Shown: piece by piece, positions 1 to 64,000 of the stretch
Layout: each line of letters opens with the position of its first letter
Numbering within the stretch: the first letter of the stretch is position 1
Source of the DNA: Bacillota bacterium
GTDB lineage: Bacteria; Bacillota; Ch66; Ch109
Length of the DNA stretch: 64,000 bases
Direction of reading: 5' to 3'
Assembly (NCBI GenBank): GCA_013178275.1
Contig: JABLWZ010000008.1
Location: 1-64,000, forward strand
The notes under the pieces: model-generated
Told to the model about the DNA's origin: nothing
What the model saw: the letters and a program-made list of their open reading frames with translations, nothing else
The model's database searches: none
Made by a program: the position numbers and the translations under genes

Positions 1-123
1 GATTTGCCGCCAGCTTCCTTCAGATTCCGCCTCGCGGCGGACACCCTTGCTTTAAGCTATGGCTACTGCTGCCTTCGCCTTTCGGGACTTTCACCCTAGA
101 GACAGCGCCCATGCTGGGCGCAC
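1..123 (-). mobile_element. Group II intron, class C, 5' end (truncated by window edge)
   Basis: Read on the minus strand, the intron begins with GTGCG at position 123 and continues off the left edge. The first 120 nt match my memory of the domain I start of class C introns such as the Oceanobacillus iheyensis intron: a GCCCAGCATGGGC stem, then AGGGTGAAAGTCCC, GAAGGCAG, CAAGGGTGTCCG and GAATCTGAAGGAAGC blocks. The exon in front is a rho-independent terminator whose T-run (TATTTTT) abuts the intron, which is the insertion preference known for class C introns. No reverse transcriptase is visible because the body lies outside the window. Confidence 0.88.
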
Positions 124-129
124 AAAAAT

Positions 130-160
130 AACAATCGCCCACCGGCGGTGGGCGATTGTT
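130..160 (-). terminator. Rho-independent terminator of the DUF1540 gene
   Basis: A perfect 14-bp inverted repeat (130-143 with 147-160) is followed on the minus strand by TATTTTT. It starts 16 nt after the stop codon of the DUF1540 gene and is the insertion site of the group II intron. Confidence 0.9.
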
Positions 161-176
161 TACTGTTTTCCGGGTT

Positions 177-353
177 CTATCTGCCGGTGCTGTTGACGAA
201 GGTCGCGCAGTCCGTGGCCTCCGTGTCTCTGGCGTCGGGCGGCTGTATCTCGATCGAGTTTGCCAGGCAGCTGTTATTGTGGTCATTGTAGTAACAGTTG
301 TGTACCACGCACCTTACCCGGCTTATGCTGCTGCTGCTCTTTTCTACCCGCAC
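177..353 (-). CDS. DUF1540 domain-containing small Cys-rich protein
   Basis: A 58-residue protein starting at GTG (351-353), chosen because AAAGGAG lies 9 nt upstream; the open frame continues further but without a ribosome site. Residues about 12-51 fit the DUF1540 pattern: V-x-C-x4-C-Y-Y-N, then C-x-A-x2-I-x-I, then T-x-C-A-T-F near the end. Cys15, Cys20, Cys29 and Cys49 are probably metal ligands by analogy with the family, whose function is unknown. It lies 66 bp downstream of the 267-residue hypothetical gene on the same strand and ends in a strong terminator, so the two may be co-transcribed. Confidence 0.72.
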   Translation of the reverse strand: MRVEKSSSSISRVRCVVHNCYYNDHNNSCLANSIEIQPPDARDTEATDCATFVNSTGR

Positions 354-419
354 AACACACTGCTCCTTTCTGGATATAGTCTTTACATGGAATAGTGTTG
401 GCAGTATTCTCAAATTTTA

Positions 420-1223
420 TTATAGGCCCACCAAATCGAGGAGCCAGGGGAAGCTGGTGGTGAACACGGCCGCGGCCTGTATGACCAGGCCCGCCACGAC
501 CGGGTACTTGTCGGCCGCCTCCAGGATGGTCTTCAACCTTTGGAAACAGCTGTTGATGATCCCCTGCCGCCGCTCGGCCGGCGGCAGCCCGGCCTGCTGG
601 GCCAGTCCCTCGACGATCTCCAGCAGTTCGAACATCTGCCCCGGCTGCAGATCCAGACTCTCCAGCGCCAGGGTCAGTTCCCGCAGCCTCCGGTTCAGTT
701 CAGGCTCCGAGACCGCCGCCAGATTCTTCTGGATGCTGCTGCGAAGCTGTGGTATCTGATGGATTTCCCCGGTTTGAGTCTCAGAAGGGTCGCTGAGGTT
801 CAGCATCCTGATCTCCTTCTGAAACGCCCTGACGATGGCGGGGAGCTGCGAGACCAGGTGGTCCATGGTGTTGCCGGCCGGCGGGGGCGCCCCCATCGAC
901 TTCAGCTTTGCCTGTAAGGATTTTTCCTGCTCAGCCACGGCGGAGGTCAGGGTGGCGGTGAGGTCATAGGCCTCCTGGTCTTCCAGGAGAAGTCCGGTCC
1001 GTTCCCGGACGTCCTTTTCCACCTGCAGCCGGGCCTTGATGATCCGTGCCGTTCCACTGCTGTAGTGCCGTATGCAGCTGTTTGCCGCTATGTCCGCCGG
1101 TATGCGGCCGCGTTTGAACATAGTGCTGATGACCTTGAGGTTAGATTCTATTTCCTGGTTGATGCGGGACTGTTCGAGAAAGAAGCGGTAATTTATCAGT
1201 CCCCGGACTGCGTTATGGTCCAT
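420..1223 (-). CDS. Hypothetical protein, mostly helical, hydrophobic C-terminus
   Basis: I do not recognise a family. The 267-residue product looks soluble and helical over most of its length, with charged heptad-like stretches around residues 85-110 (AEQEKSLQAKLKSM) and 170-185, and ends with a hydrophobic segment (about the last 25 residues) that could be a single membrane anchor or packed helix. The ATG at 1223 is preferred to the ATG two codons upstream because AAGGA sits 7 nt before it, while it would be 1 nt from the other. It precedes the DUF1540 gene on the same strand. Confidence 0.6.
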   Translation of the reverse strand: MDHNAVRGLINYRFFLEQSRINQEIESNLKVISTMFKRGRIPADIAANSCIRHYSSGTARIIKARLQVEKDVRERTGLLLEDQEAYDLTATLTSAVAEQEKSLQAKLKSMGAPPPAGNTMDHLVSQLPAIVRAFQKEIRMLNLSDPSETQTGEIHQIPQLRSSIQKNLAAVSEPELNRRLRELTLALESLDLQPGQMFELLEIVEGLAQQAGLPPAERRQGIINSCFQRLKTILEAADKYPVVAGLVIQAAAVFTTSFPWLLDLVGL

Positions 1224-1398
1224 AGCCATTTCCTTTTCTGTTTAAACTCTTTACAACACTGTTGGGGGTATTCTAGCAATTACCGGGTTGACCGTCAAGA
1301 CAAATTCGCCCCATAATATGTCAGGGCTGGAAGGCATGTTCGATCATTAACAACGCATAGGATATTAAGTGTAATCGAATGAATCGGCGGGGGGCCAC

Positions 1399-2463
1399 AT
1401 GAGACGGGAAATCTCGACCGGGAAAATCGCCACCACCTTTATCGGGATGGTGCTTGGCGCCGGGTTCGCTTCGGGGCAGGAGATCCTACAGTTCTTCGGG
1501 TTCTTCGGCTGGTCGGGGGTATCGGCGGTGGCGCTGGCATCCCTGTTTTTTATCTTTTTCGGGTTCCTGGTGATGCAGGCGGGCAACCGGCTGAAAGCCC
1601 GTTCATACCTGGACCTGATAAACTCCCTGGCCGGCCCCCGGGTATCCCGGGCGGTGGACCTGACCGTGACCTTCTTCCTTTTCGGCACCCTGTCCATCAT
1701 GCTGGCGGGTGCGGGAGCGATCTTCGTCGAACAGTTCGGCCTTCCCGGCTGGTGGGGTTCGCTGCTGGTGATGGCGGTTTCGGTGCTGACCGTCTGGTTC
1801 GGCATGGCGGGAGTCGTCTCCGCGATGGGGGTGATAATCCCGGTGCTGCTGGTCTTTATCCTGGCGATAGGTCTCGGGACCCTGCTGCAGAACTACCCCG
1901 CCCTGACGTCCTCCACCCCGGCTGCCGAGCCGTCCCTGGCCCCGGTGTCTTTCTGGCCCTTCTCCTCCCTGCTCTACACCTCTTACAACCTCCTGACCGG
2001 GATCGCGATCCTGGTCCCCCTGGGCGGGATGGTCGAACACGGAAGGATCAAGGGGGGTGCGGTTCTCGGGGGGCTGACGATCGGCTGCACGGCCCTGGTG
2101 ATCCTCCTGTCCCTGCTCGCCCACCACCCGCAGGTGAAGTCCTACCAGGTCCCGATGCTGTATATCGCCGGGCAGCTTTACCCGCCGCTCTCTTCGGTCT
2201 ACAGCCTGGCGCTGCTCTCCGGCATGTACACGGCCTCGGTGGGATGCCTTTACGGGTTCGCCGCCCGCTGGTCTTCCCCGTTCGCTGGCGGCCGGTTCAA
2301 GGCCCTGGTGCTGTGCGGCAGCCTGCTGGGTTTCATCGCCGCGCGTTTCGGCTTCTCCACCCTGGTGCGCATCCTCTATCCCCTGGCCGGGCTGGCCGGC
2401 CTCTTCATTCTGGGGTCGATAACCTACCGCTTCCTGTCCCGGCTGCTGAACCGAGCCTCCTAG
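1399..2463 (+). CDS. YkvI family membrane protein (putative transporter)
   Basis: 354-residue integral membrane protein with about ten hydrophobic segments. The N-terminus has the GMVLGAGFASGQEILQFF segment characteristic of the YkvI family, which is distantly related to APC-type amino acid transporters; substrate unknown. A GGGGG run 4 nt before the ATG acts as ribosome site. It is a single gene on the plus strand and its 3' end overlaps the convergent polyferredoxin gene by 4 nt, so the two transcripts must overlap. Family assignment is good; transport function is inference. Confidence 0.8.
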   Translation: MRREISTGKIATTFIGMVLGAGFASGQEILQFFGFFGWSGVSAVALASLFFIFFGFLVMQAGNRLKARSYLDLINSLAGPRVSRAVDLTVTFFLFGTLSIMLAGAGAIFVEQFGLPGWWGSLLVMAVSVLTVWFGMAGVVSAMGVIIPVLLVFILAIGLGTLLQNYPALTSSTPAAEPSLAPVSFWPFSSLLYTSYNLLTGIAILVPLGGMVEHGRIKGGAVLGGLTIGCTALVILLSLLAHHPQVKSYQVPMLYIAGQLYPPLSSVYSLALLSGMYTASVGCLYGFAARWSSPFAGGRFKALVLCGSLLGFIAARFGFSTLVRILYPLAGLAGLFILGSITYRFLSRLLNRAS

Positions 2464-3803
2464 GCGTCGAGCCGGAATACCCGGATGGCCGAATCCTCCA
2501 CGGGGCACCCGTTCTCACACGCCCCGCAGCCCACACAGGCCTTCTCGTCCACCCACGGCCGCTCCATCTGGTCGAAGCTGACGGCAAACTGCGGACACTG
2601 CTCCAGGCAGAGCAGGCAGCTGATACCCTGGTTCCAGACCAGGCAGCGCTCCCGCTCCAGGATGGCGGTCCCGATCCTGACCTTCTCAATGGGAGTCGGC
2701 AGCAGCGCCCCGGTCGGGCAGACCTCCTGGCAGAGCATGCAGAGTTCGCAGCGGCCGCGTCGGGGCACCAGCTGCGGGGTCTCGAAGTTGTCCAACCCGC
2801 TGGCGAGCGGCATCGGCTGCAGACCCTGGCTGGGGCATACCTTGATGCAGCGTCCGCAGCGGCTGCAGAGGGAGGTGAAGCCTTCCTCCGCCCGCGCCCC
2901 CGGAGGCCGCAGCGGCAGCCTCGACGGGAAAAACTGGAGCAGGGACCAGAACGCGGCCGCTCCCGCGGCAACCACCCCTGCCTTCAATAAGACCCTCCGG
3001 GCGGGTATGACAGCCGCCCGGTTATTCCTCTCGCTTCGTTCCCAGGTCACCGAGCCTCGGGGACAGCTCTCCCAGCAGCGCCCGCAGAGGATGCAGTCAT
3101 CCCCCACCGCCCCCTGGTCCGCCCGGATGGCGTGGGTCGGGCAGTTTACCGAGCAGCGGCCGCAGCGGCTGCACGACTGATCGACGCTGAATCTCCAGCG
3201 CCGGTTATGCGAGATCAGCGACCAGGTTATCCCAGTCGGGCACAGGTAGACGCACCAGAACCGGGGGTACAGGAGCACGCCCAGGACGACGACGGTCAGC
3301 AGCAGCCAGGGGACGTACCCCGCGAATACCAGGGCGACCCCGCTGCTCAGCAGGGTATAAGGGGTAAGCAACAGCGGCAGGTTGGTCCCGATCAGGATCA
3401 GCAGCAGGAGGATGCCCAGCCACAGATAGCGAAGCCCTCTCAGCCGGTCCTCGATCCCGGGCCGTTTCGCCAGCAGGCGGCGGCCGAACCCCAAACGGAG
3501 GCTGTCCAGTATGGCCAGCATTCCTCCAACGGGACAGAGCCACCCGCAGAACACCCTCCCGAGCAACAGGCTGACCAGGATCAGCACGGCCGGCAACCAG
3601 GCCCAGAGCGCGGTCCCCCCGGGCGACCAGCGCAGTCCCGACAGCAGCAGCAGCGGGTCGGTGCGGGAAAGCCAGAGCAGGGCCGGGGCATCCGCGGGCA
3701 GTGGATAGGTAAGCCTGGCGGTGACCGCGACCACCGCCAGGAAAAAGCTGGCGGGAACCAGTGTCCGCCAGTATCTGAAAGGTTTACGTTCTTTCTTGCT
3801 CAT
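2460..3803 (-). CDS. NapH/NapG-like membrane polyferredoxin (4Fe-4S protein)
   Basis: 447 residues. The first half is NapH-like: four to five membrane segments with the CxxxCP motifs GRVFCGWLCPVG (about residue 85) and CVYLCPTG (about 187), followed by two ferredoxin clusters (CSRCGRCSVNCP, CILCGRCWESCP). A further hydrophobic segment near residues 270-290 leads into a second, NapG-like half with four Cys clusters (CSRCGRCIKVCP; CELCMLCQEVCP; CLLCLEQCP; CVGCGACENGCP). The protein can therefore hold a chain of 4Fe-4S centres linking quinol or membrane electrons to an external partner. Its ATG overlaps the stop of the upstream DUF362 gene (ATGA), indicating translational coupling. The electron acceptor is unknown. 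Confidence 0.85.
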   Translation of the reverse strand: MSKKERKPFRYWRTLVPASFFLAVVAVTARLTYPLPADAPALLWLSRTDPLLLLSGLRWSPGGTALWAWLPAVLILVSLLLGRVFCGWLCPVGGMLAILDSLRLGFGRRLLAKRPGIEDRLRGLRYLWLGILLLLILIGTNLPLLLTPYTLLSSGVALVFAGYVPWLLLTVVVLGVLLYPRFWCVYLCPTGITWSLISHNRRWRFSVDQSCSRCGRCSVNCPTHAIRADQGAVGDDCILCGRCWESCPRGSVTWERSERNNRAAVIPARRVLLKAGVVAAGAAAFWSLLQFFPSRLPLRPPGARAEEGFTSLCSRCGRCIKVCPSQGLQPMPLASGLDNFETPQLVPRRGRCELCMLCQEVCPTGALLPTPIEKVRIGTAILERERCLVWNQGISCLLCLEQCPQFAVSFDQMERPWVDEKACVGCGACENGCPVEDSAIRVFRLDA

Positions 3804-4792
3804 GCCTTAACCAGTGGGAGCTTCCCCCAGTCGATCTGCCCCAGCCCCATGTCCGCCGCTGCCTTGAGGTGCCTGACGTCCGTGGGTTTGAGCCCGAACA
3901 GCTCGGCTCCGTAAGCGTCCACCGCCACCGGGTCGGTCCCGAAGATCAGCTGGTTGTACTCCCGGATGTTCCCCGGCCCCCGGGGCCCTTTTTCAGTGAT
4001 ACCCCGGATAGCGTCCATGATTATCAGGTGCGGCTGCTTGAAAGCCGTCAACTCCGGGATGGAGGCGTCCAGGTTGCTGGAGTGCAGCGCCTGGCGGTTC
4101 CAGACCAGGCCCATCATGTTCTTCAGGCTCATGGTCAGCTTGGTGGAGCCGTGGTGTTTCAGTATGGGGAAGCTGATGAACAGGTCGGCCTCCAGCACGT
4201 CGTAGGAGAAGTAGGCGGTCTTCAGGTGCGGGCCCTTCAGGCTGACCTGGCGGTAGAACTTGTCGTTCAGGGTGCTGGGCACGATGAGCCTGCCTCCCGC
4301 CGCCTCGACAGCGGTCTTTATGCCGGTCCGCTCCAGGCACATGGCGGGGTTGGTGAAGGGGTAGTCGATCACCTTGACCTCCTTCGCCCCCTGCGCCAGG
4401 CAGCGCCTGACTAGGCCCGCGACCAGCCGGGGGTCGGTGACGGCGCCGCTGTCGGGGGCCACCGGCACGCTGAAGTTCGGCTTGATGGCCACCACGTCGC
4501 CCTTCCTGACCCAGGCCGCTATCCCGCCCATGGCCGCGAACCCCTTATCCAGCAGGGTCTCGGGGTCGCTGCCGTTGGCCACCACCAGCTTGGAGGCCCC
4601 GATGCCCCTGGCCCCGGCGCCACCCGTGCCGGCTGGTCCGGCGGGAGGATTCGCGGCGGGGTTGGCCTTCGGTTCATAGGCCGAGACATTATCGCCCTCC
4701 GAACCATCGGGGCTTTTGCTTCCGCACCCGACCAGCTCCAGGGGGATAAGGCCGGCCGCTATCAGCCAGAGGATAAACTCTCTCCGCTCCAT
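3800..4792 (-). CDS. DUF362 domain protein, predicted lipoprotein
   Basis: 330 residues. The N-terminus has a basic ERRE start, a hydrophobic stretch and a lipobox-like LVGC (Cys23), then a Gly/Ala/Pro-rich linker to about residue 65. The rest is a DUF362 domain: VAIKPNFSVP, a GAVTDPRLVAGLVR block, and the KHHGSTKLTMSLKNMMG segment. DUF362 proteins are often found beside or fused to ferredoxins; here it overlaps the polyferredoxin gene by 4 nt, so the pair probably forms one exported redox unit. GAGGTGG lies 4 nt before the ATG. No haem or cluster motif of its own is visible. Confidence 0.82.
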   Translation of the reverse strand: MERREFILWLIAAGLIPLELVGCGSKSPDGSEGDNVSAYEPKANPAANPPAGPAGTGGAGARGIGASKLVVANGSDPETLLDKGFAAMGGIAAWVRKGDVVAIKPNFSVPVAPDSGAVTDPRLVAGLVRRCLAQGAKEVKVIDYPFTNPAMCLERTGIKTAVEAAGGRLIVPSTLNDKFYRQVSLKGPHLKTAYFSYDVLEADLFISFPILKHHGSTKLTMSLKNMMGLVWNRQALHSSNLDASIPELTAFKQPHLIIMDAIRGITEKGPRGPGNIREYNQLIFGTDPVAVDAYGAELFGLKPTDVRHLKAAADMGLGQIDWGKLPLVKA

Positions 4793-4947
4793 GTGACCAC
4801 CTCTTATAAAAGAATGCTGAAGAAAGGTCGTAAGTTCATGCTTTAATTTTAAATCTCAGTTTAAAAATAATACAGGCCCGCAAATTAGTAAATTTTTATA
4901 TAATTAAAGATTAAAAGGCTGGGTTAAATCAACTTTAATATATGCGC

Positions 4948-4980
4948 AAAAAAGAACTGCTGTTTTATTTAACACAGCAG
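4948..4980 (-). terminator. Terminator of the treT-like gene
   Basis: CTGCTGT (4957-4963) pairs with ACAGCAG (4974-4980); on the minus strand the stem is followed by TTCTTTTTTG. It lies 45 nt after the stop of the glycosyltransferase gene. The rest of 4793-5024 is AT-rich and should hold the promoter of the DUF362 operon. Confidence 0.75.
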
Positions 4981-5024
4981 CGTATGATACATTTCATTTC
5001 GTATTCAGCGTCCATCCCACGAAC

Positions 5025-6332
5025 CTACTTCGCCGCCGGGGCTATCACACCCTCCTGCTCGGTGGTCAGGGAGTGGAAAAGCCTGAGGTACCTCAGGACG
5101 TTGGTTATCAATAAGAACTCGTGCCGCACCTTCTCCTTGCCCGCCTCGCCCATAGACTCCGCCAGCATCGGGTTACGCAGCAGGGTCAGTATCTTCTCCG
5201 CGCACTCCTCGACGGTGTCCACCAGGAAGCCGTTGACCCCGTCATCGATCTGCACCTTTATCCCCCCCACGTTGCCGCCGATCACGGGCTTGCCCTTCCA
5301 CATCCCCTCGGACACAGTCAGCCCGAAGCCCTCACGCAGGGACTTCTGGATGATGATGTCGGAGGCGGTCTGGAAGGCGTTTACCTCCAGGTCGGATACC
5401 CCGTTGAAGTTGGTAACGATCATGATGTCGTAGTCCTCGCCCGCCCGGCGGATGGTCTTGTACAGGTAGTCCCAGCCCTCGGGGTCGTCGCTGGCCATGG
5501 AGCCGACCAGGGCCAGGAGGGCGCTGGGAAATTCCTTTTTGACAATCCGGTAAGCGTCTATCACCCCCAGCGGGTCCTTCCACGGGTCAAACCGCGACAC
5601 CTGGGTGATCAGCGGCCGGTGGATGTCTACGCCGAAGCGGGTGATGATGGACTTGGCCTCCTCGGTCTCCAGCGGCTGGTTCTTGGGGCTCTTGGGGTCG
5701 ACCGAAGGGGTGATAATGGTCAGGTTCTTGAACTGGGCCCCCTCCTTGACGAACTCCTCCATGGTGAAGATGCTGGCGTCGTATTGGCTCACGTAGTCAT
5801 AGATAAAGTCCCAGTACTCGGGGTTAGGGGTTGAGGTGTCGATGTGGCATCTCCAGATCCACTTCTCCCCGGCCCGGGGCTTGCGGTAGCTGATAAGGGC
5901 GGCGGGCTGGGGGTCGTGGACGACGACGAAGTCGTAGTCCCAGTCCTGCATCAGTTCGGCGTTCAGCTTGTTGTACCTCAGGTAGATGCTCTTCTCCTTC
6001 TGGGTCAGGCGCCCCTCCTGCCCCTGCATCCGGTTGTGGAAGGTCTTGGTCACATGGAAAAACTCGTCTTCCCCCTTCATGGTCCACCAGTCGACCTGCA
6101 GCCCCATGTCCCGCATCAGCGGCACCATGGAGTTCATTATCTCGGCCACCCCGCCGCCGAAAGAGGTGGTGTTGACCATGACCACCCGTTTCCCCTTCAG
6201 CCTTTCGATCAGCAGGTCGAGCTCGTTGACCACCTCCCGATCCAGATACTCCAGGTAATCCTGATAGCTCTTCTCCCTCACCTTGACCAGCTGCACAGTT
6301 CCATCTCCCCCCGTTGTCTTGCATCTCACCAT
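5025..6332 (-). CDS. treT: Trehalose synthase, glycosyltransferring (TreT, GT4)
   Basis: 435 residues from the ATG at 6332; the frame is open further upstream but would run into the divergent gene. The N-terminal Rossmann half has FGGGVAEIMNSM, the nucleotide-sugar half has the GT4 E-x7-E signature in REGFGLTVSEGMWKGKP and the QVSRFDPWKDP segment. TreT makes trehalose from NDP-glucose and glucose, reversibly; the family occurs in Thermococcales and some clostridia. Only a weak GAG ribosome site precedes the ATG. It is divergent from treZ across about 60 bp, suggesting a shared promoter region and a common role in trehalose or maltooligosaccharide turnover. Confidence 0.83.
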   Translation of the reverse strand: MVRCKTTGGDGTVQLVKVREKSYQDYLEYLDREVVNELDLLIERLKGKRVVMVNTTSFGGGVAEIMNSMVPLMRDMGLQVDWWTMKGEDEFFHVTKTFHNRMQGQEGRLTQKEKSIYLRYNKLNAELMQDWDYDFVVVHDPQPAALISYRKPRAGEKWIWRCHIDTSTPNPEYWDFIYDYVSQYDASIFTMEEFVKEGAQFKNLTIITPSVDPKSPKNQPLETEEAKSIITRFGVDIHRPLITQVSRFDPWKDPLGVIDAYRIVKKEFPSALLALVGSMASDDPEGWDYLYKTIRRAGEDYDIMIVTNFNGVSDLEVNAFQTASDIIIQKSLREGFGLTVSEGMWKGKPVIGGNVGGIKVQIDDGVNGFLVDTVEECAEKILTLLRNPMLAESMGEAGKEKVRHEFLLITNVLRYLRLFHSLTTEQEGVIAPAAK

Positions 6333-6395
6333 AGTTTCAAGCAACTCTGGATATATTATTCTTAAACCTACCGCCTTATCTACAGGAGGAATAAT

Positions 6396-8192
6396 ATGAG
6401 CGATCTGCCGCCGATGGGAGCCGTGATACTGGATAAAGAGCGACAGCGGATTTCCTTCCGGGTGTTCGCCCACCAGAAACGGGTGAACCTGCTACTCCGC
6501 CAGGGGCGGAGGCAGCGCATCCTGCCCATGAAGCAGGAGCTGCCCGACGTTTACTCGCTGACCGTCGAGGGCCGGGGCCGGGACCTGCTGTACAAGTTTC
6601 AGGTCCCGGGGGAGGGAGACTTCCCCGACCCTTACAGCGGTTTTCAGCCCGAGGGGGTGCACGGGTTCTCCCGGGTGGTGGACCACCGGTCCTTTCCCTG
6701 GCGCGATGAGGGCTGGGGAGGGATACCCCAGGAGGAGCTGATGATTTACGAGCTACACGTCGGCACCTTCACCCCCGGGGGCAGCTTCGGGGAATTGGGT
6801 GAAAGGCTGGACTACCTGCAGGAGCTTGGCATCAACACCCTGGAGGTGATGCCGGTCGCCGAGACCCCCGGGCGCTGGAACTGGGGCTACGACGGCGTCT
6901 TCCCCTTCAGCGTCAACCACAACTACGGCTCACCCGACGACTTCCGGCTGCTGGTCGACCGCTGCCATCAGCGCGGCCTGGGGGTGATCCTGGACGTGGT
7001 CTACAACCACCTGGGCCCCGAGGGCAACTACCTGCCCCGGTTCGGCCCCTACTTCACCGACAAGCACCAGACCCCCTGGGGGGCGGCGGTCAACTACGAC
7101 GACGAATGCTCCGAATACACCCGCCGGCTGGTCCTGGACAACGTCACCCACTGGATAAGGAACTACCACCTGGACGGCCTGAGACTGGACGCGGTGCACG
7201 CGATCAGGGACGACAGCCGGCCGCACATCCTGCAGGAGATAGCCCGCACCGCCAGAGACCTGGAAAAAGAGCTGGGCCGCCGCCTGGTGATAATCGCCGA
7301 GACCGACGAAAACCAGTCCCGGCTGATTAACCCGGCCAGCCAGGGCGGTTACGGGATAGACGCCCAGTGGCTGGACGACTTCCACCACACCATCCACACC
7401 GTGATGACCGGTGAGGACCGGGGGTACTACCAGGACTACGGAAGCATCGAGGGGTTCGAGAAGGTGTTCAGGAACTACCTTTACACCGGGGAGTACTCCC
7501 GCTTCTGGAAGAAGCCCCGGGGGAGCGACGGCCGGGCCAATCCCGGTCGGCAGTTCGTGGTGGCGACCCAGACCCACGACCAGGTCGGCAACCGGGCCCA
7601 GGGGGAGCGCCTCTCCCACCTGGTCGGTTTCGGCCGAGCCAAGGTGGCGGCGGGTCTGGTGCTGCTTTCGGCCTACCTGCCGATGCTGTTCATGGGAGAG
7701 GAGTACGCCGAATCCCATCCCTTTCAGTTCTTTTCGGATTTTTCAGGCGAGCTTGCCCGGGCGGTCTCCGCGGGACGACGCGAGGAGTTCTCCCAGTTCG
7801 GGTGGCAGGAGGTCCCCGACCCCCAGGACCCCGGGACCTTTTACCGCTCGAAGCTCACCCCGCCGGGGGAATGGGACGAGCAGAACCGCAGCATGTTCAG
7901 ATTCTACCGCGACCTCATCGCCCTCAGAAAAACCCACCCGGCCCTGCGGGAGCCGGACAAGGACCGGCTGGAAGCGCGGGTGCACAAAAGCGAGCGGGTG
8001 GTCGAGCTGACCCGCTGGAGCCAGGAGGAGAAAATATCGGCCTGGTTCAACCTGGGGGACGATGAGTTCCCGCTGCCGCAGGAGGGCCGGTCAGGCCGGG
8101 TCCTGCTGCATTCAGAATGGGAGGCCTACGGGGGTAAGACCGCGAGGGAGGCCGACACCCTTCCCCCCGCCGCGATGGTGGTGTACGGTTAG
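6396..8192 (+). CDS. treZ: Malto-oligosyltrehalose trehalohydrolase (TreZ, GH13)
   Basis: 598 residues, the usual length. An N-terminal beta-sandwich (about 1-100) is followed by a GH13 barrel with VVYNHLGPEGNY, LDGLRLDAVHAI (nucleophile Asp265), IIAETDEN (acid/base Glu302) and the trehalohydrolase signature THDQVGNRAQGERL. The enzyme releases trehalose from maltooligosyl-trehalose (EC 3.2.1.141). Ribosome site AGGAGG lies 7 nt before the ATG. TreY, which makes its substrate, is not in the window; either it is elsewhere or TreZ here works on another alpha-glucan. TreT is divergent and a GH57 enzyme lies nearby. Confidence 0.92.
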   Translation: MSDLPPMGAVILDKERQRISFRVFAHQKRVNLLLRQGRRQRILPMKQELPDVYSLTVEGRGRDLLYKFQVPGEGDFPDPYSGFQPEGVHGFSRVVDHRSFPWRDEGWGGIPQEELMIYELHVGTFTPGGSFGELGERLDYLQELGINTLEVMPVAETPGRWNWGYDGVFPFSVNHNYGSPDDFRLLVDRCHQRGLGVILDVVYNHLGPEGNYLPRFGPYFTDKHQTPWGAAVNYDDECSEYTRRLVLDNVTHWIRNYHLDGLRLDAVHAIRDDSRPHILQEIARTARDLEKELGRRLVIIAETDENQSRLINPASQGGYGIDAQWLDDFHHTIHTVMTGEDRGYYQDYGSIEGFEKVFRNYLYTGEYSRFWKKPRGSDGRANPGRQFVVATQTHDQVGNRAQGERLSHLVGFGRAKVAAGLVLLSAYLPMLFMGEEYAESHPFQFFSDFSGELARAVSAGRREEFSQFGWQEVPDPQDPGTFYRSKLTPPGEWDEQNRSMFRFYRDLIALRKTHPALREPDKDRLEARVHKSERVVELTRWSQEEKISAWFNLGDDEFPLPQEGRSGRVLLHSEWEAYGGKTAREADTLPPAAMVVYG

Positions 8193-8208
8193 AATTATCA
8201 GCAAACAA

Positions 8209-8230
8209 GCGCGGGAACCAACTCCCGCGC
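8209..8230 (-). terminator. Hairpin between convergent treZ and stalk/DUF1266 gene
   Basis: Perfect 8-bp stem (8209-8216 with 8223-8230). On the minus strand it is followed by TTGTTTGC, on the plus strand by CCAGTCGTTT, so it most likely ends the minus-strand gene that stops at 8258 and may also slow the treZ transcript. Confidence 0.6.
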
Positions 8231-8257
8231 CCAGTCGTTTCGATAAAAACCAAATTA

Positions 8258-9331
8258 TTATTCTTCAGGCTCCAGCGATAAGTTCCAGGGTATCCTCTTC
8301 CAGGGACTCACCGGGTAATTTTTGAGTCTAACCACAGATTCCCGGCGTTCGTCCCCTCCGTCCAGTTTTCCCCCCGACCAGTACTCGTAGCCAATCATAT
8401 AGCTGTCGCACATCTCCTCCCAGGAACCATAACTTTTCTGCAGTTCCCGGGCGAACGACATGTTGTATTCCCATGCCTCGTCAGCAGTCAGGTACCCAAC
8501 ATAATAACACTCCCCAACCACATTGATCCCTCTACAACTATCCCATGCCGCGATACCTGGCGCCCCTGCTTCCTTGTAGTGCTCCTTCACGAACTTCAGG
8601 TGCCGGTTGTTGTTGGTCTTGGCAAGCAACTGTTGATAGGTGGCATCGTCTATCTTCGATACCACCGATGCGATATACTTGAATTCCTTATTATGCCCCT
8701 CCTTCATCAGCCAGCCGAGGGTTTCCTTCGCACTCGCCTTGTCAGTCACACCCCACCACTGCTCCAGTGAGTCTTTTACTTCCTTTTTCATTTTTTCATC
8801 TGGGATACCGCCGCCCAATATATCATTGCACCCGCCGTTTATATCAGAATAGATGGCGATTGCGGCCAGGGCCCATTTTTTCTGCTCGGGGGTGTAGCGG
8901 GCGCTTTTCCACTTTATGGTTAAAGTCTTAGTGTTCTCATCCCAGGAGTTTTCGGCCCCCAGGCCTTCAGTCAGCACCTCCAGGCGCACATAGTTCTTAC
9001 CGTTGATATAGTCGTATCCGCCGGCTCTATCAACCTCGAAGGCGTTTATAATCGTATGCAAGAAGTAATAGTAGAAAACGTCGTTGTTGCGGGACACCTT
9101 TATCTTGCCGTCCAGGAACTCGACCTTCGCCCCCAGCTTCTCGGCCATCTCCTGCAGCGGGGCCATGACGCGGCCCTCGTAAATCACTGGCGGTTTTTCG
9201 AACTTCAATTCCTCACCGTCCATCACCACCTTGATCTCTGTACCGGTCGCGAAAGCCGCCGGGGTTACCAGGCCGAAAGAAATCATCAGGGCTATCAGGA
9301 ATGACAGGAATACAGCTATAATTCTGCGCAT
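8258..9331 (-). CDS. Secreted protein: copper-amine-oxidase-like N domain plus DUF1266
   Basis: 357 residues. A signal peptide ends near Ala28-Thr29. Residues about 32-150 form a stalk-like copper amine oxidase N-terminal domain (VVMDGEELKFEKPPVIYEGR, APLQEMAEKLGAKVEF, then NGKNYVRLEVLTEGLGA), a module common in secreted proteins of Bacillota and without oxidase activity. Residues about 155-340 match DUF1266: helical, with AAWDSCRGINVVGECYYVGY and the SWEEMCDSYMIGYEYW tail. The combination suggests a cell-wall-associated protein of unknown function. Ribosome site GGGAGGAG lies 7 nt before the ATG. It appears to be a single-gene unit. Confidence 0.75.
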   Translation of the reverse strand: MRRIIAVFLSFLIALMISFGLVTPAAFATGTEIKVVMDGEELKFEKPPVIYEGRVMAPLQEMAEKLGAKVEFLDGKIKVSRNNDVFYYYFLHTIINAFEVDRAGGYDYINGKNYVRLEVLTEGLGAENSWDENTKTLTIKWKSARYTPEQKKWALAAIAIYSDINGGCNDILGGGIPDEKMKKEVKDSLEQWWGVTDKASAKETLGWLMKEGHNKEFKYIASVVSKIDDATYQQLLAKTNNNRHLKFVKEHYKEAGAPGIAAWDSCRGINVVGECYYVGYLTADEAWEYNMSFARELQKSYGSWEEMCDSYMIGYEYWSGGKLDGGDERRESVVRLKNYPVSPWKRIPWNLSLEPEE

Positions 9332-9485
9332 TATAGTCTCCTCCCCATGTGTGTTTATTTCTATTATTGCAGATTTTTGCTATGTCGGCAGTGTACTATA
9401 GTCCTGTTTTTAAAGGCCTCAGGTCCCATCTCAAAAGCATACGATTCGGGTTCGGGTTCGGCAGGCCCGCACCTGAAAATAAACA

Positions 9486-9510
9486 AGCGCGGAAGCTTAA
9501 TCTCCGCGCT
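9486..9510 (-). terminator. Terminator of the GH57 gene
   Basis: AGCGCGGA (9486-9493) pairs with TCCGCGCT (9503-9510) and on the minus strand is followed by TGTTTATTTT. It lies 31 nt after the stop of the GH57 gene and resembles the 8209-8230 hairpin in sequence. Confidence 0.75.
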
Positions 9511-9541
9511 GCCCATATCTCTCCCGGTGGTCTGATTCTAT

Positions 9542-11542
9542 CTAGTGCAGCTGCTCCGGCTGCCGGTACTGGTCGGGGTGGTAGAGGAAGTCGACCCAGG
9601 GGCGGTACTCAGCCTCCGATTCTTCCGGGTGGGACAGGCGGAAGAAGTACTCCCCGGCGTCCTCCGGGCCCATCGCGTCTATTCGGTCCAGCATCCCGGG
9701 GAACTGCGGCGGGTACATCCGGAATAGGTACTCGTACATCCGCTCCACCAGGAACTCCGAGTCGCCCAGCGCCCAGATCCGCTGGATGTGTTCGGTGGCC
9801 ATGAACACTGCCTGGCAGTAAGACTGCAGGTTCTCCGTCAGTTCACGAAGCTGCTGGATGGTGGACCAGTCCTGGCACAGGGCCGCGTACATCCGCTGTA
9901 CGCTCTCGACCGCCCGCTGCTTCCACTCCCGGGCGTCCCGGACGGCTTCATCGGCCTTCGAACGGTCGAATCCTTTCTCGGCCGCCAGCCGCTCCATGCC
10001 GTAGCTCAGGTAGTCGATGCGGTTGTCGATGAAGACCTTGAGCGTCTCCACTATCCCAACCAGGTCGCGGGGATCGATCTCCCGAGCCTCCCGGTTCAGC
10101 AGCAGGCCGGAGGGATAGTCTTTCAGCATCCGCAGCAGGATGTCGCAGATCAGGTATCCCTTCAGCGCAGGGCGCTTCTGCCTCCCCTCGGTCGGCACCC
10201 AGCCCCAGTTGCAGGCCCGTTTCATCAGCCTCTGGTAGAGCACCGCCTGGGAGCGCAGGTCCAGCAGCCCCGGCCGGTAGCCGATATCGTCCAGGGTCAT
10301 CGCACTGGCCGGGATGTTGCTGGATATGTTGAACCTCTCCAGCAGGGTGTCGAAGATACCGCAGAAGTACTTCCCGTTTTCCCAGAATATCAGGGGGTGG
10401 TGGTAGAACCCGGTCCTTTCGAACCCGTAGCCGTCCACCCCGGCCACCCCGGCGGGGGGGTAGTGTCCGTCGGGCCGCAGCACGATCCGCACCTCGGGCG
10501 CCCAGCTGGCCTGGTTGAACCTGACCCGGGGTATTCTCCCGACCTCACCCCGGGCCACCACCCGGTCGATGTACTGGTCAGGGGTCACGAAGCTGATCCT
10601 GACCCGGTCCCGGTACTCCTCCCGCATCGAGGTCCAGGACCGCTCCATGATTTCGAGGGCGATGTCCCCGAAATCCATCAGCTCCAGGTCCTGGACGTAG
10701 ACCAGCACCCCGCCGTCGGGGCAGCGGTCGATCTCCTCCCGCAGAAAACGGTTGTAAATCTCTATCCCCTCGTCCATGGTTATGGGGAAGGATTCGGTTT
10801 CGTGGTTCAGGTACTCGTTGTAGAACACCGGGAAGTTGCCCAGCAGGTATCCCTGGGACTCCAGGTCATCCCGCTTCATCTTGGTAATCGGCCGCCAGAT
10901 CTCCTGGGAAACGGCGAAGTTGCGGTGGAAAGCCAGGACGTTCTTGGGTCCCGCCTCCAGGATGAAGGGGAAATAGAGGATGTCGCCTTCGCCGATGACC
11001 TCGAAGGGGGTCTCGCCAGGCCGGAGCTGGGGAAAGATGACGTAGTCGATGTTCGCCTCCCGCAGGCCGGAAAGCTTGCGGAAGTCCAGGGAGTCCTCGG
11101 TCGGGAACACCCCCTGGTACTTGGGGTAGGGGGCGCTCATGATCTGGTGGACGAACTGCATGTTCCACACTATCTCCTGCGCCATCTCCTCCGGCGAGAG
11201 GAGGGCGATGTTGGTGTGGTGGGCGTGACCGTAGAGCGGATAGAGCCGGCCCCGTTTGTAGTCGTTCTTCAGCCGCTCGAAGGTCTCGGGCAGGACGTCC
11301 TTGATCTGGTAGAGCAGCTCGTTGGAAAACTCGACGCACATGGGAGCGTCCAGCTTGTCACCGAAGTCGGCGCACTGCCAGTAGATGTCGCGCCCCTCGT
11401 GCTTTCGCTTTTTAATATAGTTGGTCTCAAGCACCGTGTCTTTCATCGGGTTGCCCTCCTCCACGTAAGAGAGCATGGTATCGGGCAGGTCCCACAGCAG
11501 TTCGTGGGCGTGGAAGGCCAGGATGACGTATACCTCTTTCAT
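9542..11542 (-). CDS. Glycoside hydrolase family 57 protein
   Basis: 666 residues from the ATG at 11542 (GGGGAG just upstream; a TTG one codon earlier is less likely). Family 57 motifs seen: the H-x-H start (LAFHAHELLWDLP), GHAHHTNIALL, the nucleophile region GVFPTEDSLDF with its Glu, and an acid/base Asp region VQDLELMDFGD. The C-terminal 250 residues are helical. Family 57 contains alpha-amylases, branching enzymes and 4-alpha-glucanotransferases; which activity applies cannot be told here. The neighbouring treT and treZ genes point to alpha-glucan or trehalose metabolism. Cytoplasmic, no signal peptide. Confidence 0.8.
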   Translation of the reverse strand: MKEVYVILAFHAHELLWDLPDTMLSYVEEGNPMKDTVLETNYIKKRKHEGRDIYWQCADFGDKLDAPMCVEFSNELLYQIKDVLPETFERLKNDYKRGRLYPLYGHAHHTNIALLSPEEMAQEIVWNMQFVHQIMSAPYPKYQGVFPTEDSLDFRKLSGLREANIDYVIFPQLRPGETPFEVIGEGDILYFPFILEAGPKNVLAFHRNFAVSQEIWRPITKMKRDDLESQGYLLGNFPVFYNEYLNHETESFPITMDEGIEIYNRFLREEIDRCPDGGVLVYVQDLELMDFGDIALEIMERSWTSMREEYRDRVRISFVTPDQYIDRVVARGEVGRIPRVRFNQASWAPEVRIVLRPDGHYPPAGVAGVDGYGFERTGFYHHPLIFWENGKYFCGIFDTLLERFNISSNIPASAMTLDDIGYRPGLLDLRSQAVLYQRLMKRACNWGWVPTEGRQKRPALKGYLICDILLRMLKDYPSGLLLNREAREIDPRDLVGIVETLKVFIDNRIDYLSYGMERLAAEKGFDRSKADEAVRDAREWKQRAVESVQRMYAALCQDWSTIQQLRELTENLQSYCQAVFMATEHIQRIWALGDSEFLVERMYEYLFRMYPPQFPGMLDRIDAMGPEDAGEYFFRLSHPEESEAEYRPWVDFLYHPDQYRQPEQLH

Positions 11543-11671
11543 CAATTCTTCTCCCCGGTTTTTTAAACGTAGTTTGCACCATGGATTCCCTGGCTATGTA
11601 TAGAATCAGCCGCCGGACCGGGAGAGAATAAACCCCTAATAAACCGGGGATTAATTTCAAATACTATCTCC

Positions 11672-13135
11672 ATGATCAAGCGACTTACAACCTGGCGAAC
11701 CAAATCCATCGAACAGTTGCTGGCCGCCAGGGAGTCGGGCCAGCATCGGATGCCGCGGACCCTCGGGGCCCTGGACCTCACGGCCTTGGGGGTGGGGGCG
11801 ATCATCGGGACCGGCATCTTCGTGCTGACCGGGGTAGCCGCCGCCAGCTATGCGGGCCCGGGGGTGGTCGCCTCCTTCGTCTTGGCGGCAATCGCCAGCG
11901 GACTGGCTGCGCTGATTTACGCGGAGATGGCCTCGACCATCCCGGTGGCGGGCAGCGCCTATACCTTTTCCTACGTTTCCTTGGGGGAGGTCCTGGCCTG
12001 GCTGGTGGGATGGAACCTGATCCTGGAGTACCTGGTGGCCTCGGGAGCGGTAGCTATCGGCTGGAGTTCCTACTTCGCGGACCTTTTGAGAACAGCGGGG
12101 ATCTTCCTGCCCGAGCAGTTGATCGCCTCTCCCTTCGCGGGGGGTATCTTCAACCTGCCCGCCGCCCTGATCGTGCTGCTGATAACCGGGCTGATCGTCA
12201 CCGGGACCCAGCACAGCGCGACCGCCAACAAGTTCGTGGTGGCAGCCAAGATCTCGGCCATACTGCTCTTTATCGTACTGGGGGTCAGGCACGTCGACCC
12301 CATCAACTGGACCCCGTTCCTTCCCTACGGGGTGAAGGGGATATTCCACGGAGCGGCCATCGTCTTCTTCGCCTATATCGGGTTCGACGCGGTCTCGACC
12401 GCAGCGGAGGAGGTTAAGAACCCAAACCGCGACCTGACCATCGGCATCATCACCTCGCTCACGATAGCCACCGTTCTCTACCTGCTGGTCTCTATCATCC
12501 TCACCGGGATGGTCCCCTACTACGAGCTGAACACCGCCTCCCCGGTAGCCTACGCCCTGCTGCGGGTGGGCCTGCCCTGGGCCACGGCCCTGATATCCAT
12601 AGGCGCACTGGCGGGCCTGACCAGCGTGCTGCTGGTGATGCTCTACGGTCAGAGCCGCATCTTCTTCGCCATGGCCCGCGACGGGCTACTGCCGCCGATC
12701 TTCGACTGGATCCACCCCAGACTGCAGACCCCGCTCTGGGACAGCGTCATCATCGGGGTGTTGGTGGCGATCATCGCGGGGCTGGTTCCGATCGGGATCG
12801 TGGTGGAACTGACCAACATCGGCACCCTGACCGCCTTCACCGCCATCGCGGTTGGGCTCCTGATACTGCGCCGGACCCACCCGGACCTGGAGCGTCCCTT
12901 TCGGGTCCCGGGGGTGCCCTGGGTACCTTACCTGAGCATAGCGGCATCGGTGTACCTGGCCCTGAACCTCCCTCCCCTGACCTGGGTGCGCTTCGCGGTG
13001 TGGATCGCGATCGGCCTGGTAGTTTACTGGTTCTATGGACGCCGGCACAGCCGACTGTCGGAAAACGATAGCGTTTCTTCCCCGCTGGCCGGGATGGTAC
13101 CGGGACCGGCTTTGAAAAAAGGGCCCCGGAAATAG
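11672..13135 (+). CDS. APC superfamily amino acid permease (YfnA/CAT-like)
   Basis: 487 residues with about twelve to fourteen membrane segments. The first helix carries the APC signature GVGAIIGTGIFVLTG; TQHSATANKFVVAAK and FAYIGFDAVSTAAEEVKNP are typical of the cationic amino acid transporter branch that includes Bacillus YfnA. It should take up an amino acid with protons; substrate unknown. No good ribosome site precedes the ATG at 11672, and no alternative start is better placed. It is divergent from the GH57 gene with about 130 bp between, and stands alone. Confidence 0.85.
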   Translation: MIKRLTTWRTKSIEQLLAARESGQHRMPRTLGALDLTALGVGAIIGTGIFVLTGVAAASYAGPGVVASFVLAAIASGLAALIYAEMASTIPVAGSAYTFSYVSLGEVLAWLVGWNLILEYLVASGAVAIGWSSYFADLLRTAGIFLPEQLIASPFAGGIFNLPAALIVLLITGLIVTGTQHSATANKFVVAAKISAILLFIVLGVRHVDPINWTPFLPYGVKGIFHGAAIVFFAYIGFDAVSTAAEEVKNPNRDLTIGIITSLTIATVLYLLVSIILTGMVPYYELNTASPVAYALLRVGLPWATALISIGALAGLTSVLLVMLYGQSRIFFAMARDGLLPPIFDWIHPRLQTPLWDSVIIGVLVAIIAGLVPIGIVVELTNIGTLTAFTAIAVGLLILRRTHPDLERPFRVPGVPWVPYLSIAASVYLALNLPPLTWVRFAVWIAIGLVVYWFYGRRHSRLSENDSVSSPLAGMVPGPALKKGPRK

Positions 13136-13506
13136 AGCGATAAATTCCCCGCCGCAGCCTCCAGGGGCGTGATTATGTTTTCCCGGTCACAGCACCGATT
13201 TTTTTGTAATTGTTCCCATAAATTACAGGAATTTGCAAACCTATATCTAATATATATCTTATTATCCTTATTATTTCCATCCTGTTTTGCACCGGCGGAA
13301 AGCACCCCCTGCGGCAATGCAGATCTCGAAGCACCTTTTATAACCGGAATCACTGACCAATCATCCTACCTTCAGAGCTTAATCCAGAAGTTGATACCAT
13401 CTCTGTACAGTGATTGTCATAATTTCAATCATCGCTGTTTATGCTTATTCCGCTGGTTTTAAGATAAAACCTCTCCCACTTTTAAAATAATCTAAAGGAG
13501 GGTGCT
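13136..13506. other. Intergenic region without a recognisable gene
   Basis: 371 bp, AT-rich in the middle. It should hold the permease 3' end and the promoter of the CoA-transferase. A 97-codon open frame here has no ribosome site and no recognisable features, so I do not call it. No -24/-12 element was found. Confidence 0.6.
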
Positions 13507-14853
13507 ATGAGCTACGCGGAAGAATACAAGAGAAAACTGGTTTCAGCCGATGAGGCGGTAAAGGTCATCAAGAGCGGTGACTGGGTGGAGTATGGGGAAT
13601 TCGCGGGAACGGTGCGGGCCCTGGACAAGGCGCTGGCCAAACGCAAGGACGAACTCAGCGACATCAAGATATGGGCCACGGTCACCCCTTACCCGCTGGA
13701 TATCATCGCGTGCGACCCCCAGGGGGACGTCTTCACCTACAACTCCTGGCACATGTCGGGATACGACCGCAAGATGGCCAACTCAGGGTTCCCGGTCTAC
13801 TACAGCTCCATCAAGTACTCCGAGGTCCCCCGCTACATACGCCAGGAGATAACCGGCCTGGACGTCGCCATGATGCAGGTGACGCCCATGGATAAGCACG
13901 GTTACTTCAACTTCGGCCCGCAGTGTTCCTTCCAGAAGGCCAACAGTGAGAGGGCCAAAATCGTTATCGTCGAAGTCAACGAAAAGCAGCCGCGCTGCCT
14001 GGGCGGATACGAGGAGTCTATCCACATCTCCGAGGTCGACTACATCGTTGAGGGAGAGAACCCTCCTCTGGCGCAGATTCCAGCCCCTCCCCCGAGCGAT
14101 GTCGACAAGCGGGTAGCGGAGATAATCGTAGGAGAGATGTCCGACGGGTGCTGTGTCCAGCTCGGTATCGGAGGCATGCCGAACGCGGTAGGTATGATGA
14201 TAGCGGACTCCGACCTCAAAGACCTGGGGTGCCACACCGAGATGCTGGTCGACGCCTACGTCTACATGCACGAAGCGGGCAAGATGACCGGCGCCAGGAA
14301 AGGGATCGACCCCTACAAGATGGTCTACACCTTCGCCCTGGGGACCCAGATCCTCTATGACTTCATCGACAACAACCCCAAGTGCGCCACCTACCCGGTT
14401 AATTACACCAACAAGCCCGCCATCGCCGCTTTGAACGATAAGCTGATCACCATCAACAACGCGGTCGAGGTCGATATTTACGGCCAGTGCAGTTCGGAGT
14501 CGGACGGGTTCCGCCAGATAAGCGGCACCGGCGGGCAGCTCGATTTCGTAATCGCGGGTTTCGAGTCCAAGGGCGGGAAGTCCATCGTCTGCCTCCCCTC
14601 CACCTATCGAGCCAAGGATGGGGCCTTAAGGTCGAGGATCGTTCCCTCGCTGCGCCCCGGCAGCATCGTAACCGACCCTCGGAGTGTGGCCCATTACATA
14701 GTTACCGAATACGGCAAGTTCAGCCTGAAGGGAAAAAGTTCCTGGGAAAGGGCCGAAGGCCTGATCGGAATCGCCCATCCCGACCTGCGCGACGAACTGA
14801 TCGGGGCAGCGGAGGCCCAGAGCATCTGGCGCAGGACCAACAAGCTGGCCTGA
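13507..14853 (+). CDS. Butyryl-/4-hydroxybutyrate-type acetate CoA-transferase
   Basis: 448 residues, the usual length of the Cat1/AbfT/But family. Seen: HGYFNFGPQCSF near residue 135, GIGGMPNAVG near 220, and the catalytic Glu245 in CHTEML, equivalent to the family glutamate that forms the CoA thioester. The C-terminal SSESDGFRQISGTGGQLDF block is typical of butyryl-CoA:acetate or 4-hydroxybutyrate CoA-transferases. The enzyme moves CoA between acetyl-CoA and a short acid, activating or releasing butyrate-like acids without ATP. AAAGGAGG sits 6 nt before the ATG. It is monocistronic and 18 kb away from the main beta-oxidation island. Confidence 0.85.
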   Translation: MSYAEEYKRKLVSADEAVKVIKSGDWVEYGEFAGTVRALDKALAKRKDELSDIKIWATVTPYPLDIIACDPQGDVFTYNSWHMSGYDRKMANSGFPVYYSSIKYSEVPRYIRQEITGLDVAMMQVTPMDKHGYFNFGPQCSFQKANSERAKIVIVEVNEKQPRCLGGYEESIHISEVDYIVEGENPPLAQIPAPPPSDVDKRVAEIIVGEMSDGCCVQLGIGGMPNAVGMMIADSDLKDLGCHTEMLVDAYVYMHEAGKMTGARKGIDPYKMVYTFALGTQILYDFIDNNPKCATYPVNYTNKPAIAALNDKLITINNAVEVDIYGQCSSESDGFRQISGTGGQLDFVIAGFESKGGKSIVCLPSTYRAKDGALRSRIVPSLRPGSIVTDPRSVAHYIVTEYGKFSLKGKSSWERAEGLIGIAHPDLRDELIGAAEAQSIWRRTNKLA

Positions 14854-14867
14854 ACCAAAGATACCCG

Positions 14868-14889
14868 ACGGTCCCGCTCGCGGGACCGT
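14868..14889. terminator. Bidirectional terminator between CoA-transferase and YccF gene
   Basis: ACGGTCCCG (14868-14876) pairs with CGGGACCGT (14881-14889) around a 4-nt loop; the plus strand continues TTTCCTTT. The convergent YccF gene ends at 14896, so the stem may serve both. Confidence 0.85.
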
Positions 14890-14895
14890 TTTCCT

Positions 14896-15264
14896 TTATC
14901 TGATCTCCTTGCCGAAGGGGGTGAGGGAGAGCTTCATCAGTTTGAAGTGCTGCAGGCTGAAGGGGATGCCGATGATGGTGACGCCGCACAGCAGGGCGAA
15001 GACCAGGTGGGTGACGGTCAGCCAGATGCCGCCGAACAGTATCCAGACGATGTTCAGGATGATCGAAACGGGTTCCGCGGATGCCCGGTCAACCACCTCC
15101 TGTCCGAACGGAACCAGCGCCAGGAAGGAAAGCTTGATGCACTGAACCCCGAAGGGTATCCCCACGATGGTCAGGCACAGCGCCAGACCGCCGATAAGGT
15201 AGAAGAAGAAGAGGAAGATTCCGCCGCCGAAGACTATCCAGAGCAGGTTGCCGATGATGCTCAT
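14896..15264 (-). CDS. YccF domain-containing inner membrane protein
   Basis: 122 residues with two copies of the YccF half-domain. Each half has a hydrophobic hairpin and the GIPF motif (IVGIPFGVQCIKL near residue 35; IIGIPFSLQHFKL near 100) preceded by an N-x-x-W-x-x-F-G-G stretch (NLLWIVFGG; NIVWILFGG). The function of the family is unknown. AAAGGA lies 7 nt before the ATG. Small membrane protein, apparently its own unit, just downstream of the signal peptidase gene. Confidence 0.87.
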   Translation of the reverse strand: MSIIGNLLWIVFGGGIFLFFFYLIGGLALCLTIVGIPFGVQCIKLSFLALVPFGQEVVDRASAEPVSIILNIVWILFGGIWLTVTHLVFALLCGVTIIGIPFSLQHFKLMKLSLTPFGKEIR

Positions 15265-15348
15265 GAAGCTTTCCTTTCGAAAGGGTTTGCCTGGCTGATT
15301 CTATTATATCAGGCGGACAAGCCCGCGATGGACTCTTTTTTAACTCCG

Positions 15349-15864
15349 CTACTTATTGTAGATCAGCTTGGCGTCGGAGAACGGGTAGTAGCAGAAGATG
15401 GCCTTCCCGATCAGGTTTTCTTTGGGCACCGCTCCCCAGAACCGGCTGTCGAAACTGTTGTTGCGGTTGTCTCCCATCATGAAGTAGCTGTCGGCCGGGA
15501 CCTTGAAGGGCTTATACTCGGTGATCATCCTCTCCTTCAGGTAGGGTTCCACCTGCGCCTCGCCGTTGATGTAGAGTACCCCTCCCTTTACCTCCAGGGT
15601 GTCCCCCGGCAGTCCCATGACCCGCTTCACCAGGTCGTCCTTCTGCCCGCTCCCCGGGGTGGGTTTGAAGACCACGATGTCTCCCCGTTTGACATCCTTG
15701 GTCACCTTCTCCACCATCAGGTGGTCCCCGATCTTGATGGTCGGGTACATCGACTCGCTGGGAACCCATCTCGCCTCGGCCACGAAGGTCCGTATCAGAA
15801 GGAACAGCACAACCGCCAGGGCTATGGTCCCTATCCATTCCAGAACCTCTCTTTTTTTGCTCAT
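15349..15864 (-). CDS. lepB: Signal peptidase I
   Basis: 171 residues from the ATG at 15864, which has AGGTGA 7 nt upstream; the open frame runs 52 codons further but overlaps the kinase gene. One N-terminal membrane anchor (about 11-28), then box B with catalytic Ser38 in PSESMYP, box D with the Lys80 general base in VKRVMGLPGD, and box E GDNRNNSFDSR. It cleaves signal peptides of Sec and Tat substrates outside the membrane. It follows htrA, the response regulator and the kinase on the same strand with 56 bp between, so it is probably the last gene of a secretion-stress operon. Confidence 0.93.
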   Translation of the reverse strand: MSKKREVLEWIGTIALAVVLFLLIRTFVAEARWVPSESMYPTIKIGDHLMVEKVTKDVKRGDIVVFKPTPGSGQKDDLVKRVMGLPGDTLEVKGGVLYINGEAQVEPYLKERMITEYKPFKVPADSYFMMGDNRNNSFDSRFWGAVPKENLIGKAIFCYYPFSDAKLIYNK

Positions 15865-15920
15865 CCCGCGTTCACCTCTGTTAGAATTGTACTCCTTTAG
15901 GCCGCAGAGGACCAGAAGTT

Positions 15921-17339
15921 TTATCCCAGGGTCAGCTCGCGCAGCCATACCGTAAAACGGCTGCCCTCTCCGGGGACGCTCTCGACCTCGATTTTGCCGT
16001 CGTGCTGCTCCACTATCCACTGGGCGATGGAAAGCCCCAGGCCGGAGCCTTCCCCGAAACGGGCCTGGTCCACGCGGTAGAACCGCTCGAAGATGTGGGG
16101 CAGTTCCTCCGCCGGGATGCCTATGCCGGTGTCGATCACGCTCACCCCTACCTGTCCCTCGCGGTGCTGGACGGACAGCCGCACCTCGCCGCCGCTCGGG
16201 GTATACTTCATCCCGTTCTCGATCAGGATCAGGAAAAGCTGCTTCAGGTAGTCGTGGCTGCCCATGACCCAGATGGGCTCACTGGTCAGGTCCTCATCCG
16301 GCTCGAACCGGACCTGATCGGACAGGTGGCGCGCCGAACGGATCACCTCACCCAGCAGTTCGTGCAGTGGGGTGAGCCTCCGCTCCAGGTTCTGGCCCGT
16401 GTCAGCCCTCGCCAGGGCCAGCAGTTCGTGGATCAGCCGGGACATCCGTTCGCTCTCGCTGGCTATATCGGCCAGCGCCTCTTTCCGCACCTCGGGCTGG
16501 GTGTCCCCCATCTTCTGCAGCAGCTCCACGTTGCCCCGGATGGTTGTCAGCGGGGTCCGCAGTTCGTGGGAGGCGTCAGCCACGAACCGTCGCTGGGCGT
16601 CATGCGCCTCGGCCAACCTCAGGTAGGCGCCCTTAAGCCTCTCCAGCATGGCGTTGAAGGTCCTGGTCAGCCGGCCGATCTCATCGTCGGGCCCCTCATA
16701 TAAGAGCTTCCGCTCCAGGTCCTCGGCTTCCTGGATGGCGGCGGCGGTGTTGGTTATCCGGTCGATCGGCTTGAGAACGGCCCTGGCCAGCACCCATCCC
16801 AGGGTGGCCGCGAGTCCGACCGTGACCGTCCCCATGAACGCGAGCACCAGGCGCAGGCGGTTTAAGGCAAGGTCAGCGGGCTGCATCGAACGCCCCACCT
16901 GCAGCAGCCCGACCATCTGTCCCCGCCAGATCAGCGGCTGGTTGTATATCCTCAGCCTCTGTTCACCCGTGTCCGCGGTCTCGAAATACCCCTGCGCCAG
17001 GGAAGCGCCATCGTCCGGATACCCGCTTTTGGGCAGCGCCTGCCGTCCCAGGTTGTTGGAGCGGGCCAGTATCCGGCCGTTCCGGTCCACCACCTGCAGG
17101 TAGGTGTTGGGGGTGGCAAACACGTTGACGTCGGGCAGCTGCACCTGTTCGATCGGCAGGGGGTAGCGGTCCACCACGGTGATGGTTTTCAGGACCTCTT
17201 CAGCCTTGGCGGAGATGGACAGGTCGATCTCGGAGGTCAGTTCGTGTTCCATATAAAAATAGAGGCCTACACCGAACAGCAGCAGGGTAAGTCCCACCAT
17301 CAGGCTGTACCATAGTGTAAGCCGCCAGCGGATTGACAA
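15921..17339 (-). CDS. Sensor histidine kinase (CssS/two-TM, HAMP)
   Basis: 472 residues. Membrane segment about 10-30, an extracellular sensor of about 130 residues, second membrane segment near 160-185, HAMP (LARAVLKPIDRI onward), H-box FVADASHELRTPLTTI, N-box LILIENGMKYTP, and ATP lid motifs DTGIGIP and GSGLGLSI: all catalytic boxes are intact. The start is TTG at 17339 with AGGAG inside the end of the response regulator gene, so the two are coupled. With HtrA and signal peptidase in the same operon it most likely senses misfolded secreted proteins, as CssS does in Bacillus (inference). Confidence 0.9.
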   Translation of the reverse strand: MSIRWRLTLWYSLMVGLTLLLFGVGLYFYMEHELTSEIDLSISAKAEEVLKTITVVDRYPLPIEQVQLPDVNVFATPNTYLQVVDRNGRILARSNNLGRQALPKSGYPDDGASLAQGYFETADTGEQRLRIYNQPLIWRGQMVGLLQVGRSMQPADLALNRLRLVLAFMGTVTVGLAATLGWVLARAVLKPIDRITNTAAAIQEAEDLERKLLYEGPDDEIGRLTRTFNAMLERLKGAYLRLAEAHDAQRRFVADASHELRTPLTTIRGNVELLQKMGDTQPEVRKEALADIASESERMSRLIHELLALARADTGQNLERRLTPLHELLGEVIRSARHLSDQVRFEPDEDLTSEPIWVMGSHDYLKQLFLILIENGMKYTPSGGEVRLSVQHREGQVGVSVIDTGIGIPAEELPHIFERFYRVDQARFGEGSGLGLSIAQWIVEQHDGKIEVESVPGEGSRFTVWLRELTLG

Positions 17340-17345
17340 GCCGGT

Positions 17346-18038
17346 TCACTCCTTTAGCACGTAACCCACCCCGCGCACGGTATGGATCAGCCGGGGCTCC
17401 TGGTCTGCCTCCAGTTTTTGCCTCAGAGACCCGATGTAGACCTCCAGCACGTTCGATTCACCGCTGAAGTCGTATCCCCAGATGTTGTCCATGAACGATT
17501 CCCGGGTCAGCACCTGTCGGGGGTGCTCCATGAACATGGAGAGCAGCTCGAATTCCTTGGTCGACAGCTTGATCGCTCGGCCCCCCCGGCTGGCCTCCCG
17601 GGCCCCCGGGTCGAGCACCAGGTCGGAGTAGCGCAGCAGCCGGTGATCGGTCTCCCGGCTCAAAGGGCTCCGGCGCAGCAGCGCCCGGACCCGGGCCAGC
17701 AGCTCCTCCAGGGCGAACGGCTTGGGAAGGTAGTCGTCCGCCCCCTGGTTCAGCCCCTTGACCCGGTCAGCGACCTCGTCCCGGGCCGAGAGCATGAGTA
17801 TCGGGACCTCACTGGCCTGCCGAATCTGGCGGCACATCTCCCAGCCGTCCATCACCGGCATCATCAGGTCCAGGATGATCAGGTCAGGCAGGTATTTCTC
17901 CGCCAGCCGCAGGCCTTCCTGTCCGTTTTTCGCCGACTCGACGGAATATCCCTCGAAGCTCAGGCTCCGCCGCAGGAACGAGGTTATTTTGCTGTCATCG
18001 TCGACCACCAGTATCTTTGCCAGCATACTCGCTACCAC
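17346..18038 (-). CDS. OmpR/PhoB family response regulator (CssR-like)
   Basis: 230 residues. Receiver domain with the acidic pair in VVDDDS, phospho-Asp in LIILDLMMPVMDGWE, and KPFALEELLARV; C-terminal winged helix with KLSTKEFELLSMFMEHPRQVL and RQKLE...IHTVRGVGYVL. The start could be GTG 18038 or ATG 18026 (MLAKILVVDDD); the latter begins closer to the receiver. It sits between htrA and the kinase. Two 10-bp direct repeats in the htrA promoter, one helical turn apart, are the expected kind of binding site, so the operon is probably self-regulated. Confidence 0.92.
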   Translation of the reverse strand: MVASMLAKILVVDDDSKITSFLRRSLSFEGYSVESAKNGQEGLRLAEKYLPDLIILDLMMPVMDGWEMCRQIRQASEVPILMLSARDEVADRVKGLNQGADDYLPKPFALEELLARVRALLRRSPLSRETDHRLLRYSDLVLDPGAREASRGGRAIKLSTKEFELLSMFMEHPRQVLTRESFMDNIWGYDFSGESNVLEVYIGSLRQKLEADQEPRLIHTVRGVGYVLKE

Positions 18039-18059
18039 GCCCCTGCTGAGATTAGTTAG

Positions 18060-19223
18060 CTAGACCCCCTTCTGGGCCAGGGTCACCTTTATCTCCATCT
18101 CGCCGCCGTCGCGCAGCAGTTTTACCGTCACCTGTTCACCGACGGAATAACCCGCTATCTGCTCCACCACGTCATCGGGGGTCTTGACCGGGTTCCCGTT
18201 GATCGCCAGGATCACATCTCCCTGCGTGATACCAGCCTTCTGGGCGGGGCTCCCCGCCACCACCTGCTGGACGATAGCTCCCCCGGTGCCGCTCATCCCC
18301 AGTCTCTGGGCCATCTCCGAGTCAACCGAACTCACCGAAACCCCCATAAAGGGATGCGAGACCCGGCCCGAGGAGATGAGCTGGTCGATCACCCCCTGCA
18401 CCGTGCTGCTGGGGATGGCGAATCCGATCCCCTGCGCATTGACGCTTACAGCGGTGTTGACCCCCACCACCTGGCCCTGCAGGTTCAGCAGCGGTCCGCC
18501 GCTGTTGCCGGGGTTGATCGAGGCATCGGTCTGCAGCAGGTTGCGGTAGTTGCGGTCCTCGATGGTTATCGGTCGGCCCTTGGCGCTGATAACCCCCACC
18601 GTGACGGTGTGGTCCAGGCCGCCCGGGTTGCCGATGGCGATCACCCACTCCCCGACCCTGGTACTCTCCGAGTTCCCGAACTGCAGGTAGGGCAGTGAAT
18701 CACTGGAGTCGATCTTAAGCACCGCCAGGTCCAGCTCGTGGTCGGAACCCACCACCTGGGCGGTGAAAGGATCGCTGTAACCCCTTACCGCCACCTGGAT
18801 CTGGCTGGCGCCTTCGACTACGTGCTGGTTGGTAAGTACATACCCGTCAGCGGAAATGATGAACCCCGAGCCCAGGCCCTGGGTCACCCGGGGCCCGCCG
18901 CCGTAAAACAGAAAGGGGCCGTCTCTAAAGACGCCGCTGCTGGAGACCGATTTGGTCTGGACCTTGACCACCGCCGGACCGACCGCATCCACGATATCCG
19001 CTATAGTACTGGGCTCCGTGGGTATGGTCAACGAGGCGGTCTGTGCCGCACCGACCGCCAGGCCGGGTCTGGAAGGCTCCGCGAACTTCCCCAGGAGCTT
19101 CGTAGGAGACCAGCCGGAAACCGCCAGCGAGATAAGCATGATCACCAGGATACCGGCGATGACGGGCCGTCCAGTCTCCCAGGTCCGGGAGAGTCGGTTC
19201 TGAGTGAATCGCTTTTGGTTCAT
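18060..19223 (-). CDS. htrA: HtrA/DegP-type membrane-anchored serine protease with PDZ domain
   Basis: 387 residues. Cytoplasmic N-terminus, one membrane anchor (about 24-44), then a trypsin-like domain with catalytic His134 in LTNQHVVEG, Asp in HELDLAVLKI and Ser in NPGNSGGPL, and one PDZ domain (about 290-385) beginning GGAIVQQVVAGSPAQKAG. It degrades misfolded exported proteins on the outer face of the membrane. AAGGAGG lies 9 nt before the ATG. First gene of an htrA - regulator - kinase - signal peptidase operon, preceded by tandem operator-like repeats. Confidence 0.94.
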   Translation of the reverse strand: MNQKRFTQNRLSRTWETGRPVIAGILVIMLISLAVSGWSPTKLLGKFAEPSRPGLAVGAAQTASLTIPTEPSTIADIVDAVGPAVVKVQTKSVSSSGVFRDGPFLFYGGGPRVTQGLGSGFIISADGYVLTNQHVVEGASQIQVAVRGYSDPFTAQVVGSDHELDLAVLKIDSSDSLPYLQFGNSESTRVGEWVIAIGNPGGLDHTVTVGVISAKGRPITIEDRNYRNLLQTDASINPGNSGGPLLNLQGQVVGVNTAVSVNAQGIGFAIPSSTVQGVIDQLISSGRVSHPFMGVSVSSVDSEMAQRLGMSGTGGAIVQQVVAGSPAQKAGITQGDVILAINGNPVKTPDDVVEQIAGYSVGEQVTVKLLRDGGEMEIKVTLAQKGV

Positions 19224-19278
19224 GTCAGGATGCCTCCTTGTTAAAGGTTAAACTTGCTTGTCTCGATGATGCCACGGC

Positions 19279-19299
19279 AACCTTAAAAGAACCTTAAAA
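19279..19299 (-). promoter_or_regulatory. Tandem direct repeats, probable response-regulator operator
   Basis: On the minus strand TTTTAAGGTT occurs twice with 1 bp between (period 11, one helical turn), 56-76 bp upstream of the htrA start. A related TTTAACCTTTAAC lies nearer the gene. OmpR/PhoB regulators bind such direct repeats; the regulator encoded in this operon is the obvious candidate (inference). Confidence 0.65.
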
Positions 19300-19328
19300 T
19301 CCGACACTGAAAACGATAATTTGTCCTG

Positions 19329-20393
19329 CTATTTTATGGTGCCGCCTCCGACCACCACATCCCCCTGGTAGAACACCACCGCCTGGCCGGGGGTGATGGC
19401 TCGGACCGGCTTTTTAAACCTGACCTCTATCGTGCCGCCCTCCCCGGGTGAGATAACCACCTCGGTGGGAGGAGCGGCGTAGCGGATCTTGGCTTCCACC
19501 TCCATCTCGCCGGTCAGTCCCGCGATGGAGATAAGGTTTATGTCCGTCGCGGTGCAGGAGTCGGAGAATACCTGCGACTCGTCGCCGACCACCACCGTGT
19601 TGGTTTCCGGGTCCAGGGAGACCACGTACCGGGGGGACCCGGCCGCCACCCCCATACCCCGGCGCTGGCCGATGGTGTAGCGGGCGATCCCGCGGTGCTG
19701 GCCGATCACCGCGCCGTCGGTGTCGATTATCGGTCCCGGCCTGATCGCGTCGGGGTGCCGGGAAGCCACGAAGCCGCCGTAGTCGTTGTCGGGGATGAAG
19801 CATATCTCCTGGCTTTCGGGTTTTCCCGCCACCGGCAGGTCGAGTCCGGCGGCGATCGACCTGACCTCGGTCTTGGTCAGTCCCCCCAGCGGGAAGACCA
19901 GCCGGGAGAGCTGCGGCTGGGTCAGGTTGTAGAGGACGTAGCTCTGGTCCTTGCGGCGGTCCAGGCCCTTGAGCAGGAGATAACGGTGGTCCGCCTCCCT
20001 CCTCTCCACCCGCACGTAGTGTCCGGTCGCCAGGTAATCCATCCCCAGGGACCCGGCCTGTTCCAGCATGGCCCCGAACTTGATGGCGCGGTTGCAGGCG
20101 ATGCAGGGGTTCGGCGTCCGGCCCGCCAGGTACTCGCTGCAGAAGTACTGGACCACCTGTTCCTCAAAGATGGAGCGGTAGTTGAAGACGTAGTGGGGTA
20201 TCCCCAGGGAGGCCGCGACCTGTCGGGCGTCATCGATCGCGGACCACCCGCAGCAGCCGCCCGGGGCTTCACTGCCGGGCCAGATCTGCAGGGTGACCCC
20301 GACTACCTCATACCCCTGCTGTTTGAGCAGGTAAGCCGCCACCGAACTGTCCACCCCGCCGCTCATGGCGACCATAACCTTATCCCCGGCCAT
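19329..20393 (-). CDS. mnmA: tRNA-specific 2-thiouridylase MnmA
   Basis: 354 residues from the ATG at 20393, which has AGGAGGAG 5 nt upstream; a longer frame adds 20 codons without a ribosome site. PP-loop AMSGGVDSSVAAYLL at the N-terminus, first catalytic Cys in TPNPCIACNRAIKF, second in KPESQEICFIPD, and TGHYVR in between, all as in MnmA. It thiolates U34 of tRNA-Lys, -Glu and -Gln. The partner cysteine desulfurase is not adjacent. Monocistronic as far as visible. Confidence 0.96.
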   Translation of the reverse strand: MAGDKVMVAMSGGVDSSVAAYLLKQQGYEVVGVTLQIWPGSEAPGGCCGWSAIDDARQVAASLGIPHYVFNYRSIFEEQVVQYFCSEYLAGRTPNPCIACNRAIKFGAMLEQAGSLGMDYLATGHYVRVERREADHRYLLLKGLDRRKDQSYVLYNLTQPQLSRLVFPLGGLTKTEVRSIAAGLDLPVAGKPESQEICFIPDNDYGGFVASRHPDAIRPGPIIDTDGAVIGQHRGIARYTIGQRRGMGVAAGSPRYVVSLDPETNTVVVGDESQVFSDSCTATDINLISIAGLTGEMEVEAKIRYAAPPTEVVISPGEGGTIEVRFKKPVRAITPGQAVVFYQGDVVVGGGTIK

Positions 20394-20640
20394 CCGATCT
20401 CCTCCTGGCTGTCCATTTATCGTCATGACTATTATAGACAGTAATCGCGGCAAATCAAACTGTTAAATCCCCGGGTTTGACGAAAAGCAGGTTCCCATCG
20501 GTTTTCGGCAGCCGGTTAATTTTTAACCAAAAGCCAATCGATTTTTAACATAAAAATGTAGTAGAACAGAATACAAAAAAAACAAATTAAGGTATAATTA
20601 ATTAGATAATTCTAAAAAAATGAAAGGACGTGACAAAGGG

Positions 20641-21258
20641 TTGAACATCGAAAAGGCCTTCAGGCTCCCATTTTCCGAGGACGGACTGGTCAAGGTGATC
20701 ATCGGCGCGGTTCTTAACCTTATCCCGATCGTAAACTTCTTGAGCATGGGTTACCTGCTCGAGTTGACCGGCAACGTGATTCAGGGCAGAGAGGATCTGC
20801 CGGCCTGGGAGGACTGGGGCGGCAAGTTTATCAAAGGACTTATGGTTGCTGTTATCGCATTCATCTACATGTTTATCCCCATGCTGGTCATGATGCTGGG
20901 CGGCGGAGCGGCGGCATTTGCCGGCTCGGCGGGTGGATCAATCTTCTTCGCTCTTATCGGGTTCCTGCTGTGTCTGGTAGTCTGGTTTATCCTTCCCATG
21001 GCCCTGACCAACTTCGCCGCCACCGGCAACTTCGGCAGCGCCTTCGCTTTCGGGGAAATATTCGGGATGATCACCGGCGCGCTTGGCCAGTACCTGACCG
21101 TTTTCGGCATCTCAATCGCCGGTGGCTTCGTCCTGGGGATTATCGGTATGATACCCCTGCTCGGCTGGATCGTTTTGCTTTTAGGCGGATTTTACATCGG
21201 TTTAGTGATCTGTTTCCTGCTCGGCCAGGTCTATCGCTCTGTAGGCGGCGGCGCTTAG
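20641..21258 (+). CDS. DUF4013 domain membrane protein
   Basis: 205 residues if started at TTG 20641, giving MNIEKAFRLPF, the way DUF4013 proteins usually begin; AAAGGA lies 12 nt upstream. An ATG at 20620 has no ribosome site. Five or six hydrophobic segments, with GYLLELTGNVIQGREDLPAWEDW after the first, which is the signature of the family. Function unknown. An AT-rich region in front contains TATAAT at about 20592-20597 as a possible -10 box. A GC-rich palindrome follows the stop. Confidence 0.82.
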   Translation: MNIEKAFRLPFSEDGLVKVIIGAVLNLIPIVNFLSMGYLLELTGNVIQGREDLPAWEDWGGKFIKGLMVAVIAFIYMFIPMLVMMLGGGAAAFAGSAGGSIFFALIGFLLCLVVWFILPMALTNFAATGNFGSAFAFGEIFGMITGALGQYLTVFGISIAGGFVLGIIGMIPLLGWIVLLLGGFYIGLVICFLLGQVYRSVGGGA

Positions 21259-21295
21259 CCAGACCCCTTTGCCTGGTAAAAATAAGAACTACCGG

Positions 21296-21315
21296 CCGCT
21301 GCCCGCGGGCAGCGG
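21296..21315 (+). terminator. GC-rich palindrome after the DUF4013 gene
   Basis: CCGCTGCCCG and its exact complement form a 20-nt perfect palindrome followed by TTCATTATTG. Likely terminator, though the T-run is poor. Confidence 0.55.
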
Positions 21316-21376
21316 TTCATTATTGTCCGGCGTCAGGAGAGCCGCCCCAAAGCACCAACTTACATTAATTGGCGGG

Positions 21377-21405
21377 TTGACACCTCCAGTCCGCAGTTTT
21401 AGAAT
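21377..21405 (+). promoter_or_regulatory. Sigma-A promoter of the Cys-rich secreted protein gene
   Basis: TTGACA (21377-21382), a 17-bp spacer, and TAGAAT (21400-21405) make a near-consensus vegetative promoter 68 bp before the start codon of the downstream gene. Confidence 0.82.
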
Positions 21406-21472
21406 GAACACTCGAAAGGACATTAACTTAATCGGTTTAGTGTCCCAATTTTATTTATCAAGGAGGTTCCCC

Positions 21473-21817
21473 ATGAACTATCGTAGCACCAAGCTCGGAG
21501 TCACCCTGCTCCTCGTGGCGGTCTTCGTGCTGGCTGCCTTTGCCCCGGCGATGGCCGCCAGCTGTCCGACCGGCAGCTGCGGCGGTGCCCAGTATGTCTG
21601 CCAGAACTGTGAACAGGGTAACGGCCAGTGCACCTGCCCCGACGGCCAGTGTGCATGCCCCAGCTGCGACCAGGACCAGAACCAGAGCCAGTGCGGTCCC
21701 CAGGGCTGCGGCAGCCCGTTCGCGAACCAGTTCCTGCAGGCTGGACGCTACACCGGCAGCTTTGGCAACCCCGGTTTCGGCGGCCCGATGATGTTTGGCG
21801 GCGGCTGCGGTCGGTAG
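21473..21817 (+). CDS. Small secreted Cys-rich protein
   Basis: 114 residues from the ATG at 21473 with AAGGAGG 6 nt upstream. A clean signal peptide (hydrophobic core LLLVAVFVLAAFAPAMA, cleavage after AMA) is followed by a mature part of about 85 residues with twelve Cys, arranged in SC-x4-SC, VC-x2-NC, QC-x-TC and QC-x-AC-x2-SC clusters plus two late single Cys, rich in Gln, Asn, Gly and Asp. The C-terminal 30 residues are Gly/Phe/Asn-rich. I know no named family; metal binding or disulfide-rich surface protein are possible. It has its own promoter and terminator, so is probably well expressed. Confidence 0.8.
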   Translation: MNYRSTKLGVTLLLVAVFVLAAFAPAMAASCPTGSCGGAQYVCQNCEQGNGQCTCPDGQCACPSCDQDQNQSQCGPQGCGSPFANQFLQAGRYTGSFGNPGFGGPMMFGGGCGR

Positions 21818-21843
21818 TACCGGCTACACCCTTCGTTAAACCG

Positions 21844-21886
21844 AAAAAGCTGGAGAGGGCGGCACTGCGCCGCCCTCCTGCTTTTT
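21844..21886 (+). terminator. Strong terminator of the Cys-rich protein gene
   Basis: AGGGCGGC and GCCGCCCT form the core stem around ACTGC, extended by flanking AAAAAGC and GCTTTTT. Classic rho-independent form, 27 nt after the stop. Confidence 0.9.
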
Positions 21887-22137
21887 CGCACTTTTATCTC
21901 TCGCGTCCAGGTGCTGCTTAAACCCCTACCTGGAGGAGGGGTCTCACTTATGTTCGACTGCTGCTGACGCAGACCGTACATACTTCATGTCATATTCGCA
22001 CTTTTATCTCTCGCGTCCAGGTGCTACTTAAATCCCTACCTGGAGGAGAGGTCTCACTTATGTTCGACCCCTGCTGACGCAGACCGTACATACTTTATGT
22101 CATTCTCGCACTTTTATCTCTCGCGCCCAGGTGCTGT
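21886..22137. repeat. 110-bp tandem repeat, two full copies plus a shortened coding copy
   Basis: Units begin at 21886, 21996 and 22106, each with TCGCACTTTTATCTCTCGCG. Copies one and two are full 110-bp units differing at a handful of positions. Copy three matches only the first 30 bp or so and lacks a 36-bp block found in the others between GTGCTG and TTCGAC; it encodes, on the minus strand, the last residues of the SLH surface protein. The missing block can fold (ACCCCT with AGGGGT). Thus the repeat looks like duplicated 3' end of that gene. Confidence 0.85.
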
Positions 22138-25100
22138 TCGACCCCGTGGTACCCCATCAACCGGCAGATGATCGAGAATACCTCTCCCCGCTTGATGTTG
22201 TTATTCGGTCGGAAAGTGTTGTCAGGGTAGCCGCTGACCACGCCGTTCGACACCGCCGCCGCTACAAACGTCCTGGCCCAGTCGGGGATGCTTCCCGCGT
22301 CGGTGAAGCCGAGCACGAATCCCGCCGGGGTAGTCCTCGGGAAGGCCTGCATCAGGGCCGCGCACATCTCCGCCCGGGTTATCCTTTGATCAGGTTTGAA
22401 GGTCCCATCAGGATAGCCCTTCATCAACCCTTTTTCGGCAGCTGTAAGTATCGCCTTCCTGGCCCAGTCCGGGATCTCGTCCTGGTAGGGCTTCTCCATA
22501 CTCTGCGGCTGGTAGTCCGTAAGCCCCAGGGCCGAAACCAGCAGGACCGCCGCTTCCGCCCGGGTGATCTCGTTCTCGGGCCGGATGGTCCCATCGGGAT
22601 AACCCTCGATTATCCCGTGCTGCAGCAGGGCTATGACGCAGCCGTGCGCCCAGTGACCCGCCAGGTCGGTCGGTTCTTCCACCGTCGGGGCCTCCACCTC
22701 GGGCTCGGCCGGCGGCTTGACTGGTTCGTTCGGTTGAGGCGGGCTCCCTCCGCCGCCACCGCCATTACCGCCGCTGGGGGGCGGGGCCGTCTGGAAGTTA
22801 GCCTGGACCCGTTTATCAGCGCTCATTACAACGCTGACAGTGGAAGTAGTCGCTGTGACCCCATCGATGTCCCATTTGACAAATTTCCATCCGGGATCGG
22901 AAGTCGCCGTAAGCTGAACCTCCTGTCCCGCCGAGTACTTACCGTCTTCACCCGGCGCCGGGCTGGCGTCCACTCTCCCATTGCCTTCTTTTTCTATGGT
23001 TAGGGAGTACCGGCTTGGAACAACAATCGGTTCGAAGTGGGCCACCAGGGCGCGGTCGGTCTCGGCCGCGAAGGAGTATTCAGCGTTGGTGCTTACTACC
23101 GATTCCCCCTCGGTCCAGTTCACGAAGCTGTATCCGCTCTGTGGAGCCGCGGTAACGGTTACCGACTGCCCGCTCTGATAAGTGCCGCCCCCGCTGACGC
23201 TGCCGCCCTCCGCCGGGCTGGCGCTGACGAAGATGCTGACCGATTGCGGGATTATTGGTGCAAAGTGGGCCACCAGAGCGCGATCGGTCTCGGCCGCGAA
23301 GGAGTATTCAGCGTTGGTGCTTACTACCGATTCCCCCTCGGTCCAGTTCACGAAGCCGTACCCGGTCTGTGGAGCCGCGGTAACGGTCACCCACTGCCCG
23401 TTCTGATAAGTGCCGCCCCCGCTGACGCTGCCGCCCTCCGCCGGGCTGGCGCTGACAGCGATGCTGATCGACTGCGGGGCTGTCGGCGCGAAGTGGGCCA
23501 CCAGGATGTGGTCGTCAAAGGCGGTGAAGGTATACTCCGCGGTAATGCTGACGACCGATTCCCCCTCGGTCCAGTTCACGAAGCTGTATCCGGTCTGTGG
23601 AGCCGCGGTAACGGTTACCGACTGCCCGCTCTGATAAGTGCCGCCCCCGCCGACGCTGCCGCCCTCCGCCGGGCTGGCGCTGACGAAGATGCTGACCGAC
23701 TGCGGCATTGTTGATGCGAAATTGGCGACCAGGACCACATCACGCGCCGGCATGGTGTACTCGAAGGTGGCGGATGTGCTCACCACGATGTCGTCCACCG
23801 TCCAGTTCACGAACCGGTAACCGCTGTTCGCCGCCGCCGCGACTTTTACGGCTGTATCCACCGGGTACGGACCATCGTCGGTTTCGTCGATCGCGGTGCC
23901 GCCCGCCGCCGGATCGGCATAAAGGGTCAGGGTGTAGGTATTGACCGGTGCCCCCTGGTACTCGTAAGCGCCCATATCCACTATGTCGTTCGCGATGCGG
24001 GGGCTGCCGTCCAGGTCGGTGGTAACCCCAGCGGGAAGAGCCGCATTGTCACCCCCGTCGATAGCGGGCGAAGCAGCCTGCAGGCGCAGGTTGCCGGCCA
24101 CCGCGTCTACAAAAAGCGGGTCGGAGTCGAGGTTATAGCCTCCGTCGTCGCCCAGGTCGGGATTCCATCCGGTTCCGGAACCGCCGCAGCCTTCAACCAG
24201 GCTGTGGCTGATGGTTGGGAAGTAGGGGGAAGCAGGTGACGTCCTGGTGTTCAACAGCTGGCTGCCGCCTACCTCCGCGCTGTTGCCCCACAGCACGCAG
24301 TTGGCTATCGTGGAGCCGCTCCCGTGGTTGCGCATCCCGCCGCCGTTCTTGGCCGCGTTGCCGCTGAAGGTGGCGTTGGTCAGGGCCGGGCTGCTGAGAT
24401 CATTAAACATCCCGCCACCATCCTCAACCGCGGTGTTGCCCTTGAATACCACGTTGGTGAATGAAGGGCCGTCGCTCTCGTCGCAGCAGACCCCGCCGCC
24501 GTTTTTGGCCGAGTTGCCGCTGAAGGTTACGTTGGTGAAGGACGGATTGCATCTTATGCTGTATATACCGCCCCCGTTTTCCTGGGCCTGGTTTTGATCG
24601 AAGACCGCATCTTTCAGTTTCAGGGAGGGGCTCATATAGTTGTGGAGCCCGCCGCCGTGCAGCTGCGCCCGGTTGTTGTGGAAGGCTACATCGTCGAGGG
24701 TCAGGCTGCCGCTGAAGTTGTAGATCCCTCCCCCGTACTCACTGGCGGTGTTGGAATCGAAGGTCGTCTGGTTCAGGGCTGACACGGGGGAAGCGAAGAT
24801 GAACAGGCCGCCTCCCCATTTGCCTGAGGAATTCCCGTTGAAGGACACGTTGTTCAGGGTGAAGCCGACGCTGTCGATATACATCCCCCCGCCTTCGCTG
24901 GTGGAGGCATTGGAGTTGAACGTGACGTTGTTGAGCACCCGGGCGCCGGGTTTTTGGACATTATTCCAGTCGTGCATCCCGCCGCCCATTATCGCCTGGT
25001 TGTTGTTGAAGACAGCGCCGTTGATGGTTATGCTGTTGTTCTCGTTCTGCATCCCACCGCCGTTCAGTGTCGCCACGTTGTTGTTGAAGGCGAGGTCGGT

Positions 25101-26678
25101 AAGGGTGGGGTTGCCGTCTTCGGCGTTGAACATGCCGGCCCCGCATTTAGCCCGGTTGTCGTTGAAGGTGACCTTCACGAGCGACGGGCTGCATTTCTGG
25201 TTGAACATCCCGCCGCCAAACAGTGACGTGCTGTTGCGGCTGAAAGTGAGGTTGCTGAGGGAGGGGCTGCTCATGTAGTTGTACATCCCGCCGCCGAGGT
25301 TTTCCCCGTTTTCGGACGCGGGACCGTCGGCGTTGCCGCCGGTGATCGTAAAACCATCCAGGACCGCGCTGGAGTCGAGGTCCAGTTCCGAGTGATAAAA
25401 CACGTGGTAGCTGTTCTCACCGTTGTTAGAGATTACGCCGTCGGTGATAACGTCGTTTTGGCCGATATCGCCGCTCAGGATGGTCTCATGGACCGCGAAG
25501 TTCCGACCGTCGAGATCGAAATCAGGCTCCTCGCTGCCGGCGAAGCCTCCGTAGATGGCCACCCCGTTCTTCATGCGGAACTGTTTGTAGCGGTCATCAC
25601 GCTCGAGTCCATAGTAGCTGGTGGGGTAGTAGGTCCCGGCCGCTACCCAGATCTTTTTGCCCGCGCTCGCGACATCAAGTGCCGCCTGCAGCGTCGTGAA
25701 GGCGTCCGTCCAGCTCGTTCCGTTATTGGCGCCGGCGGCGTCGTGCTTGACGTAGATGATGCCCGACGACGAAGGCTGGGTCTCGCCCGCCACCGTTAGA
25801 TTGACTCCGGTCTGAATCTCATTGGGGGACTTTATGCTGAACACATAGATCATATAATCTCCAGCCGCGAGCGGCACCCCCGCGCTGTCGGTGGTCAGCG
25901 ACTCGCCGCCGGTCCAGGAACTGGTGGTGTTGTCGTCGAAGACGGCCACCGGGTTCTGGGTGGAGGAGTCCAACAGGGCAGACGCCGGCAGGATGTAGAG
26001 CTTCTGGCTGGTCACCTCAGGGGTAGCCGAGGGGGTCCAGGTGATGTGAAAATCCCGGCCGTCCACCCCCGGTTGGGTGCCGTCCAGGTCACTGGCACTG
26101 AGGTCGGTGGCCGGCTCAAGACCGGGGAGGGAATCACCCTCGTAGATGGAATGGACAATAGCAAATGAAGTATGGGTGACCGTTTTGTAGGTGGTAACGG
26201 TATGAGTGATAATTATTGTTAGCTCCAAATCTTCGATCTCGGTTTTCTCATCCTGCCCGGTGACCGTCTCGCTGGTGGTGTCCGTAAACCGCGCAGTACT
26301 GGTGACATGGTCATGCAGATCGATATATTGCTCGGTATTGGCCGCCAGGCCGGTGAGTGTCTTCAGATAGTTCTTTTCCGCTTCATCCAGGCCGCTGAAC
26401 TTCTCGCCACTGCTGGTGCCTATCGTCATTGGATCGGCGTCCCCATTTATCCAGCGGGTCCATTCATTGTCGAAGAAGTTCGGTGAGATGTCCGTTTCCG
26501 AGAAGCCCCGGACCACCCGGTGGGTCTCGTAGACATCCGTTACCACGGTATTTTGTACCTCAATCTTTTTTACGGTTTTCTCAACCCCGGCATAGGCGGG
26601 CGGGTTTCCCGCCGGCAGCATGCCCGCGACAAACGCAAGGATCAGTAGTATCACCAGCCAGTTATGCCTTTTTATCAT
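22095..26678 (-). CDS. S-layer-anchored beta-helix surface protein with InlB-like repeats
   Basis: 1527 residues. Signal peptide to about 30; an N-terminal part (about 30-320) with a fibronectin-like stretch; a right-handed beta-helix (about 325-850) with many G-G-G-M/I/L plus N-x-A turns such as NSNASTSEGGGMY and a closing choice-of-anchor Q type segment (DSDPLFVDA, SPAIDGGDNAALPAG, DMGAYEYQG); five InlB/bacterial-repeat domains (about 900-1290) with SFVNWTEGESVVS; a Gly/Pro-rich linker; three SLH domains (about 1340-1505), each with GYPDGT/GYPDNT and ITRAE-like motifs, that bind secondary wall polymer. Probable adhesin. A cyclic-di-GMP riboswitch lies 148 nt upstream. The last 15 residues are encoded by the 110-bp repeat. 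Confidence 0.92.
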   Translation of the reverse strand: MIKRHNWLVILLILAFVAGMLPAGNPPAYAGVEKTVKKIEVQNTVVTDVYETHRVVRGFSETDISPNFFDNEWTRWINGDADPMTIGTSSGEKFSGLDEAEKNYLKTLTGLAANTEQYIDLHDHVTSTARFTDTTSETVTGQDEKTEIEDLELTIIITHTVTTYKTVTHTSFAIVHSIYEGDSLPGLEPATDLSASDLDGTQPGVDGRDFHITWTPSATPEVTSQKLYILPASALLDSSTQNPVAVFDDNTTSSWTGGESLTTDSAGVPLAAGDYMIYVFSIKSPNEIQTGVNLTVAGETQPSSSGIIYVKHDAAGANNGTSWTDAFTTLQAALDVASAGKKIWVAAGTYYPTSYYGLERDDRYKQFRMKNGVAIYGGFAGSEEPDFDLDGRNFAVHETILSGDIGQNDVITDGVISNNGENSYHVFYHSELDLDSSAVLDGFTITGGNADGPASENGENLGGGMYNYMSSPSLSNLTFSRNSTSLFGGGMFNQKCSPSLVKVTFNDNRAKCGAGMFNAEDGNPTLTDLAFNNNVATLNGGGMQNENNSITINGAVFNNNQAIMGGGMHDWNNVQKPGARVLNNVTFNSNASTSEGGGMYIDSVGFTLNNVSFNGNSSGKWGGGLFIFASPVSALNQTTFDSNTASEYGGGIYNFSGSLTLDDVAFHNNRAQLHGGGLHNYMSPSLKLKDAVFDQNQAQENGGGIYSIRCNPSFTNVTFSGNSAKNGGGVCCDESDGPSFTNVVFKGNTAVEDGGGMFNDLSSPALTNATFSGNAAKNGGGMRNHGSGSTIANCVLWGNSAEVGGSQLLNTRTSPASPYFPTISHSLVEGCGGSGTGWNPDLGDDGGYNLDSDPLFVDAVAGNLRLQAASPAIDGGDNAALPAGVTTDLDGSPRIANDIVDMGAYEYQGAPVNTYTLTLYADPAAGGTAIDETDDGPYPVDTAVKVAAAANSGYRFVNWTVDDIVVSTSATFEYTMPARDVVLVANFASTMPQSVSIFVSASPAEGGSVGGGGTYQSGQSVTVTAAPQTGYSFVNWTEGESVVSITAEYTFTAFDDHILVAHFAPTAPQSISIAVSASPAEGGSVSGGGTYQNGQWVTVTAAPQTGYGFVNWTEGESVVSTNAEYSFAAETDRALVAHFAPIIPQSVSIFVSASPAEGGSVSGGGTYQSGQSVTVTAAPQSGYSFVNWTEGESVVSTNAEYSFAAETDRALVAHFEPIVVPSRYSLTIEKEGNGRVDASPAPGEDGKYSAGQEVQLTATSDPGWKFVKWDIDGVTATTSTVSVVMSADKRVQANFQTAPPPSGGNGGGGGGSPPQPNEPVKPPAEPEVEAPTVEEPTDLAGHWAHGCVIALLQHGIIEGYPDGTIRPENEITRAEAAVLLVSALGLTDYQPQSMEKPYQDEIPDWARKAILTAAEKGLMKGYPDGTFKPDQRITRAEMCAALMQAFPRTTPAGFVLGFTDAGSIPDWARTFVAAAVSNGVVSGYPDNTFRPNNNIKRGEVFSIICRLMGYHGVEQHLGARDKSARMT
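23030..23714 (-). repeat. Three near-identical 228-bp repeats inside the surface-protein gene
   Basis: Identical blocks recur at exact 228-bp steps (for example the GTGCCGCCCCCG stretch near 23182, 23410 and 23638). They encode 76-residue InlB-like units. The near identity at DNA level, including third codon positions, points to recent duplication or conversion; copy number may vary between strains. Confidence 0.88.
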
Positions 26679-26825
26679 TCCCCTACCACTCCCCCTTAAA
26701 TTAAATCTTATTTACGTGGAATGTTAATACAGACCACATCCAATAGTGCTCACCTGGTCCTCTATCACCCCGCTTCGGGAATTAATAATTAACTGTGCAT
26801 TATTGGCAGGTTTTTTAGATAAACA

Positions 26826-26926
26826 AGCCGGGTCACCAGTATGCTCCTGGCAACCCGGCTGCCGTAGCCATCCGCCTTAGGCCCGTGGTTTTGCGCCCCG
26901 GTCTTTCAACCGGTTTGCCCTTCAGA
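26826..26926 (-). ncRNA. Cyclic-di-GMP-I (GEMM) riboswitch with overlapping terminator
   Basis: On the minus strand from about 26926: GGGCAAACC, P2 hairpin CCGGTTGAAAGACCGG with a GAAA tetraloop, GGGCGCAAAACCACGGGCC, CTAAGG, then a P3 strand ending GGCAGCCGGGTTGCC. These are the conserved blocks of the class I c-di-GMP aptamer, including the tetraloop and its receptor. AGCCGGGT..CCAG (26847-26860) can pair instead with 26826-26839 to form a terminator-like stem followed by TTGTTTAT. The next gene on this strand is the SLH surface protein. Whether ligand turns it on or off is not settled by reading. Confidence 0.93.
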
Positions 26927-27062
26927 TTTAAACATCTATGTTCCACAAACCCTTCTTACAACTTCATTACATTTATAAATTAATTTTTTCTAAATTATTG
27001 CTATTTTTAAATGTTTTTCAGTTCTATCCGGTAAGAATATATACCCTATCGTCTTTTCAAGA

Positions 27063-27078
27063 TGTGATGCCCGTCACA
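27063..27078. promoter_or_regulatory. TGTGA-N6-TCACA palindrome (CRP/FNR- or Rex-like site)
   Basis: ATGTGATGCCCGTCACAT is a perfect inverted repeat of the type bound by CRP/FNR-family or Rex regulators. It lies in a 630-bp gene-free region, 137 bp upstream of the riboswitch start (minus strand) and 231 bp upstream of the STAND-like gene (plus strand). The remainder of 26927-27309 is AT-rich and holds no gene that I can see. The regulator is unknown. Confidence 0.45.
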
Positions 27079-27309
27079 TTTTCCCATGCTTTTTTAAAAT
27101 AATCGCCGGCCGCTTAACAAAAAAGCAGGCGTTAATAGTCAACTATAAGAAGGAAATATTAATGATTTTATCGAATTGAAAAAATGTTCCGGGCTTTACC
27201 GCTGCAGGGAAGAAATCCACGCAGATAACTTCACATCTTAAAAAATATTTGAAAACTCTGCCAAAATCACTACCATTAATGGATAAAAAAATTCCTGGGG
27301 TGAAAGTGG

Positions 27310-29028
27310 TTGCGTCTTCCGATAACAAAGGACGGGCTTCAGTCCTGGCTGCCCCTTGAACAGGTAGGGGTTTTTCTTGAATGGCTGGCCGACCGCGGCC
27401 GGGCCGTTTTCTACCTCTCAGGCCCCGCCGGTTCCGGGAAAACCTCTCTCCTCGACACGTTCGTAAGACGGTTGGGTGAGGCCGCTGTGGATGACCGGGA
27501 GATACTGCGGCTCGATTTTTCCGACAGCGCCGTGGACATCAGGACCGGTCTGCTCACCCTAAACGGGTTGGCCTCTGACGGCATCCCCCGGATTTTGATA
27601 CTCGACGGCGTTTACAACGCCGAAGGCGTCACGGGGTCCATCGAGGCCCTGCTGCTGGCCCATCCCGGGTCACTAAAAATAGTCGTCGCTTCCCGCACCA
27701 GGCCGTCCGGTGCCTGGCTGGTCTCACCGGTGCTCCGGCAGTCGACCACCCACCACCTGATAGGTCGGGACGAAAACAGCCTTGACAGATTCGACCGTGA
27801 CGATAATTCCCCGGAACAGGTCGTGCGGCGCTACCTGCTGGAGGTGGACGATCCCACGCTGCTGCCCTACCTTGAGACCGCCGCAGCCGCCTGGAGATTC
27901 GACCGCGACCTGCTTTATTACCTGAATGGCGGCATCAGGCCCATGGCCTTCAGGAAAATACTGCAGCTCTCTTTTGTCCACCAGGACCAGATCGGGCTGT
28001 ACCTGGACCCGGTCCTGAGACAGGCGATGCTGGACCGGCTGGGTCGGGACAAGGCCGAGAAACTCCGCCGGGGTATCCACCTCTTCTCCCTTGGTGAATC
28101 TTCTAACCGGCAGCGCTCACCGATACACTGGCTGAACACCCTGTATACCCTGGAAGGTGAAGAGGCCCCCCGGCGTCTGTTCGAACTGCCGCCGCCGGGC
28201 GCGTCCGTCCAGATCATCGACCGGCTGCCAGGTGGCATGGGGTCCTGGAGCCAGTACCTGAATAATAAAGAAACAGCCGAAGGACAGCTTCCCGGGTGCG
28301 TCTTCCTGGGGTCCTTCCTGGACGGCGAGTGCCAGGGAGCCGCCGCAGTGAGCGAGTCCTTCGTGGGACCTCCAGGTATCCATCGGGAGACCGGCGGTGC
28401 CCGGTTCCTCCGGACTCTGGCCGTTAGGCCGGGGAGGTCGTGGGCCGCCGCCCACCTGGTCCGTTACCTGCTGGTGGACAATATAATGAAGGCAGACATC
28501 GTCACCGCCCCCCCGCGCGGCGGGCTGGCCGAAATGCTGGGGGAGATCGGCGGTGAGGCTTTAAACGACGAAGGCGGTTGCTTTCTGCTCGGACTTAAAA
28601 AGGACTTTCCGAAGTGGCTTGATTCCATACTTTACGGGCAGCCGACCTGGAAGCCAAAAGACAGCGAGATAGTTGAAGCCACCCGGAAGACCCTGCAGAA
28701 CTGGCGGCAGCCGGGTATGTCTCGGAGCCTCCCCCTCCTCGAGATGCTGGAGCACGCCGGCGCTCCCGACCCGGGTACGGCCGTCGGTTTCGACCATTTC
28801 GAATCTATCATGTCATCGGTCCTCAGGTCCTATCACGATGAGAATCCCCGGATGGCCCGTATCATAGACGCGGTCTACCTGCGGCACTCCACCAGAATGA
28901 GGGATGCCGCCAAGGAGTTGGGTATCCCTGAGCGCACCCTGTACCGGGAGATACAGAGGTCGCTGTACCAGATAGGAAAAAACCTCCTGAGACAGATGGG
29001 AAGGAATAGTATCCATGACCAGGAATGA
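27310..29028 (+). CDS. STAND-like P-loop ATPase with GNAT-like region and C-terminal HTH
   Basis: 572 residues, TTG start with GGGGTGA 6 nt upstream. Walker A is GPAGSGKT (38-45), Walker B-like RILILDGVY near 95, and an ASRTRP sensor-like segment near 125, in the order seen in STAND/MalT-type regulators. The middle (about 325-455) has a pattern reminiscent of GNAT acetyltransferases: FLRTLAVRPGRSW, then AAHLVRYLL, then a GGEAL segment. The C-terminus (about 515-550) has a helix-turn-helix, RMRDAAKELGIPERTLYREI. I know no named protein with this layout. It overlaps the next, similarly built gene by 14 nt. Likely a transcription regulator (inference). Confidence 0.7.
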   Translation: MRLPITKDGLQSWLPLEQVGVFLEWLADRGRAVFYLSGPAGSGKTSLLDTFVRRLGEAAVDDREILRLDFSDSAVDIRTGLLTLNGLASDGIPRILILDGVYNAEGVTGSIEALLLAHPGSLKIVVASRTRPSGAWLVSPVLRQSTTHHLIGRDENSLDRFDRDDNSPEQVVRRYLLEVDDPTLLPYLETAAAAWRFDRDLLYYLNGGIRPMAFRKILQLSFVHQDQIGLYLDPVLRQAMLDRLGRDKAEKLRRGIHLFSLGESSNRQRSPIHWLNTLYTLEGEEAPRRLFELPPPGASVQIIDRLPGGMGSWSQYLNNKETAEGQLPGCVFLGSFLDGECQGAAAVSESFVGPPGIHRETGGARFLRTLAVRPGRSWAAAHLVRYLLVDNIMKADIVTAPPRGGLAEMLGEIGGEALNDEGGCFLLGLKKDFPKWLDSILYGQPTWKPKDSEIVEATRKTLQNWRQPGMSRSLPLLEMLEHAGAPDPGTAVGFDHFESIMSSVLRSYHDENPRMARIIDAVYLRHSTRMRDAAKELGIPERTLYREIQRSLYQIGKNLLRQMGRNSIHDQE

Positions 29029-31105
29029 ACCGGCAGGCAAAAACGAGGGTTCCCGGTACATAGGCCGGGGCCAGGAACTGGAGAGGGTGATTTCGCATAT
29101 CGGGTCCCCCCCGCCTTACCAGATCTTTCTGGTGCTGGGACCGGGCGGCGCGGGCAAGACCACGCTGCTCAGGATGACCGAGGATAAGCTGGGTGGAGCC
29201 CGTTCACCCGTGTACATCGACTGCAAGAACTGCTTCGACCATCTGGACAGTTTCACCCGCCTGCTGGCCAGGACCCTGGGTATAGCGGAAGGTAAAGAGC
29301 CTGACTGGACCGGTTGGCCGGGGCGGCAAGACAGCGTCCTGCTGGTTGACAGCTTCGAGATGATGGGGCCTTACCAGGCCGGGCTCGTAGGGCTGCTCTC
29401 TGTCCTTGCCCGGGAGGTTCCGGTGGTGATAGCCTCCAGGACCGCACCCGACCTGGGTATGAAAGCGCTGGAGGTACCCCCTTTCGGCCGGGATGACATC
29501 ACCGACTACCTGCTGAACGCAGGCCTTCCGGCGGAGATGGCGGAAGACGCCTGCCGTTTCTCGGAGGGCAATCCCCTGCTGCTCAGCCTCTTCACCCTGG
29601 CCGCCTCCGCCAGCAAGAACCCGGCGGAGATAAACCGGGCCTCGATAGAGTCGGATTTCGTTTCCTTCATCATCTCCGAGGTGACCGGGGACGAGGTCTT
29701 CGAGCTGCTGGAGGCCGCCAGCCTCATCCATTCCTTCACCTGGGACCTGCTGGAGCACATGCTCTCCTCCCAGGTGGACCCGGAATCCTTCCGGGTCCTC
29801 ACCGGCCTTTCTTTTATCACCCAGGACGCTGAAGGATGGCAGATCCACGAGGTGGTCAGCAAGTCGCTCCGGAACTCCCTGAAGCAGTACGGCCGCCGGA
29901 GGTACTACGAACTGAAGCTTCGGGCGCTGGAGTACTACGACCGGGAGGAACACCGGTCCCCGGGGAAAAACTACCTGATCCACCGGGTTTACATGTGCGA
30001 GGACGACTTCTCCCGCGAGGTCTTCTTCAGCATGGGCATCAACCTGGAGCGCGAGGGGATATACTTTTCCCCCGCCCGGGCATCCGACCTCCCCAACATT
30101 CCCGATTTTTGGAGGAACAGCATGCTGGTCACGGGGTTTCCCGCCGGGATACTCTCGGACGGGTACGAAGACACCGCCCGCCTGGTCGAGTACGCCGCCG
30201 AGTACATCCGCATCCTGCGGGACCGGGACGACAGCATCCTGGGCTACCACGCCACCGTGCCTATCTGCGCCTCGACCTTCGGCTACTTCCGGGACTCCCC
30301 GGCCACCCGGGAGTATATCGCGAGCCTGCCGCAGAGAGAGCTGGCCTACCTCCAGAAGACCAGCGCCGGGAAGACCGATACCTTCTTCATACGTCACCTC
30401 AACCCCTCGGACATCAGCAACCCCCTGATCACGGCGGCCCTGCTGCAGGACATCTTCCTCGTCTGTATCGGGGATGGATGCCGCGCCGTCACCACCATCC
30501 CCCTCGACCTGTTCCAGTCGCTGGTTGACGGTCTGGGGTTCCGGCAGCTGCCGGGGATATTCGACACCACCCTGGGCATGAAGTGGCCCGCCTACGAGCT
30601 GGACTTCCGCCATACCAGCATCAACCTCTGGTACCAGTGGCTGGCGATGGGACGCACCCTCCCGCACTGGCTGCATATCATCCTGACCTACACCCGGCAG
30701 TACTGGCGGGAGCAGATAGAGCTGGTGCTGGACAACCTCCACAACCCCCGGTTCCTGAACCACCACCCGCTGTCCCCCCTGGCTGAGGAGGCCTGCCCCC
30801 AGGGTGCCGACGATGGGCCGGCCTTGAAAAGGCTGGTGCTGGACCTGGCGTCCTCCCTCGCCGAAGACGACCGGTCGAACGGAACGGGGCGATACTCCCC
30901 TGTCGGGCTGGGCGGGATCCTCTTAACCACCTTCGCTCAAAAAACCACGCGGGAGGAGGCGGCCGCCCGGCTGAACCTGCCGCCTACCACCTACTACCGC
31001 CGGCTGAAGCAGGCCAAGAGCGCCCTGGCCGACCGGATGTTCCAGACCGCGGTGGAGACCGCGGAGGCCCGGTACGCGAGACTGGAGCTGGAAAAAGAAG
31101 CCTGA
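29015..31105 (+). CDS. STAND-like P-loop ATPase with GNAT-like region and C-terminal HTH (second copy)
   Basis: 696 residues. Walker A GPGGAGKT (42-49), Walker B-like VLLVDSFEMMG near 110, IASRTAPDLG near 150, then a winged-helix-like stretch to about 300. The region about 400-525 resembles a GNAT domain: DSILGYHATVPICAST, FFIRHLNPSD, LLQDIFLVCIG, DGLGFRQLPG. C-terminal HTH near 645-672, TREEAAARLNLPPTTYYRRL. The protein is a diverged relative of the preceding gene product by layout rather than by obvious sequence identity. AAGGA lies 9 nt before the ATG inside the previous gene, so translation is coupled. Confidence 0.7.
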   Translation: MTRNEPAGKNEGSRYIGRGQELERVISHIGSPPPYQIFLVLGPGGAGKTTLLRMTEDKLGGARSPVYIDCKNCFDHLDSFTRLLARTLGIAEGKEPDWTGWPGRQDSVLLVDSFEMMGPYQAGLVGLLSVLAREVPVVIASRTAPDLGMKALEVPPFGRDDITDYLLNAGLPAEMAEDACRFSEGNPLLLSLFTLAASASKNPAEINRASIESDFVSFIISEVTGDEVFELLEAASLIHSFTWDLLEHMLSSQVDPESFRVLTGLSFITQDAEGWQIHEVVSKSLRNSLKQYGRRRYYELKLRALEYYDREEHRSPGKNYLIHRVYMCEDDFSREVFFSMGINLEREGIYFSPARASDLPNIPDFWRNSMLVTGFPAGILSDGYEDTARLVEYAAEYIRILRDRDDSILGYHATVPICASTFGYFRDSPATREYIASLPQRELAYLQKTSAGKTDTFFIRHLNPSDISNPLITAALLQDIFLVCIGDGCRAVTTIPLDLFQSLVDGLGFRQLPGIFDTTLGMKWPAYELDFRHTSINLWYQWLAMGRTLPHWLHIILTYTRQYWREQIELVLDNLHNPRFLNHHPLSPLAEEACPQGADDGPALKRLVLDLASSLAEDDRSNGTGRYSPVGLGGILLTTFAQKTTREEAAARLNLPPTTYYRRLKQAKSALADRMFQTAVETAEARYARLELEKEA

Positions 31106-31191
31106 ACCCCCACCCGCCACAGACCGGTTCAGAAGACGCGGTGGAATGAGCTTCCCGGGTGCCTAAATATAATCGAAGCCAAAATAAAAAG

Positions 31192-31207
31192 ACCGTCCAT
31201 GGACGGT
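31192..31207 (+). terminator. Palindromic hairpin after the STAND-like pair
   Basis: ACCGTCC and GGACGGT form a short stem followed by TGCTTTATGCTTT, 86 nt after the second ATPase gene. Confidence 0.55.
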
Positions 31208-31263
31208 TGCTTTATGCTTTCCTGGTTCTGCTGTTTCCTTTTAGCCGCTCTGCTCCCGGGCCG

Positions 31264-31533
31264 CTAATCGACCTTCCACTTGATGCCTTTAAAGACGTTC
31301 CTTATCCCGCAGTGCGGGCATTCGACGCTGACGGACAGGTCGGCCCACCGGTCTCCGCCGCAGACGATCAGCGCCCCTTCGATGGACGCCTCCGCACCGG
31401 TGCCCCGGCCGACCACATCCTTGGCGGCCTTGTCCACGGGCGCGCACCATTCAAAGTCCTTCTGACAGAGTAAGCACTTGGACCGGTGACTTAAAATACC
31501 GCTCTTCGCGATCAGGGCATTCTCAACCAGCAA
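31264..31533 (-). CDS. Small zinc-ribbon-like hypothetical protein
   Basis: 89 residues from a TTG start with AAAGGAGG 9 nt upstream. Two Cys pairs, CLLCQKDFEW (about 20-29) and CPHCGIRN (about 72-79), suggest a zinc ribbon or paired knuckles flanking a Gly-rich middle. I do not recognise a named family. It lies downstream of the DUF488-like gene on the same strand with about 105 bp between. Confidence 0.6.
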   Translation of the reverse strand: MLVENALIAKSGILSHRSKCLLCQKDFEWCAPVDKAAKDVVGRGTGAEASIEGALIVCGGDRWADLSVSVECPHCGIRNVFKGIKWKVD

Positions 31534-31638
31534 TTCCTCATTCCTCCTTTAGTCGCAATCTCGTTCCGCTTATCATCCGTAGGTGCCGGGTCTATGCATT
31601 CCCATAATCCACCTTTTAGCCTTTTCCACCCCCAATCA

Positions 31639-32031
31639 CTACCTTAAATCCACCGCGATCTGGGGCAGTCTCTGCAGTATGATCTCCGCCAGCAGCGAGC
31701 GGACACACACGCAGGGCTCCTCGCAGAAACAACCCAGGGCCACCGACCTGCCCCCCTCCAGCCATCGGTAGACCTGTTCCAGGTGCGCCGGCTTCCTCCT
31801 CTGCTCCTCCAGGTAGCTCACGACAAAACCGTCCCAGTTTTGAAAAAGCCGGTTGTTCTGCTTCCAGTCGTTCACCTGATCGGTCAGTTCTTTACTGGGA
31901 GCGAGCTGCGGGCACCAGACGCCTATACTCCTGGAGGTCCAGTCCCGCTTCCGGGTATAGCTGGTGACCTGCAGCAGGTAATCCGCCGGGGGAGGTTTCT
32001 TCATGACGTTAAAGGTGTAGAGTACTGGCAT
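31639..32031 (-). CDS. DUF488-like protein
   Basis: 130 residues with AGAAGGA 7 nt before the ATG. The layout fits DUF488: an N-terminal YTFNVMKK strand, WCPQLAPSKELTDQVNDWK corresponding to the usual ELAPS motif, and a late GGRSVALGCFCEEPCVCVRS segment matching the family's G-x-x-VALLCYE-x-x-x-x-CHR block, with His replaced by Val here. Function of the family is unknown. It probably forms a unit with the zinc-ribbon-like gene downstream. Confidence 0.65.
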   Translation of the reverse strand: MPVLYTFNVMKKPPPADYLLQVTSYTRKRDWTSRSIGVWCPQLAPSKELTDQVNDWKQNNRLFQNWDGFVVSYLEEQRRKPAHLEQVYRWLEGGRSVALGCFCEEPCVCVRSLLAEIILQRLPQIAVDLR

Positions 32032-32390
32032 TCGATTCCTTCTTTAAAAGTCTAAAGTCTTAATCTTAAATCTTAAAAAACATCGTGCAGCGGCAATCAT
32101 AAATTTCAAGAAATATTTTAACACATTCACTGCCATTTTATAAAATAGTTATGATGTATTTTTGATGTATTTTATATACAGAAATAACCGATGACCGGCA
32201 GTGAGGCCCGACACATAGGCGCTTCTTTATAACTTCAATGGTAATTATGTAAAAATAGACAACTTTCTGGCATCTTTAAAATTAAATATATCCTGCAGCG
32301 AGATGATAATCCCATCGGTGATTCCGTGAACACGAGCGCGAAAAAAAGGACTGGGTCTTATTCTTGCCCAGTCCCTCTGCTTTTTACAGT
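32032..32390. other. Gene-free region upstream of the DUF488-like gene and after the first acyl-CoA dehydrogenase
   Basis: 359 bp, strongly AT-rich between 32045 and 32300. It contains the terminator at 32341-32374 and presumably the promoter of the DUF488-like gene. No coding sequence is supported. Confidence 0.6.
32341..32374 (-). terminator. Strong terminator closing the catabolic island
   Basis: GGACTGGG (32348-32355) pairs exactly with CCCAGTCC (32367-32374); on the minus strand seven T residues follow. It lies 17 nt after the stop of the acyl-CoA dehydrogenase and is the 3' end of the 41.5-32.4 kb transcription unit. Confidence 0.93.
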
Positions 32391-33536
32391 TTATAGGCCC
32401 ATCTGCTTGGCGATTATCTCCAGCATTATCTCGTCGCTGCCGCCGCCTATCCGGTGCAGCCGGGCGTCCCGCCACATCCGGCCGATGGCGTACTCGCTGG
32501 TGTAGCCGTAGCCCCCGAAAGCCTGGATGCAGTCGTCCGCCACCTCGAAACAGGTCTGGCCGCACAGCACCTTGCACATGGCTATCTCCTTGACCGGGTA
32601 CTCTCCCCGCAGGAACCGCCAGAGGGTGGTGTAGACCAGGTTCTGCGCCGCCTCTACCTTGGCGGCGGCCGCCGCCATACGGTGCTGCCATACCTGGTAG
32701 GACGCGATCGGCTTCCCGAAGACCTTCCGCTGCTTGATGTAGTCCAGGGTCAGGTCGATCATGTGCCGGGCCCCGGCGATGGTCCCGGCTGCGCCTACCA
32801 GCCTCTCCCCGTTCAGCTCCCACATGATCTGGGTGAACCCCTCGTCCCGCTTGCCCAGCAGGGCGCTGGCAGGGGCCCGGCAGTCGTCGAAAAACAGTTC
32901 GACGGTGTCCGAGCACCGCATCCCGACCTTTTCGATCTTCTTACCCACCTCGAACCCCTTCAGGTTCTTATCCACCAGAAACAGGCTGAACCCCTTGTAC
33001 CCCTTCTCGGGGCTGGTCTTGGCCACCAGCAGCACGTAGTCCGCCCGCAAACCGTTGGTGATAAAGGTCTTGCTGCCGTTTATCACATACTCGTCGCCAT
33101 CCAGACGGGCGGTGGTTTTTACGTTGGAGACGTCAGAACCCGCTTCGGGCTCGGTAATGCCCAGACAGGCGATCCGCTTCCCGGCGATCGAGGGCATCAG
33201 GTAGTCCCGCTTCTGCTGCTCGCTGCCGAACTTCTCCAGGACCGGTATCACAAATCCCGCCTGCACCGCGATCCCCATGGGGAATCCACCGCTGCCCGAG
33301 CGTACCAGTTCCTCGATCATCACGATGTAGCTTACCAGATCTCCCCCCTGTCCCCCGTACTCCTCCGGGAGGTGCAGTCCCAGGAACCCCAGTTCACCCA
33401 TCCTTTCAAACATCGCACTGGGGAAGTCCCCCCTCTCGTCCCACTCCTGGGCAAAAGGGGCGACCTCCTTCTCCACGAAGCGCCGGACCGTTCGGCGAAG
33501 CTCCTCGTGCTCCTCGTTAAATATAAAGTGCGCCAT
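32391..33536 (-). CDS. Acyl-CoA dehydrogenase (long-chain/LCAD-like active site)
   Basis: 381 residues, full length. N-terminal helical domain, FAD-binding middle with LGITEPEAGSDVSN and FITNGLRADY, C-terminal bundle with FGGYGYTSEYAIGR. At the place of the usual catalytic Glu-Gly-Thr the sequence reads GGGSDEIMLE, as in LCAD and isovaleryl-CoA dehydrogenases, whose base lies on another helix. It introduces a 2,3-double bond into an acyl-CoA and passes electrons to ETF (not in the window). GGAGG precedes the ATG by 6 nt. Last gene of the 41.5-32.4 kb operon. Confidence 0.9.
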   Translation of the reverse strand: MAHFIFNEEHEELRRTVRRFVEKEVAPFAQEWDERGDFPSAMFERMGELGFLGLHLPEEYGGQGGDLVSYIVMIEELVRSGSGGFPMGIAVQAGFVIPVLEKFGSEQQKRDYLMPSIAGKRIACLGITEPEAGSDVSNVKTTARLDGDEYVINGSKTFITNGLRADYVLLVAKTSPEKGYKGFSLFLVDKNLKGFEVGKKIEKVGMRCSDTVELFFDDCRAPASALLGKRDEGFTQIMWELNGERLVGAAGTIAGARHMIDLTLDYIKQRKVFGKPIASYQVWQHRMAAAAAKVEAAQNLVYTTLWRFLRGEYPVKEIAMCKVLCGQTCFEVADDCIQAFGGYGYTSEYAIGRMWRDARLHRIGGGSDEIMLEIIAKQMGL

Positions 33537-33625
33537 ATTCTACCTCCGTTAATCCAACCACATGTCAATCATAGATTCTTCAGCCATCGGCGGGAGCACC
33601 TACACTCTATCCAACCGGCAGCCGA

Positions 33626-34477
33626 CTACTTGTCGTACCGGTAAAACCCTTCGCCGGTCTTCCTGCCAAGCCTGCCCTCCCGCATCATCTGCTCCAGCAG
33701 CGGCGGCATCCGGTCCTCGTCCAGCCCCGTCTTTTCATACTTTTCCTTGTAAGCGTTGTAGACGATGTCCACACCCGCCATATCCATTATCTCGCACGGT
33801 CCCATGGGGTGGTTGGCGCCCAGCTTCAGCGCGGTGTCTATAGCGTAAGCGGTCGCCACCCCTTCCTGAATCATCATGATGGCCTCCTTGTACAGATGAC
33901 CCAGGAACCGGTTGACGATAAAACCAGGGACGTCCTTGACCGAGATGCCGGTCTTGCCCAGGGCCTTGCTGAGTTCAAGCGCCTTCTCCAGGGTCGCCTC
34001 GGAGGTCTTCTCGCCCTTTACAACCTCCACCAGGCGCATCAGGGGGACCGGGCTGAAAAAGTGCATACCGATAAACCGGGAAGGGTCTTTTAAGGACTCC
34101 GCCATCTCGGTGATGCTGAGCGAGGACGTGTTGGAGGCTATCACCGCCTCCGGACTTAAAATCCCGTCCAGCTGCTTGAAAAGCTCCGTCTTTACAGCGA
34201 AGAGTTCGACTATTGCCTCGATCACGAAGTCGGCATGAGCAGCCTCGGACAGGTCCCCTATCAGCTCCAGACGCCCCATGATCGCGTCTTTATCCTCGGC
34301 GGAGAGCTTGCCCTTTTCCACCTTTTTCTGGATGAACCCCTCGATGGTTTTTCTGGCCTTGTCCAGCTGGTCCTGGCTGGTGTCATAGAGCAGGACTCCT
34401 ATCCCATTTTCCACAGCCACCTGAGCGATTCCTGCTCCCATCGTACCCGATCCGACTACCAATAACTTATCGACCAT
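33626..34477 (-). CDS. hbd: 3-hydroxybutyryl-CoA dehydrogenase family protein
   Basis: 283 residues, the length of clostridial Hbd. NAD-binding GSGTMGAGIAQVA at the N-terminus, catalytic His in IGMHFFSPVPLMRLVEVV with the paired Glu, and VNRFLGHLYKEAIMM with GANHPMGPCEIMDMAG in the C-terminal domain. Oxidises an L-3-hydroxyacyl-CoA to the 3-keto form. AGGAGG lies 10 nt before the ATG. It is between the first acyl-CoA dehydrogenase and the CrtC-like genes and completes a beta-oxidation set with the hydratase upstream in the operon. Confidence 0.93.
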   Translation of the reverse strand: MVDKLLVVGSGTMGAGIAQVAVENGIGVLLYDTSQDQLDKARKTIEGFIQKKVEKGKLSAEDKDAIMGRLELIGDLSEAAHADFVIEAIVELFAVKTELFKQLDGILSPEAVIASNTSSLSITEMAESLKDPSRFIGMHFFSPVPLMRLVEVVKGEKTSEATLEKALELSKALGKTGISVKDVPGFIVNRFLGHLYKEAIMMIQEGVATAYAIDTALKLGANHPMGPCEIMDMAGVDIVYNAYKEKYEKTGLDEDRMPPLLEQMMREGRLGRKTGEGFYRYDK

Positions 34478-34545
34478 GACCCATAACCCTCCTAATCCTT
34501 GCTGAAATTATGCTTCAATAACTGCCCCGGGTCTTCTCTTTTTCC

Positions 34546-35607
34546 CTACTCCAGCTTCGATAGTTCCAGTATCATCAATTCGTGGATGACCTTGCCCTTT
34601 ACCACCTCGGCGCCCTCTGCCAGCGGCACGGTCAGCTCCAGGTCCGATCCCAGCCTGATGTAGGCGGGTTTGGCCATCCCCTCCGGCCGCGGCAGTTGGG
34701 GCGCCAGGTCGCGCTCTTCCAGCAGTTGGTTGTTGCAGAGCCGCAGCTTGACCTTGTCGTTGTTATACGGGACCTCCAGCAGAAACTCCTCGGGGTAGGT
34801 GTTGGCGGTGACCGGGACGCTGTTCAAGGCACCCTTGTACCGATCGGTCAGGTCTCCCGAACTCAGCAGCATCCTGCCGCCCTTGCCCAGCCCGAAGACC
34901 GGCAGCGGCACCCGGCCGTACTGGTTCCCCATGACTATGTAGGAGAAGATTATCGTGTACTCGTCGGTGTAAGTCCGCCCCCAGTGCCAGCGCGCGATGT
35001 TGCCCGCCAGGGCCACGTTGCCGAAGTTGTGGTCGTGGTACCCCACCCCTTTGACGTTCATCGTTTTCCCGCCTATGGTGACGGTACCCACGGCCTCGGC
35101 GCGCGGCGCGGCCACCACCCAGTCGAAGTGCTTGGTCTTCTCGGCGTCGAAGTAGTCGCAGCCCGTGCCCGGCCTCCACCCGGGCAGGATCGCCTTCATC
35201 GTGAATTCCACCACCACCCCGTCCTCCTCGGCATGGAAGGTGTACTCCGGGTATCTCCCGCGGGCCCAGAAGTTCTCGCCGATCTTCACGTCACAGTACT
35301 CGGTGGAGGCTTCGAGCACCAGCCCCGGGTAATCCCTGACGATGTTCACGTTCTGTCCGCCCGGGGTTACCACCTGGAGGGTGACCTGCGGGACCGGCGG
35401 CAGGTGCATCTTGCTGTAGTCCCGGTCCTTCAACGCTACCACTACCGTGCAGCCGTCGTCGCTGTGGACATCGAAGTACCACCACTCAAAGAAATCAGGG
35501 TCATCGGTTTTATGGGACGCGTCGTCCCGGTCGGTGACAATCTCCTGCCTGGCCAGGTCATAGATGACCGAAGGGTCATAGGGACCGATTACCTTCTTTA
35601 CCTCCAC
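34546..35607 (-). CDS. CrtC/AttH-like lipocalin-fold protein (copy A)
   Basis: 353 residues from GTG 35607, which has GGGGGAG 5 nt upstream; a TTG seven codons earlier is less likely. Hallmarks of the carotenoid 1,2-hydratase (CrtC)/AttH superfamily: FFEWWYFDVHSDDG near residue 40 and GVGYHDHNFGNVA...RWHWGRTY near 215, i.e. two beta-barrel halves. No signal peptide. CrtC adds water to isoprenoid end groups; other members have unrelated or unknown roles, so the reaction here is open. It overlaps functionally with copies B (next upstream gene) and C (53.4 kb). Confidence 0.78.
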   Translation of the reverse strand: MEVKKVIGPYDPSVIYDLARQEIVTDRDDASHKTDDPDFFEWWYFDVHSDDGCTVVVALKDRDYSKMHLPPVPQVTLQVVTPGGQNVNIVRDYPGLVLEASTEYCDVKIGENFWARGRYPEYTFHAEEDGVVVEFTMKAILPGWRPGTGCDYFDAEKTKHFDWVVAAPRAEAVGTVTIGGKTMNVKGVGYHDHNFGNVALAGNIARWHWGRTYTDEYTIIFSYIVMGNQYGRVPLPVFGLGKGGRMLLSSGDLTDRYKGALNSVPVTANTYPEEFLLEVPYNNDKVKLRLCNNQLLEERDLAPQLPRPEGMAKPAYIRLGSDLELTVPLAEGAEVVKGKVIHELMILELSKLE

Positions 35608-35631
35608 TTCCTCTCCCCCTTTTATCAAGTT

Positions 35632-36666
35632 TTAACGGAACACCATCAGCTCGTGAACCACCTTTCCCGTAATCGGTTCTTTCTCAAAAGGAAGCTCCAG
35701 CACGCACTCGGCGTTCATCCGGACATAGGCTGGCATCCCCACCTGCTCGGTCTTATAACCCAGGGACTCGATAGTGTCGGCGGGGACGAACCGGCTCTCC
35801 ATCAGCACGCTGTTGAAGATCCTGACCGTCACCGGCGACCCGCCATACACCTTCATGGTCATCACCGTGGGGTAGTCCCTTTTGGGTCTGGGGTCGTATT
35901 TAAAGTACTCGGGGATGAAGTCCACCTGCTCGGTGGACAGGACCACCTCGTCGCTCCGGGCGATCAGGAAGGGGCGGCTGTGCTTGGCCCCAAACCCCTC
36001 GTCCCCGTATACGTCGGCAAACACCCCGATGTACTTCCCGGCGCTGAAGCGCCCCCAGTACCAGCGGGGGAAAAACTCCGCCATGTTGCAGTTCCCGAAG
36101 TTGTGGTCGTGGTACCCGGCCCCGCTCACCGCTGTCTCGCTCCCCTTGATACCCAGCGTCCCCCTCACCTCGGCCCCCGGCATGTTCACGTTCCAGCCGA
36201 AGTGTTTTTCCCCGTCGTCGAAACGGATCTTGCCGCAGCCCGGCTTCCAACTTGGGCAGTTCGGGGTAAACACCAGGTCCGCCTTCAGATCGTGGATCTC
36301 CACCTGGAGGCGCAGCCCTTTCCCTTCTTTTTCCAGGCGGTTCTTCCCCATCCGGACCGAGCAGTGGTCCAGTGCCGCCTTGAAGTCGGAGAACTCGTAC
36401 GCCTCCCCGCGGCTGATCATCTTACCCTCGGGGGTGGTCACGTTCAGCATGATAAACGGGTTGGGGTGGCCGGGGTTCATGAAGTTGCGCGCCTGGATGG
36501 ACGCGCTGAAAGTATGCCCGCTGTCGAACGACGCGTCCAGGTACCACCACTCGAAGTAGCCTTCCGCCGGAGAAGGATGGGCCGCATCGTCCGCCGGCTG
36601 GTAGACCTCGTCCGGGACCCGCTTGAAGTCAGGGACGGATTCCCAGAAGGTATAAAGCTTGCGCAC
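35632..36666 (-). CDS. CrtC/AttH-like lipocalin-fold protein (copy B)
   Basis: 344 residues, GTG start with AGAGGTGA 4 nt upstream. Contains GYFEWWYLDASFDSG near residue 37 and GAGYHDHNFGNCN...PRWYWGRFS near 195, the same motif pair as copy A, 24 bp away. The two share layout and short motifs but differ widely elsewhere, so they are old paralogs that may act on different substrates or together. Cytoplasmic by lack of signal peptide. Embedded between two acyl-CoA dehydrogenase genes in one operon. Confidence 0.78.
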   Translation of the reverse strand: MRKLYTFWESVPDFKRVPDEVYQPADDAAHPSPAEGYFEWWYLDASFDSGHTFSASIQARNFMNPGHPNPFIMLNVTTPEGKMISRGEAYEFSDFKAALDHCSVRMGKNRLEKEGKGLRLQVEIHDLKADLVFTPNCPSWKPGCGKIRFDDGEKHFGWNVNMPGAEVRGTLGIKGSETAVSGAGYHDHNFGNCNMAEFFPRWYWGRFSAGKYIGVFADVYGDEGFGAKHSRPFLIARSDEVVLSTEQVDFIPEYFKYDPRPKRDYPTVMTMKVYGGSPVTVRIFNSVLMESRFVPADTIESLGYKTEQVGMPAYVRMNAECVLELPFEKEPITGKVVHELMVFR

Positions 36667-36691
36667 CTGATCACCTCTTTTCCATTATTCA

Positions 36692-37834
36692 TCACTGATA
36701 AAGCTTCAATAGATTCTGAGCGATCAAGATCTTCTGTATCTCCGAGGTGCCTTCCCCGATGGTGCCGAGTCTCGCCACGCGGGCCAGCCCCTCGACCTTG
36801 TACTCCTTTATGTACCCGTACCCGCCGTGGATCTGCTGCGCCTCGTAGGTTACCTTGATGGCCAGGTCGGTAACGAACAGCTTGGCGTAAGACGCGGCCA
36901 GCGTCACCGGTATCCCCCGCTCCTTCCTCCAGGCGGCCTGGAACGCCAGAAGCCTCCCGGCTTCGAGCTGGGTGGCCAGCTCCGCCAGCTTGAACTGGGT
37001 GGCCTGAAAGCTCGCGATAGGCTTGCCGAACTGCACCCTCTCCAGGGAATAGCGCGCCGCCAGGTCGAAGGCGTGCTGGGCGATACCCAGGTTGCCGGCC
37101 GCCACCGTTATCCTCCCATAGTCCAGGACCGACATCGCCACCTTGAATCCACCGCCGACCTCCCCCAGGACGTTTTCCCTCGGCACGAACACGTCCTCCA
37201 GGATCAGGTCGCAGAGCGGCACCCACTTGAGCCCCATCTTGTTCTCCTGCGGACCGAAGGAGAAACCGGGCGCGCCCTTTTCCACTATGAAGGCGGTTAC
37301 TCCCTTTGCCCCCACCTTCTTGTCCGTCTTGGCGAACACGATATAGGTCGAGGCCTCCCCCGCCAGGGAGATGAAGCGCTTCTGCCCGTTCAGGACATAG
37401 CCCCCTTCGACCTCGACGGCGGTCGACCGCATGGCCAGGTTGTCTGACCCCGCGTCGGGCTCGGTCAGACCGAAGGAGCAGAGGCCGATTCCCTGAGCCA
37501 CCGGCGGCAGGTATTTCTGTTTTTGAGGTTCGGAGCCGGACATCACGATCGGCAGCGAGCCCAGGGTGATGCCTGCCAGGAGGTAGCCGGGGCCGCCGGC
37601 GTACCCCATTTCATAAGCCACCAGGGCGTAACTGACCGCGTCCAACTGGCTGCCGCCGTACTCCGGCGGGATAAGCACCCCGGTTATCCCCAGGTCCGCC
37701 ATCTTGCCGATAGCCTCCCAGGGGAATTCCATGGTGTCTTCGAGGTATTCGTCCATCGGCGCCAGCTCCCGCCGGGCGAACTCGCGCACGTTCCTTTGCA
37801 GGGCTTCCTGTTCGGGAGTGAACGTGAAATCCAT
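36692..37834 (-). CDS. Acyl-CoA dehydrogenase, EGT type (pair 1)
   Basis: 380 residues. FGLTEPDAGSDN and GQKRFISLAGEAS in the flavin domain, IHGGYGYIKEYKVEGLAR and a canonical catalytic Glu in GEGTSEIQK near the C-terminus. Closest relative in the window is the 61.7-kb enzyme (same ends, same EGT motif). Together with the DGT-type enzyme two genes upstream it may form a mixed acyl-CoA dehydrogenase, as FadE pairs do in steroid degraders (inference). AAGGAAGGG lies 6 nt before the ATG. Confidence 0.92.
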   Translation of the reverse strand: MDFTFTPEQEALQRNVREFARRELAPMDEYLEDTMEFPWEAIGKMADLGITGVLIPPEYGGSQLDAVSYALVAYEMGYAGGPGYLLAGITLGSLPIVMSGSEPQKQKYLPPVAQGIGLCSFGLTEPDAGSDNLAMRSTAVEVEGGYVLNGQKRFISLAGEASTYIVFAKTDKKVGAKGVTAFIVEKGAPGFSFGPQENKMGLKWVPLCDLILEDVFVPRENVLGEVGGGFKVAMSVLDYGRITVAAGNLGIAQHAFDLAARYSLERVQFGKPIASFQATQFKLAELATQLEAGRLLAFQAAWRKERGIPVTLAASYAKLFVTDLAIKVTYEAQQIHGGYGYIKEYKVEGLARVARLGTIGEGTSEIQKILIAQNLLKLYQ

Positions 37835-37875
37835 CGACGACCCTTCCTTCTACTTGTAAAGCTCGAAGACCGCGG

Positions 37876-39057
37876 CTATATGATCTCTTTGGCCTTCAAC
37901 TCGGACACCTCATCCTTGCCCAACCCGAGATACCGACCGAAGACCTCCTCGTTGTGTTCGCCGAGTTTGGGCGCCGACCCGTACGGATTCAGCGGAGTAC
38001 CCATCATCTTGATGCTGCTGCCCACCATCTGGACCTTGCCCATGGTGCTGTCTTCCAGTTCGATGAGCATCTCCCGCTCCTTGACGTGGGGAAGGTTCAG
38101 GACCTCCTCGATGTTCATGATGGGGGCGGTCGGTATGCCGTTCTTGACCAGCAGACCGCTAAGCTCATTCATGGTGAACCGTTTCGACCAGCTGGAAATG
38201 GCCTCGGTCATCGCCTCCACGTTCTCCACCCGCTTCGGGTTGGTGGCGAACCGCTCGTCCTGGGCCAGCTCGGGCTTACCCATCACGGAGCAGAGTTTCT
38301 CGAACAGGTTGTTGTTGGCGCAGGCGATGATGGCCCACCGGCCGTCCTTGGTCGGGTAGGTGTCGAAGGGGGCGATGGTCGGCAGGCGGTTCCCGGTCCT
38401 CCCGCCCTTGTAACCCAGGAGGGTGTAGGTGGGGATGTCGTAGTACTGGATAAGCACGTCCTGCATGGAGATGTCGATCAACTGCCCCTTCCCGGTCTTC
38501 TCCCGGGAGTAAAGGGCTGCCAGGACCCCCGCCAGGCCGGTCATCCCGGTCGACTGGTCGCCGATCAGGCACCCCACCTTGGTGGGCGGTCCGTCGGGCC
38601 AGCCGTTGGTCTCCATGATCCCCGACATGGCCTGGCCCACGATGTCGTAACCGGGAAGCTGCGACATCGACCCGTACTGCCCGAACCCCGACATGCAGCA
38701 CATTATCAGCCGGGGATTGATCTCCTTCAATACCTCGTAATCGATCCCCCACTTCTTCAGGGTGCCGGGCTGGAAGTTCTCCACCAGCACGTCGAACTGG
38801 GGAACCATCTTCCGGATCAGCTCCTGACCCTCAGGTTTGGTCATGTCGATAGTAATCCCTTTTCTTCCGCGGTTGAGCGCCACGAACTGCCCGCTGACCC
38901 CGTTGCGCTGGCAGGCGAAGTGCCTGGTGTCGTCCCCGTACTTGGGGTGTTCCACCTTGACCACCTCTGCCCCCATCAGGGTCAGAAAGAAAGCGCACAC
39001 CGGTCCGGCCACCGCCCGGGTCAGGTCGAGCACCTTCACACCCTCGAGAGGTCCCAT
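37876..39057 (-). CDS. CaiB/BaiF family CoA-transferase (copy 1)
   Basis: 393 residues from ATG 39057 (AGGAGG 8 nt upstream; a GTG two codons earlier is too close to it). GVKVLDLTRAVAGPVCAFFLTLMGAEVVKVEHP at the N-terminus, NRGRKGITIDMTKPEGQE, FGQYGSMSQLPGYD and the catalytic-Asp segment DISMQDVLIQYYD identify a family III CoA-transferase. It moves CoA from a donor thioester to a carboxylic acid, probably activating the growth substrate. A close paralog lies at 58.1 kb. Located between the two acyl-CoA dehydrogenases of pair 1. Confidence 0.93.
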   Translation of the reverse strand: MGPLEGVKVLDLTRAVAGPVCAFFLTLMGAEVVKVEHPKYGDDTRHFACQRNGVSGQFVALNRGRKGITIDMTKPEGQELIRKMVPQFDVLVENFQPGTLKKWGIDYEVLKEINPRLIMCCMSGFGQYGSMSQLPGYDIVGQAMSGIMETNGWPDGPPTKVGCLIGDQSTGMTGLAGVLAALYSREKTGKGQLIDISMQDVLIQYYDIPTYTLLGYKGGRTGNRLPTIAPFDTYPTKDGRWAIIACANNNLFEKLCSVMGKPELAQDERFATNPKRVENVEAMTEAISSWSKRFTMNELSGLLVKNGIPTAPIMNIEEVLNLPHVKEREMLIELEDSTMGKVQMVGSSIKMMGTPLNPYGSAPKLGEHNEEVFGRYLGLGKDEVSELKAKEII

Positions 39058-39084
39058 AAACACACCTCCTAACTCTTTAAACCG

Positions 39085-40227
39085 CTATTCCCTCAACAAC
39101 AGACCCGAGAGTATCACCCTCTGGATCTGGTTAGTCCCGTCCAGGATAGGCAGGATGCGCATATCGCGGACCAGCTTCTCCACCGGGTACTCGCGGATGT
39201 AGCCGTAGCCGCCGAAGATCTGCAGCGCTATGTTGGTGACCTTCACCCCCGCCTCGGTGCAGAAGGTCTTGGTGATGGCCGACTCCTTCTGCGCGGGCAG
39301 ATGGCTGTCCACCAGCCAGGCCGCCTTCCAGTACAGGTTGCGGCTCGCCTCGATCATGATCGCCATGTCCGCCAGCATAAACTGGATGGCCTGGTTGGCG
39401 CAGATAGGCCTGCCGAACTGCACCCGCTGCTTGGAGTACTCCAGCGCCTCATCGAAGGCCCGGCGCATGATGCCCACCGCGCCCGCGCCCACACCTATAC
39501 GCGCCTCGTTCAGGTTTGCCAGCGCCAGGCGCAGGCCCTTGCCCTCCTCGCCCAGGAGATTCTCCACCGGGACCCGGCAGTCGTCCAGGATTACCTCCGC
39601 GGTCACCGAGGCCCGGATCCCCATCTTCTTCTCCTTCTTGCCCGCGTAGATGCCGGGGGTGTCAGAGGTCACCGCGAAAGCGGTGATCCCCTTGGATCCC
39701 CTGGAGCGGTCGACTGTAGCGAACACCGTGTAGAGGTCAGCCACCCCGGCGTTGGTAATGAAGCACTTGTTGCCGTTGAGGACGTAAAAATCCCCCTCGC
39801 GCCGGGCGGTGGTCTGGATCATCGAGTTGTCCGAACCCGCGTTGGGTTCGGTCAGGGCAAAGGCGGCCAGTATCGGGGCCTCCGCGAGAGGACTCAGGAA
39901 CCGCTTCTTCTGCTCCTCGGTCCCACCGATCATGATCGGCACAGTAGCCAGGGTGTTGGCGGTTATCGTGGTCTGGATTCCAGTACAACCGTAGCAGAGT
40001 TCTTCCCCCACCCGGCAGTTGGTGAAGGTGTCCAGCCCCATCCCCCCGTACTCGGCGGGGAGGGTCAGGTTCATCAATCCGATATCGAAGGCCTTCTTGA
40101 CCACCTCGTCCGCCGGTTCCTCTTTTTCGTCATACTCGTGGGCGACTGGTATCATTTCCTTCTTCGCGAAGTCCTTGGCCAGCCTGATCATATCTTCCTG
40201 TTCTTGGGTCAAACTGAAGTTTAACAT
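39085..40227 (-). CDS. Acyl-CoA dehydrogenase, DGT type (pair 1)
   Basis: 380 residues from ATG 40227 (AAAGGGG 6 nt upstream). FALTEPNAGSDN, GNKCFITNAGVADLY, and IFGGYGYIREYPVEKLVRD are typical, but the usual catalytic Glu-Gly-Thr reads DGTNQIQR, with Asp in place of Glu. The same change occurs in its close paralog at 62.9 kb. Asp at this place could alter the reaction or leave catalysis to a partner subunit. It sits in the operon after enoyl-CoA hydratase and before the CaiB gene. Confidence 0.91.
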   Translation of the reverse strand: MLNFSLTQEQEDMIRLAKDFAKKEMIPVAHEYDEKEEPADEVVKKAFDIGLMNLTLPAEYGGMGLDTFTNCRVGEELCYGCTGIQTTITANTLATVPIMIGGTEEQKKRFLSPLAEAPILAAFALTEPNAGSDNSMIQTTARREGDFYVLNGNKCFITNAGVADLYTVFATVDRSRGSKGITAFAVTSDTPGIYAGKKEKKMGIRASVTAEVILDDCRVPVENLLGEEGKGLRLALANLNEARIGVGAGAVGIMRRAFDEALEYSKQRVQFGRPICANQAIQFMLADMAIMIEASRNLYWKAAWLVDSHLPAQKESAITKTFCTEAGVKVTNIALQIFGGYGYIREYPVEKLVRDMRILPILDGTNQIQRVILSGLLLRE

Positions 40228-40248
40228 CACCGGCCCCTTTCCATGCTC

Positions 40249-41025
40249 CTACTTCCCCTTAAACTGGGCCTTCCGCTTCTCCAGGAAGGCGTTCATACCC
40301 TCTTTCTGGTCCTCGGTCGCGAACAGGAGCGCTATGTTGCGGTTCTCGATTATCAGGCCCGAAGGGAGGTCGACGTTGAGGCCGTGGTTTACCGCCGATT
40401 TGGCCATGGCCAGGGCGACCCCGCCCATGCCGGCTATCCTCTTCGCCAGCTTCATGGTCTCCTCCACCAGGCTGTCCACCGGGACCACCTTGTTCACTAT
40501 CCCCAGCTGCCTGGCCGTCTCGGCGTCGATGGTGTCACCGGTGAATATCAGCTGCTTGGCGACGTTGCGGCCGACGATCCTCGAGAGCCGCTGGGTTCCG
40601 CCAGCCCCGGGGATTATCCCCAGCCGGATCTCGGGCAGGCCCATCACCGCGTTGTCCGCGGCTATCACCAGGTCGCAGCAGAGCAGCATCTCCATCCCCC
40701 CGCCCAGGGCGAACCCCGCGACCGAGGCGATGACCGGCTTCGGCACCCGCTCGATCCAGGAGTATGCATCAGTCGCGGTAACGCTCATGGTGACGATGGT
40801 GGAATTAAGGGGAGCCATCTCCTCGATATCTCCTCCGGCCGCAAAGAACCTCGTTCCGCCGGTCAGGACGATCACCCGCACCTCGGGGTCAGCCCCAAAG
40901 GCCCGCAGGGCCGCCTCCAGTTGGATGTTGAGCTGAGAGCAGAGGGCGTTGCGCTGCTCTGGGCGGTTCAGGGTTATGATACCGATACCGTCCTGTTTCT
41001 CAGTCAGGATATATTGCTCGGTCAA
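40249..41025 (-). CDS. Enoyl-CoA hydratase/isomerase (crotonase family)
   Basis: 258 residues from TTG 41025, which has AGGGGGA 8 nt upstream; the frame continues eight codons further. Crotonase motifs: NRPEQRNALCSQL, oxyanion-hole regions FFAAGGDIEEMA and SVAGFALGGGMEMLLCCDL, and PEIRLGIIPGAGGTQRL; both catalytic glutamates of hydratases (GGGMEM and MGLPEIRLG) are present, so water addition to a 2-enoyl-CoA is likely. It works with the hydroxyacyl-CoA dehydrogenase 6 kb downstream in the same operon. Confidence 0.92.
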   Translation of the reverse strand: MTEQYILTEKQDGIGIITLNRPEQRNALCSQLNIQLEAALRAFGADPEVRVIVLTGGTRFFAAGGDIEEMAPLNSTIVTMSVTATDAYSWIERVPKPVIASVAGFALGGGMEMLLCCDLVIAADNAVMGLPEIRLGIIPGAGGTQRLSRIVGRNVAKQLIFTGDTIDAETARQLGIVNKVVPVDSLVEETMKLAKRIAGMGGVALAMAKSAVNHGLNVDLPSGLIIENRNIALLFATEDQKEGMNAFLEKRKAQFKGK

Positions 41026-41067
41026 TTTCTCGTTCCCCCTTGGATTCAAATTAAATTTCGGGCTGGA

Positions 41068-41490
41068 TTAAGCTCGGGGAGGCATTACCGTGGCCTCTCC
41101 GCTCATGACCAGCTTATCCTTCTGGTTCTTCCAGGTCAGCTCCATCACCACCGTGTTTCGCCCGATATCCTTGGATACGACCTTGCCGGTGGCGGTGATG
41201 GTATCGCCGGGTTTCACCGGGGCCAGGTACCGGGTCTTGGTCTCCAGGGCGATGGTCCCCAATCCCGGGAGCATCATGCCGAGCACCGGCGCGATGAGGC
41301 TTCCCGCTATTCCGCCGTGGGCGATCCTGGTCTTAAAAGGGGTGGTCTTCGCGTACTCCTCATTGAAGTGCATGGGGTTGAAGTCGCCGGTGATAGCCCC
41401 AAACAGGACAATATCCGCCTCAAAGATGGTCTTGCTGAAACTGGCCTCATCCCCGATCTCGATTTCATTGATGGTCTTGCCTTTCCGCAA
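41068..41490 (-). CDS. MaoC-like (R)-specific enoyl-CoA hydratase
   Basis: About 140 residues. The hot-dog-fold hydratase motif with catalytic Asp and His is seen in AITGDFNPMHFNEEYA, followed by IAHGGIAGSLIAPVLGMMLPG; length fits PhaJ-type enzymes. TTG 41490 is preferred as start because GAGGTGA lies 4 nt before it; a GTG three codons earlier has no spaced site. It hydrates enoyl-CoA to the (R)-3-hydroxy form or acts on a branched intermediate. First gene of the 41.5-32.4 kb operon, 40 bp behind a -24/-12 promoter candidate. Confidence 0.86.
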   Translation of the reverse strand: MRKGKTINEIEIGDEASFSKTIFEADIVLFGAITGDFNPMHFNEEYAKTTPFKTRIAHGGIAGSLIAPVLGMMLPGLGTIALETKTRYLAPVKPGDTITATGKVVSKDIGRNTVVMELTWKNQKDKLVMSGEATVMPPRA

Positions 41491-41529
41491 ACGTCTCACC
41501 TCGCTTTAAATGTCTCTGCCACATTTACA

Positions 41530-41545
41530 AGCAATATTTATACCA
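41530..41545 (-). promoter_or_regulatory. Sigma-54 promoter candidate for the MaoC-first operon
   Basis: Minus strand: TGGTAT-AAATA-TTGCT, against the consensus TGGCAC-N5-TTGCW; the invariant GG and GC are present at correct spacing. It lies 40 bp before the MaoC start codon. Confidence 0.65.
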
Positions 41546-41705
41546 CCCTCTCACATCCAGTTCTGCCCCCGGTTTTTACACCTTCCGGCCCCGCACCCGA
41601 AGGGCCCTGCGCCCACGGAGCCAGATTAAAGGCGCTGGGAAGTCCGGCACGGCCTTCCTTCCAGTCAAACCCGTCCGCCCCTGATTGCACGCGTTTTTCC
41701 CCGTC

Positions 41706-41720
41706 GTACATTTCTTGCAC
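41706..41720 (-). promoter_or_regulatory. Enhancer-like motif GTGCA-N5-TGTAC
   Basis: Minus strand GTGCA-AGAAA-TGTAC, an imperfect inverted repeat 160 bp upstream of the sigma-54 promoter candidate. A TGCAC half site on the plus strand lies exactly 30 bp away (41686-41690). The same 15-bp motif recurs before three other -24/-12 elements. Confidence 0.5.
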
Positions 41721-42084
41721 ATCACTGCTTGCACGTTATAAAAAGGTATGCCGCAGACACCCCTATCAGGTTTTTTTCACAAAACCAACCCCGACATCCA
41801 CCAGCTATCCCAAACCGGCCGTCCGCCTTACCCTCCCCCCATCCATGTTCATTTTTTGCACCAGGACTGCACAAAACAACAAACGGGAGGAAGTGCAGGC
41901 CTTCCCCCCGCTTCAAAGTATAGACAAATACCCTTCTAAAATATTGACACATGTGCACCAGTATTCAATCAGCCTCAAATAGTGGACATACTCTGTGGGG
42001 GCATGAGCCCCTTATGGCGCGGAGCGTCTTTCTGCCCTGTGAAGGTCGACCGGCAAAAAGGAGCGAGCGACAGGAGGTCGCGAG

Positions 42085-42116
42085 AAAGCAAAGTGCAAGG
42101 ATGCACGTTTTGCTTT
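42085..42116. terminator. Hairpin with T-run after the BKACE-MFS unit
   Basis: AAAGCAAAGTGCA pairs with TGCACGTTTTGCTTT (one bulged G); the plus strand continues TTT, the minus strand CTCG after CTTT. It may end the minus-strand BKACE-MFS transcript, whose last stop is 200 bp away, or read-through from the other strand. Confidence 0.45.
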
Positions 42117-42317
42117 TTTCCAACCCCTTTTTGCATGTCGGCCTGAACAGTTGGCAGAACAGCGACGGGAATACCGGGCGACAGGACACTACAGAGTATG
42201 GCCCGGCCCTGATGAGATTGAATGCGGCCTTTAGGTGTGGTGTAGTTTTTTGTCGACAGGCTGCAGCGGGAGGAAGTGCAAGCCTTCACCCCGCTTGTTA
42301 ATCATTTTATAAACCGG

Positions 42318-43589
42318 TTATTTATTTACCCCCGCCCTCCCGGAAAAAGTCTCCGGTAAAAAAGCGAACAGGACGACAACCGAAAGTACACCCGCCATCC
42401 CGGCTGACAGCATCAGAAATCCCTGGCCGTAAGCGTCGGCCAGCAGCCCCGCCAGGTAGGTGCCCCCCGCCCCTCCCAACTGCCCAAACAGCGAAGCAGT
42501 GGAAAGGACCGTGGCTACTATTGCCGGAGAAACCCGCTCGCTGACCTCCGAGCACCAGGCGTAAAAGGCCCCGGTGGTTGAGAACCAGAATACCCCCATC
42601 AGACCCAGCACCGGCGTCAGTATTTTAAGCGGAAACAGCGGCAGCAGCAGGACAATCACCGACGCCCAGACCGAGACCAGGCAGGTAAACCATTTGCGGC
42701 TGCGCAGGCGGTCGGACAGCCACCCGCCGGGTATCGACACCGCCAGGCCTACCCAGAGCCAGCTCGTGGAAACAGCTACCGCGCTCCCCAGCTCCATCCC
42801 GTGATAGGTTACCAGGAAGGTCGGCAGGAAGTGGAGGACCACGTAAAACTCGCCCACGATCAGGGCCCAGGCCAGGTAGATCGCCCACAGCCGGTAATCG
42901 GTAAAAGCGGTTTTATAAGTAGCCCACCCAAAAGAAGCGCCTGCTCCCGTTTCCTCCGCCGGCGGCGCGGTCTCCAGCGGCCTCCCCGCCGCCCTCGCCT
43001 CTTCCTCCCGCACCGCCTCCCGGTCAGAGGGCTTCGCATCCCTTACCAGGGTCCAGATTAATACCAGGGCCAGCACCGAGGGCAGGGCAGCATAGGTAAA
43101 GATATAAGACCAGTGATGGTCCGCCAGGATGGCTCTGCCCCAGAAAAGGGCCAGCAGCGGCCCCAGGGTGGTGGCAAAACCGAGAAAGCTGAAGGCCAAC
43201 CCCCGCAGGTGCATCGGTATCCAGTCCCGGACCAGGGCCATGGAAGGCCCCAGGTTCCAGGCGGCCGCCAGCCCGAAAACCAGGCGGACCGCGATAAACG
43301 ACACGAAGCTGTGCGCCGATCCCAATAAAAGATTCAGCACCGCGATGGAGCCCGAGCCCATGATCAGCAGTACCCGCCGCCCGTAGCGGTCCGCCAGGTA
43401 CCCCGCCGGGAGCTGGCCAAACGCGTAGGTAAAGAGCATCACCGTGGCGATGATGCCGGCCTGGGCCATCGACAGGTTCCAATCCTCGATGATCAACGGG
43501 AGCGCAGGAGAGGTCAGGTTGCGGTCGAAGAACGGTAGCCAGTACGAGATAAAAATCGCCGAGAAGATTATCCAGCGCCTTTTGCCCAT
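42318..43589 (-). CDS. MFS transporter (organic anion/carboxylate type), copy 1
   Basis: 423 residues, twelve membrane segments with a longer charged loop after the sixth (about 195-225). YADRYGRR-type motif between segments 2 and 3 (GYLADRYGRRVLL). N-terminus FISYWLPFFDRNLTSPALP is nearly the same in layout as the 54.8-kb transporter, so both come from one family of proton-driven carboxylate carriers. GGGGTGAGG precedes the ATG. It follows the BKACE gene by 50 bp and should be co-transcribed from the -24/-12 candidate at 44.65 kb; its substrate is probably the acid handled by the island. Confidence 0.87.
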   Translation of the reverse strand: MGKRRWIIFSAIFISYWLPFFDRNLTSPALPLIIEDWNLSMAQAGIIATVMLFTYAFGQLPAGYLADRYGRRVLLIMGSGSIAVLNLLLGSAHSFVSFIAVRLVFGLAAAWNLGPSMALVRDWIPMHLRGLAFSFLGFATTLGPLLALFWGRAILADHHWSYIFTYAALPSVLALVLIWTLVRDAKPSDREAVREEEARAAGRPLETAPPAEETGAGASFGWATYKTAFTDYRLWAIYLAWALIVGEFYVVLHFLPTFLVTYHGMELGSAVAVSTSWLWVGLAVSIPGGWLSDRLRSRKWFTCLVSVWASVIVLLLPLFPLKILTPVLGLMGVFWFSTTGAFYAWCSEVSERVSPAIVATVLSTASLFGQLGGAGGTYLAGLLADAYGQGFLMLSAGMAGVLSVVVLFAFLPETFSGRAGVNK

Positions 43590-43639
43590 CTACCTCACCC
43601 CATAGTCCCGGCCAGTAATCCGGGATATTCCCGCATCAT

Positions 43640-44518
43640 CTACCGCCGGGGGAGCTTCAGCAGCTCCCTCGCCTCCTCCGGGGTAGCGGGCTCGCGTCCC
43701 ACGGTCTGACCCATCTTCACCGCCCGGGCCACCTGCTCGTAGCTCCCCTTGGCCAGGACCCCGTCCGAGATCCAGATGTTGTCCTCCAGGCCCACCCGGA
43801 CGTTCCCTCCCAGGGCCAGGGACATCAGGTTGCACAGCGGCTGCAGCCTGGGTCCCACACCGGTCGCCGTCCAGATGGCCCCATCGGGGGTGTTGTCCAG
43901 GTACTGGTTCAGGTTGCCCAAACTGAAGGGGATGCCGCCCGCAATCCCGTTCAGGTAATTGAAGTACAGGGGCTCCTCGAAGATGCCCTGTTTGCTGATC
44001 ATCATGATGTTCTCGATATGGCCGATATCGTACACCTCAATCTCGGGCTTGACCTTCAGCTCCTTCATAGTGCGGGCGAACTCGGCCACCATGGTAAAGG
44101 TGTTCTCAAACAGCACCTCGGCCAGGATCGTCCCGGTCCTGCGGTCGATGCCCGCGAAGTTCATGCTGCTCGAGTTGAGAGAAGCCAGGTCGGGACGTAT
44201 CTCTTTTATCGGTTTGATCCGGACCTCGGCGTTAGGCCCGGCCGAACTGGTATAGTTTATCAAAACCGGGCACCGGTTGCGGACAGCGTCAACCACCCGG
44301 CGGATATAGTCGACATCGAAGGTCGGCATGCCGGTCTCGGGGTCCCGGGCGTGCAGGTGAACCACCGCCGCCCCCTCCTGGTAGCAGCGGTAAGCCTCCT
44401 CGGCGACCTCCTCGGGGCTGTGCGGCACATTAGGGTTCTGATTCCTGAAGGTGGAGGACCCGGCTAACGCTGCGGTGATTACGAACTTCTTTTGAATCCG
44501 GTTGATATCGATCTTCAT
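43640..44518 (-). CDS. BKACE family enzyme (beta-keto acid cleavage, DUF849)
   Basis: 292 residues, a TIM barrel of the 3-keto-5-aminohexanoate cleavage (Kce) family. Zn ligands are seen in VVHLHARDPETG (two His) and in GLEDN near residue 245; the FVITAALAGSST start is typical. Such enzymes cleave a beta-keto acid with acetyl-CoA to acetoacetate plus a new CoA ester. Here it could release acetoacetate from a keto-acid intermediate. GAGGAGGG lies about 8 nt before the ATG. First gene of a two-gene unit with the MFS transporter. Confidence 0.9.
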   Translation of the reverse strand: MKIDINRIQKKFVITAALAGSSTFRNQNPNVPHSPEEVAEEAYRCYQEGAAVVHLHARDPETGMPTFDVDYIRRVVDAVRNRCPVLINYTSSAGPNAEVRIKPIKEIRPDLASLNSSSMNFAGIDRRTGTILAEVLFENTFTMVAEFARTMKELKVKPEIEVYDIGHIENIMMISKQGIFEEPLYFNYLNGIAGGIPFSLGNLNQYLDNTPDGAIWTATGVGPRLQPLCNLMSLALGGNVRVGLEDNIWISDGVLAKGSYEQVARAVKMGQTVGREPATPEEARELLKLPRR

Positions 44519-44645
44519 TGGCGAACTCCCTCCTCATAGTGCTATTCCGGCTTTAGCAACTCCTGACCATAATAAAATCCATTGTTTCATCGCTCCTGAA
44601 AAATTTCGCCCCCACCACTCACCGCTTCACCAAATAAATTCAGGA

Positions 44646-44661
44646 TGCAATTATCATGCCT
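44646..44661 (-). promoter_or_regulatory. Sigma-54 promoter candidate for the BKACE-MFS unit
   Basis: Minus strand: AGGCAT-GATAA-TTGCA. GG and GC are at the right spacing, GGCA matches the -24 box. About 128 bp before the BKACE start codon and directly behind the terminator of the regulator operon. Confidence 0.6.
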
Positions 44662-44684
44662 ACAACCCCATAAAGAAATAAAGA

Positions 44685-44706
44685 GCCGCCCCACTCCCGG
44701 GACGGC
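44685..44706 (-). terminator. Terminator of the kinase-regulator operon
   Basis: Minus strand GCCGTCCC pairs with GGGGCGGC (one G-U) around GGGAGT, followed by TCTTTATTTCTTT. It lies 173 nt after the regulator stop codon; a second hairpin at 44764-44795 precedes it. Confidence 0.75.
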
Positions 44707-44878
44707 CTCCAACCGGTCTGCACCATGTTTACAAGAAATTATACTTATACCTGTTAATAACATAAAACCCGTTGGCCCTAAACCAATCGGGTTTTATTCA
44801 CAAACCGTTTTAAAACCCCAGCTGGCCATCCCCGGGAACCACACCTGACCGGATCGGTACGATCCTCCGGCCGCGGAC

Positions 44879-46300
44879 TCACCGCACGTCCAGCATCTCG
44901 TACTTCTTCAGCTTGTACTGCAGGGTGCGGCGGCTTATCCCCAGCATCTTGGCGGTCTTCTCCCGGTGCCCGCCGGTCTGGCGCAGAGCCTCCTCCAGCA
45001 TGGTCCTCTCCACATCGACTATCACGTTCGAGAGGCACCGCTCCTCCTCCTGGAAAGCTATGTACCGGTTCCTAAAGGTCTGCTGGACCGGCAGGCTCTC
45101 GGAAAACATGTGGGAAGGCAGTTCATCAGTGGAAATGATATCCCCGCTGCCCAGGACCATCGCCCTCTCGATGATGTTCTCCAGTTCCCGCACGTTCCCC
45201 GGCCAGGGGTACTGGGTCAGGACCTTCGTGGCATTGGACGTGAGCCCCTTGACGTTCAAGCTGAACTTGTGGTTAAACTTGGCTATGAAGTGCCTGATCA
45301 GGTCGGGGATATCCTCGGACCTCTCCCGCAGCGACGGCACATGGATGCCCACCACGTACAGGCGGTAGTACAGGTCTCTCCTGAACCGGCCCGCCTCGAT
45401 CGCCTCATTCAGGTCCTCGTTAGTCGCGGCGATGACCCGGACATCGGACACGATGGTCTTCTTCCCCCCCAGCCGCTCGAATGCCTTGTCCTGCAGCACC
45501 CTCAGGAGCTTGGCCTGGGTCTGAAAACTCAGGGTCCCGATCTCGTCGAGGAAGACCGTCCCCTTGTCGGCCAGCTCAAACTTCCCCATCTTGGTCGCAA
45601 CCGCCCCGGTGAAGGCCCCCTTCTCGTGTCCGAACAGCTCGCTCTCCAGCAGGGTCTCCGGCAACACCGCGCAGTTTATCGTGATGAAAGGAAAATCCCG
45701 GCGGTCGCTCATGTTGTGCAGTTCCCGGGCGATCAGGCTCTTGCCGGTCCCGCTTTCACCCGTCAGAAGGACCGTGGTGTGGCGGTTGGCGACCTTATTC
45801 GCTACGTCGAAGACCTCCTGCATCACAACACTCTTCCCGACGATGCGGTTGCCGATGGACCCAAACCGGTTGGTCTCCACAGCGCCCCGGGCCGCCTTCA
45901 GCTCCGACCGGGGTTTGGTCTTCCTCACGGCGCTGCCCTTGATAGCCTCTCCGATGACCTTTAAAAGGTCGTCGTTCTCGAAAGGCTTTATCACATAATC
46001 GAAGGCCCCGAGCTTCATGGCCTCCACAGCGTTCTGCACCGAGGCGTAACCGCTCATGACCACCACCGGCGAGTCGGGGCAGAGGAGCCGTATCTCCCTG
46101 ATCGCCCCCAAGCCGTCCCGGCCTGACGCCCGAAGGTCCAGGAAGATAACGTCCCAGTCCCGCTTCTTTATCTCGGATACAGCGCCAGCCACGCTGCCGG
46201 CCTGGCCCAATTCGAAACCCTCGGACTTAAGAAACTCCAGGAGGAACTCCAGCGTAGAGGCGTCGTGGTCAATCAAGAGTATACTGTTCTGAGCAACCAT
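44879..46300 (-). CDS. NtrC-family sigma-54-dependent response regulator
   Basis: 473 residues. Receiver (1-120) with acidic pocket Asp11/Asp13, phospho-Asp55 in FLDLRASG, and KPFENDD; AAA+ domain (about 155-385) with Walker A GESGTGKS, the sigma-54 contact loop GAFTGA, DEIGTL, and arginine finger region RFRRDLYYRL; Fis-type HTH at the C-terminus (RQTGGHREKTAKMLGISRRTLQYKL). All elements for activation of sigma-54 RNA polymerase are intact. It overlaps the kinase-like gene's end by spacing of only 5 bp. It most likely drives the -24/-12 promoters found through this island (inference). Confidence 0.95.
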   Translation of the reverse strand: MVAQNSILLIDHDASTLEFLLEFLKSEGFELGQAGSVAGAVSEIKKRDWDVIFLDLRASGRDGLGAIREIRLLCPDSPVVVMSGYASVQNAVEAMKLGAFDYVIKPFENDDLLKVIGEAIKGSAVRKTKPRSELKAARGAVETNRFGSIGNRIVGKSVVMQEVFDVANKVANRHTTVLLTGESGTGKSLIARELHNMSDRRDFPFITINCAVLPETLLESELFGHEKGAFTGAVATKMGKFELADKGTVFLDEIGTLSFQTQAKLLRVLQDKAFERLGGKKTIVSDVRVIAATNEDLNEAIEAGRFRRDLYYRLYVVGIHVPSLRERSEDIPDLIRHFIAKFNHKFSLNVKGLTSNATKVLTQYPWPGNVRELENIIERAMVLGSGDIISTDELPSHMFSESLPVQQTFRNRYIAFQEEERCLSNVIVDVERTMLEEALRQTGGHREKTAKMLGISRRTLQYKLKKYEMLDVR

Positions 46301-46305
46301 CCAGC

Positions 46306-47799
46306 TTACCCCCTTGCCAAGGGAAAATCAAGCATCACGGTTGTTCCTTCGTTCTCCTTGCTGCGTACAACAATCCACCCACCATGCCTGATCACGATCT
46401 GCCGGGCCACCGCCAGTCCAGTTCCGGCACCGTCGACCTTGGTGGTGAAAAAAGGATCGAAAATCTTGTCCAGCAGGCTCTTCGAAATACCGCACCCGTT
46501 ATCTTTGACAACCACCCTCACCCGGTCGCCGGTCACCTGGCTGGTCACGTCAATAACCCCGGAGTGGCCCATTGCCTCGATAGAGTTGTTGAATATATTC
46601 GAAAACAGCTGGGAAAGCTTTTCGCGGTTCCCCTCTATGATCGGCTCGCTTTCATCGAGGTGAAGGTTTAAGAAAACCTTGGACTCATTGTTTAAGATCG
46701 TGGTGCAGGTGTTTTTGATGACCTCGCTCAGGCTCAGCCGGTCAAACTCCATCTCCATCGGCCGGGAGAGGTCCAGCAGGTTGTTGACCACCTGGTTGAT
46801 CTTGTCCACCTCGTCCACGATGATCTGGGCGAACTTCCTGCTGTTAGCGTCACTGGCCTCCCGCTTCTCGATCATCCGGGCAAAGCCGCGGATAGCGGCC
46901 AACGGCCCCTGGACGTCCTGTGACAGGTTGGTCGCGATCTTATTGATGACCGTCATCTTCTCCAGCTGTATCAGACGGTTCTGGAAGCTGTGCTTCCCGG
47001 TCTCATCCTGAACCAGGCCGACGACGCCAAGCAGCTCTCCCTTTTCGTCCAACCAGGGGAAGACCGTGGAGGAAAGCACCATCTCTTCCTGGTTCAGGGT
47101 GATGAACCTTATATGCCCGCCCGAGTAGGCCAGCTTCTTCTCCATCACATAGTCAATCACCCGTTTTACGTTGTCGCGCTGCTGAGGAGCCAGGCACTCT
47201 AGATAGTGGCGCCCGATGATGTTATTGGAGTCGTAGCGGAAAAGCGTCTCCGCCGCCCGGTTGAACTGGATCATGGTCCCGTCCTTGGAAACGGTATAGA
47301 TGCCGATGTCCAGGCTGTCCAGGACCTCGTTGGCGATACCCGCCGTGTTCAACAAACCGATCAGGCTCCCATAGTGCCTGGAAACCAGCTCGGCGACCGC
47401 CTTCAGGAGTTTCATCTCCCCCTCGATCGGCACCCGCTGACCCTTGAACAGCAGCAGAATGAACCCGCGGATGTTGGCGTGGCTCAGCGGGGCCAACATG
47501 CCGGACGACCCCGGATCAGCCCCGAGCAGGTCAAGCAGTCTCTTATCGAGCGCCTGGGGTCCGGTCTCCGCGGCATCCACCAGTTGATTCAAGGTCGATT
47601 GGGAAAAAGCAGCTATATCCTTCGAGTACTTGGAGGGCTTGACCGGGTGTTCGATGATAGGGTTCAGCTCGCTGTCGCAGGCCGCGATAAACCCGCTGTC
47701 AAAGGGAAAAAGCTCCTCCAGCAGGTTCCCCACATCACACTTCAGGAAGTCCCCTATTCCATGCCGCTTGGTTATATCCTGCCATATAGGGACTTTCAT
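46306..47799 (-). CDS. PAS-domain NtrB-like kinase protein lacking the phosphoacceptor His
   Basis: 497 residues, no membrane segment. An N-terminal GAF-like half (about 1-165), a PAS domain (about 170-280, NEVLDSLDIGIYTVSKDG onward), a dimerisation helix pair and a C-terminal HATPase with NIFNNSIEAMG (N-box), DNGCGIS, and TTKVDGAGTGLAVAR. In the H-box the sequence is NLSQDVQGPLAAIRG; the usual L-x-H-E-I-x-N-P-L would place His where Gln294 (codon CAG) stands. So ATP binding looks intact but autophosphorylation is doubtful. GGGGGGAGG precedes the ATG. Co-transcribed with the NtrC-type regulator. Confidence 0.88.
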   Translation of the reverse strand: MKVPIWQDITKRHGIGDFLKCDVGNLLEELFPFDSGFIAACDSELNPIIEHPVKPSKYSKDIAAFSQSTLNQLVDAAETGPQALDKRLLDLLGADPGSSGMLAPLSHANIRGFILLLFKGQRVPIEGEMKLLKAVAELVSRHYGSLIGLLNTAGIANEVLDSLDIGIYTVSKDGTMIQFNRAAETLFRYDSNNIIGRHYLECLAPQQRDNVKRVIDYVMEKKLAYSGGHIRFITLNQEEMVLSSTVFPWLDEKGELLGVVGLVQDETGKHSFQNRLIQLEKMTVINKIATNLSQDVQGPLAAIRGFARMIEKREASDANSRKFAQIIVDEVDKINQVVNNLLDLSRPMEMEFDRLSLSEVIKNTCTTILNNESKVFLNLHLDESEPIIEGNREKLSQLFSNIFNNSIEAMGHSGVIDVTSQVTGDRVRVVVKDNGCGISKSLLDKIFDPFFTTKVDGAGTGLAVARQIVIRHGGWIVVRSKENEGTTVMLDFPLARG

Positions 47800-47883
47800 A
47801 CCCTCCCCCCCTAACTATACTTTAACAAAGTCGACCGATATTACAACCCAATTCAATCAGGAATAATCTGCTCGACTGCCGGG

Positions 47884-48465
47884 TCATCCGGTCGGGCCGG
47901 AATCCCCCTCGCCATCAGCCCGACCTTTTACGGCGCCGGACCCTTTTCCAGCTTGGCCTATTCCCCGCATATCATGCCAGAGTTCCGCGTATGACGCCGC
48001 CAGGATATCCTTCAGCGCCGCCGCCATCTCATCGGTCACCGGCTTCACGACCTGGCCGGGGCTGCCCGCCACCAGCGACTGGGCCGGGACCTCCATCCGC
48101 TCCGGGACCAGCGACCCGGCGGCGATGATGCTCCCCGGCCCGATCTTTGCCCCGTCCAGGACTATCGCCCCCATGCCCACCAGGACCCCGTCCCCGATCT
48201 CACACCCGTGAAGCACCGCCCCGTGTCCGATGGTCACGTGATCGCCGATAGACACCGGATCCTCCGGGGTCTCGTGCACCACGCAGTTGTCCTGAATGTT
48301 GCTGTTGGCCCCTATCCTCACCCAGCTGTAGTCCGAGCGGACCACCGCGTTGAACCAGATACTCGAGTTGGCCCCCACCGTAACATCGCCGATGACCTTG
48401 GCCCCCGGGGCCACCCAGGCGCTGGGGTCTATCACCGGCCGCTTTCCCTTGTAACGTATCAGCAA
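47884..48465 (-). CDS. Gamma carbonic anhydrase-like hexapeptide-repeat protein
   Basis: 193 residues from TTG 48465 (AAAGGTG 6 nt upstream; a GTG three codons earlier has no site). Left-handed beta-helix hexapeptide repeats (VIGDVTVGANSSIWFNAVVR; IGDHVTIGHGAVLHG) and the metal-binding His set in NCVVHE, TIGHGAVLHG. The PaaY/YrdA subgroup is often found with CoA catabolism, where PaaY acts as thioesterase; either activity is possible. The C-terminal 25 residues are Gly-rich and variable. Last gene of the five-gene unit 51.8-47.9 kb. Confidence 0.85.
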   Translation of the reverse strand: MLIRYKGKRPVIDPSAWVAPGAKVIGDVTVGANSSIWFNAVVRSDYSWVRIGANSNIQDNCVVHETPEDPVSIGDHVTIGHGAVLHGCEIGDGVLVGMGAIVLDGAKIGPGSIIAAGSLVPERMEVPAQSLVAGSPGQVVKPVTDEMAAALKDILAASYAELWHDMRGIGQAGKGSGAVKGRADGEGDSGPTG

Positions 48466-48505
48466 TAAAATCACCTTTAACTCTTCAGGGCTTTAAACCG
48501 CCTTG

Positions 48506-48979
48506 CTACTCCACGACCGGCGCGAAGTGGTCGATGTCCCGGATGGTGTTGGTGGTCTTCTCCGCGAATACCGCCTTGACCCGCATCCCGGTCCTGACCT
48601 GCTCCGGCTCGATTCCCTCCACGATGTGGGCGATCGGCGTGTCCGCTCCGTCCACCTTGATCAGGGCCAGGATATACGGCGCCTTGCGGGGCAGGTGCTT
48701 GTCGTTGTAGTTCACCACCGTGTAGTTGGTGATGACTCCCTCGTTCCCAAGCTCCACCCAGTTCTCGTCCAGCTTTTCGAAGTCCTTCTCGCAGTATTCC
48801 CGGGGAGGCAGGTAGACCTTGTCGCACTTCGGGCACCTCACCCCGAGGATCTTCCCCTCGTCACGCAGGGAGATGATAAACCTCGATCCCACTCGGCCCG
48901 CGAAGTACTGGTTGGCCATGGTCATCTTACCGAACATCACGAAACTGTTTTTGTCTATTTCATTCCGGCACGTGCTCAT
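48506..48979 (-). CDS. DUF35 OB-fold protein with incomplete zinc ribbon
   Basis: 157 residues. N-terminal helix, rubredoxin-like ribbon with GVRCPKCDKVYLPPREYCEKDF, then the OB-fold (TNYTVVNYNDKHLPRKAPYILALI, THIVEGIEP-like end). The ribbon has three Cys; the place of the fourth is Asp. DUF35 proteins such as ChsH2 bind thiolase-like partners (Ltp2, ChsH1) and shape their acyl-CoA site. It sits directly downstream of a second DUF35 gene and two thiolase-like genes, so a multi-subunit complex is likely. GAGGAGGGG before the ATG. Confidence 0.85.
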   Translation of the reverse strand: MSTCRNEIDKNSFVMFGKMTMANQYFAGRVGSRFIISLRDEGKILGVRCPKCDKVYLPPREYCEKDFEKLDENWVELGNEGVITNYTVVNYNDKHLPRKAPYILALIKVDGADTPIAHIVEGIEPEQVRTGMRVKAVFAEKTTNTIRDIDHFAPVVE

Positions 48980-48991
48980 CGAAACCCCTCC

Positions 48992-49483
48992 TCAATCATC
49001 TATAACCTTAAAATGTAGCAGGTCAGCCACACTGCCGGTCCTGACCTCATTCCATACCGCTCTCACCCTTACCCCGCGCTTCAGTTTGTCATTATCCTCG
49101 TTTCTGACCGTAAAGGCAAAGGCATCGTCGGCCGAAGCGTTGTCCAGCTTAAAGATACACATGTTGTAAGGGGTGGGGCGAAGGTACCCGGTCAAGGGGT
49201 CCGGACTTGAAAAATAGAAAATATCGGCTTCGCATATGATTCCCTCCGGACCGACTTCAACCACCTCCTCAGTACGGATCGCGCACCGAGGACAGCTTTC
49301 GCTGGGCGGGGTCTGGGTGCGTCCGCATTGGGGGCATTTACTGGCATACAGCTTTTTATCTTTGAAGCCTTCAAACCACTTGCCCATCATAGGACCGCTG
49401 CTGTAACGAACATCGATGGAATTCATTACTGAAAGCGAGATCAACTCTTTGACCTGATTATTATCGGGTTTGTTTTCAGCCAT
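48992..49483 (-). CDS. DUF35 OB-fold protein with complete zinc ribbon
   Basis: 163 residues. Ribbon with four Cys in ASKCPQCGRTQTPPSESCPRC (about residues 53-73), followed by the OB-fold domain ending RVRAVWNEVRTGSVADLLHF. Likely partner of the adjacent thiolase-like protein (stop and start 4 nt apart). The N-terminus SVMNSIDVRYSSGPMMGKWFEG is the helical part that in ChsH2-type proteins contacts the partner. AGGAGG lies 7 nt before the ATG. Confidence 0.87.
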   Translation of the reverse strand: MAENKPDNNQVKELISLSVMNSIDVRYSSGPMMGKWFEGFKDKKLYASKCPQCGRTQTPPSESCPRCAIRTEEVVEVGPEGIICEADIFYFSSPDPLTGYLRPTPYNMCIFKLDNASADDAFAFTVRNEDNDKLKRGVRVRAVWNEVRTGSVADLLHFKVIDD

Positions 49484-49486
49484 CCC

Positions 49487-50686
49487 TTACACCTCCTGCC
49501 AATCCAGTTCCTTCTCCAGCATAACCAGCACTGTCCAGTACGTTCCACCGTATCCGGAGGCCAAAGCGTGCCTGACATCTTTTACCTGATATTCGCCGGC
49601 ATCTCCCCGCACCTGGAGGGCCGCCTCCGCCACGCGCACCATGGCCGTCGCGCCGATGGCGTTGGTTCCAACCACCCCGCCCGAAGGATTAAACGGTATC
49701 TTTCCGCCTATTTCCAAATCGCCGTTTTCGACCATCTCGATAACCTGTTCCAGGGTCAATCCCATAAACTCCCCGAACCATTCGAGCCCCCACCAGACAG
49801 AGGGGTCGTACTCTTCGAAAACATCGAAATACTCGATCGGGTTGGTGATGCCGTTGCGGGGAAAAAGCTCCCCGGCCGCCACCTTCATCGACATCTCCGG
49901 CCTCTCCCAGGCCAGATCGACGGCGGTGTTTTCCCCCAGGTGGATTGCAACGTGATCTCTGATCCATACCGGCTTTCGGCTCAGCTGCTTGGCCTTTTCC
50001 TCTGAGGCGAAGATCATGGCGCAGGCCCCGTCACTCTGGGAGCACATATGAATCATCTGCAGTTCCCCCACCAGTTTGGGCGACCTTTCCATCAGGTCGT
50101 CTATCTGATCGTATTCCAGTCCTAATCGGCGGTGGGCGTTCGGGTTTTTCATCGAGTTTTTGTCAATCATCACCCGGTGTTTCATACCGGCCCTCAAGGC
50201 CCTTTCCTTACCGACCGCATTGATAAAGCGGTTCACATTGGTGGCGGTCAGGGCTCCGGTCTGTATTTTGCGCATCCAGAAGGGATCGGCCATGTTGGTT
50301 ATTCCGGCGGTGGTACTGCCGCACTCCCCCTGCTTCTGGTATCCTATCGCCAAAACCAGGTCGTGCATTCCAGAAGCCACCAGGTTATCGGCGGCGCACA
50401 CCACCGTGGTACCGACCGTGCCTCCGGTGGTCAGCCGATACATGCTCTTGCCGAACGCTCCGGTCCCCAGTACATGCCAGTGATCGGGCTGATAGACCAT
50501 CTCGAACAGCTCCATGTTGCCGTGAACCACGGCGTCTATATCGTCCATGGTCAGGTTAGCGTCGGCCAGGGCCTTCCTCACCGCTTCGTTGACCATCTCC
50601 GGCTGGCTCTGGTATTCTTTATGGCTGGAAAATTGGGTCATGCCGATACCGATGATACCTACGTTCCGGTTCTTTTTCTTACTCAT
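49487..50686 (-). CDS. Thiolase-like protein without nucleophilic Cys (Ltp-like), copy 1
   Basis: 399 residues from ATG 50686 (AAGGGGGT 6 nt upstream). Thiolase superfamily fold of the SCPx/Ltp branch: VGIIGIGMTQFSSH start, PNAHRRLGLEYDQI, SQSDGACAMIFASEEKAK, FNPSGGVVGTNAIGATAMVRVAEAA. Where thiolases have the Cys-x-Ser-Gly nucleophile, the sequence is YRLTTGGTVGTTVV, so Claisen cleavage is unlikely. With a DUF35 partner this fits a retro-aldolase like Ltp2-ChsH2, which removes a side chain from a beta-hydroxyacyl-CoA (inference from family). Confidence 0.82.
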   Translation of the reverse strand: MSKKKNRNVGIIGIGMTQFSSHKEYQSQPEMVNEAVRKALADANLTMDDIDAVVHGNMELFEMVYQPDHWHVLGTGAFGKSMYRLTTGGTVGTTVVCAADNLVASGMHDLVLAIGYQKQGECGSTTAGITNMADPFWMRKIQTGALTATNVNRFINAVGKERALRAGMKHRVMIDKNSMKNPNAHRRLGLEYDQIDDLMERSPKLVGELQMIHMCSQSDGACAMIFASEEKAKQLSRKPVWIRDHVAIHLGENTAVDLAWERPEMSMKVAAGELFPRNGITNPIEYFDVFEEYDPSVWWGLEWFGEFMGLTLEQVIEMVENGDLEIGGKIPFNPSGGVVGTNAIGATAMVRVAEAALQVRGDAGEYQVKDVRHALASGYGGTYWTVLVMLEKELDWQEV

Positions 50687-50698
50687 TGTCACACCCCC

Positions 50699-51835
50699 TT
50701 ATCTTTCCAGTACCATAACCGCGTGATGCTGTCCTGCCCCACCGGTTGTGCTCTGTATCACGGCGCAGTCGATATCCGCCACCTGGTGCTCCCCGGCCTG
50801 TCCCTTAAGCTGCAGGACCGCTTCGGCTGCTCCGTACAGGCCTCCAATGCGGATCGGACGGCCGGCCAGCATTCCGCCGGAGACATTGACGTTGTACCTG
50901 GCGGGACCGTACTCATCGATGAAATGTCCGCCTCTGCCTTCATCGGCTATTCCCAGGCCTTCCAGCCACATCGGCTGCTGGTAGGCGTAGCAGTCCATTA
51001 CCTCCACCAGGTTGACCTTCTTTTGGGGATCAGTGATCCCCGCCATCTTGTATGCGCGTTCAGCCGCCTTCTTCAGGGCGAAGTTGCCCGCGAGGTCGCG
51101 GTCGCCCAGGAAGTAGCTGTCGATGCAGTTGCCAAAACCGGTTATCCAGATGGGGTTATCGGTAAAATCATACGCCCTTTCCTCCGAGGCCAGGAGCATC
51201 GCCACCGCCCCGTCCGATACCGGGTAAGAATGCATGGTTCGGATCGGGTCGCACAACATGGGGGAAAACATGACATCCCCGATCGCCAGCTGTTTTGTCT
51301 CATTGGCATAAGGGTTGCGGGCGGCCCACTGGCGCGCCCGTACCACCACCTTGGCCAACTGCTCTTCGGTAAGGTTTGATTTCTCCAGGTAAGCCCGTGC
51401 CTGCAGTCCGGCGGCGTTTAAGTAATCGAGGCCGATCGCCCGGCCGTAGAAGGGGTCATAACCGAAATTGGAAACCTGGTTCCGGCTGGCTATATAGGAC
51501 TCCTTGCAGTGTCCGGCCAGATAGATGGCGTCATCGTGCCCGGCCAATATGGCGGCCAGGGCGTAGCCCACAGCATTCAGCCCTTCCTGGTCGACCTTGT
51601 CTTCTCCTCGGTAGAAAGAGCCGGTGGCGTTAGACACCCCGCAGTTGGAAATGGTCCGGGCATCGAAAAAATCATTAGAGCATGTAACCACGTTGCGGAT
51701 ATCTTTTTCAAAAGAAAAACCGGTCTGTAATTTTAGGTCTTCCAGCACATCCAGCAGCATGCTCTGAAACCGCTTGTGCCAGATATCAGATCCGATCTTA
51801 TGCTGTGATACAGCACAGATTGCCACCCTTTTCAT
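50699..51835 (-). CDS. Thiolase-like protein without nucleophilic Cys (Ltp-like), copy 2
   Basis: 378 residues. VAICAVSQHKIGSD start, a VSNATGSFYRGEDKVDQEGL segment in place of the nucleophile loop (no Cys), PVSDGAVAMLLASEERAYDF, VNVSGGMLAGRPIRIGGLYGAAEAVLQL near the C-terminus and GGAGQHHAVMVLER end. Like copy 1 it belongs to the lipid-transfer/thiolase-like branch. The two are only distantly alike and lie 12 bp apart, so they may form a heteromer. AGGAGG precedes the ATG by about 11 nt. First gene of the five-gene unit. Confidence 0.82.
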   Translation of the reverse strand: MKRVAICAVSQHKIGSDIWHKRFQSMLLDVLEDLKLQTGFSFEKDIRNVVTCSNDFFDARTISNCGVSNATGSFYRGEDKVDQEGLNAVGYALAAILAGHDDAIYLAGHCKESYIASRNQVSNFGYDPFYGRAIGLDYLNAAGLQARAYLEKSNLTEEQLAKVVVRARQWAARNPYANETKQLAIGDVMFSPMLCDPIRTMHSYPVSDGAVAMLLASEERAYDFTDNPIWITGFGNCIDSYFLGDRDLAGNFALKKAAERAYKMAGITDPQKKVNLVEVMDCYAYQQPMWLEGLGIADEGRGGHFIDEYGPARYNVNVSGGMLAGRPIRIGGLYGAAEAVLQLKGQAGEHQVADIDCAVIQSTTGGAGQHHAVMVLER

Positions 51836-51958
51836 CGATACTCATACCTCCTCAGCTTTTATCATGACTTCACCGAGACATCGCCCACCTTCCACCAACC
51901 TGCTGCTTTAAATGCTGCTGTAACTGCTGGGGTAAAATTCACCTCCGGTATCCATCTG

Positions 51959-51989
51959 TTGAGGGAACAGTAAAAAACCGCTCCCTCAA
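51959..51989 (-). terminator. Hairpin after the thiolase gene
   Basis: TTGAGGGA (51959-51966) pairs with TCCCTCAA (51982-51989) 11 nt after the thiolase stop; the run of T is inside the loop, not after the stem, so termination is uncertain. Confidence 0.45.
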
Positions 51990-51999
51990 TCCCTTTCCC

Positions 52000-53202
52000 T
52001 TATAGACGCTCGAAAATTGTAGCGATACCCTGGCCGCCGCCGATGCAGAGGGTCGCCATTCCATATTTTCCGCCAGTCCGGTGCAGTTCATTGACTACCG
52101 CCATGGCAAGCCGGCCGCCGGACATGCCGTTGGGGTGGCCGAAAGCGATGGCGCCGCCGTGAGGATTCCAGCGCTCGGGTATAACCTTGTGGCCATTTCG
52201 CTCCAAGAGCTTCATGCAGGCCAGGGTCTGCGAAGCAAAGGCCTCATTACACTCCACCACGGTCATATCTTCCAGGCTGAGTCCCGCCTGTTTCAAAGCC
52301 TTCTCGCAGGCGATGACCGGGGCGATCCCCATGTACTTGGGTTCACGGGCGCCCAGAGCGCAGGTGACAAAACGGGCCTTGGGCTTAACGCCCAGTTCTT
52401 CCGCCTTCTTTGCCGACATTAATGCCACTGCCACCCCGCCGTCGTTCATTCCCGAAGAGCTGCCGGCGGTCACGGTGCCGTCTTTTTTGAAGGCCGGACG
52501 AAGCTGCGCCAGTTTTTCCATGCTCATTTCACGGGGATGCTCGTCGGTATCAAAATATACCGGCGCCCCTTTCTTCTGCGGTATTTCCACCGGCACGATC
52601 TCATCCTTGAACAGTCCGTTTTTGATCGCCGCTGCAGCCAACTGCTGACTTCTAAAGCCAAAAGCGTCCTGTTCTTCCCTGGTAATTTCAAACTCCTCGG
52701 CCAGTATCTCCGCTATGATACCCATAGCCACATTGCTTTCTGCGTCGTGGCCGGTCTGCTTGGTAATCCATGCCGGAGGCATAAGGGAAAAAGGAGACTC
52801 CTGGCGCTCCATCAAATATGGCGCACGGGACCAGGATTCACATCCGCCGGCTACGTAAACATCACCAAAACCCGCTTTGATGTATGCGGCAGCCGTGTTA
52901 ATAGTTTGCAGCGCCGAGCCGCACTGCCGTTCCACCGTCTGGGCGGGTACGGAAATAGGATATCCCGCTTTCAGCACCGCCCAGCGGCCGATGTTCACTG
53001 CAGCGTTGTTGGTGCAGGCGTGCCCGATTATCACATCATCGATCAATGCCGGATCGAAATTCATTCGTTCCTTGAGTCCTTTCAAGGCAAAGGCAGCGAG
53101 TTCTTCCGGGCGGAAAGCCGATAGAGAGCCTCCCATTTTTCCTATGGCGGTTCTTACTCCGTCGATATACAGCACGTCCATGTTTGCCATAACCTCATTC
53201 AT
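52000..53202 (-). CDS. Acetyl-CoA acyltransferase (true thiolase)
   Basis: 400 residues. Nucleophile Cys94 in VERQCGSALQTINTAA, His in IAFGHPNGMSGGR and the second Cys in TLCIGGGQGIA, all as in active thiolases; the N-terminus LYIDGVRTAIGKMGG is typical. Cleaves 3-ketoacyl-CoA with CoA to acetyl-CoA, completing beta-oxidation, or runs in the reverse direction. AGGAGG lies 8 nt before the ATG at 53202. Single-gene unit with its own strong -24/-12 promoter 48 bp upstream and an enhancer-like motif further up. Confidence 0.95.
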   Translation of the reverse strand: MNEVMANMDVLYIDGVRTAIGKMGGSLSAFRPEELAAFALKGLKERMNFDPALIDDVIIGHACTNNAAVNIGRWAVLKAGYPISVPAQTVERQCGSALQTINTAAAYIKAGFGDVYVAGGCESWSRAPYLMERQESPFSLMPPAWITKQTGHDAESNVAMGIIAEILAEEFEITREEQDAFGFRSQQLAAAAIKNGLFKDEIVPVEIPQKKGAPVYFDTDEHPREMSMEKLAQLRPAFKKDGTVTAGSSSGMNDGGVAVALMSAKKAEELGVKPKARFVTCALGAREPKYMGIAPVIACEKALKQAGLSLEDMTVVECNEAFASQTLACMKLLERNGHKVIPERWNPHGGAIAFGHPNGMSGGRLAMAVVNELHRTGGKYGMATLCIGGGQGIATIFERL

Positions 53203-53249
53203 TGGTACATCCTCCTAGCGATTAAAATTTCAGGTCAAACAACCTATCA

Positions 53250-53265
53250 AGCAAATCACGTGCCA
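53250..53265 (-). promoter_or_regulatory. Sigma-54 promoter of the thiolase gene
   Basis: Minus strand: TGGCAC-GTGAT-TTGCT, a full match to the consensus TGGCAC-N5-TTGCW, 48 bp before the start codon. Confidence 0.87.
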
Positions 53266-53332
53266 CATTAAAAAAGGTTCACCCCCGGCAACCTCATCGA
53301 ATGAAGAAAGCCAGCAAACATAGTGCCCCAAG

Positions 53333-53379
53333 GCACAAGTGCAGCTCGCCTCCGAGCTGCACTTGTGCAAACATGGTAC
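53333..53379. promoter_or_regulatory. 16-bp perfect hairpin overlapping an enhancer-like motif
   Basis: 53333-53348 and 53353-53368 are exact complements (GCACAAGTGCAGCTCG) around CCTC, a very stable stem without T-run on either strand. Its right arm runs into GTGCA-AACAT-GGTAC (53365-53379), the shared motif, 100 bp upstream of the thiolase -24/-12 element. The stem may be the 3' end of the CrtC-like transcript, an insulator, or part of the activator site. Confidence 0.55.
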
Positions 53380-53443
53380 CAAAACTGGCCGGTTGTTCTA
53401 TTAAATTCACCCGATCTTGCACACCTGGCCGGGTGTTTCCCGT

Positions 53444-54541
53444 TTACTTCTGCTGCTGGGCCGCCAGCTTCTGCCTCAGTCTCACCGCCGCGGCCAGGTC
53501 CATGTACTCGAACATGGTCCTTCCTTCCCGCTTGAGCCGGCCGATAGAGGTCTCGACGTCCATGCGGTAGTCGCCGGCGAACCGCAGGTAGCACAGCTGC
53601 TCCGCCACCAGGTTCAGGTTGCTGATCTTGACCTCTCCCTTGACCCCCGAACCCTCCAGGAACACCAGCCGGCCTTCCGACGCGTAGGTCAGCTCCTGCG
53701 CCCCGGTGATCATCTTCTCCTCGACAAATTCGATCTCCTCCGTGGAGGTTACGATGTCGTTCCCGTGCACGAATATGCACGGTTTGAAGGGCGGGTATTC
53801 GGATTCGGGGAACAGGTTGTAGACCTTGGAGTATATCAGGTTCATGTCCCCTTCCGCGATCCTTCCCCAGTACCACTTTTCGAGGGTCGCGGGGAGCGGG
53901 TGATTGCCCCAGTTGTGGTCGTGGTAGCTGTACCCCGACTCGTTGACCTCGATCACCTTCCCCTCGTTGTCGGTAACCTTGAAGGATGCCTTGACGTGTC
54001 CATTCGGGACCGCCACGATCCAGCGGTGAAAGAGGTGACCCTTCGGGGTGTCTCTCTCTATCAGCGACCCCCGCCCGATCTTCACCCCCGGGACCATGGG
54101 GGTTAGCACCACATCGGCTTTAGCCGTCTTCCCCTTGCCGTCGGGTATCTCCGCGCTGATGACAAACTCGGGCAGGCCCCCGGTCTCCCTCATGGTCAGG
54201 TGGTTCTTGTCCCCGAACCAGACGTCCAGCCGGTCCGGCGCTATCTTCACCTGGTCGGCGTTTAAGTCCAGTTCCCCGTAGAAGATGGGGACCCGTTTCT
54301 CGTCATACAGGCCCACCTTCATGGTGGCATAGTCCAGGGCGTTATAGGGTATGGTCGGGTCCGCCGCCAGTTTGGCTAGGGCCTGGGCGTATCTCAGCGC
54401 GGTCGGATTGGTGCAGCTGAACACCACATTAAAAGAATAGCCGTTGTGCAGGTCCCCGTCGAAGTACCACCACTCATAAGCCCCCGGCATCTTGTCCTTC
54501 TCCGGGTGATACAGGTTCAACGAGTAGTCAAAGCCTCCCAT
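53444..54541 (-). CDS. CrtC/AttH-like lipocalin-fold protein (copy C)
   Basis: 365 residues. AYEWWYFDGDLHNGYSF near residue 22 and SGYSYHDHNWGNHP...EKWYWGRIAEGD near 210 are the CrtC/AttH motif pair. It lacks a signal peptide and is the most diverged of the three copies. Single-gene unit with a consensus -24/-12 promoter 58 bp upstream, so it is under the same control as thiolase. GAGGGGGG lies 8 nt before the ATG. The C-terminus ends in a Gln-rich tail. Confidence 0.78.
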   Translation of the reverse strand: MGGFDYSLNLYHPEKDKMPGAYEWWYFDGDLHNGYSFNVVFSCTNPTALRYAQALAKLAADPTIPYNALDYATMKVGLYDEKRVPIFYGELDLNADQVKIAPDRLDVWFGDKNHLTMRETGGLPEFVISAEIPDGKGKTAKADVVLTPMVPGVKIGRGSLIERDTPKGHLFHRWIVAVPNGHVKASFKVTDNEGKVIEVNESGYSYHDHNWGNHPLPATLEKWYWGRIAEGDMNLIYSKVYNLFPESEYPPFKPCIFVHGNDIVTSTEEIEFVEEKMITGAQELTYASEGRLVFLEGSGVKGEVKISNLNLVAEQLCYLRFAGDYRMDVETSIGRLKREGRTMFEYMDLAAAVRLRQKLAAQQQK

Positions 54542-54598
54542 TTCTTACCCCCCTCTAAAATAAAATTCCGGATTGCGGCATAAATTAAATTTTTTTAG

Positions 54599-54615
54599 TG
54601 CAATTATTGTGCCAA
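54599..54615 (-). promoter_or_regulatory. Sigma-54 promoter of CrtC-like copy C
   Basis: Minus strand: TTGGCAC-AATAA-TTGCA, a full match to the consensus including the T before TGGCAC, 58 bp before the start codon. No copy of the 15-bp enhancer-like motif was found within 200 bp upstream. Confidence 0.88.
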
Positions 54616-54770
54616 CGAAATTAAGACCCTGCTGTCTAATAGAGTATGATCACGTAATAATTATACCGTTCACCCCGCTGCAGGAATTCTCGAAAAGATT
54701 CCATGAATCTTAAGTTAAATATACACCATGCTTGAAAGTTTTAAGGTTGAAGAGGTCTGGTATCAATAAA

Positions 54771-54805
54771 AAAGAGGATTGTCATCTCGCCGGACAACCC
54801 TCTTT
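54771..54805 (-). terminator. Terminator of the second MFS gene
   Basis: AAAGAGGATTGTC (54771-54783) pairs with GACAACCCTCTTT (54793-54805), one mismatch; the minus strand continues TTTATTG. It lies 34 nt after the MFS stop. Confidence 0.82.
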
Positions 54806-54838
54806 TTCAATATCCATCCACGCGGTTTTGTTTTTAAC

Positions 54839-56101
54839 CTATGCCTTGGCTGATTTCTTTGCTGTTTCAGGAAGGAAGAGCAGTGATAGACAGAACAGAA
54901 TGCCTATTATTCCAGCCACCCAAAACATCGATCCCACTCCCAGTTTGTCCCCCAAGTAACCCGATATCTGAGCGCCGAATACTCCTCCCAGGTCCGCGAA
55001 TACGATGCTGATTCCTAAAAGCGTGGCCATCAGCGCGGGATTCGCTCTCCCACAAACATCGGCGCTCAAGGTGTAATAAGCCCCGCTGGTGCCGAACCAG
55101 AAAACCCCCATCACACAGAGCATCGGGAAAATCATGCTTACTGGTATGAATGGAATCGCCATGACTATAATATGGGCAGGTATAACCCCAAAGAACGTGA
55201 ACCATTTCCGGCTTTTGAAACGGTCGCTCAGCCACCCACCCAGTATTGAAACGACCAGACCGGTCCATAACCAGCCGGTAGTCATAAAGATAGCATCTGT
55301 AACCGGTACTCCACGAAGCTTGACCAACATCGTGGGGAGAAAGTGCAGAAGGATGGTGAACTCGCTCATTATAAAAAACCATGAGATATATAAGACCCAC
55401 AGTTCCTTATGGGCTATGGAAGTCTTTAAAATTGTGGTCCAGGGTACATGATGTGACTGCTCTATCTTTGGGGACACCCCATATTCTTTTTCGTCCTGCA
55501 GTTCTTCTTCATGGATTCGTTTTTTATCTTCTGCGTTGGGGTCCTTCGCGAATAACAGCGCCAAAACCACGATAACTACGGCGGGTACAATAGTATAGGC
55601 ATATACCGGCTGCCATCCCCCCCATTTGCCGATCGCGAATTGTCCCCACAGCAAAGCGGTCAGAGGACCGGCCGTTGACACAATAGCCAATACGCCCATG
55701 GCCAGCCCGCGCCGTTTTGCTGGAAACCAGTCGGTTACCATGGCCATAAGCGGGGCGTGGTTGGCGGCCGCACCGAGCCCCACGAATGCCCTTAAACCTA
55801 AGAAGGAAGAGAAACTGGTGGTCAAACTCATGAGAAAGTTGGCCACCCCGACTACCGCTGTCCCCAGAAGCATAAACTTGCTGCGCCCGAACTTGTCTGC
55901 CAGGATGCCAAACGGGATATGGCCCAGCGAGTAAGTAAAAAGCATGATGCTGGCGATCGCTCCGGCGCCGGCCATGGTCATTCCCCAGTCCTTGATTAAC
56001 AGGGGCAAGGTTGGGGTAGTTAGACTGCGGTTAAAAAAAGATATCCAGTAGGCCAGTACAATAACTAACAGAACTAATATCCTCTTGGTCTTAAAATTCA
56101 T
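54839..56101 (-). CDS. MFS transporter (carboxylate type), copy 2
   Basis: 420 residues, twelve membrane segments, with GILADKFGRSKFMLLG between segments 2 and 3 and a charged loop near 200-220. Layout and N-terminus (AYWISFFNRSLTTPTLP) parallel the 42.3-kb transporter. Ribosome site GGGGAGGAG lies 7 nt before the ATG. Single-gene unit; a -24/-12 element and two enhancer-like motifs lie upstream, so it should be induced together with the catabolic genes. Two related carriers suggest uptake of two related acids, or uptake and export. Confidence 0.88.
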   Translation of the reverse strand: MNFKTKRILVLLVIVLAYWISFFNRSLTTPTLPLLIKDWGMTMAGAGAIASIMLFTYSLGHIPFGILADKFGRSKFMLLGTAVVGVANFLMSLTTSFSSFLGLRAFVGLGAAANHAPLMAMVTDWFPAKRRGLAMGVLAIVSTAGPLTALLWGQFAIGKWGGWQPVYAYTIVPAVVIVVLALLFAKDPNAEDKKRIHEEELQDEKEYGVSPKIEQSHHVPWTTILKTSIAHKELWVLYISWFFIMSEFTILLHFLPTMLVKLRGVPVTDAIFMTTGWLWTGLVVSILGGWLSDRFKSRKWFTFFGVIPAHIIVMAIPFIPVSMIFPMLCVMGVFWFGTSGAYYTLSADVCGRANPALMATLLGISIVFADLGGVFGAQISGYLGDKLGVGSMFWVAGIIGILFCLSLLFLPETAKKSAKA

Positions 56102-56214
56102 GTATGCTCCTCCCCTTTTTTACAATTTGCGCCCCTTATAGCCTCCTGCCCTCCTTTCCTCAGCTTTTACCGACCCTTCCCGAGTACATAACCCAGTTCT
56201 TTCCAGCAATAAAT

Positions 56215-56230
56215 TGCAACCTTCATGCCT
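56215..56230 (-). promoter_or_regulatory. Sigma-54 promoter candidate of the second MFS gene
   Basis: Minus strand: AGGCAT-GAAGG-TTGCA, nearly the same as the BKACE element (AGGCAT-GATAA-TTGCA). 114 bp before the start codon. Confidence 0.65.
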
Positions 56231-56328
56231 CTTTTCAAAATCTTTAAAAAACATCAACCCAACCGCTTTGAATAAGGGGAAAGGCCAAATATTCGAAGCG
56301 ATATTAGTGTATGTGTTGCACATAATAC

Positions 56329-56373
56329 GTGCATTACATGTACTCAGCGTCGAAAAAGGTGCATTTACGGTAC
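56329..56373. promoter_or_regulatory. Paired enhancer-like motifs, 30 bp apart
   Basis: GTGCA-TTACA-TGTAC (56329-56343) and GTGCA-TTTAC-GGTAC (56359-56373) on the plus strand, start to start 30 bp, about three helical turns, 100-145 bp upstream of the -24/-12 element. Typical placing for NtrC-type activator sites. Confidence 0.6.
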
Positions 56374-56397
56374 ATTTTTTCCTGGAGGAATATAAAA

Positions 56398-56426
56398 AAG
56401 GGCCGTGCTTGTAGAAGCTGGCCCTT
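56398..56426 (-). terminator. Terminator of the CaiB - FAD oxidoreductase unit
   Basis: AAGGGCC (56398-56404) pairs with GGCCCTT (56420-56426), with inner GCTT/AAGC; the minus strand continues TTTTATATT. About 100 nt after the FAD oxidoreductase stop. The rest of 56102-56523 holds only the promoter elements listed. Confidence 0.85.
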
Positions 56427-56523
56427 AATGTAGAGTTTAAGTTTTAAAAACTGACGCTCTATTACCTCGAAATAAATTTGACTGGTTGCTCAGCTGCTTA
56501 TCTGTATCAGTGTTTAAAGAACA

Positions 56524-58050
56524 CTACCTCACTCCGTAATCCTTACCCGTAATCTCCGAGGCGCAGATCAGCCCCGCCGCGCAGGCGCAGTCCATGGCCA
56601 CCCCGTAGCCCTTGACGGTGTCCCCGGTGAAGTACAGACCCTCCAGCCCCGGCGCCCGGACCGGCGACTTCATGGTCCCCGCCTGGTTCACGTCCTTGGC
56701 CACACCCTCCAGCCTCCAGCTGATCGGGAAGAGCGCCCAGTCGATACTGTCCTTGAAGCCCGGGTAACGCCGCTCCAGGTACTCCACGATCTGGCTGCAG
56801 GCCCACTCCATCAGCTCCTTGTTTACCGCCTCCTCCTGGGTCACCGGGGCGTAGGCCGTGAAAAGGTGCTTGCCCGCCGGAGCGCAGAACGGGTCCGAGG
56901 TCGACTGGATGTTCCAGCACATGTAGACGTCGTGGGTGAGCCGGTTCCCCTTGGGGATGACCAGGGTGTCCTTCATACCCTTGTCCCATTCGAACTCAGG
57001 AAGAACCAGCCGGTTGAGGCCGAAGTACGGCGCGATCGACCCGAAGCCGCGCAGCTTCTCCGTCCGGTCCGCCCACTCCGCCGGGAATTTTTTCTTGTCA
57101 GCGACCTTGAAGGTGTCCTGGGTCGGGATGTTGCTCACCACCACTGGGGCCAGGACCTCCAGCTTCCCTTCCCCGCCCTTGATCACGGCCCCTTTTACCT
57201 TGCCGTTTTCGATCATTATCTCTTCCACCCGCGAGTTGAGGAGGATCGCTCCACCGTAGAACTTGAAACGCTTCGCTACCGCATCCGCCCACTGCATTAT
57301 CCCGCCGGCCACGAACCCCGACTGGTACTGGATGATCCCTTTCGCGAAGCGCGGATTGATGACTTCCATCTCGTAGCGGAAGATATCCCCCACCGAGATC
57401 TCCTCCGGGTCATTGATGGTCGTGATCAGGGTGGCCAGGGCATGAATTATCCCAAACAGGACCGGGTTCTTGTCAAATCCCCTATCGCGGCACCATTGGG
57501 CCACCGACACCTTCTCATACTTATCCAGGTCCTCCCTGGCCACCCTCGGCAGCCAGAACTCAAGAAACGCGCGCCGAGTATCCTTGTCGGGAAACATGGC
57601 CTCCACCTTGGGGTCAAACCTGCCCATATAGTCCTGGTATATCTGGTCGCCGATGTAGGTCGTGTTCAGGTTCCCGACGAACTTCACCCCGGCCTTCTCC
57701 CCGCTCCCGATCACCGAGTCCAGGTCATAAAAGTAGCCGCGGCCGTTCAGTGCCACCCCGTGGTATCCCACGTCTATCTGGTAGCCCGCCAGCAGTCGCC
57801 TGGCGATGATGTCCCTCATGCCGGGATCGGACCTCGCCAGCCAGGTGTACTGTTCCCCCAGCCGCCTGCGGTACCACTCTTCCCCGTTGTCCATTATCTC
57901 CTCGCCCCTGAAGGTCGCGGCGCGTCCTCCCACCCGGTCCGACTGCTCCACCAGCAGCACCTTCATCCCTTCATAGGCGAGCAGTGAAGCCACGGTGAGG
58001 CCGCCCACGCCGGCTCCTACAACGACAGCATCATAATTATTACTCGTCAT
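56524..58050 (-). CDS. CrtI/phytoene-desaturase-like FAD oxidoreductase
   Basis: 508 residues. N-terminal dinucleotide-binding AVVVGAGVGGLTVASLLAYEG, then VEQSDRVGGRAAT, and a C-terminal FAD motif GLYFTGDTVKGYGVAMDCACAAG, the layout of the CrtI/CrtN/CrtD and retinol-saturase-like branch. The middle holds a substrate domain with one or two hydrophobic helices. Such enzymes desaturate or saturate isoprenoid chains; no phytoene synthase is near, so carotenoid synthesis is not indicated. AAAGGGG before the ATG. Co-transcribed with the CaiB gene 44 bp upstream. Confidence 0.82.
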   Translation of the reverse strand: MTSNNYDAVVVGAGVGGLTVASLLAYEGMKVLLVEQSDRVGGRAATFRGEEIMDNGEEWYRRRLGEQYTWLARSDPGMRDIIARRLLAGYQIDVGYHGVALNGRGYFYDLDSVIGSGEKAGVKFVGNLNTTYIGDQIYQDYMGRFDPKVEAMFPDKDTRRAFLEFWLPRVAREDLDKYEKVSVAQWCRDRGFDKNPVLFGIIHALATLITTINDPEEISVGDIFRYEMEVINPRFAKGIIQYQSGFVAGGIMQWADAVAKRFKFYGGAILLNSRVEEIMIENGKVKGAVIKGGEGKLEVLAPVVVSNIPTQDTFKVADKKKFPAEWADRTEKLRGFGSIAPYFGLNRLVLPEFEWDKGMKDTLVIPKGNRLTHDVYMCWNIQSTSDPFCAPAGKHLFTAYAPVTQEEAVNKELMEWACSQIVEYLERRYPGFKDSIDWALFPISWRLEGVAKDVNQAGTMKSPVRAPGLEGLYFTGDTVKGYGVAMDCACAAGLICASEITGKDYGVR

Positions 58051-58093
58051 GGCGTCTGCCCCTTTCGGAATAGTCCACTGTTATCCAGCACGA

Positions 58094-59290
58094 TTACCGG
58101 ACCTTGATGACCCCGTCCCGGGCCAGCCTGCTGATGCGCTCCTCCGAGTACCCGATCTCAATCAGGATCTCTCGGGTGTTCTCCCCCAAGAGCGGAGCCG
58201 ACTTGTCAACCACGCAGGGGGTGCGGGAGAACTTGATCGGCTGTCCGATGGTCTTTACCTTCCCCGCAATCGGGTCATCAACCTCTATACACATCTTTCT
58301 CTCCTGAACGTGAGGCATGCCCAGTATCTCGTCGATGTTCATGATGGGAGCGACCGGCTGGCCCTTCGACTGCAGGAGCCCGATGATCTCCATTAAGTTG
58401 TGCTGGGATGTCCACTTGGTTATTTCATCGTTCAATTCATCGTAATTGGCGCAGCGGTTGGGATTGGTGTCGAAGCGAGGGTCGCCTGCCAGCCCCGGCC
58501 TCCCCATGATCTCGCACAGCTGACCCCACAGCTTGTCGTTAGCCGCCGGGATGATCACCCAACGGTCATCCTTGGTCCGGTAGGTGTCAAACGGCGCGAT
58601 GGTCGGGACCCGGTTGCCGGTGCGGCCCAGGATTCTCCCGTCCCAGGTGTAGGTGGGCTGGTCGTAGTAGCTGAGGAGGACGTCCTGCATCGAGATATCC
58701 ACATGCTGTCCCAGGCCCGTCCTCTGCTTGTACAGCAGCGCCGCCAGCAGGCCGGCGCAGCCGAAGGCCCCTGAGCTGGTATCCCCGATCAGCACCCCGA
58801 CCCGGGTCGGCGGTCCGCCGGGGTGTCCGGTCACGCTCATGATTCCCGACATGGCCTGACCCACGATATCATAGCCGGGCAGCTGCGACATCGGCCCGGT
58901 CTGGCCATAACCGGAGACCGAACACATGACCAGGCCGGGGTTTATCTTGCTCAGGGTCTCATAATCGATGTTCCAGCGCTTCATGGTGCCGGGGGTAAAG
59001 TTCTCCACCAGGGCGTCCGCAGTCTTGGCGAGCTCCTGGATTATCTCCTGCCCCTCCCTGGTGTTGAGGTCCACCGCCAGATCCCGCTTCCCGCGGTTCA
59101 CCGAGATGAAGCTGGCGGACACCCCATTCTTCTGCGGCACGAAGTGCCGGGTGTCGTCCCCGCGCACCGGGTGCTCCACCTTGATAACGTCCGCCCCCAT
59201 GTCCTGCAGAAGATATGTAACGGTCGGCCCCGCGATGGCTATGGTGATGTCGATTACCCTTATCCCTTGTAGCAGTTCAGATTTCGCCAC
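58094..59290 (-). CDS. CaiB/BaiF family CoA-transferase (copy 2)
   Basis: 398 residues, GTG start with GGGGTG 7 nt upstream. GIRVIDITIAIAGPTVTYLLQDMGADVIKVEHPVRGDD, NRGKRDLAVDLNTREGQE, GYGQTGPMSQLPGYD and VDISMQDVLLSYYD (catalytic Asp) show an intact family III CoA-transferase. It is close to the 37.9-kb copy in all these segments. With the FAD oxidoreductase it forms a two-gene unit, perhaps giving the CoA ester of a substrate that the oxidoreductase produces or uses. Confidence 0.93.
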   Translation of the reverse strand: MAKSELLQGIRVIDITIAIAGPTVTYLLQDMGADVIKVEHPVRGDDTRHFVPQKNGVSASFISVNRGKRDLAVDLNTREGQEIIQELAKTADALVENFTPGTMKRWNIDYETLSKINPGLVMCSVSGYGQTGPMSQLPGYDIVGQAMSGIMSVTGHPGGPPTRVGVLIGDTSSGAFGCAGLLAALLYKQRTGLGQHVDISMQDVLLSYYDQPTYTWDGRILGRTGNRVPTIAPFDTYRTKDDRWVIIPAANDKLWGQLCEIMGRPGLAGDPRFDTNPNRCANYDELNDEITKWTSQHNLMEIIGLLQSKGQPVAPIMNIDEILGMPHVQERKMCIEVDDPIAGKVKTIGQPIKFSRTPCVVDKSAPLLGENTREILIEIGYSEERISRLARDGVIKVR

Positions 59291-59479
59291 ATAAATGCAC
59301 CCCTTTTTATTTATACTGATGCTGCTGAATCAACCTGAAAACTCATCCACAATTCAACTCTACCAAAAACCCACTGAAGAATAACAGCCCTATAGACAAC
59401 CCCTCCCCTGTTTTTAAGTGATAGCGCGGAAATCTTTAAGCTAATTAACAAACGAACTGCATGATCAAGCTGATTCAAA

Positions 59480-59495
59480 TGCAAATTTCGCGCCT
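59480..59495 (-). promoter_or_regulatory. Sigma-54 promoter candidate of the CaiB - FAD oxidoreductase unit
   Basis: Minus strand: AGGCGC-GAAAT-TTGCA. GG and GC are in place, the -12 box is perfect, the -24 box has four of six. It is 190 bp before the start codon, longer than the others. Confidence 0.5.
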
Positions 59496-59595
59496 GCTAT
59501 CCTCATCCAGGCCAGCCCTCCCGCCGGAAAAGGCTCGACCGGCACTCGCTCCGAGGGACCTCAGCCCAGCTCCCCAGACCGGCCCTAAAATACAT

Positions 59596-59641
59596 GTGCA
59601 ACTTTGGTACTTGCTGCTGTCCCCTGGTGCAATCATGGTAT
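59596..59641. promoter_or_regulatory. Paired enhancer-like motifs, 31 bp apart
   Basis: GTGCA-ACTTT-GGTAC (59596-59610) and GTGCA-ATCAT-GGTAT (59627-59641) on the plus strand, 31 bp start to start, 100-145 bp upstream of the -24/-12 element: the same geometry as at the second MFS gene. Confidence 0.6.
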
Positions 59642-59743
59642 TTATTGCGAAGAAAACTTGGCTGTCGCCAAGCCTCTGGCGAAGGTGAGAGCCGTAGTTG
59701 CACTTGCTTGCATCAGAAAGTTCCCTTATATACTTTCTGATCG

Positions 59744-61666
59744 GTAGAGTGAAGGGCTGGGGATACCAGCCCCTCCTCATCAAACCGTACGTGAGGTTTT
59801 CCCTCATACGGCTTTCCGATGTTCGTCGTCATGGACGTTCGGCTCTAACCAATTTCAACAGTCCATTTGTCTGTAAGATTCGAGCCACTTTACGGCGCAG
59901 CTTTGCCGAGTTGCGTCTCTGCGATTTCTTCGCGTAATATCGGGTTAATCGGTCGAGGATGTACCAATCCAGCTTGCCGAGTTTCCGAGTGCTGTACGGT
60001 GTCATGTAGTAGTTCCGCCATCCCCGTATCTTGGGATTGAGGAATTCCACATGATCCTTCACTGATATTACTCGGGCCGATGGCACTGCCAACCGTTCTT
60101 TCACCTCGTCGCGAATATGCTGCTCCGCTTTCGCCGTCAGCCACTGCTGGGTCGTGTAGTAAGTATGGCAACTGGTTGTTTGGGCTTTGGTCTTTCGATG
60201 GTGCATCCCCAGAAAGTCGAATCCGGCTTCTCCGGTCCACATCCCCACGAGCTTGGTCTTTTCAGGATGCAGGGTGAGTTCTAGCCGCTTCATGATGGCC
60301 TTGGTGATCTGCAAGGCGCGTTCTGCGTCCTTCTTTGTCTTGCAGACCACCACTAGATCATCAGCGTATCGGGTTAACTTCCCGATTTCCGCCCCGTTCT
60401 TTTCCCACAGTAGGTCGAAGTAATGAAGATAGATATTTGCCAGCAGCGGCGAAATTACCCCGCCCTGCGGCGTTCCGGTTACCGGTAGCCTGACCTTCCC
60501 TTCCTCCATCACGCCAGCTTGCAGCCATTTTCTAATCAGCTTCAGGATTCGCCGGTCGTTAATCCGCATTTGCACCAACTTCATCAGTTTTTCCTGGTTG
60601 ATGCTGTCAAAGTACCCCTGGATGTCGACGTCGACCACCCAATTGCCTTTGCGGTTGCAGGCCTTTCGAACCCGTTCCAGCGCTTGTTTCGCGCTTTTTC
60701 CGGGCCGGAACCCGAACGAGCAGTCCTTGAAGTCGGCCTCGAAGATTGGTTCGATAACCATCTTCACCGCCATCTGGATTACCCGGTCCCTGACTGTGGG
60801 GATGCCCAACGGGCGCTGTTTACCATCTTTCTTGGGGATGTACTTTCTGCGTACTGGTTGTGGTTGATACTTTCCTTCTTTCAGGTCCTGCTGGCAATAC
60901 AGCAAGAATTCCTGTACGCCCATCGCTTCGATGTCCGCCAGGGTCTGCCGGTCTATGCCGGCGGCTCCCTTATTGACCCGTACCTTTTCCCACGCTACCA
61001 GTAGCACGTCCATGCGATAGACCTTGTCATACAGTGCATGGAATCTGCGTCTCTGGTTTGCCTTGGAGGCATGACCTAGCTTTCCTTGGAGTTCTCGGAC
61101 TTTTTCTTTTGGTGTTGTTAGCCTTACGGCATTCACGACCCTTACCTCCTTGAAAAGCATGAACAAAGCAGAGGCCCTTCCCTCCGACTGGTTGTGTTGT
61201 CCTGCCGTTCCTTGGTACTATGGCCTCCTCCGACTCCCTCCCCGCCAAATCGCCACTTCACCGTGCTGGCTTATAGGCGTCCGTTTTACAGGTTTTCTCT
61301 CCTGTGCTGGGGTAGGGTCTCCCCAGTTCACTGCGATGTCTTTGTTACCATGCCGTTCCCTCTACGCCAGGAGGTTCTTCGGTGCTGCTTTCCCAAGTTC
61401 TTCACACCTTCCTTGGCCTTCGTCCATTTGCGCGGGACTTGGCTCCTCCTTGTTCCCCTCGCAGGGCCTTTTTGATGACGCGGCAGGATTCACTTGATGT
61501 TACGGCCTGGTAGCTTGCTCGCCCTCTCTCTGAGAGGTACTTTCGTCGATACGCTTCTACGCAAAGATTTCTCCGTACGCAGGCATCCTAGCTACGAGGC
61601 GCCTTGGTGCTTACCCCGACCGGACTTTCACCGGTTAGACATCGCGTGCTTGGCTGGGCACGCCAC
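59744..61666 (-). mobile_element. Complete class C group II intron
   Basis: About 1.92 kb on the minus strand. The 5' end is GTGGCGTGCCCAGCC at 61666, followed by GTGAAAGTCC; the RT gene is in domain IV; domain V is recognisable at about 59782-59815 (AAGCCGTATGAGG, a GAAA-like loop, CCTCACGTACGGTTT), and domain VI ends CTCTAC near 59744. The upstream exon is a terminator stem followed by TTTTTCCATTT, the class C insertion context. The 5' GTGGC deviates from the GTGYG consensus. 61137-61666 is the non-coding domain I-III part. Confidence 0.88.
59829..61136 (-). CDS. ltrA: Group II intron reverse transcriptase/maturase (class C)
   Basis: 435 residues from GTG 61136, which has AAGGAGG 8 nt upstream; the frame is open ten codons further. 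RT blocks: GIDRQTLADIEAMG, RRKYIPKKDGKQRPLGIPTVRDRV, SFGFRPGKSAKQAL, VDVDIQGYFDSIN, GTPQGGVISPLLANIYL and the catalytic YADD in TRYADDLVVVC. The maturase part (about 330-425) has the GWRNYY and RRKVARI-like segments. There is no HNH endonuclease, as expected for class C. It splices the intron and copies it into new sites. Confidence 0.96.
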   Translation of the reverse strand: MNAVRLTTPKEKVRELQGKLGHASKANQRRRFHALYDKVYRMDVLLVAWEKVRVNKGAAGIDRQTLADIEAMGVQEFLLYCQQDLKEGKYQPQPVRRKYIPKKDGKQRPLGIPTVRDRVIQMAVKMVIEPIFEADFKDCSFGFRPGKSAKQALERVRKACNRKGNWVVDVDIQGYFDSINQEKLMKLVQMRINDRRILKLIRKWLQAGVMEEGKVRLPVTGTPQGGVISPLLANIYLHYFDLLWEKNGAEIGKLTRYADDLVVVCKTKKDAERALQITKAIMKRLELTLHPEKTKLVGMWTGEAGFDFLGMHHRKTKAQTTSCHTYYTTQQWLTAKAEQHIRDEVKERLAVPSARVISVKDHVEFLNPKIRGWRNYYMTPYSTRKLGKLDWYILDRLTRYYAKKSQRRNSAKLRRKVARILQTNGLLKLVRAERP

Positions 61667-61672
61667 AAATGG

Positions 61673-61700
61673 AAAAAGGCCCTGGTAGCCAGCCAGAGCC
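61673..61700 (-). terminator. Terminator of the 61.7-kb acyl-CoA dehydrogenase, intron target
   Basis: GGCTCTGG-type arm (61693-61700) pairs with CCAGGGCC (61678-61685, one G-U) and is followed on the minus strand by TTTTT. The intron begins 7 nt after this T-run. Confidence 0.82.
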
Positions 61701-61737
61701 CGTTTACCCCGCGAAAATATTTACTTGTCACAGCCGG

Positions 61738-62889
61738 TCAGTGCCGTTTTTTAAACTCCCGATAAATCTGGTCGGCAATTATCACCCGCTGGATCTCCGA
61801 GGTCCCCTCGCCCAGGGTCCCCAGCCGGGCCTCCCTGGCCAGCCGCTCCATGGGATAGCTCTTCATGTAGCCGTACCCGCCGTGGATCTGAAGCGCCTCG
61901 TAGGTCACCTTGTTCGAGTTCTCGGTGGTAAACAGCTTGGCGAAAGAGACCTCCCGACCGTACGGCTGGCCCGCCGCTTTCTTACGCGCCGCGCTGTAGG
62001 TCAGCTGCCGCCCCGCCTCGATCCCCAGGGCCATATCCGCGAACTTGAACTGGATGGCCTGAAACTGCGCGATCGGCCGGCCGAACTGCACCCGCTGGAA
62101 CGCATATTCCAGGGCCAGGTCGAAGGCCCGTTGAGACAGCCCGGTATGGAAAGCCGCCACCGTCAGCCGCGCCGGGTCGAGTACCGACATGGCCACCTTG
62201 AAACCTTCTCCCTCCTCTCCCAGCCGGTTCTCCAGCGGGACGCGGCAGTCATCGAAGGCCAAGTCCGTCGTCGGCACCCACCCCAGGCCCATCTTTTTTT
62301 CGTGCGCTCCGAAGGAGAAACCGGGGGTGCCCTTCTCCAGGATAAACGCCGTTATCCCCTTGTGTCCGGCAGCCGGGTCGGTCTTGGCGAACACCGTGTA
62401 GGTCTCCGCCACGCTGCCGAAGCTGTTGAAGCACTTCGAGCCATTCAGCACGTAGACGTCACCCTGGCGGACCGCCCGGCTCTGCATGGAGGCGTTGTCC
62501 GACCCCGCGTTGGCCTCGCTCAATCCGAAGGACGTTAGCTTCTCTCCCCGCGCCATCGGCGGCAGGTACTTGGACTTCTGCTCCTCAGTCCCGTAGAGTA
62601 TCATCGGCAGGGAAGCCAACGAAAAACCCGGGACCAGGGAGCCCGGCCCGTTGGCGTAGCCCATCTCCTCCAGTATCAGGCAGTAGGATATGGCGTCGAC
62701 GTCCATCCCCTCATACCTCTCGGGAATCAGCAGCGCGGTCAGCCCGATAGCGGCCATTTTTTTTATAGACTCCCAGGGGAAGCGGCCGCTCTCGTCTAAT
62801 TCGTCCCCCAGCGGCATCAGCTCCTTGCGGGCGAAGTCCCGGATGTTGCGGAGCAGCAGTCGTTGATCGTCGTTAAGCTGGTAGTCCAT
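61738..62889 (-). CDS. Acyl-CoA dehydrogenase, EGT type (pair 2)
   Basis: 383 residues. FGLSEANAGSDNASM, GSKCFNSFGSVAE, RVQFGRPIAQFQAIQFK, IHGGYGYMKSYPMERL and the canonical catalytic Glu in GEGTSEIQR. Closest relative in the window is the 36.7-kb enzyme. GGAGGTG lies about 8 nt before the ATG. It follows the DGT-type enzyme by 30 bp on the same strand, so pair 2 is a two-gene unit, ended by the terminator that the intron has entered. Confidence 0.93.
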   Translation of the reverse strand: MDYQLNDDQRLLLRNIRDFARKELMPLGDELDESGRFPWESIKKMAAIGLTALLIPERYEGMDVDAISYCLILEEMGYANGPGSLVPGFSLASLPMILYGTEEQKSKYLPPMARGEKLTSFGLSEANAGSDNASMQSRAVRQGDVYVLNGSKCFNSFGSVAETYTVFAKTDPAAGHKGITAFILEKGTPGFSFGAHEKKMGLGWVPTTDLAFDDCRVPLENRLGEEGEGFKVAMSVLDPARLTVAAFHTGLSQRAFDLALEYAFQRVQFGRPIAQFQAIQFKFADMALGIEAGRQLTYSAARKKAAGQPYGREVSFAKLFTTENSNKVTYEALQIHGGYGYMKSYPMERLAREARLGTLGEGTSEIQRVIIADQIYREFKKRH

Positions 62890-62919
62890 TATTAATGCAC
62901 CTCCGGTCAGTCAATAAAA

Positions 62920-64000
62920 TTACTCACTCAGCAGCAGCCCGGCCAGGATGTTCTTCTGGATCTGGGTCGTGCCGTCCACCAGGGACATGATGCGGATATC
63001 GCGGAGCAGTTTCTCCAGCGGATACTCGCGGATGTACCCGTATCCGCCAAAAATCTGCAGCCCGGTGTTGACCACCTGGAATCCCGTCTCGGTGTTGAAC
63101 GCCTTGCAGATTGCGGACTCCTTCTGGCAGGGAAGGTCGTTGGAGGCCATCCAGGCGGCTCTCCAGTACAGGTCCCTCATCGCCTGGATGGAGATAGCCA
63201 TGTCCGCCAGCATGTGCTGGATGGCCTGCAGCTCACAGATGGGCCGGCCGAACTGCACCCGCTGCTTCGAGTAAACCAGGGCCTCCTCGAAGGCCCGGCG
63301 GGAGACGCCGACCGCTCCCGAGGCGACCGAGATGCGGGCCTTGTTCAGGGTCCCCAGCGCCAGCCGCATACCCTTGCCTTCCCCCAGGAGCAGGTTCTCC
63401 TTCGGCACCCGGAGGTCCTCCATGATGACCTCCGAGGTTACCGAGGCCCGTATCCCCAGCTTCTTCTCTTTCTTACCGCAGTAGATACCGGGTGTGTCCG
63501 CCGGCACCACGAAGGCGGTGACTCCCCGGGTGCCCTTGGAGCGGTCGACACTGGCGAAGATGGTAAACTGGCTGGCGACCGCCCCGTTGGTGATGAAGCA
63601 CTTGCCGCCGTTCAGCACGTAATGGTCGCCCTTCAGCACGGCGGTGGACTGCATCGCCCCGGCGTCCGAGCCCGAGCCGGGCTCCGTAAGGCCGAAGGCG
63701 GAGAGTATCGGTGCCTCGGTGAACGGGGTCAGGAACCTCCTCTTCTGCTCCTCGCTGCCGCCGATGATGACCGGCAGGTTGGCCAGGGTATTGGCGTTGA
63801 ATATGGTCGAGATACCCGCGCAGCCCCGGCACAGTTCCTCGTTGACCAGGCAGTAGGTGAAAAACTCCAGCCCCGGCCCGCCGTACTCCTCGGGAATGCT
63901 CAGGTTCATCAGCCCCACTTCCCAGGCCTTCTTCACGATCTCCGCCGGGTGTTTCTCGCTCTCGTCGTACTGCTCGGCTGCCGGGATCATCTCGTTCTTC
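62920..64000 (-). CDS. Acyl-CoA dehydrogenase, DGT type (pair 2), 5' end outside window
   Basis: About 360 residues are visible; by comparison with the 39.1-kb paralog some 25-30 N-terminal residues lie beyond the right edge, and the in-frame ATG at 63990 is internal (the paralog has AKKEMIPVAHEYDE there). FGLTEPGSGSDA, GGKCFITNGAVAS, IFGGYGYIREYPLEKLLRD and, in place of the catalytic Glu-Gly-Thr, DGTTQIQK. Very similar to the 39.1-kb enzyme, including the Asp. Confidence 0.92.
   Translation of the reverse strand, partial: KNEMIPAAEQYDESEKHPAEIVKKAWEVGLMNLSIPEEYGGPGLEFFTYCLVNEELCRGCAGISTIFNANTLANLPVIIGGSEEQKRRFLTPFTEAPILSAFGLTEPGSGSDAGAMQSTAVLKGDHYVLNGGKCFITNGAVASQFTIFASVDRSKGTRGVTAFVVPADTPGIYCGKKEKKLGIRASVTSEVIMEDLRVPKENLLLGEGKGMRLALGTLNKARISVASGAVGVSRRAFEEALVYSKQRVQFGRPICELQAIQHMLADMAISIQAMRDLYWRAAWMASNDLPCQKESAICKAFNTETGFQVVNTGLQIFGGYGYIREYPLEKLLRDIRIMSLVDGTTQIQKNILAGLLLSE

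Follow-up and report, generated by a model that had tools for sequence, protein, structure and literature searches.

An apparently undescribed family of putative STAND regulators with a GNAT-like middle domain, including a gene pair beside a c-di-GMP-I riboswitch and a surface protein gene

The window, a 64,000-nucleotide stretch of DNA from a Bacillota bacterium, encodes two overlapping proteins, P0001 and P0002, of a family that is apparently widespread but undescribed in the open-access literature. Its members comprise about 690 amino acids, were found in Bacillota, Actinomycetota, and Cyanobacteriota, and carry a STAND-type NTPase with a winged helix, followed by a GNAT-fold domain and a C-terminal helix-turn-helix (HTH). 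As judged from sequence comparisons and structure models, the family members probably regulate genes, be they those of surface proteins or others. The explanation we favor, in which P0002 is an ATP-switched STAND transcription regulator with a non-catalytic GNAT-like sensor, P0001 its modulator or partner, and the targets are located nearby, is on balance probable as a whole.

The gene pair and the spread of its family

Both genes are located on the plus strand at the originally predicted place and overlap by 14 bases. P0001 (27310..29028, 572 amino acids), a short and diverged family member, has a TTG start preceded by GGGGTGAAAG, while P0002 (29015..31105, 696 amino acids), a canonical long member, starts with ATG. 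The two are more than chance open reading frames, because full-length homologs of P0002 are present in other phyla and P0001 scored 90 bits (E 2.9e-27) against the family profile A2, which was built without P0001. Downstream of the pair, an acyl-CoA dehydrogenase gene was named by eye (32391-34477). Pieces of a group II intron were assigned by Rfam at 59744-61637 and 1-41 of the window, both on the minus strand.

Among 399 genomes of the phylum, 16 had a match to P0002 at an E-value of 0.001; roughly twelve of the matches represent full-length members, and the weakest are ABC-type ATPases. A tblastn search against plasmids returned "ATP-binding proteins" of Kitasatospora, Rhodococcus, and Nostoc. 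In the family f86, which we take to be Sulfobacillaceae-like, almost every genome encodes at least one member, and frequently more than one. Single-sequence searches detected neither paralogs of P0001 or P0002 elsewhere in their own genome nor relatives on the genome contigs; close relatives of P0002 were likewise not found in the three other genomes of the same class that were searched, and no member was found in scans of viral contigs and phage records. The P-loop, the winged-helix region, the middle domain, and a C-terminal HTH with an invariant T..R motif are aligned in A1, which comprises 17 proteins from three phyla.

The idea that the window pair corresponds to the long/short pair of the Sulfobacillaceae-like genomes was not supported, since the tree places P0001 outside the short-member clade and on a very long branch. 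According to the sequences, the riboswitch-linked short members of those genomes are not orthologs of P0001, and the window pair is a lineage separate from their loci.

In a Micromonospora relative (L030), the family block is fused behind a SARP part. The single chain encoded at L030:5742-8291 comprises Trans_reg_C and BTAD, the NTPase, the GNAT fold, and the HTH, and therefore has DNA-binding domains at both ends.

Gene neighborhoods and the linkage to c-di-GMP

The original prediction placed the pair divergently beside a c-di-GMP-controlled surface protein, and this arrangement was confirmed. The neighboring gene (22095..26678, minus strand) encodes a protein of 1527 amino acids with SLH domains and InlB-type repeats (Pfam SLH 6.6e-47, Flg_new_2 9.6e-73). 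Its leader contains a c-di-GMP-I riboswitch (26846..26929, minus strand; Rfam RF01051, 77.6 bits, E 1.6e-13). The divergent intergenic region common to this gene and the pair (26679..27309) may harbor an autoregulatory or neighbor operator. A 14-nucleotide inverted repeat (93%; 27054-27067 and 27231-27244) in this region is a possible operator.

The window genome contains 19 c-di-GMP-I riboswitches in 4.77 Mb. By our own arithmetic, a given gene would have one within 11 kb by chance in about 9% of cases, and a chance location in the same divergent gap is clearly rarer than that. Three tandem aptamers of this class (G000:C52:106406-106780) and a tandem pair (G000:C54:178087-178326) are located on the minus strand outside the window.

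The survey of other loci revealed surface or secreted protein genes beside or near family members in the window and at L065, L066, L029, L069, and L073. In 13 f86 genomes searched, one to three c-di-GMP-I riboswitches were found per genome. The distance to a short family member was at most 11 kb in seven genomes (G158, G327, G407, G416, G417, G422, and G425) and about 200 kb in G423 and G424; in G411, G418, G421, and G435, both are located on separate contigs. In the f86 loci that were read, the riboswitch precedes the gene of a conserved secreted TIG-domain protein, often with glycosyltransferase genes nearby. Six f86 genomes encode 5-11 GGDEF domains each; in four of them, such domains are located no more than about 4 kb from the short member. 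In several genomes, the direct neighbors of the short member include small HTH proteins that contain a weak GGDEF-like domain. A cluster of the riboswitch, the TIG-domain protein, glycosyltransferases, HTH and GGDEF-like proteins, and short members was seen at L069, L073, and L125-L132. The riboswitch-linked f86 loci are one syntenic lineage and not independent events. At L073 (10669-12707), three small secreted proteins end with PEVPWA or PEVPYA, a hydrophobic stretch, and basic residues, which resembles a sorting signal.

Neighbors vary between lineages. In genus g66 (L062, L063, and L064), the neighborhood, named by eye, is stable, with a PucR-type regulator and alanine dehydrogenase on one side of the family gene and a sigma-54 activator and proline dehydrogenase on the other. 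Acyl-CoA dehydrogenase genes, together with ETF, were named by eye near the members in genus g52 (L065, L066, and L076). Because of this variation between proline/alanine catabolism genes in g66 and acyl-CoA dehydrogenase and ETF in g52, the family has no single conserved target, which speaks against the favored explanation.

The pair might also encode transcription regulators unrelated to the adjoining riboswitch and surface protein, with the adjacency due to chance. The number of riboswitches in the genome makes their proximity to the pair weak evidence when taken alone, P0001 falls outside the clade of riboswitch-linked short members, and no GGDEF gene was found near P0001 or P0002. However, the pair and the surface protein gene have a divergent promoter region in common, and a separate linkage to c-di-GMP genes is seen in the Sulfobacillaceae-like genomes, so that we regard a mere chance adjacency as unlikely.

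Domain architecture of P0001 and P0002

The order of P-loop NTPase, GNAT-like region, and HTH, originally proposed for both proteins, holds for P0002 and for the family as a whole, whereas the GNAT part of P0001 is unproven. A Walker A motif is present in both window proteins (GPAGSGKT in P0001, 27421..27444; GPGGAGKT in P0002, 29138..29161; both plus strand) and in every family member examined. In P0002, the AAA_16 match (E 4.4e-6) stayed below the curated cut-off, as did all NTPase scores of both proteins with curated Pfam profiles; the relative L063 passes the nSTAND1 cut-off (35.3 vs. 27.1). The Walker B motif SVLLVDSFE of P0002 (29333..29359, plus strand) includes D112, which is invariant in A1. 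It is followed, after the NTPase core, by a GxP motif (GNP, residues 185-187; 29567..29575, plus strand). P0001 is only a diverged STAND relative, because it has lost the GxP segment after the NTPase core.

The alignments behind the structure models were five and three rows deep. The AlphaFold2 model of P0002 is good at about residues 12-300 (pLDDT mostly 70-88) and poor beyond residue 310 (35-64). The good part includes a helical and winged-helix region (about residues 208-292; 29636..29890, plus strand), for which Foldseek also points to STAND proteins. The best solved relatives of the P0002 model were the STAND-TPR protein 6mfv (3.2e-10), CED-4 (4.5e-8), and MalT (9.4e-8), accompanied by plant NLRs. 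The assignment of the N-terminal part of P0002 as a STAND NTPase with a winged helix is thus well supported by sequence motifs and the predicted fold.

The middle domain of P0002 (residues 349-531; 30059..30607, plus strand) is modeled, with low confidence, as a strand, two helices, two strands, an insertion, a strand, a helix, a strand, a helix, and two strands, which is a GNAT-like order. Its sequence matched the family middle profile, from which the window rows had been excluded, at 97.8% (P 1e-12; the reversed control gave no match). The corresponding domain of the Micromonospora relative was modeled at a pLDDT of mostly 53-88, and all of its 50 best Foldseek matches were GNAT or NAT10-type acetyltransferases (E about 1e-4 to 2.5e-3, TMt at most 0.69). 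The family middle profile is collinear with a GNAT profile from the window's own genome over the whole domain (35%, P 4e-4); in the controls, the NTPase aligned over a short stretch with 18%, while two further profiles yielded no match. Pfam yielded no match in the middle domain of P0002, and HMMER detected GNAT in the family only below threshold, with Acetyltransf_1 touched in 2 of 29 relatives (0.049 at best). Taken together, sequence profiles and models make a GNAT fold of the family middle domain likely. In P0001, a compact GNAT-like segment is possible at residues 294-430 (28189..28599, plus strand), where the pattern was read by eye and hhalign aligned only 37 columns with the family middle profile (P 0.0065).

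The RxxGxG/A motif, which binds the pyrophosphate of CoA, matched six times in 47 middle domains, in no case at its place, the junction of strand 4 and helix 3; it is present in 9 of 12 GNATs of the window's own genome. Use of acetyl-CoA through the canonical loop is therefore unlikely as far as the sequences tell, the "possible acyl-CoA sensing" of the original prediction is left without support, and a non-catalytic sensor is likelier. An active GNAT acyltransferase, that is, an ATP-regulated enzyme comparable to NAT10/TmcA that modifies a protein or nucleic acid brought close by the HTH, would fit the occurrence of NAT10/Kre33 in the Foldseek lists of both P0002 and L030 and the close fold match of the N-acyl amino acid synthase FeeM in the latter list (TMt 0.66). 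The missing motif and the lack of any Pfam GNAT match above cut-off argue against such an enzyme, which we consider rather improbable.

An HTH at the very end of both proteins, as had been predicted, was corroborated by alignment A1 and the P0002 model. The HTH core of P0001 (residues 530-548; 28897..28953, plus strand; HTH_23/HTH_8/HTH_28, E about 0.008) is below the curated cut-off and aligns with the invariant T..R of the family. In P0002 (residues 629-665; 30899..31009, plus strand), the model places helices at 629-641, 646-652, and from 657, and T659 and R662 are invariant in A1. The best HTH matches in single-sequence Pfam scans of both proteins, HTH_23/HTH_8 and Sigma70_r4_2, were all sub-threshold. 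Predicted structures lacking a GNAT fold or an HTH had been named as evidence against the proposed architecture; at the family level, both elements are supported.

Proposed mechanism and comparison with known systems

In the favored regulator reading, the switch and HTH parts of P0002 rest on homology, and we infer the sensor role, the targets, and the partnership with P0001. The signal would be read by the GNAT-like domain, seated where MalT-like proteins carry TPR repeats. Since the CoA-binding motif is missing, this domain is probably a non-catalytic binder of a partner protein or small ligand. With ATP bound, P0002 would then assemble, and its HTH tails would attach to DNA. Translation of P0001 is probably coupled to that of P0002 via the gene overlap, and the diverged P0001, devoid of GxP, is likely a modulator or partner. 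The likeliest targets would be the promoter of the pair itself and the divergent riboswitch-controlled surface protein gene. The SARP fusion in L030, the surface or secreted neighbors, and the c-di-GMP linkage in the Sulfobacillaceae-like genomes speak for a regulator. A wider reading, namely, a new class of STAND transcription switches with a catalytically dead GNAT sensor, diverged tuning partners, and a wiring to c-di-GMP-dependent surface display in several lineages through riboswitches and HTH-GGDEF partners, is conceivable, albeit doubtful.

An NLR-like anti-phage defense or stress module, with a GNAT-like part that detects an invader and an HTH of structural or autoregulatory function, is very improbable: STAND NTPases are common in defense and the P0002 fold resembles CED-4 and plant resistosomes, but PADLOC gave no convincing match (only P-loop-level similarity, E 3e-4 or weaker), an effector domain is lacking, phage records contain no member, and the neighbors are surface and metabolic genes.

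STAND proteins act in immunity and cell death as well as in part of the gene control of bacteria; which signal they answer to depends on their sensor slot. A GNAT fold in this slot, apparently without cofactor binding, would mean that the fold of an enzyme has been recruited for sensing. Members of the family, spread over several phyla, are named no more specifically than 'ATP-binding protein'. The defined gene pair adjoining a c-di-GMP-controlled surface protein offers a direct test site for the idea of a dead GNAT sensor. In line with the original claim of novelty, no account of the NTPase/GNAT-fold/HTH architecture was found in the open-access literature; in one paper on a defense locus, STAND and GNAT are separate components.

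Among known systems, STAND_TPR of PADLOC shows weak NTPase similarity to the relative L031 (0.0088), but combines an Xre-HTH with TPR and has no GNAT. NAT10/Kre33/TmcA likewise unite a P-loop ATPase and a GNAT fold in a single chain; however, they are RNA acetyltransferases with bound CoA and without an HTH, and the overall TM-scores are low (0.12-0.38). The AfsR/SARP activators (OmpR HTH, BTAD, and NTPase) also contain a STAND-like NTPase, and L030 is itself a SARP fusion, whereas Pfam detected no N-terminal Trans_reg_C and BTAD part in the window proteins, whose HTH is C-terminal. MalT and the LAL-type STAND activators share the STAND NTPase, the winged helix, and the C-terminal HTH, and MalT (8bob) is the third Foldseek match of P0002. 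MalT comprises about 900 amino acids and is thus longer than the family members. In contrast to these activators, the window proteins have no LuxR/GerE-type HTH match in Pfam, and the GNAT-fold domain takes the place of the TPR sensor.

Follow-up and report, generated by a model that had tools for sequence, protein, structure and literature searches.

Sigma-54 activators can be governed in more than one way. In the NifL-NifA pair, a protein with PAS and kinase-like domains is matched with a sigma-54 activator and controls it by contact instead of phosphotransfer. For the Clostridiales, EBP-centred sigma-54 regulons have been reconstructed by Nie et al. 2019 (PMC6615313), by whose account 65% of the activators govern a single operon each and the remainder between two and six.

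The locus described here lies in the first 64,000 nucleotides (positions 1 to 64,000, forward strand; hereafter the window) of contig JABLWZ010000008.1 from a Bacillota bacterium (GCA_013178275.1). Read from its sequence, it is probably a local sigma-54 regulon of the known kind, and a large and neatly resolved example: compared with the Clostridiales regulons of PMC6615313, the locus of its activator, EBP1, has four to six operons in the window plus one outside. CrtC-like, BKACE or ChsH2-type targets were not seen for the activators in the passages of PMC6615313 that were compared, and a search of the literature on BKACE with sigma-54 and on kinase-dead partners yielded nothing specific. EBP1 resembles NtrC/ZraR in its receiver, AAA+ domain (GAFTGA) and Fis-type HTH, but has His at the second acidic residue of the receiver pocket; likewise, HK1 resembles NtrB/ZraS as a PAS-HisKA-HATPase partner in the same gene run, but has Gln at the position of the acceptor His. 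The pair is a candidate only for working in the manner of NifL-NifA, where NifA has a GAF domain in place of the receiver of EBP1. The new analysis makes it likely that EBP1 runs a local sigma-54 regulon, with a neighbouring paralogous sub-regulon and an input other than phosphotransfer.

Sigma-54 promoters and gene units

All six -24/-12 elements of the original prediction were found on the minus strand, each intergenic and 31-190 bp before a gene, and GG-N10-GC is kept in every one (Table 1). Two had been described as full consensus matches: the element at 53250 is indeed the exact TGGCACG-N4-TTGCW, whereas that at 54599 differs at one position. The genome encodes a single copy of rpoN (C5:106544).

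The sigma-54 signal is in position and strand, not in raw counts. Counting consensus matches over the whole window (3 mismatches) gave no enrichment, with 59 observed vs 83.6 expected, and was dropped as a test. A weight matrix built from general knowledge of the consensus, which makes its bit scores relative, finds six minus-strand and no plus-strand matches above 13 bits in the intergenic DNA from 31.0 to 59.7 kb; 300 dinucleotide shuffles of the same DNA give a mean of 0.10 matches and a maximum of 2, and the reversed matrix, as a control there, gives none above 11 bits. Across 400 kb of systematically sampled genome stretches, five matches exceed 13 bits and none is both intergenic and at most 250 bp before a gene, as compared with eight in the 29 kb stretch of the six elements, seven of which precede a gene from an intergenic position. 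Because of these counts, equal density elsewhere can be dismissed, and matches concentrate in this stretch. The six elements are best read as genuine sigma-54 promoters that form a dense, local set. The seventh match, 53366, was rejected as a tandem promoter, being operator 53365 (see below) misread by the matrix, and 53313, which sits at a hairpin edge and has no T at consensus position 1, is not claimed as one either.

The genes behind promoter 53250 encode a thiolase, two thiolase-domain proteins, two ChsH2-type (DUF35) proteins, a gamma-carbonic-anhydrase-like protein, HK1 and EBP1, and their gaps of 3-164 bp point to one probable co-transcribed operon. CrtC-like protein C shares 32-35% identity (local alignments) with both CrtC-like proteins of the 34.5-36.7 kb region, and its matches in 60 related genomes are weak only. 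Judging by gene content, the units may plausibly share a substrate or form one pathway.

Table 1 Coordinates of promoter elements, operators, genes and gene units at the EBP1 locus
Feature	Position	Strand	Sequence	Remarks
Nine-gene operon	32391..41499	-		MaoC, enoyl-CoA hydratase, ACAD, CaiB, ACAD, two CrtC-like, 3-hydroxyacyl-CoA dehydrogenase, ACAD
-24/-12 element	41530..41546	-	TGGTATAAATATTGCT	13.0 bits (relative score); 31 bp before start; predicted promoter of MaoC-first operon
Operator	41706..41720	+	GTACATTTCTTGCAC	Reverse orientation; about 160-175 bp upstream of 41530 element
BKACE-MFS unit	42318..44518	-		BKACE 43640-44518, MFS transporter 42318-43589
-24/-12 element	44646..44662	-	AGGCATGATAATTGCA	128 bp before start codon of BKACE-MFS
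Probable eight-gene operon	44879..53202	-		From promoter 53250
EBP1 activator	44879..46300	-	SRRTLQYKLKKYEM	Receiver, sigma-54 AAA+ with GAFTGA, Fis-type HTH (the sequence given)
HK1 sensor kinase	46306..47799	-		PAS, HisKA, HATPase motifs present
-24/-12 element	53250..53266	-	TGGCACGTGATTTGCT	Exact consensus; 48 bp before thiolase
Operator	53365..53379	-	GTACCATGTTTGCAC	About 113 bp upstream of 53250
CrtC-like protein C	53444..54541	-		No Pfam match
-24/-12 element	54599..54615	-	TGGCACAATAATTGCA	58 bp before CrtC-like gene 53444-54541
MFS transporter 2	54839..56101	-		41% identical to MFS 42318-43589
-24/-12 element	56215..56231	-	AGGCATGAAGGTTGCA	114 bp before MFS 2 (54839-56101)
Operator	56329..56343	-	GTACATGTAATGCAC	112 bp upstream of 56215
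Operator	56359..56373	-	GTACCGTAAATGCAC	142 bp upstream of 56215; 30 bp from operator 56329
CaiB-FAD oxidoreductase unit	56524..59290	-		CaiB-type CoA-transferase 58094-59290, phytoene-desaturase-like FAD oxidoreductase 56524-58050
-24/-12 element	59480..59496	-	AGGCGCGAAATTTGCA	190 bp before CaiB-FAD oxidoreductase operon
Operator	59596..59610	-	GTACCAAAGTTGCAC	114 bp upstream of 59480
Second operator	59627..59641	-	ATACCATGATTGCAC	One mismatch; 31 bp from operator 59596
Further sigma-54 sites	65017, 65700, 73473, 84674, 88042, 89183+, 90722			Beyond the window

A shared operator

The top dyad in a de novo search was GTAC-N6-TGCAC, which lies about 100-175 bp upstream of 41530, 53250, 56215 (twice), 59480 and the outside site 65700 (copy at 65813, 111 bp before it); a one-mismatch copy at 41847 lies near the 41706 operator. 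Exact operators occur at five of 13 promoters with no further copy in 220 kb, a result equalled by none of 300 shuffles. Since the six window promoters alone return the same top dyad, at four of the six (reached by 1 of 100 shuffles), the outside copy is not needed for the discovery, and operators as well as promoters stand above chance. Genome-wide there are 24 exact copies: all six on the contig fall between genes with a sigma-54 site downstream, an arrangement not observed for any of the other 18. A perfect palindrome, TGCAC-N7-GTGCA, occurs at one place only on the contig and was replaced by this dyad as the operator.

The operator itself resembles a degenerate -24/-12 element, being one base away from the consensus (GTAC-N6-TGCA vs GCAC-N6-TGCA), and its 53365 copy scores as a promoter, as would suit a degenerate or decoy sigma-54 element instead of an activator operator. 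This explanation is improbable: five of the six copies miss the invariant -24 GG, the 41706 copy is in opposite orientation, the distance to the true promoter is 110-175 bp, and a 29-31 bp spacing recurs at three promoters.

Two promoters stand apart. At 44646 there is no exact operator, the nearest having two mismatches about 70 bp upstream, and the search upstream of 54599 found none, so that membership of both in an operator-defined regulon is unproven. With no operator in common at these two sites, and with 42 full-length activator domains in the genome, each unit might answer a different distant activator without any local regulon; the operator common to four of the six promoters plus one outside, and the strong local concentration of sites, make such independence very unlikely. 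The operator of the local regulon most likely belongs to EBP1, a pairing that we infer from operon position, the operator preceding the gene run that ends in EBP1, and from helix residues.

EBP1, HK1 and the sister activators

The activator amid the island had been called intact. It is present, and intact as regards the ATPase and DNA-binding domains; its receiver, however, is short of one acidic residue and its partner kinase lacks the phospho-accepting His. Specifically, the receiver of EBP1 retains the acceptor Asp and Lys and has IDHD in place of VDDE, with His at a position that is acidic in the related activators whose N-terminus was compared, which leaves the phosphorylation pocket incomplete. 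In the HisKA domain of HK1, Gln294 (codon CAG) replaces the phospho-accepting His, and the surrounding H-box is altered too (QDVQGPL in HK1 vs HEVRSPL in the sister kinase HK2). As HK1 is without an acceptor His and the receiver without one acidic residue, the input of EBP1 is probably not ordinary phosphotransfer. That HK1 still phosphorylates EBP1 in canonical two-component fashion would fit genes only 5 bp apart, the intact ATP-binding motifs of HK1 and the Asp and Lys kept in EBP1, but is scarcely probable given the changes at Gln294, the H-box and IDHD.

The cluster extends past the window to about 91 kb, a feature on which the original prediction did not remark, and two sister activators, EBP2 and EBP3, lie just outside. 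EBP2 is the closest relative of EBP1 found (52-55% identity); a scan of genome contigs gave relatives at 40-44% only, and 399 genomes of the phylum hold none above about 51% outside its own genome. Phylogenetic footprinting is impossible because no orthologous EBP1 locus was found, and both operator patterns are absent from the loci of the distant EBP1-related activators. The neighbourhood of the sister activators has an operator that is related yet distinct, TTAGTAC-N7-GTACTAA, of which 4.77 Mb contain two exact copies. Among the promoters tested, intergenic GTAC-N7-GTAC occurs only at 73.5, 76.0, 84.7 and 88.2 kb, and GTAC-N6-TGCAC only at the others. In parallel, the sister activators differ from EBP1 in a recognition-helix residue (RRVLQYK against RRTLQYK), and among 34 other activator C-termini compared the SRRxLQYKLKKY helix appears in these two only.

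The island would thus hold two or more neighbouring sub-regulons instead of a single one. Of the single coordinated pathway first proposed, the local promoter set and the operator at four of six promoters stand; the lack of an operator at 44646 and 54599, the presence of at least two operator classes and the three related activators do not fit it, and would leave at best one sub-regulon with a sister beside it. Alternatively, EBP1, EBP2 and EBP3 might jointly control promoters with overlapping specificity, such that 41-91 kb is one network without sub-regulons. EBP1 and EBP2 are each other's closest relatives found, both operators have a GTAC half and N7 spacing in common (GTAC-N7-GCAC, GTAC-N7-GTAC), the 65813 operator adjoins EBP2, and HK1 may depend on the sister kinase; the operator could be bound by EBP1, EBP2 or both. 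Nonetheless, at no promoter tested do both operator classes occur together as exact copies, and a joint network is rather unlikely.

Model and outlook

The available data are best explained by a model of adjacent sub-regulons in which EBP1 would bind GTAC-N6-TGCAC at a distance of 100-175 bp upstream from the -24/-12 elements, either at one site or at two sites separated by about 30 bp, equal to three helical turns, and its AAA+/GAFTGA domain would open RNA polymerase-sigma-54 at the target promoters. These targets would be the thiolase operon, the MaoC operon, MFS 2, the CaiB-FAD operon and the outside gene at 65700; with the EBP1 gene itself in the thiolase operon, the circuit could act as a positive-feedback switch. 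Because at least four promoters have a common site that is most likely that of EBP1, the lipid-breakdown gene groups are probably switched on together, within a larger, duplicated cluster, and the functions so controlled may comprise uptake, CoA activation and beta-oxidation of some hydrophobic acid, the presumed substrate. In the DNA directly upstream (contig positions of about 66-91 kb), EBP2 and EBP3 would serve a paralogous sub-regulon through the GTAC-N7-GTAC operator. Input to EBP1 would probably come from protein contact, as in NifL-NifA, or from cross-talk with the sister kinase, not from phosphorylation by HK1. More tentatively, EBP1 and HK1 may have given up phosphotransfer on both sides, controlling a sigma-54 catabolic regulon by contact or through a borrowed HK2, with EBP3 as a fused sensor and activator, such that each of three duplicated regulators in the island would be wired in its own way and the operator code would have diverged.

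Taken together, these findings join about 23 otherwise scattered genes (acyl-CoA, transporter and CrtC-like) into a co-regulated set that has a defined operator and can be tested. They also suggest that two paralogous catabolic sub-regulons diverged via a change in one operator half and in a recognition-helix residue, and the apparent loss of phosphotransfer in EBP1-HK1 makes the switching mode of the activator directly testable.

All six -24/-12 elements that the original prediction placed on the minus strand (41530, 44646, 53250, 54599, 56215 and 59480) are present there with GG-N10-GC intact. Counted over the full window with three mismatches allowed, the consensus is not commoner than in shuffles (59 found versus 83.6), and position was therefore tested, with a weight matrix built from the general consensus. 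The intergenic DNA from 31.0 to 59.7 kb (3.3 kb) has six minus-strand and no plus-strand matches above 13 bits, versus a mean of 0.10 and a maximum of 2 in dinucleotide shuffles of the same DNA. Equal density elsewhere in the genome, which would have spoken against a local regulon, was not found: twenty 20-kb stretches sampled systematically (400 kb in total) hold 5 such matches, not one of them in intergenic DNA at most 250 bp ahead of a gene, versus 8 in the 29 kb here, seven of them so placed; the genes of the sample were called with a simple codon model, of which the total match counts are independent. The next 32 kb of the contig contain 7 matches, five in such positions, and the set of sigma-54 elements is larger than the window (see table). 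The genome encodes one copy of rpoN and 42 full-length activator domains.

When the TGCA and GTAC tetramers in front of every promoter were tabulated, a fixed arrangement, GTAC-N6-TGCAC, first came to light as a candidate activator site (operator). Unbiased enumeration of all 4-N(0-12)-5 dyads returns it as the commonest, at 5 of 13 promoters, a count that, taken alone, is reached in 1 of 60 shuffles; it again ranks first at the six predicted promoters (4/6; 1 of 100 shuffles). With the added demand of no other copy in 220 kb of contig, none of 300 shuffles reaches five (maximum 4). The genome holds 24 exact copies, six of them on this contig, upstream of 41530, 53250, 56215 (two), 59480 and 65700; the other 18 lie inside ORFs (16), in a terminator after a gene (stretch L041) and between two genes (stretch L042), where no sigma-54 element was recognised. 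Operators are paired 29-31 bp apart at 56215, 59480 and 65700, the second copy bearing one mismatch at the latter two, and this spacing of about three helical turns would suit activator dimers on one DNA face. A long perfect hairpin (GCACAAGTGCAGCTCG..CGAGCTGCACTTGTGC, window 53323-53370) without a T run stands between operator and promoter at 53250.

The proposal of one regulon over six promoters thus gains support from a shared operator at 41530, 53250, 56215 and 59480, but not at 44646 or 54599. The former has just a two-mismatch resemblance to the operator (GTAAACATGGTGCAG, about 70 bp upstream) with a background-like matrix score; at the latter no operator was found, the best matrix score being the promoter itself. 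Both are probably sigma-54-dependent, because they match the consensus well. In front of 54599, at roughly 54690-54720 of the window, is a perfect palindrome, AAGATTC-ATG-GAATCTT, that another regulator might bind.

Features of the cluster and its surroundings
Feature	Position	Remarks
Further -24/-12 elements	65017, 65700, 73473, 84674, 88042, 90722	minus; same contig
Further -24/-12 element	89183	plus; same contig
Exact operator copies	41706, 53365, 56329, 56359, 59596, 65813	all six intergenic
EBP2 (activator)	66459-67823	same contig, beyond window
HK2 (kinase with EBP2)	67801-69351	same contig, beyond window
EBP3 (activator)	73667-75853	same contig, beyond window; PAS/HisKA-like sensor fused directly to sigma-54 AAA+ and HTH
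Group II intron	about 59700-61637	minus
Its reverse transcriptase	59829-61166	
c-di-GMP-I riboswitch	26846-26929	minus; before 1527-aa ORF 22095-26678

Promoters adjoining EBP3 carry another palindrome, TTAGTAC-N7-GTACTAA, whose only two exact copies in 4.77 Mb (84740 and 88198) precede the sigma-54 sites 84674 and 88042. The shorter GTAC-N7-GTAC is also found at 76048, ahead of EBP3 itself, and before 73473, promoter of the gene run whose last genes are HK2-EBP2. The two operators have spacing and one half in common once they are written GTAC-N7-GCAC and GTAC-N7-GTAC. The recognition helix is SRRVLQYKLKKYG in both EBP2 and EBP3 and SRRTLQYKLKKYE in the window's activator, EBP1; of the activator C-termini read for this genome, no other contains SRRxLQYKLKKY. 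EBP1 is encoded last in the gene run starting at the operator-bearing promoter 53250. The natural assignment would pair EBP1 with GTAC-N6-TGCAC and EBP2/EBP3 with GTAC-N7-GTAC, with the caveat that operator copy 65813 physically adjoins EBP2. Judged from sequence, the cluster probably comprises at least two sub-regulons with different operators.

EBP2 is the nearest relative found for EBP1 (52-55% identity; the 399 further genomes of the phylum gave at most about 51%). Paralogy extends to ACAD 39085 and 62920 (66%), ACAD 36692 and 61738 (57%), ECH 40249 and 64121 (57%) and HBD 33626 and 78042 (59%), and to MaoC, ChsH2-type and thiolase-domain genes; CaiB 37876 and 58094 share 54%, and the two MFS transporters 41%. 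The group II intron, whose domain V position puts its end about 50-100 bp ahead of the 59480 operators, separates CaiB-FAD from ACAD-ACAD-ECH genes resembling the 41530 operon. Repeat-like stretches GCGACCTCCTGTCGCTCGC and GGGCTCATGCCCC, alike by eye, occupy distant intergenic regions (window about 42000-42300; L041 about 4000-4250).

The activator described as intact does keep GAFTGA, AAA+ domain and HTH, but its receiver reads IDHD at the acidic pair versus VDDE-like in related activators, with acceptor Asp and Lys retained. Over the HisKA and ATPase domains its partner kinase, HK1, can be aligned with ZraS and HK2, but Gln294 (codon CAG) replaces the phospho-accepting His (QDVQGPL versus HEVRSPL in HK2). 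Kinases near related activators elsewhere keep this His, save one, in Desulfobulbaceae contig DDXK01000056.1, which has Gln (MSQELKNPL). The EBP3 sensor part has a His, without ATPase domain or receiver. Because both HK1 and the EBP1 receiver are changed, ordinary phosphotransfer between them appears unlikely; candidate inputs are contact control of the NifL-NifA kind, or phosphorylation by HK2.

Taken together, the four operator-bearing window units and the remaining two code for two CaiB-type CoA-transferases, three acyl-CoA dehydrogenases, hydratases, a hydroxyacyl-CoA dehydrogenase, a thiolase, two thiolase-domain proteins with two ChsH2-type proteins, BKACE, three CrtC-like proteins, a phytoene-desaturase-like FAD enzyme and two MFS transporters. 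None of these products reaches an NCBIfam equivalog cut-off, and therefore no substrate is assigned; our guess is that the cluster serves to take up a hydrophobic acid, perhaps isoprenoid or alicyclic, activate it with CoA and degrade it by beta-oxidation. In the account of Nie et al. 2019 (PMC6615313), which reconstructs the regulons of clostridial activators, 65% of the 263 activators have a single operon under their control and the rest two to six, and target operons, acyl-CoA operons among them, usually adjoin the activator. Set against that account, the present cluster is a large case of an already known kind of EBP regulon.
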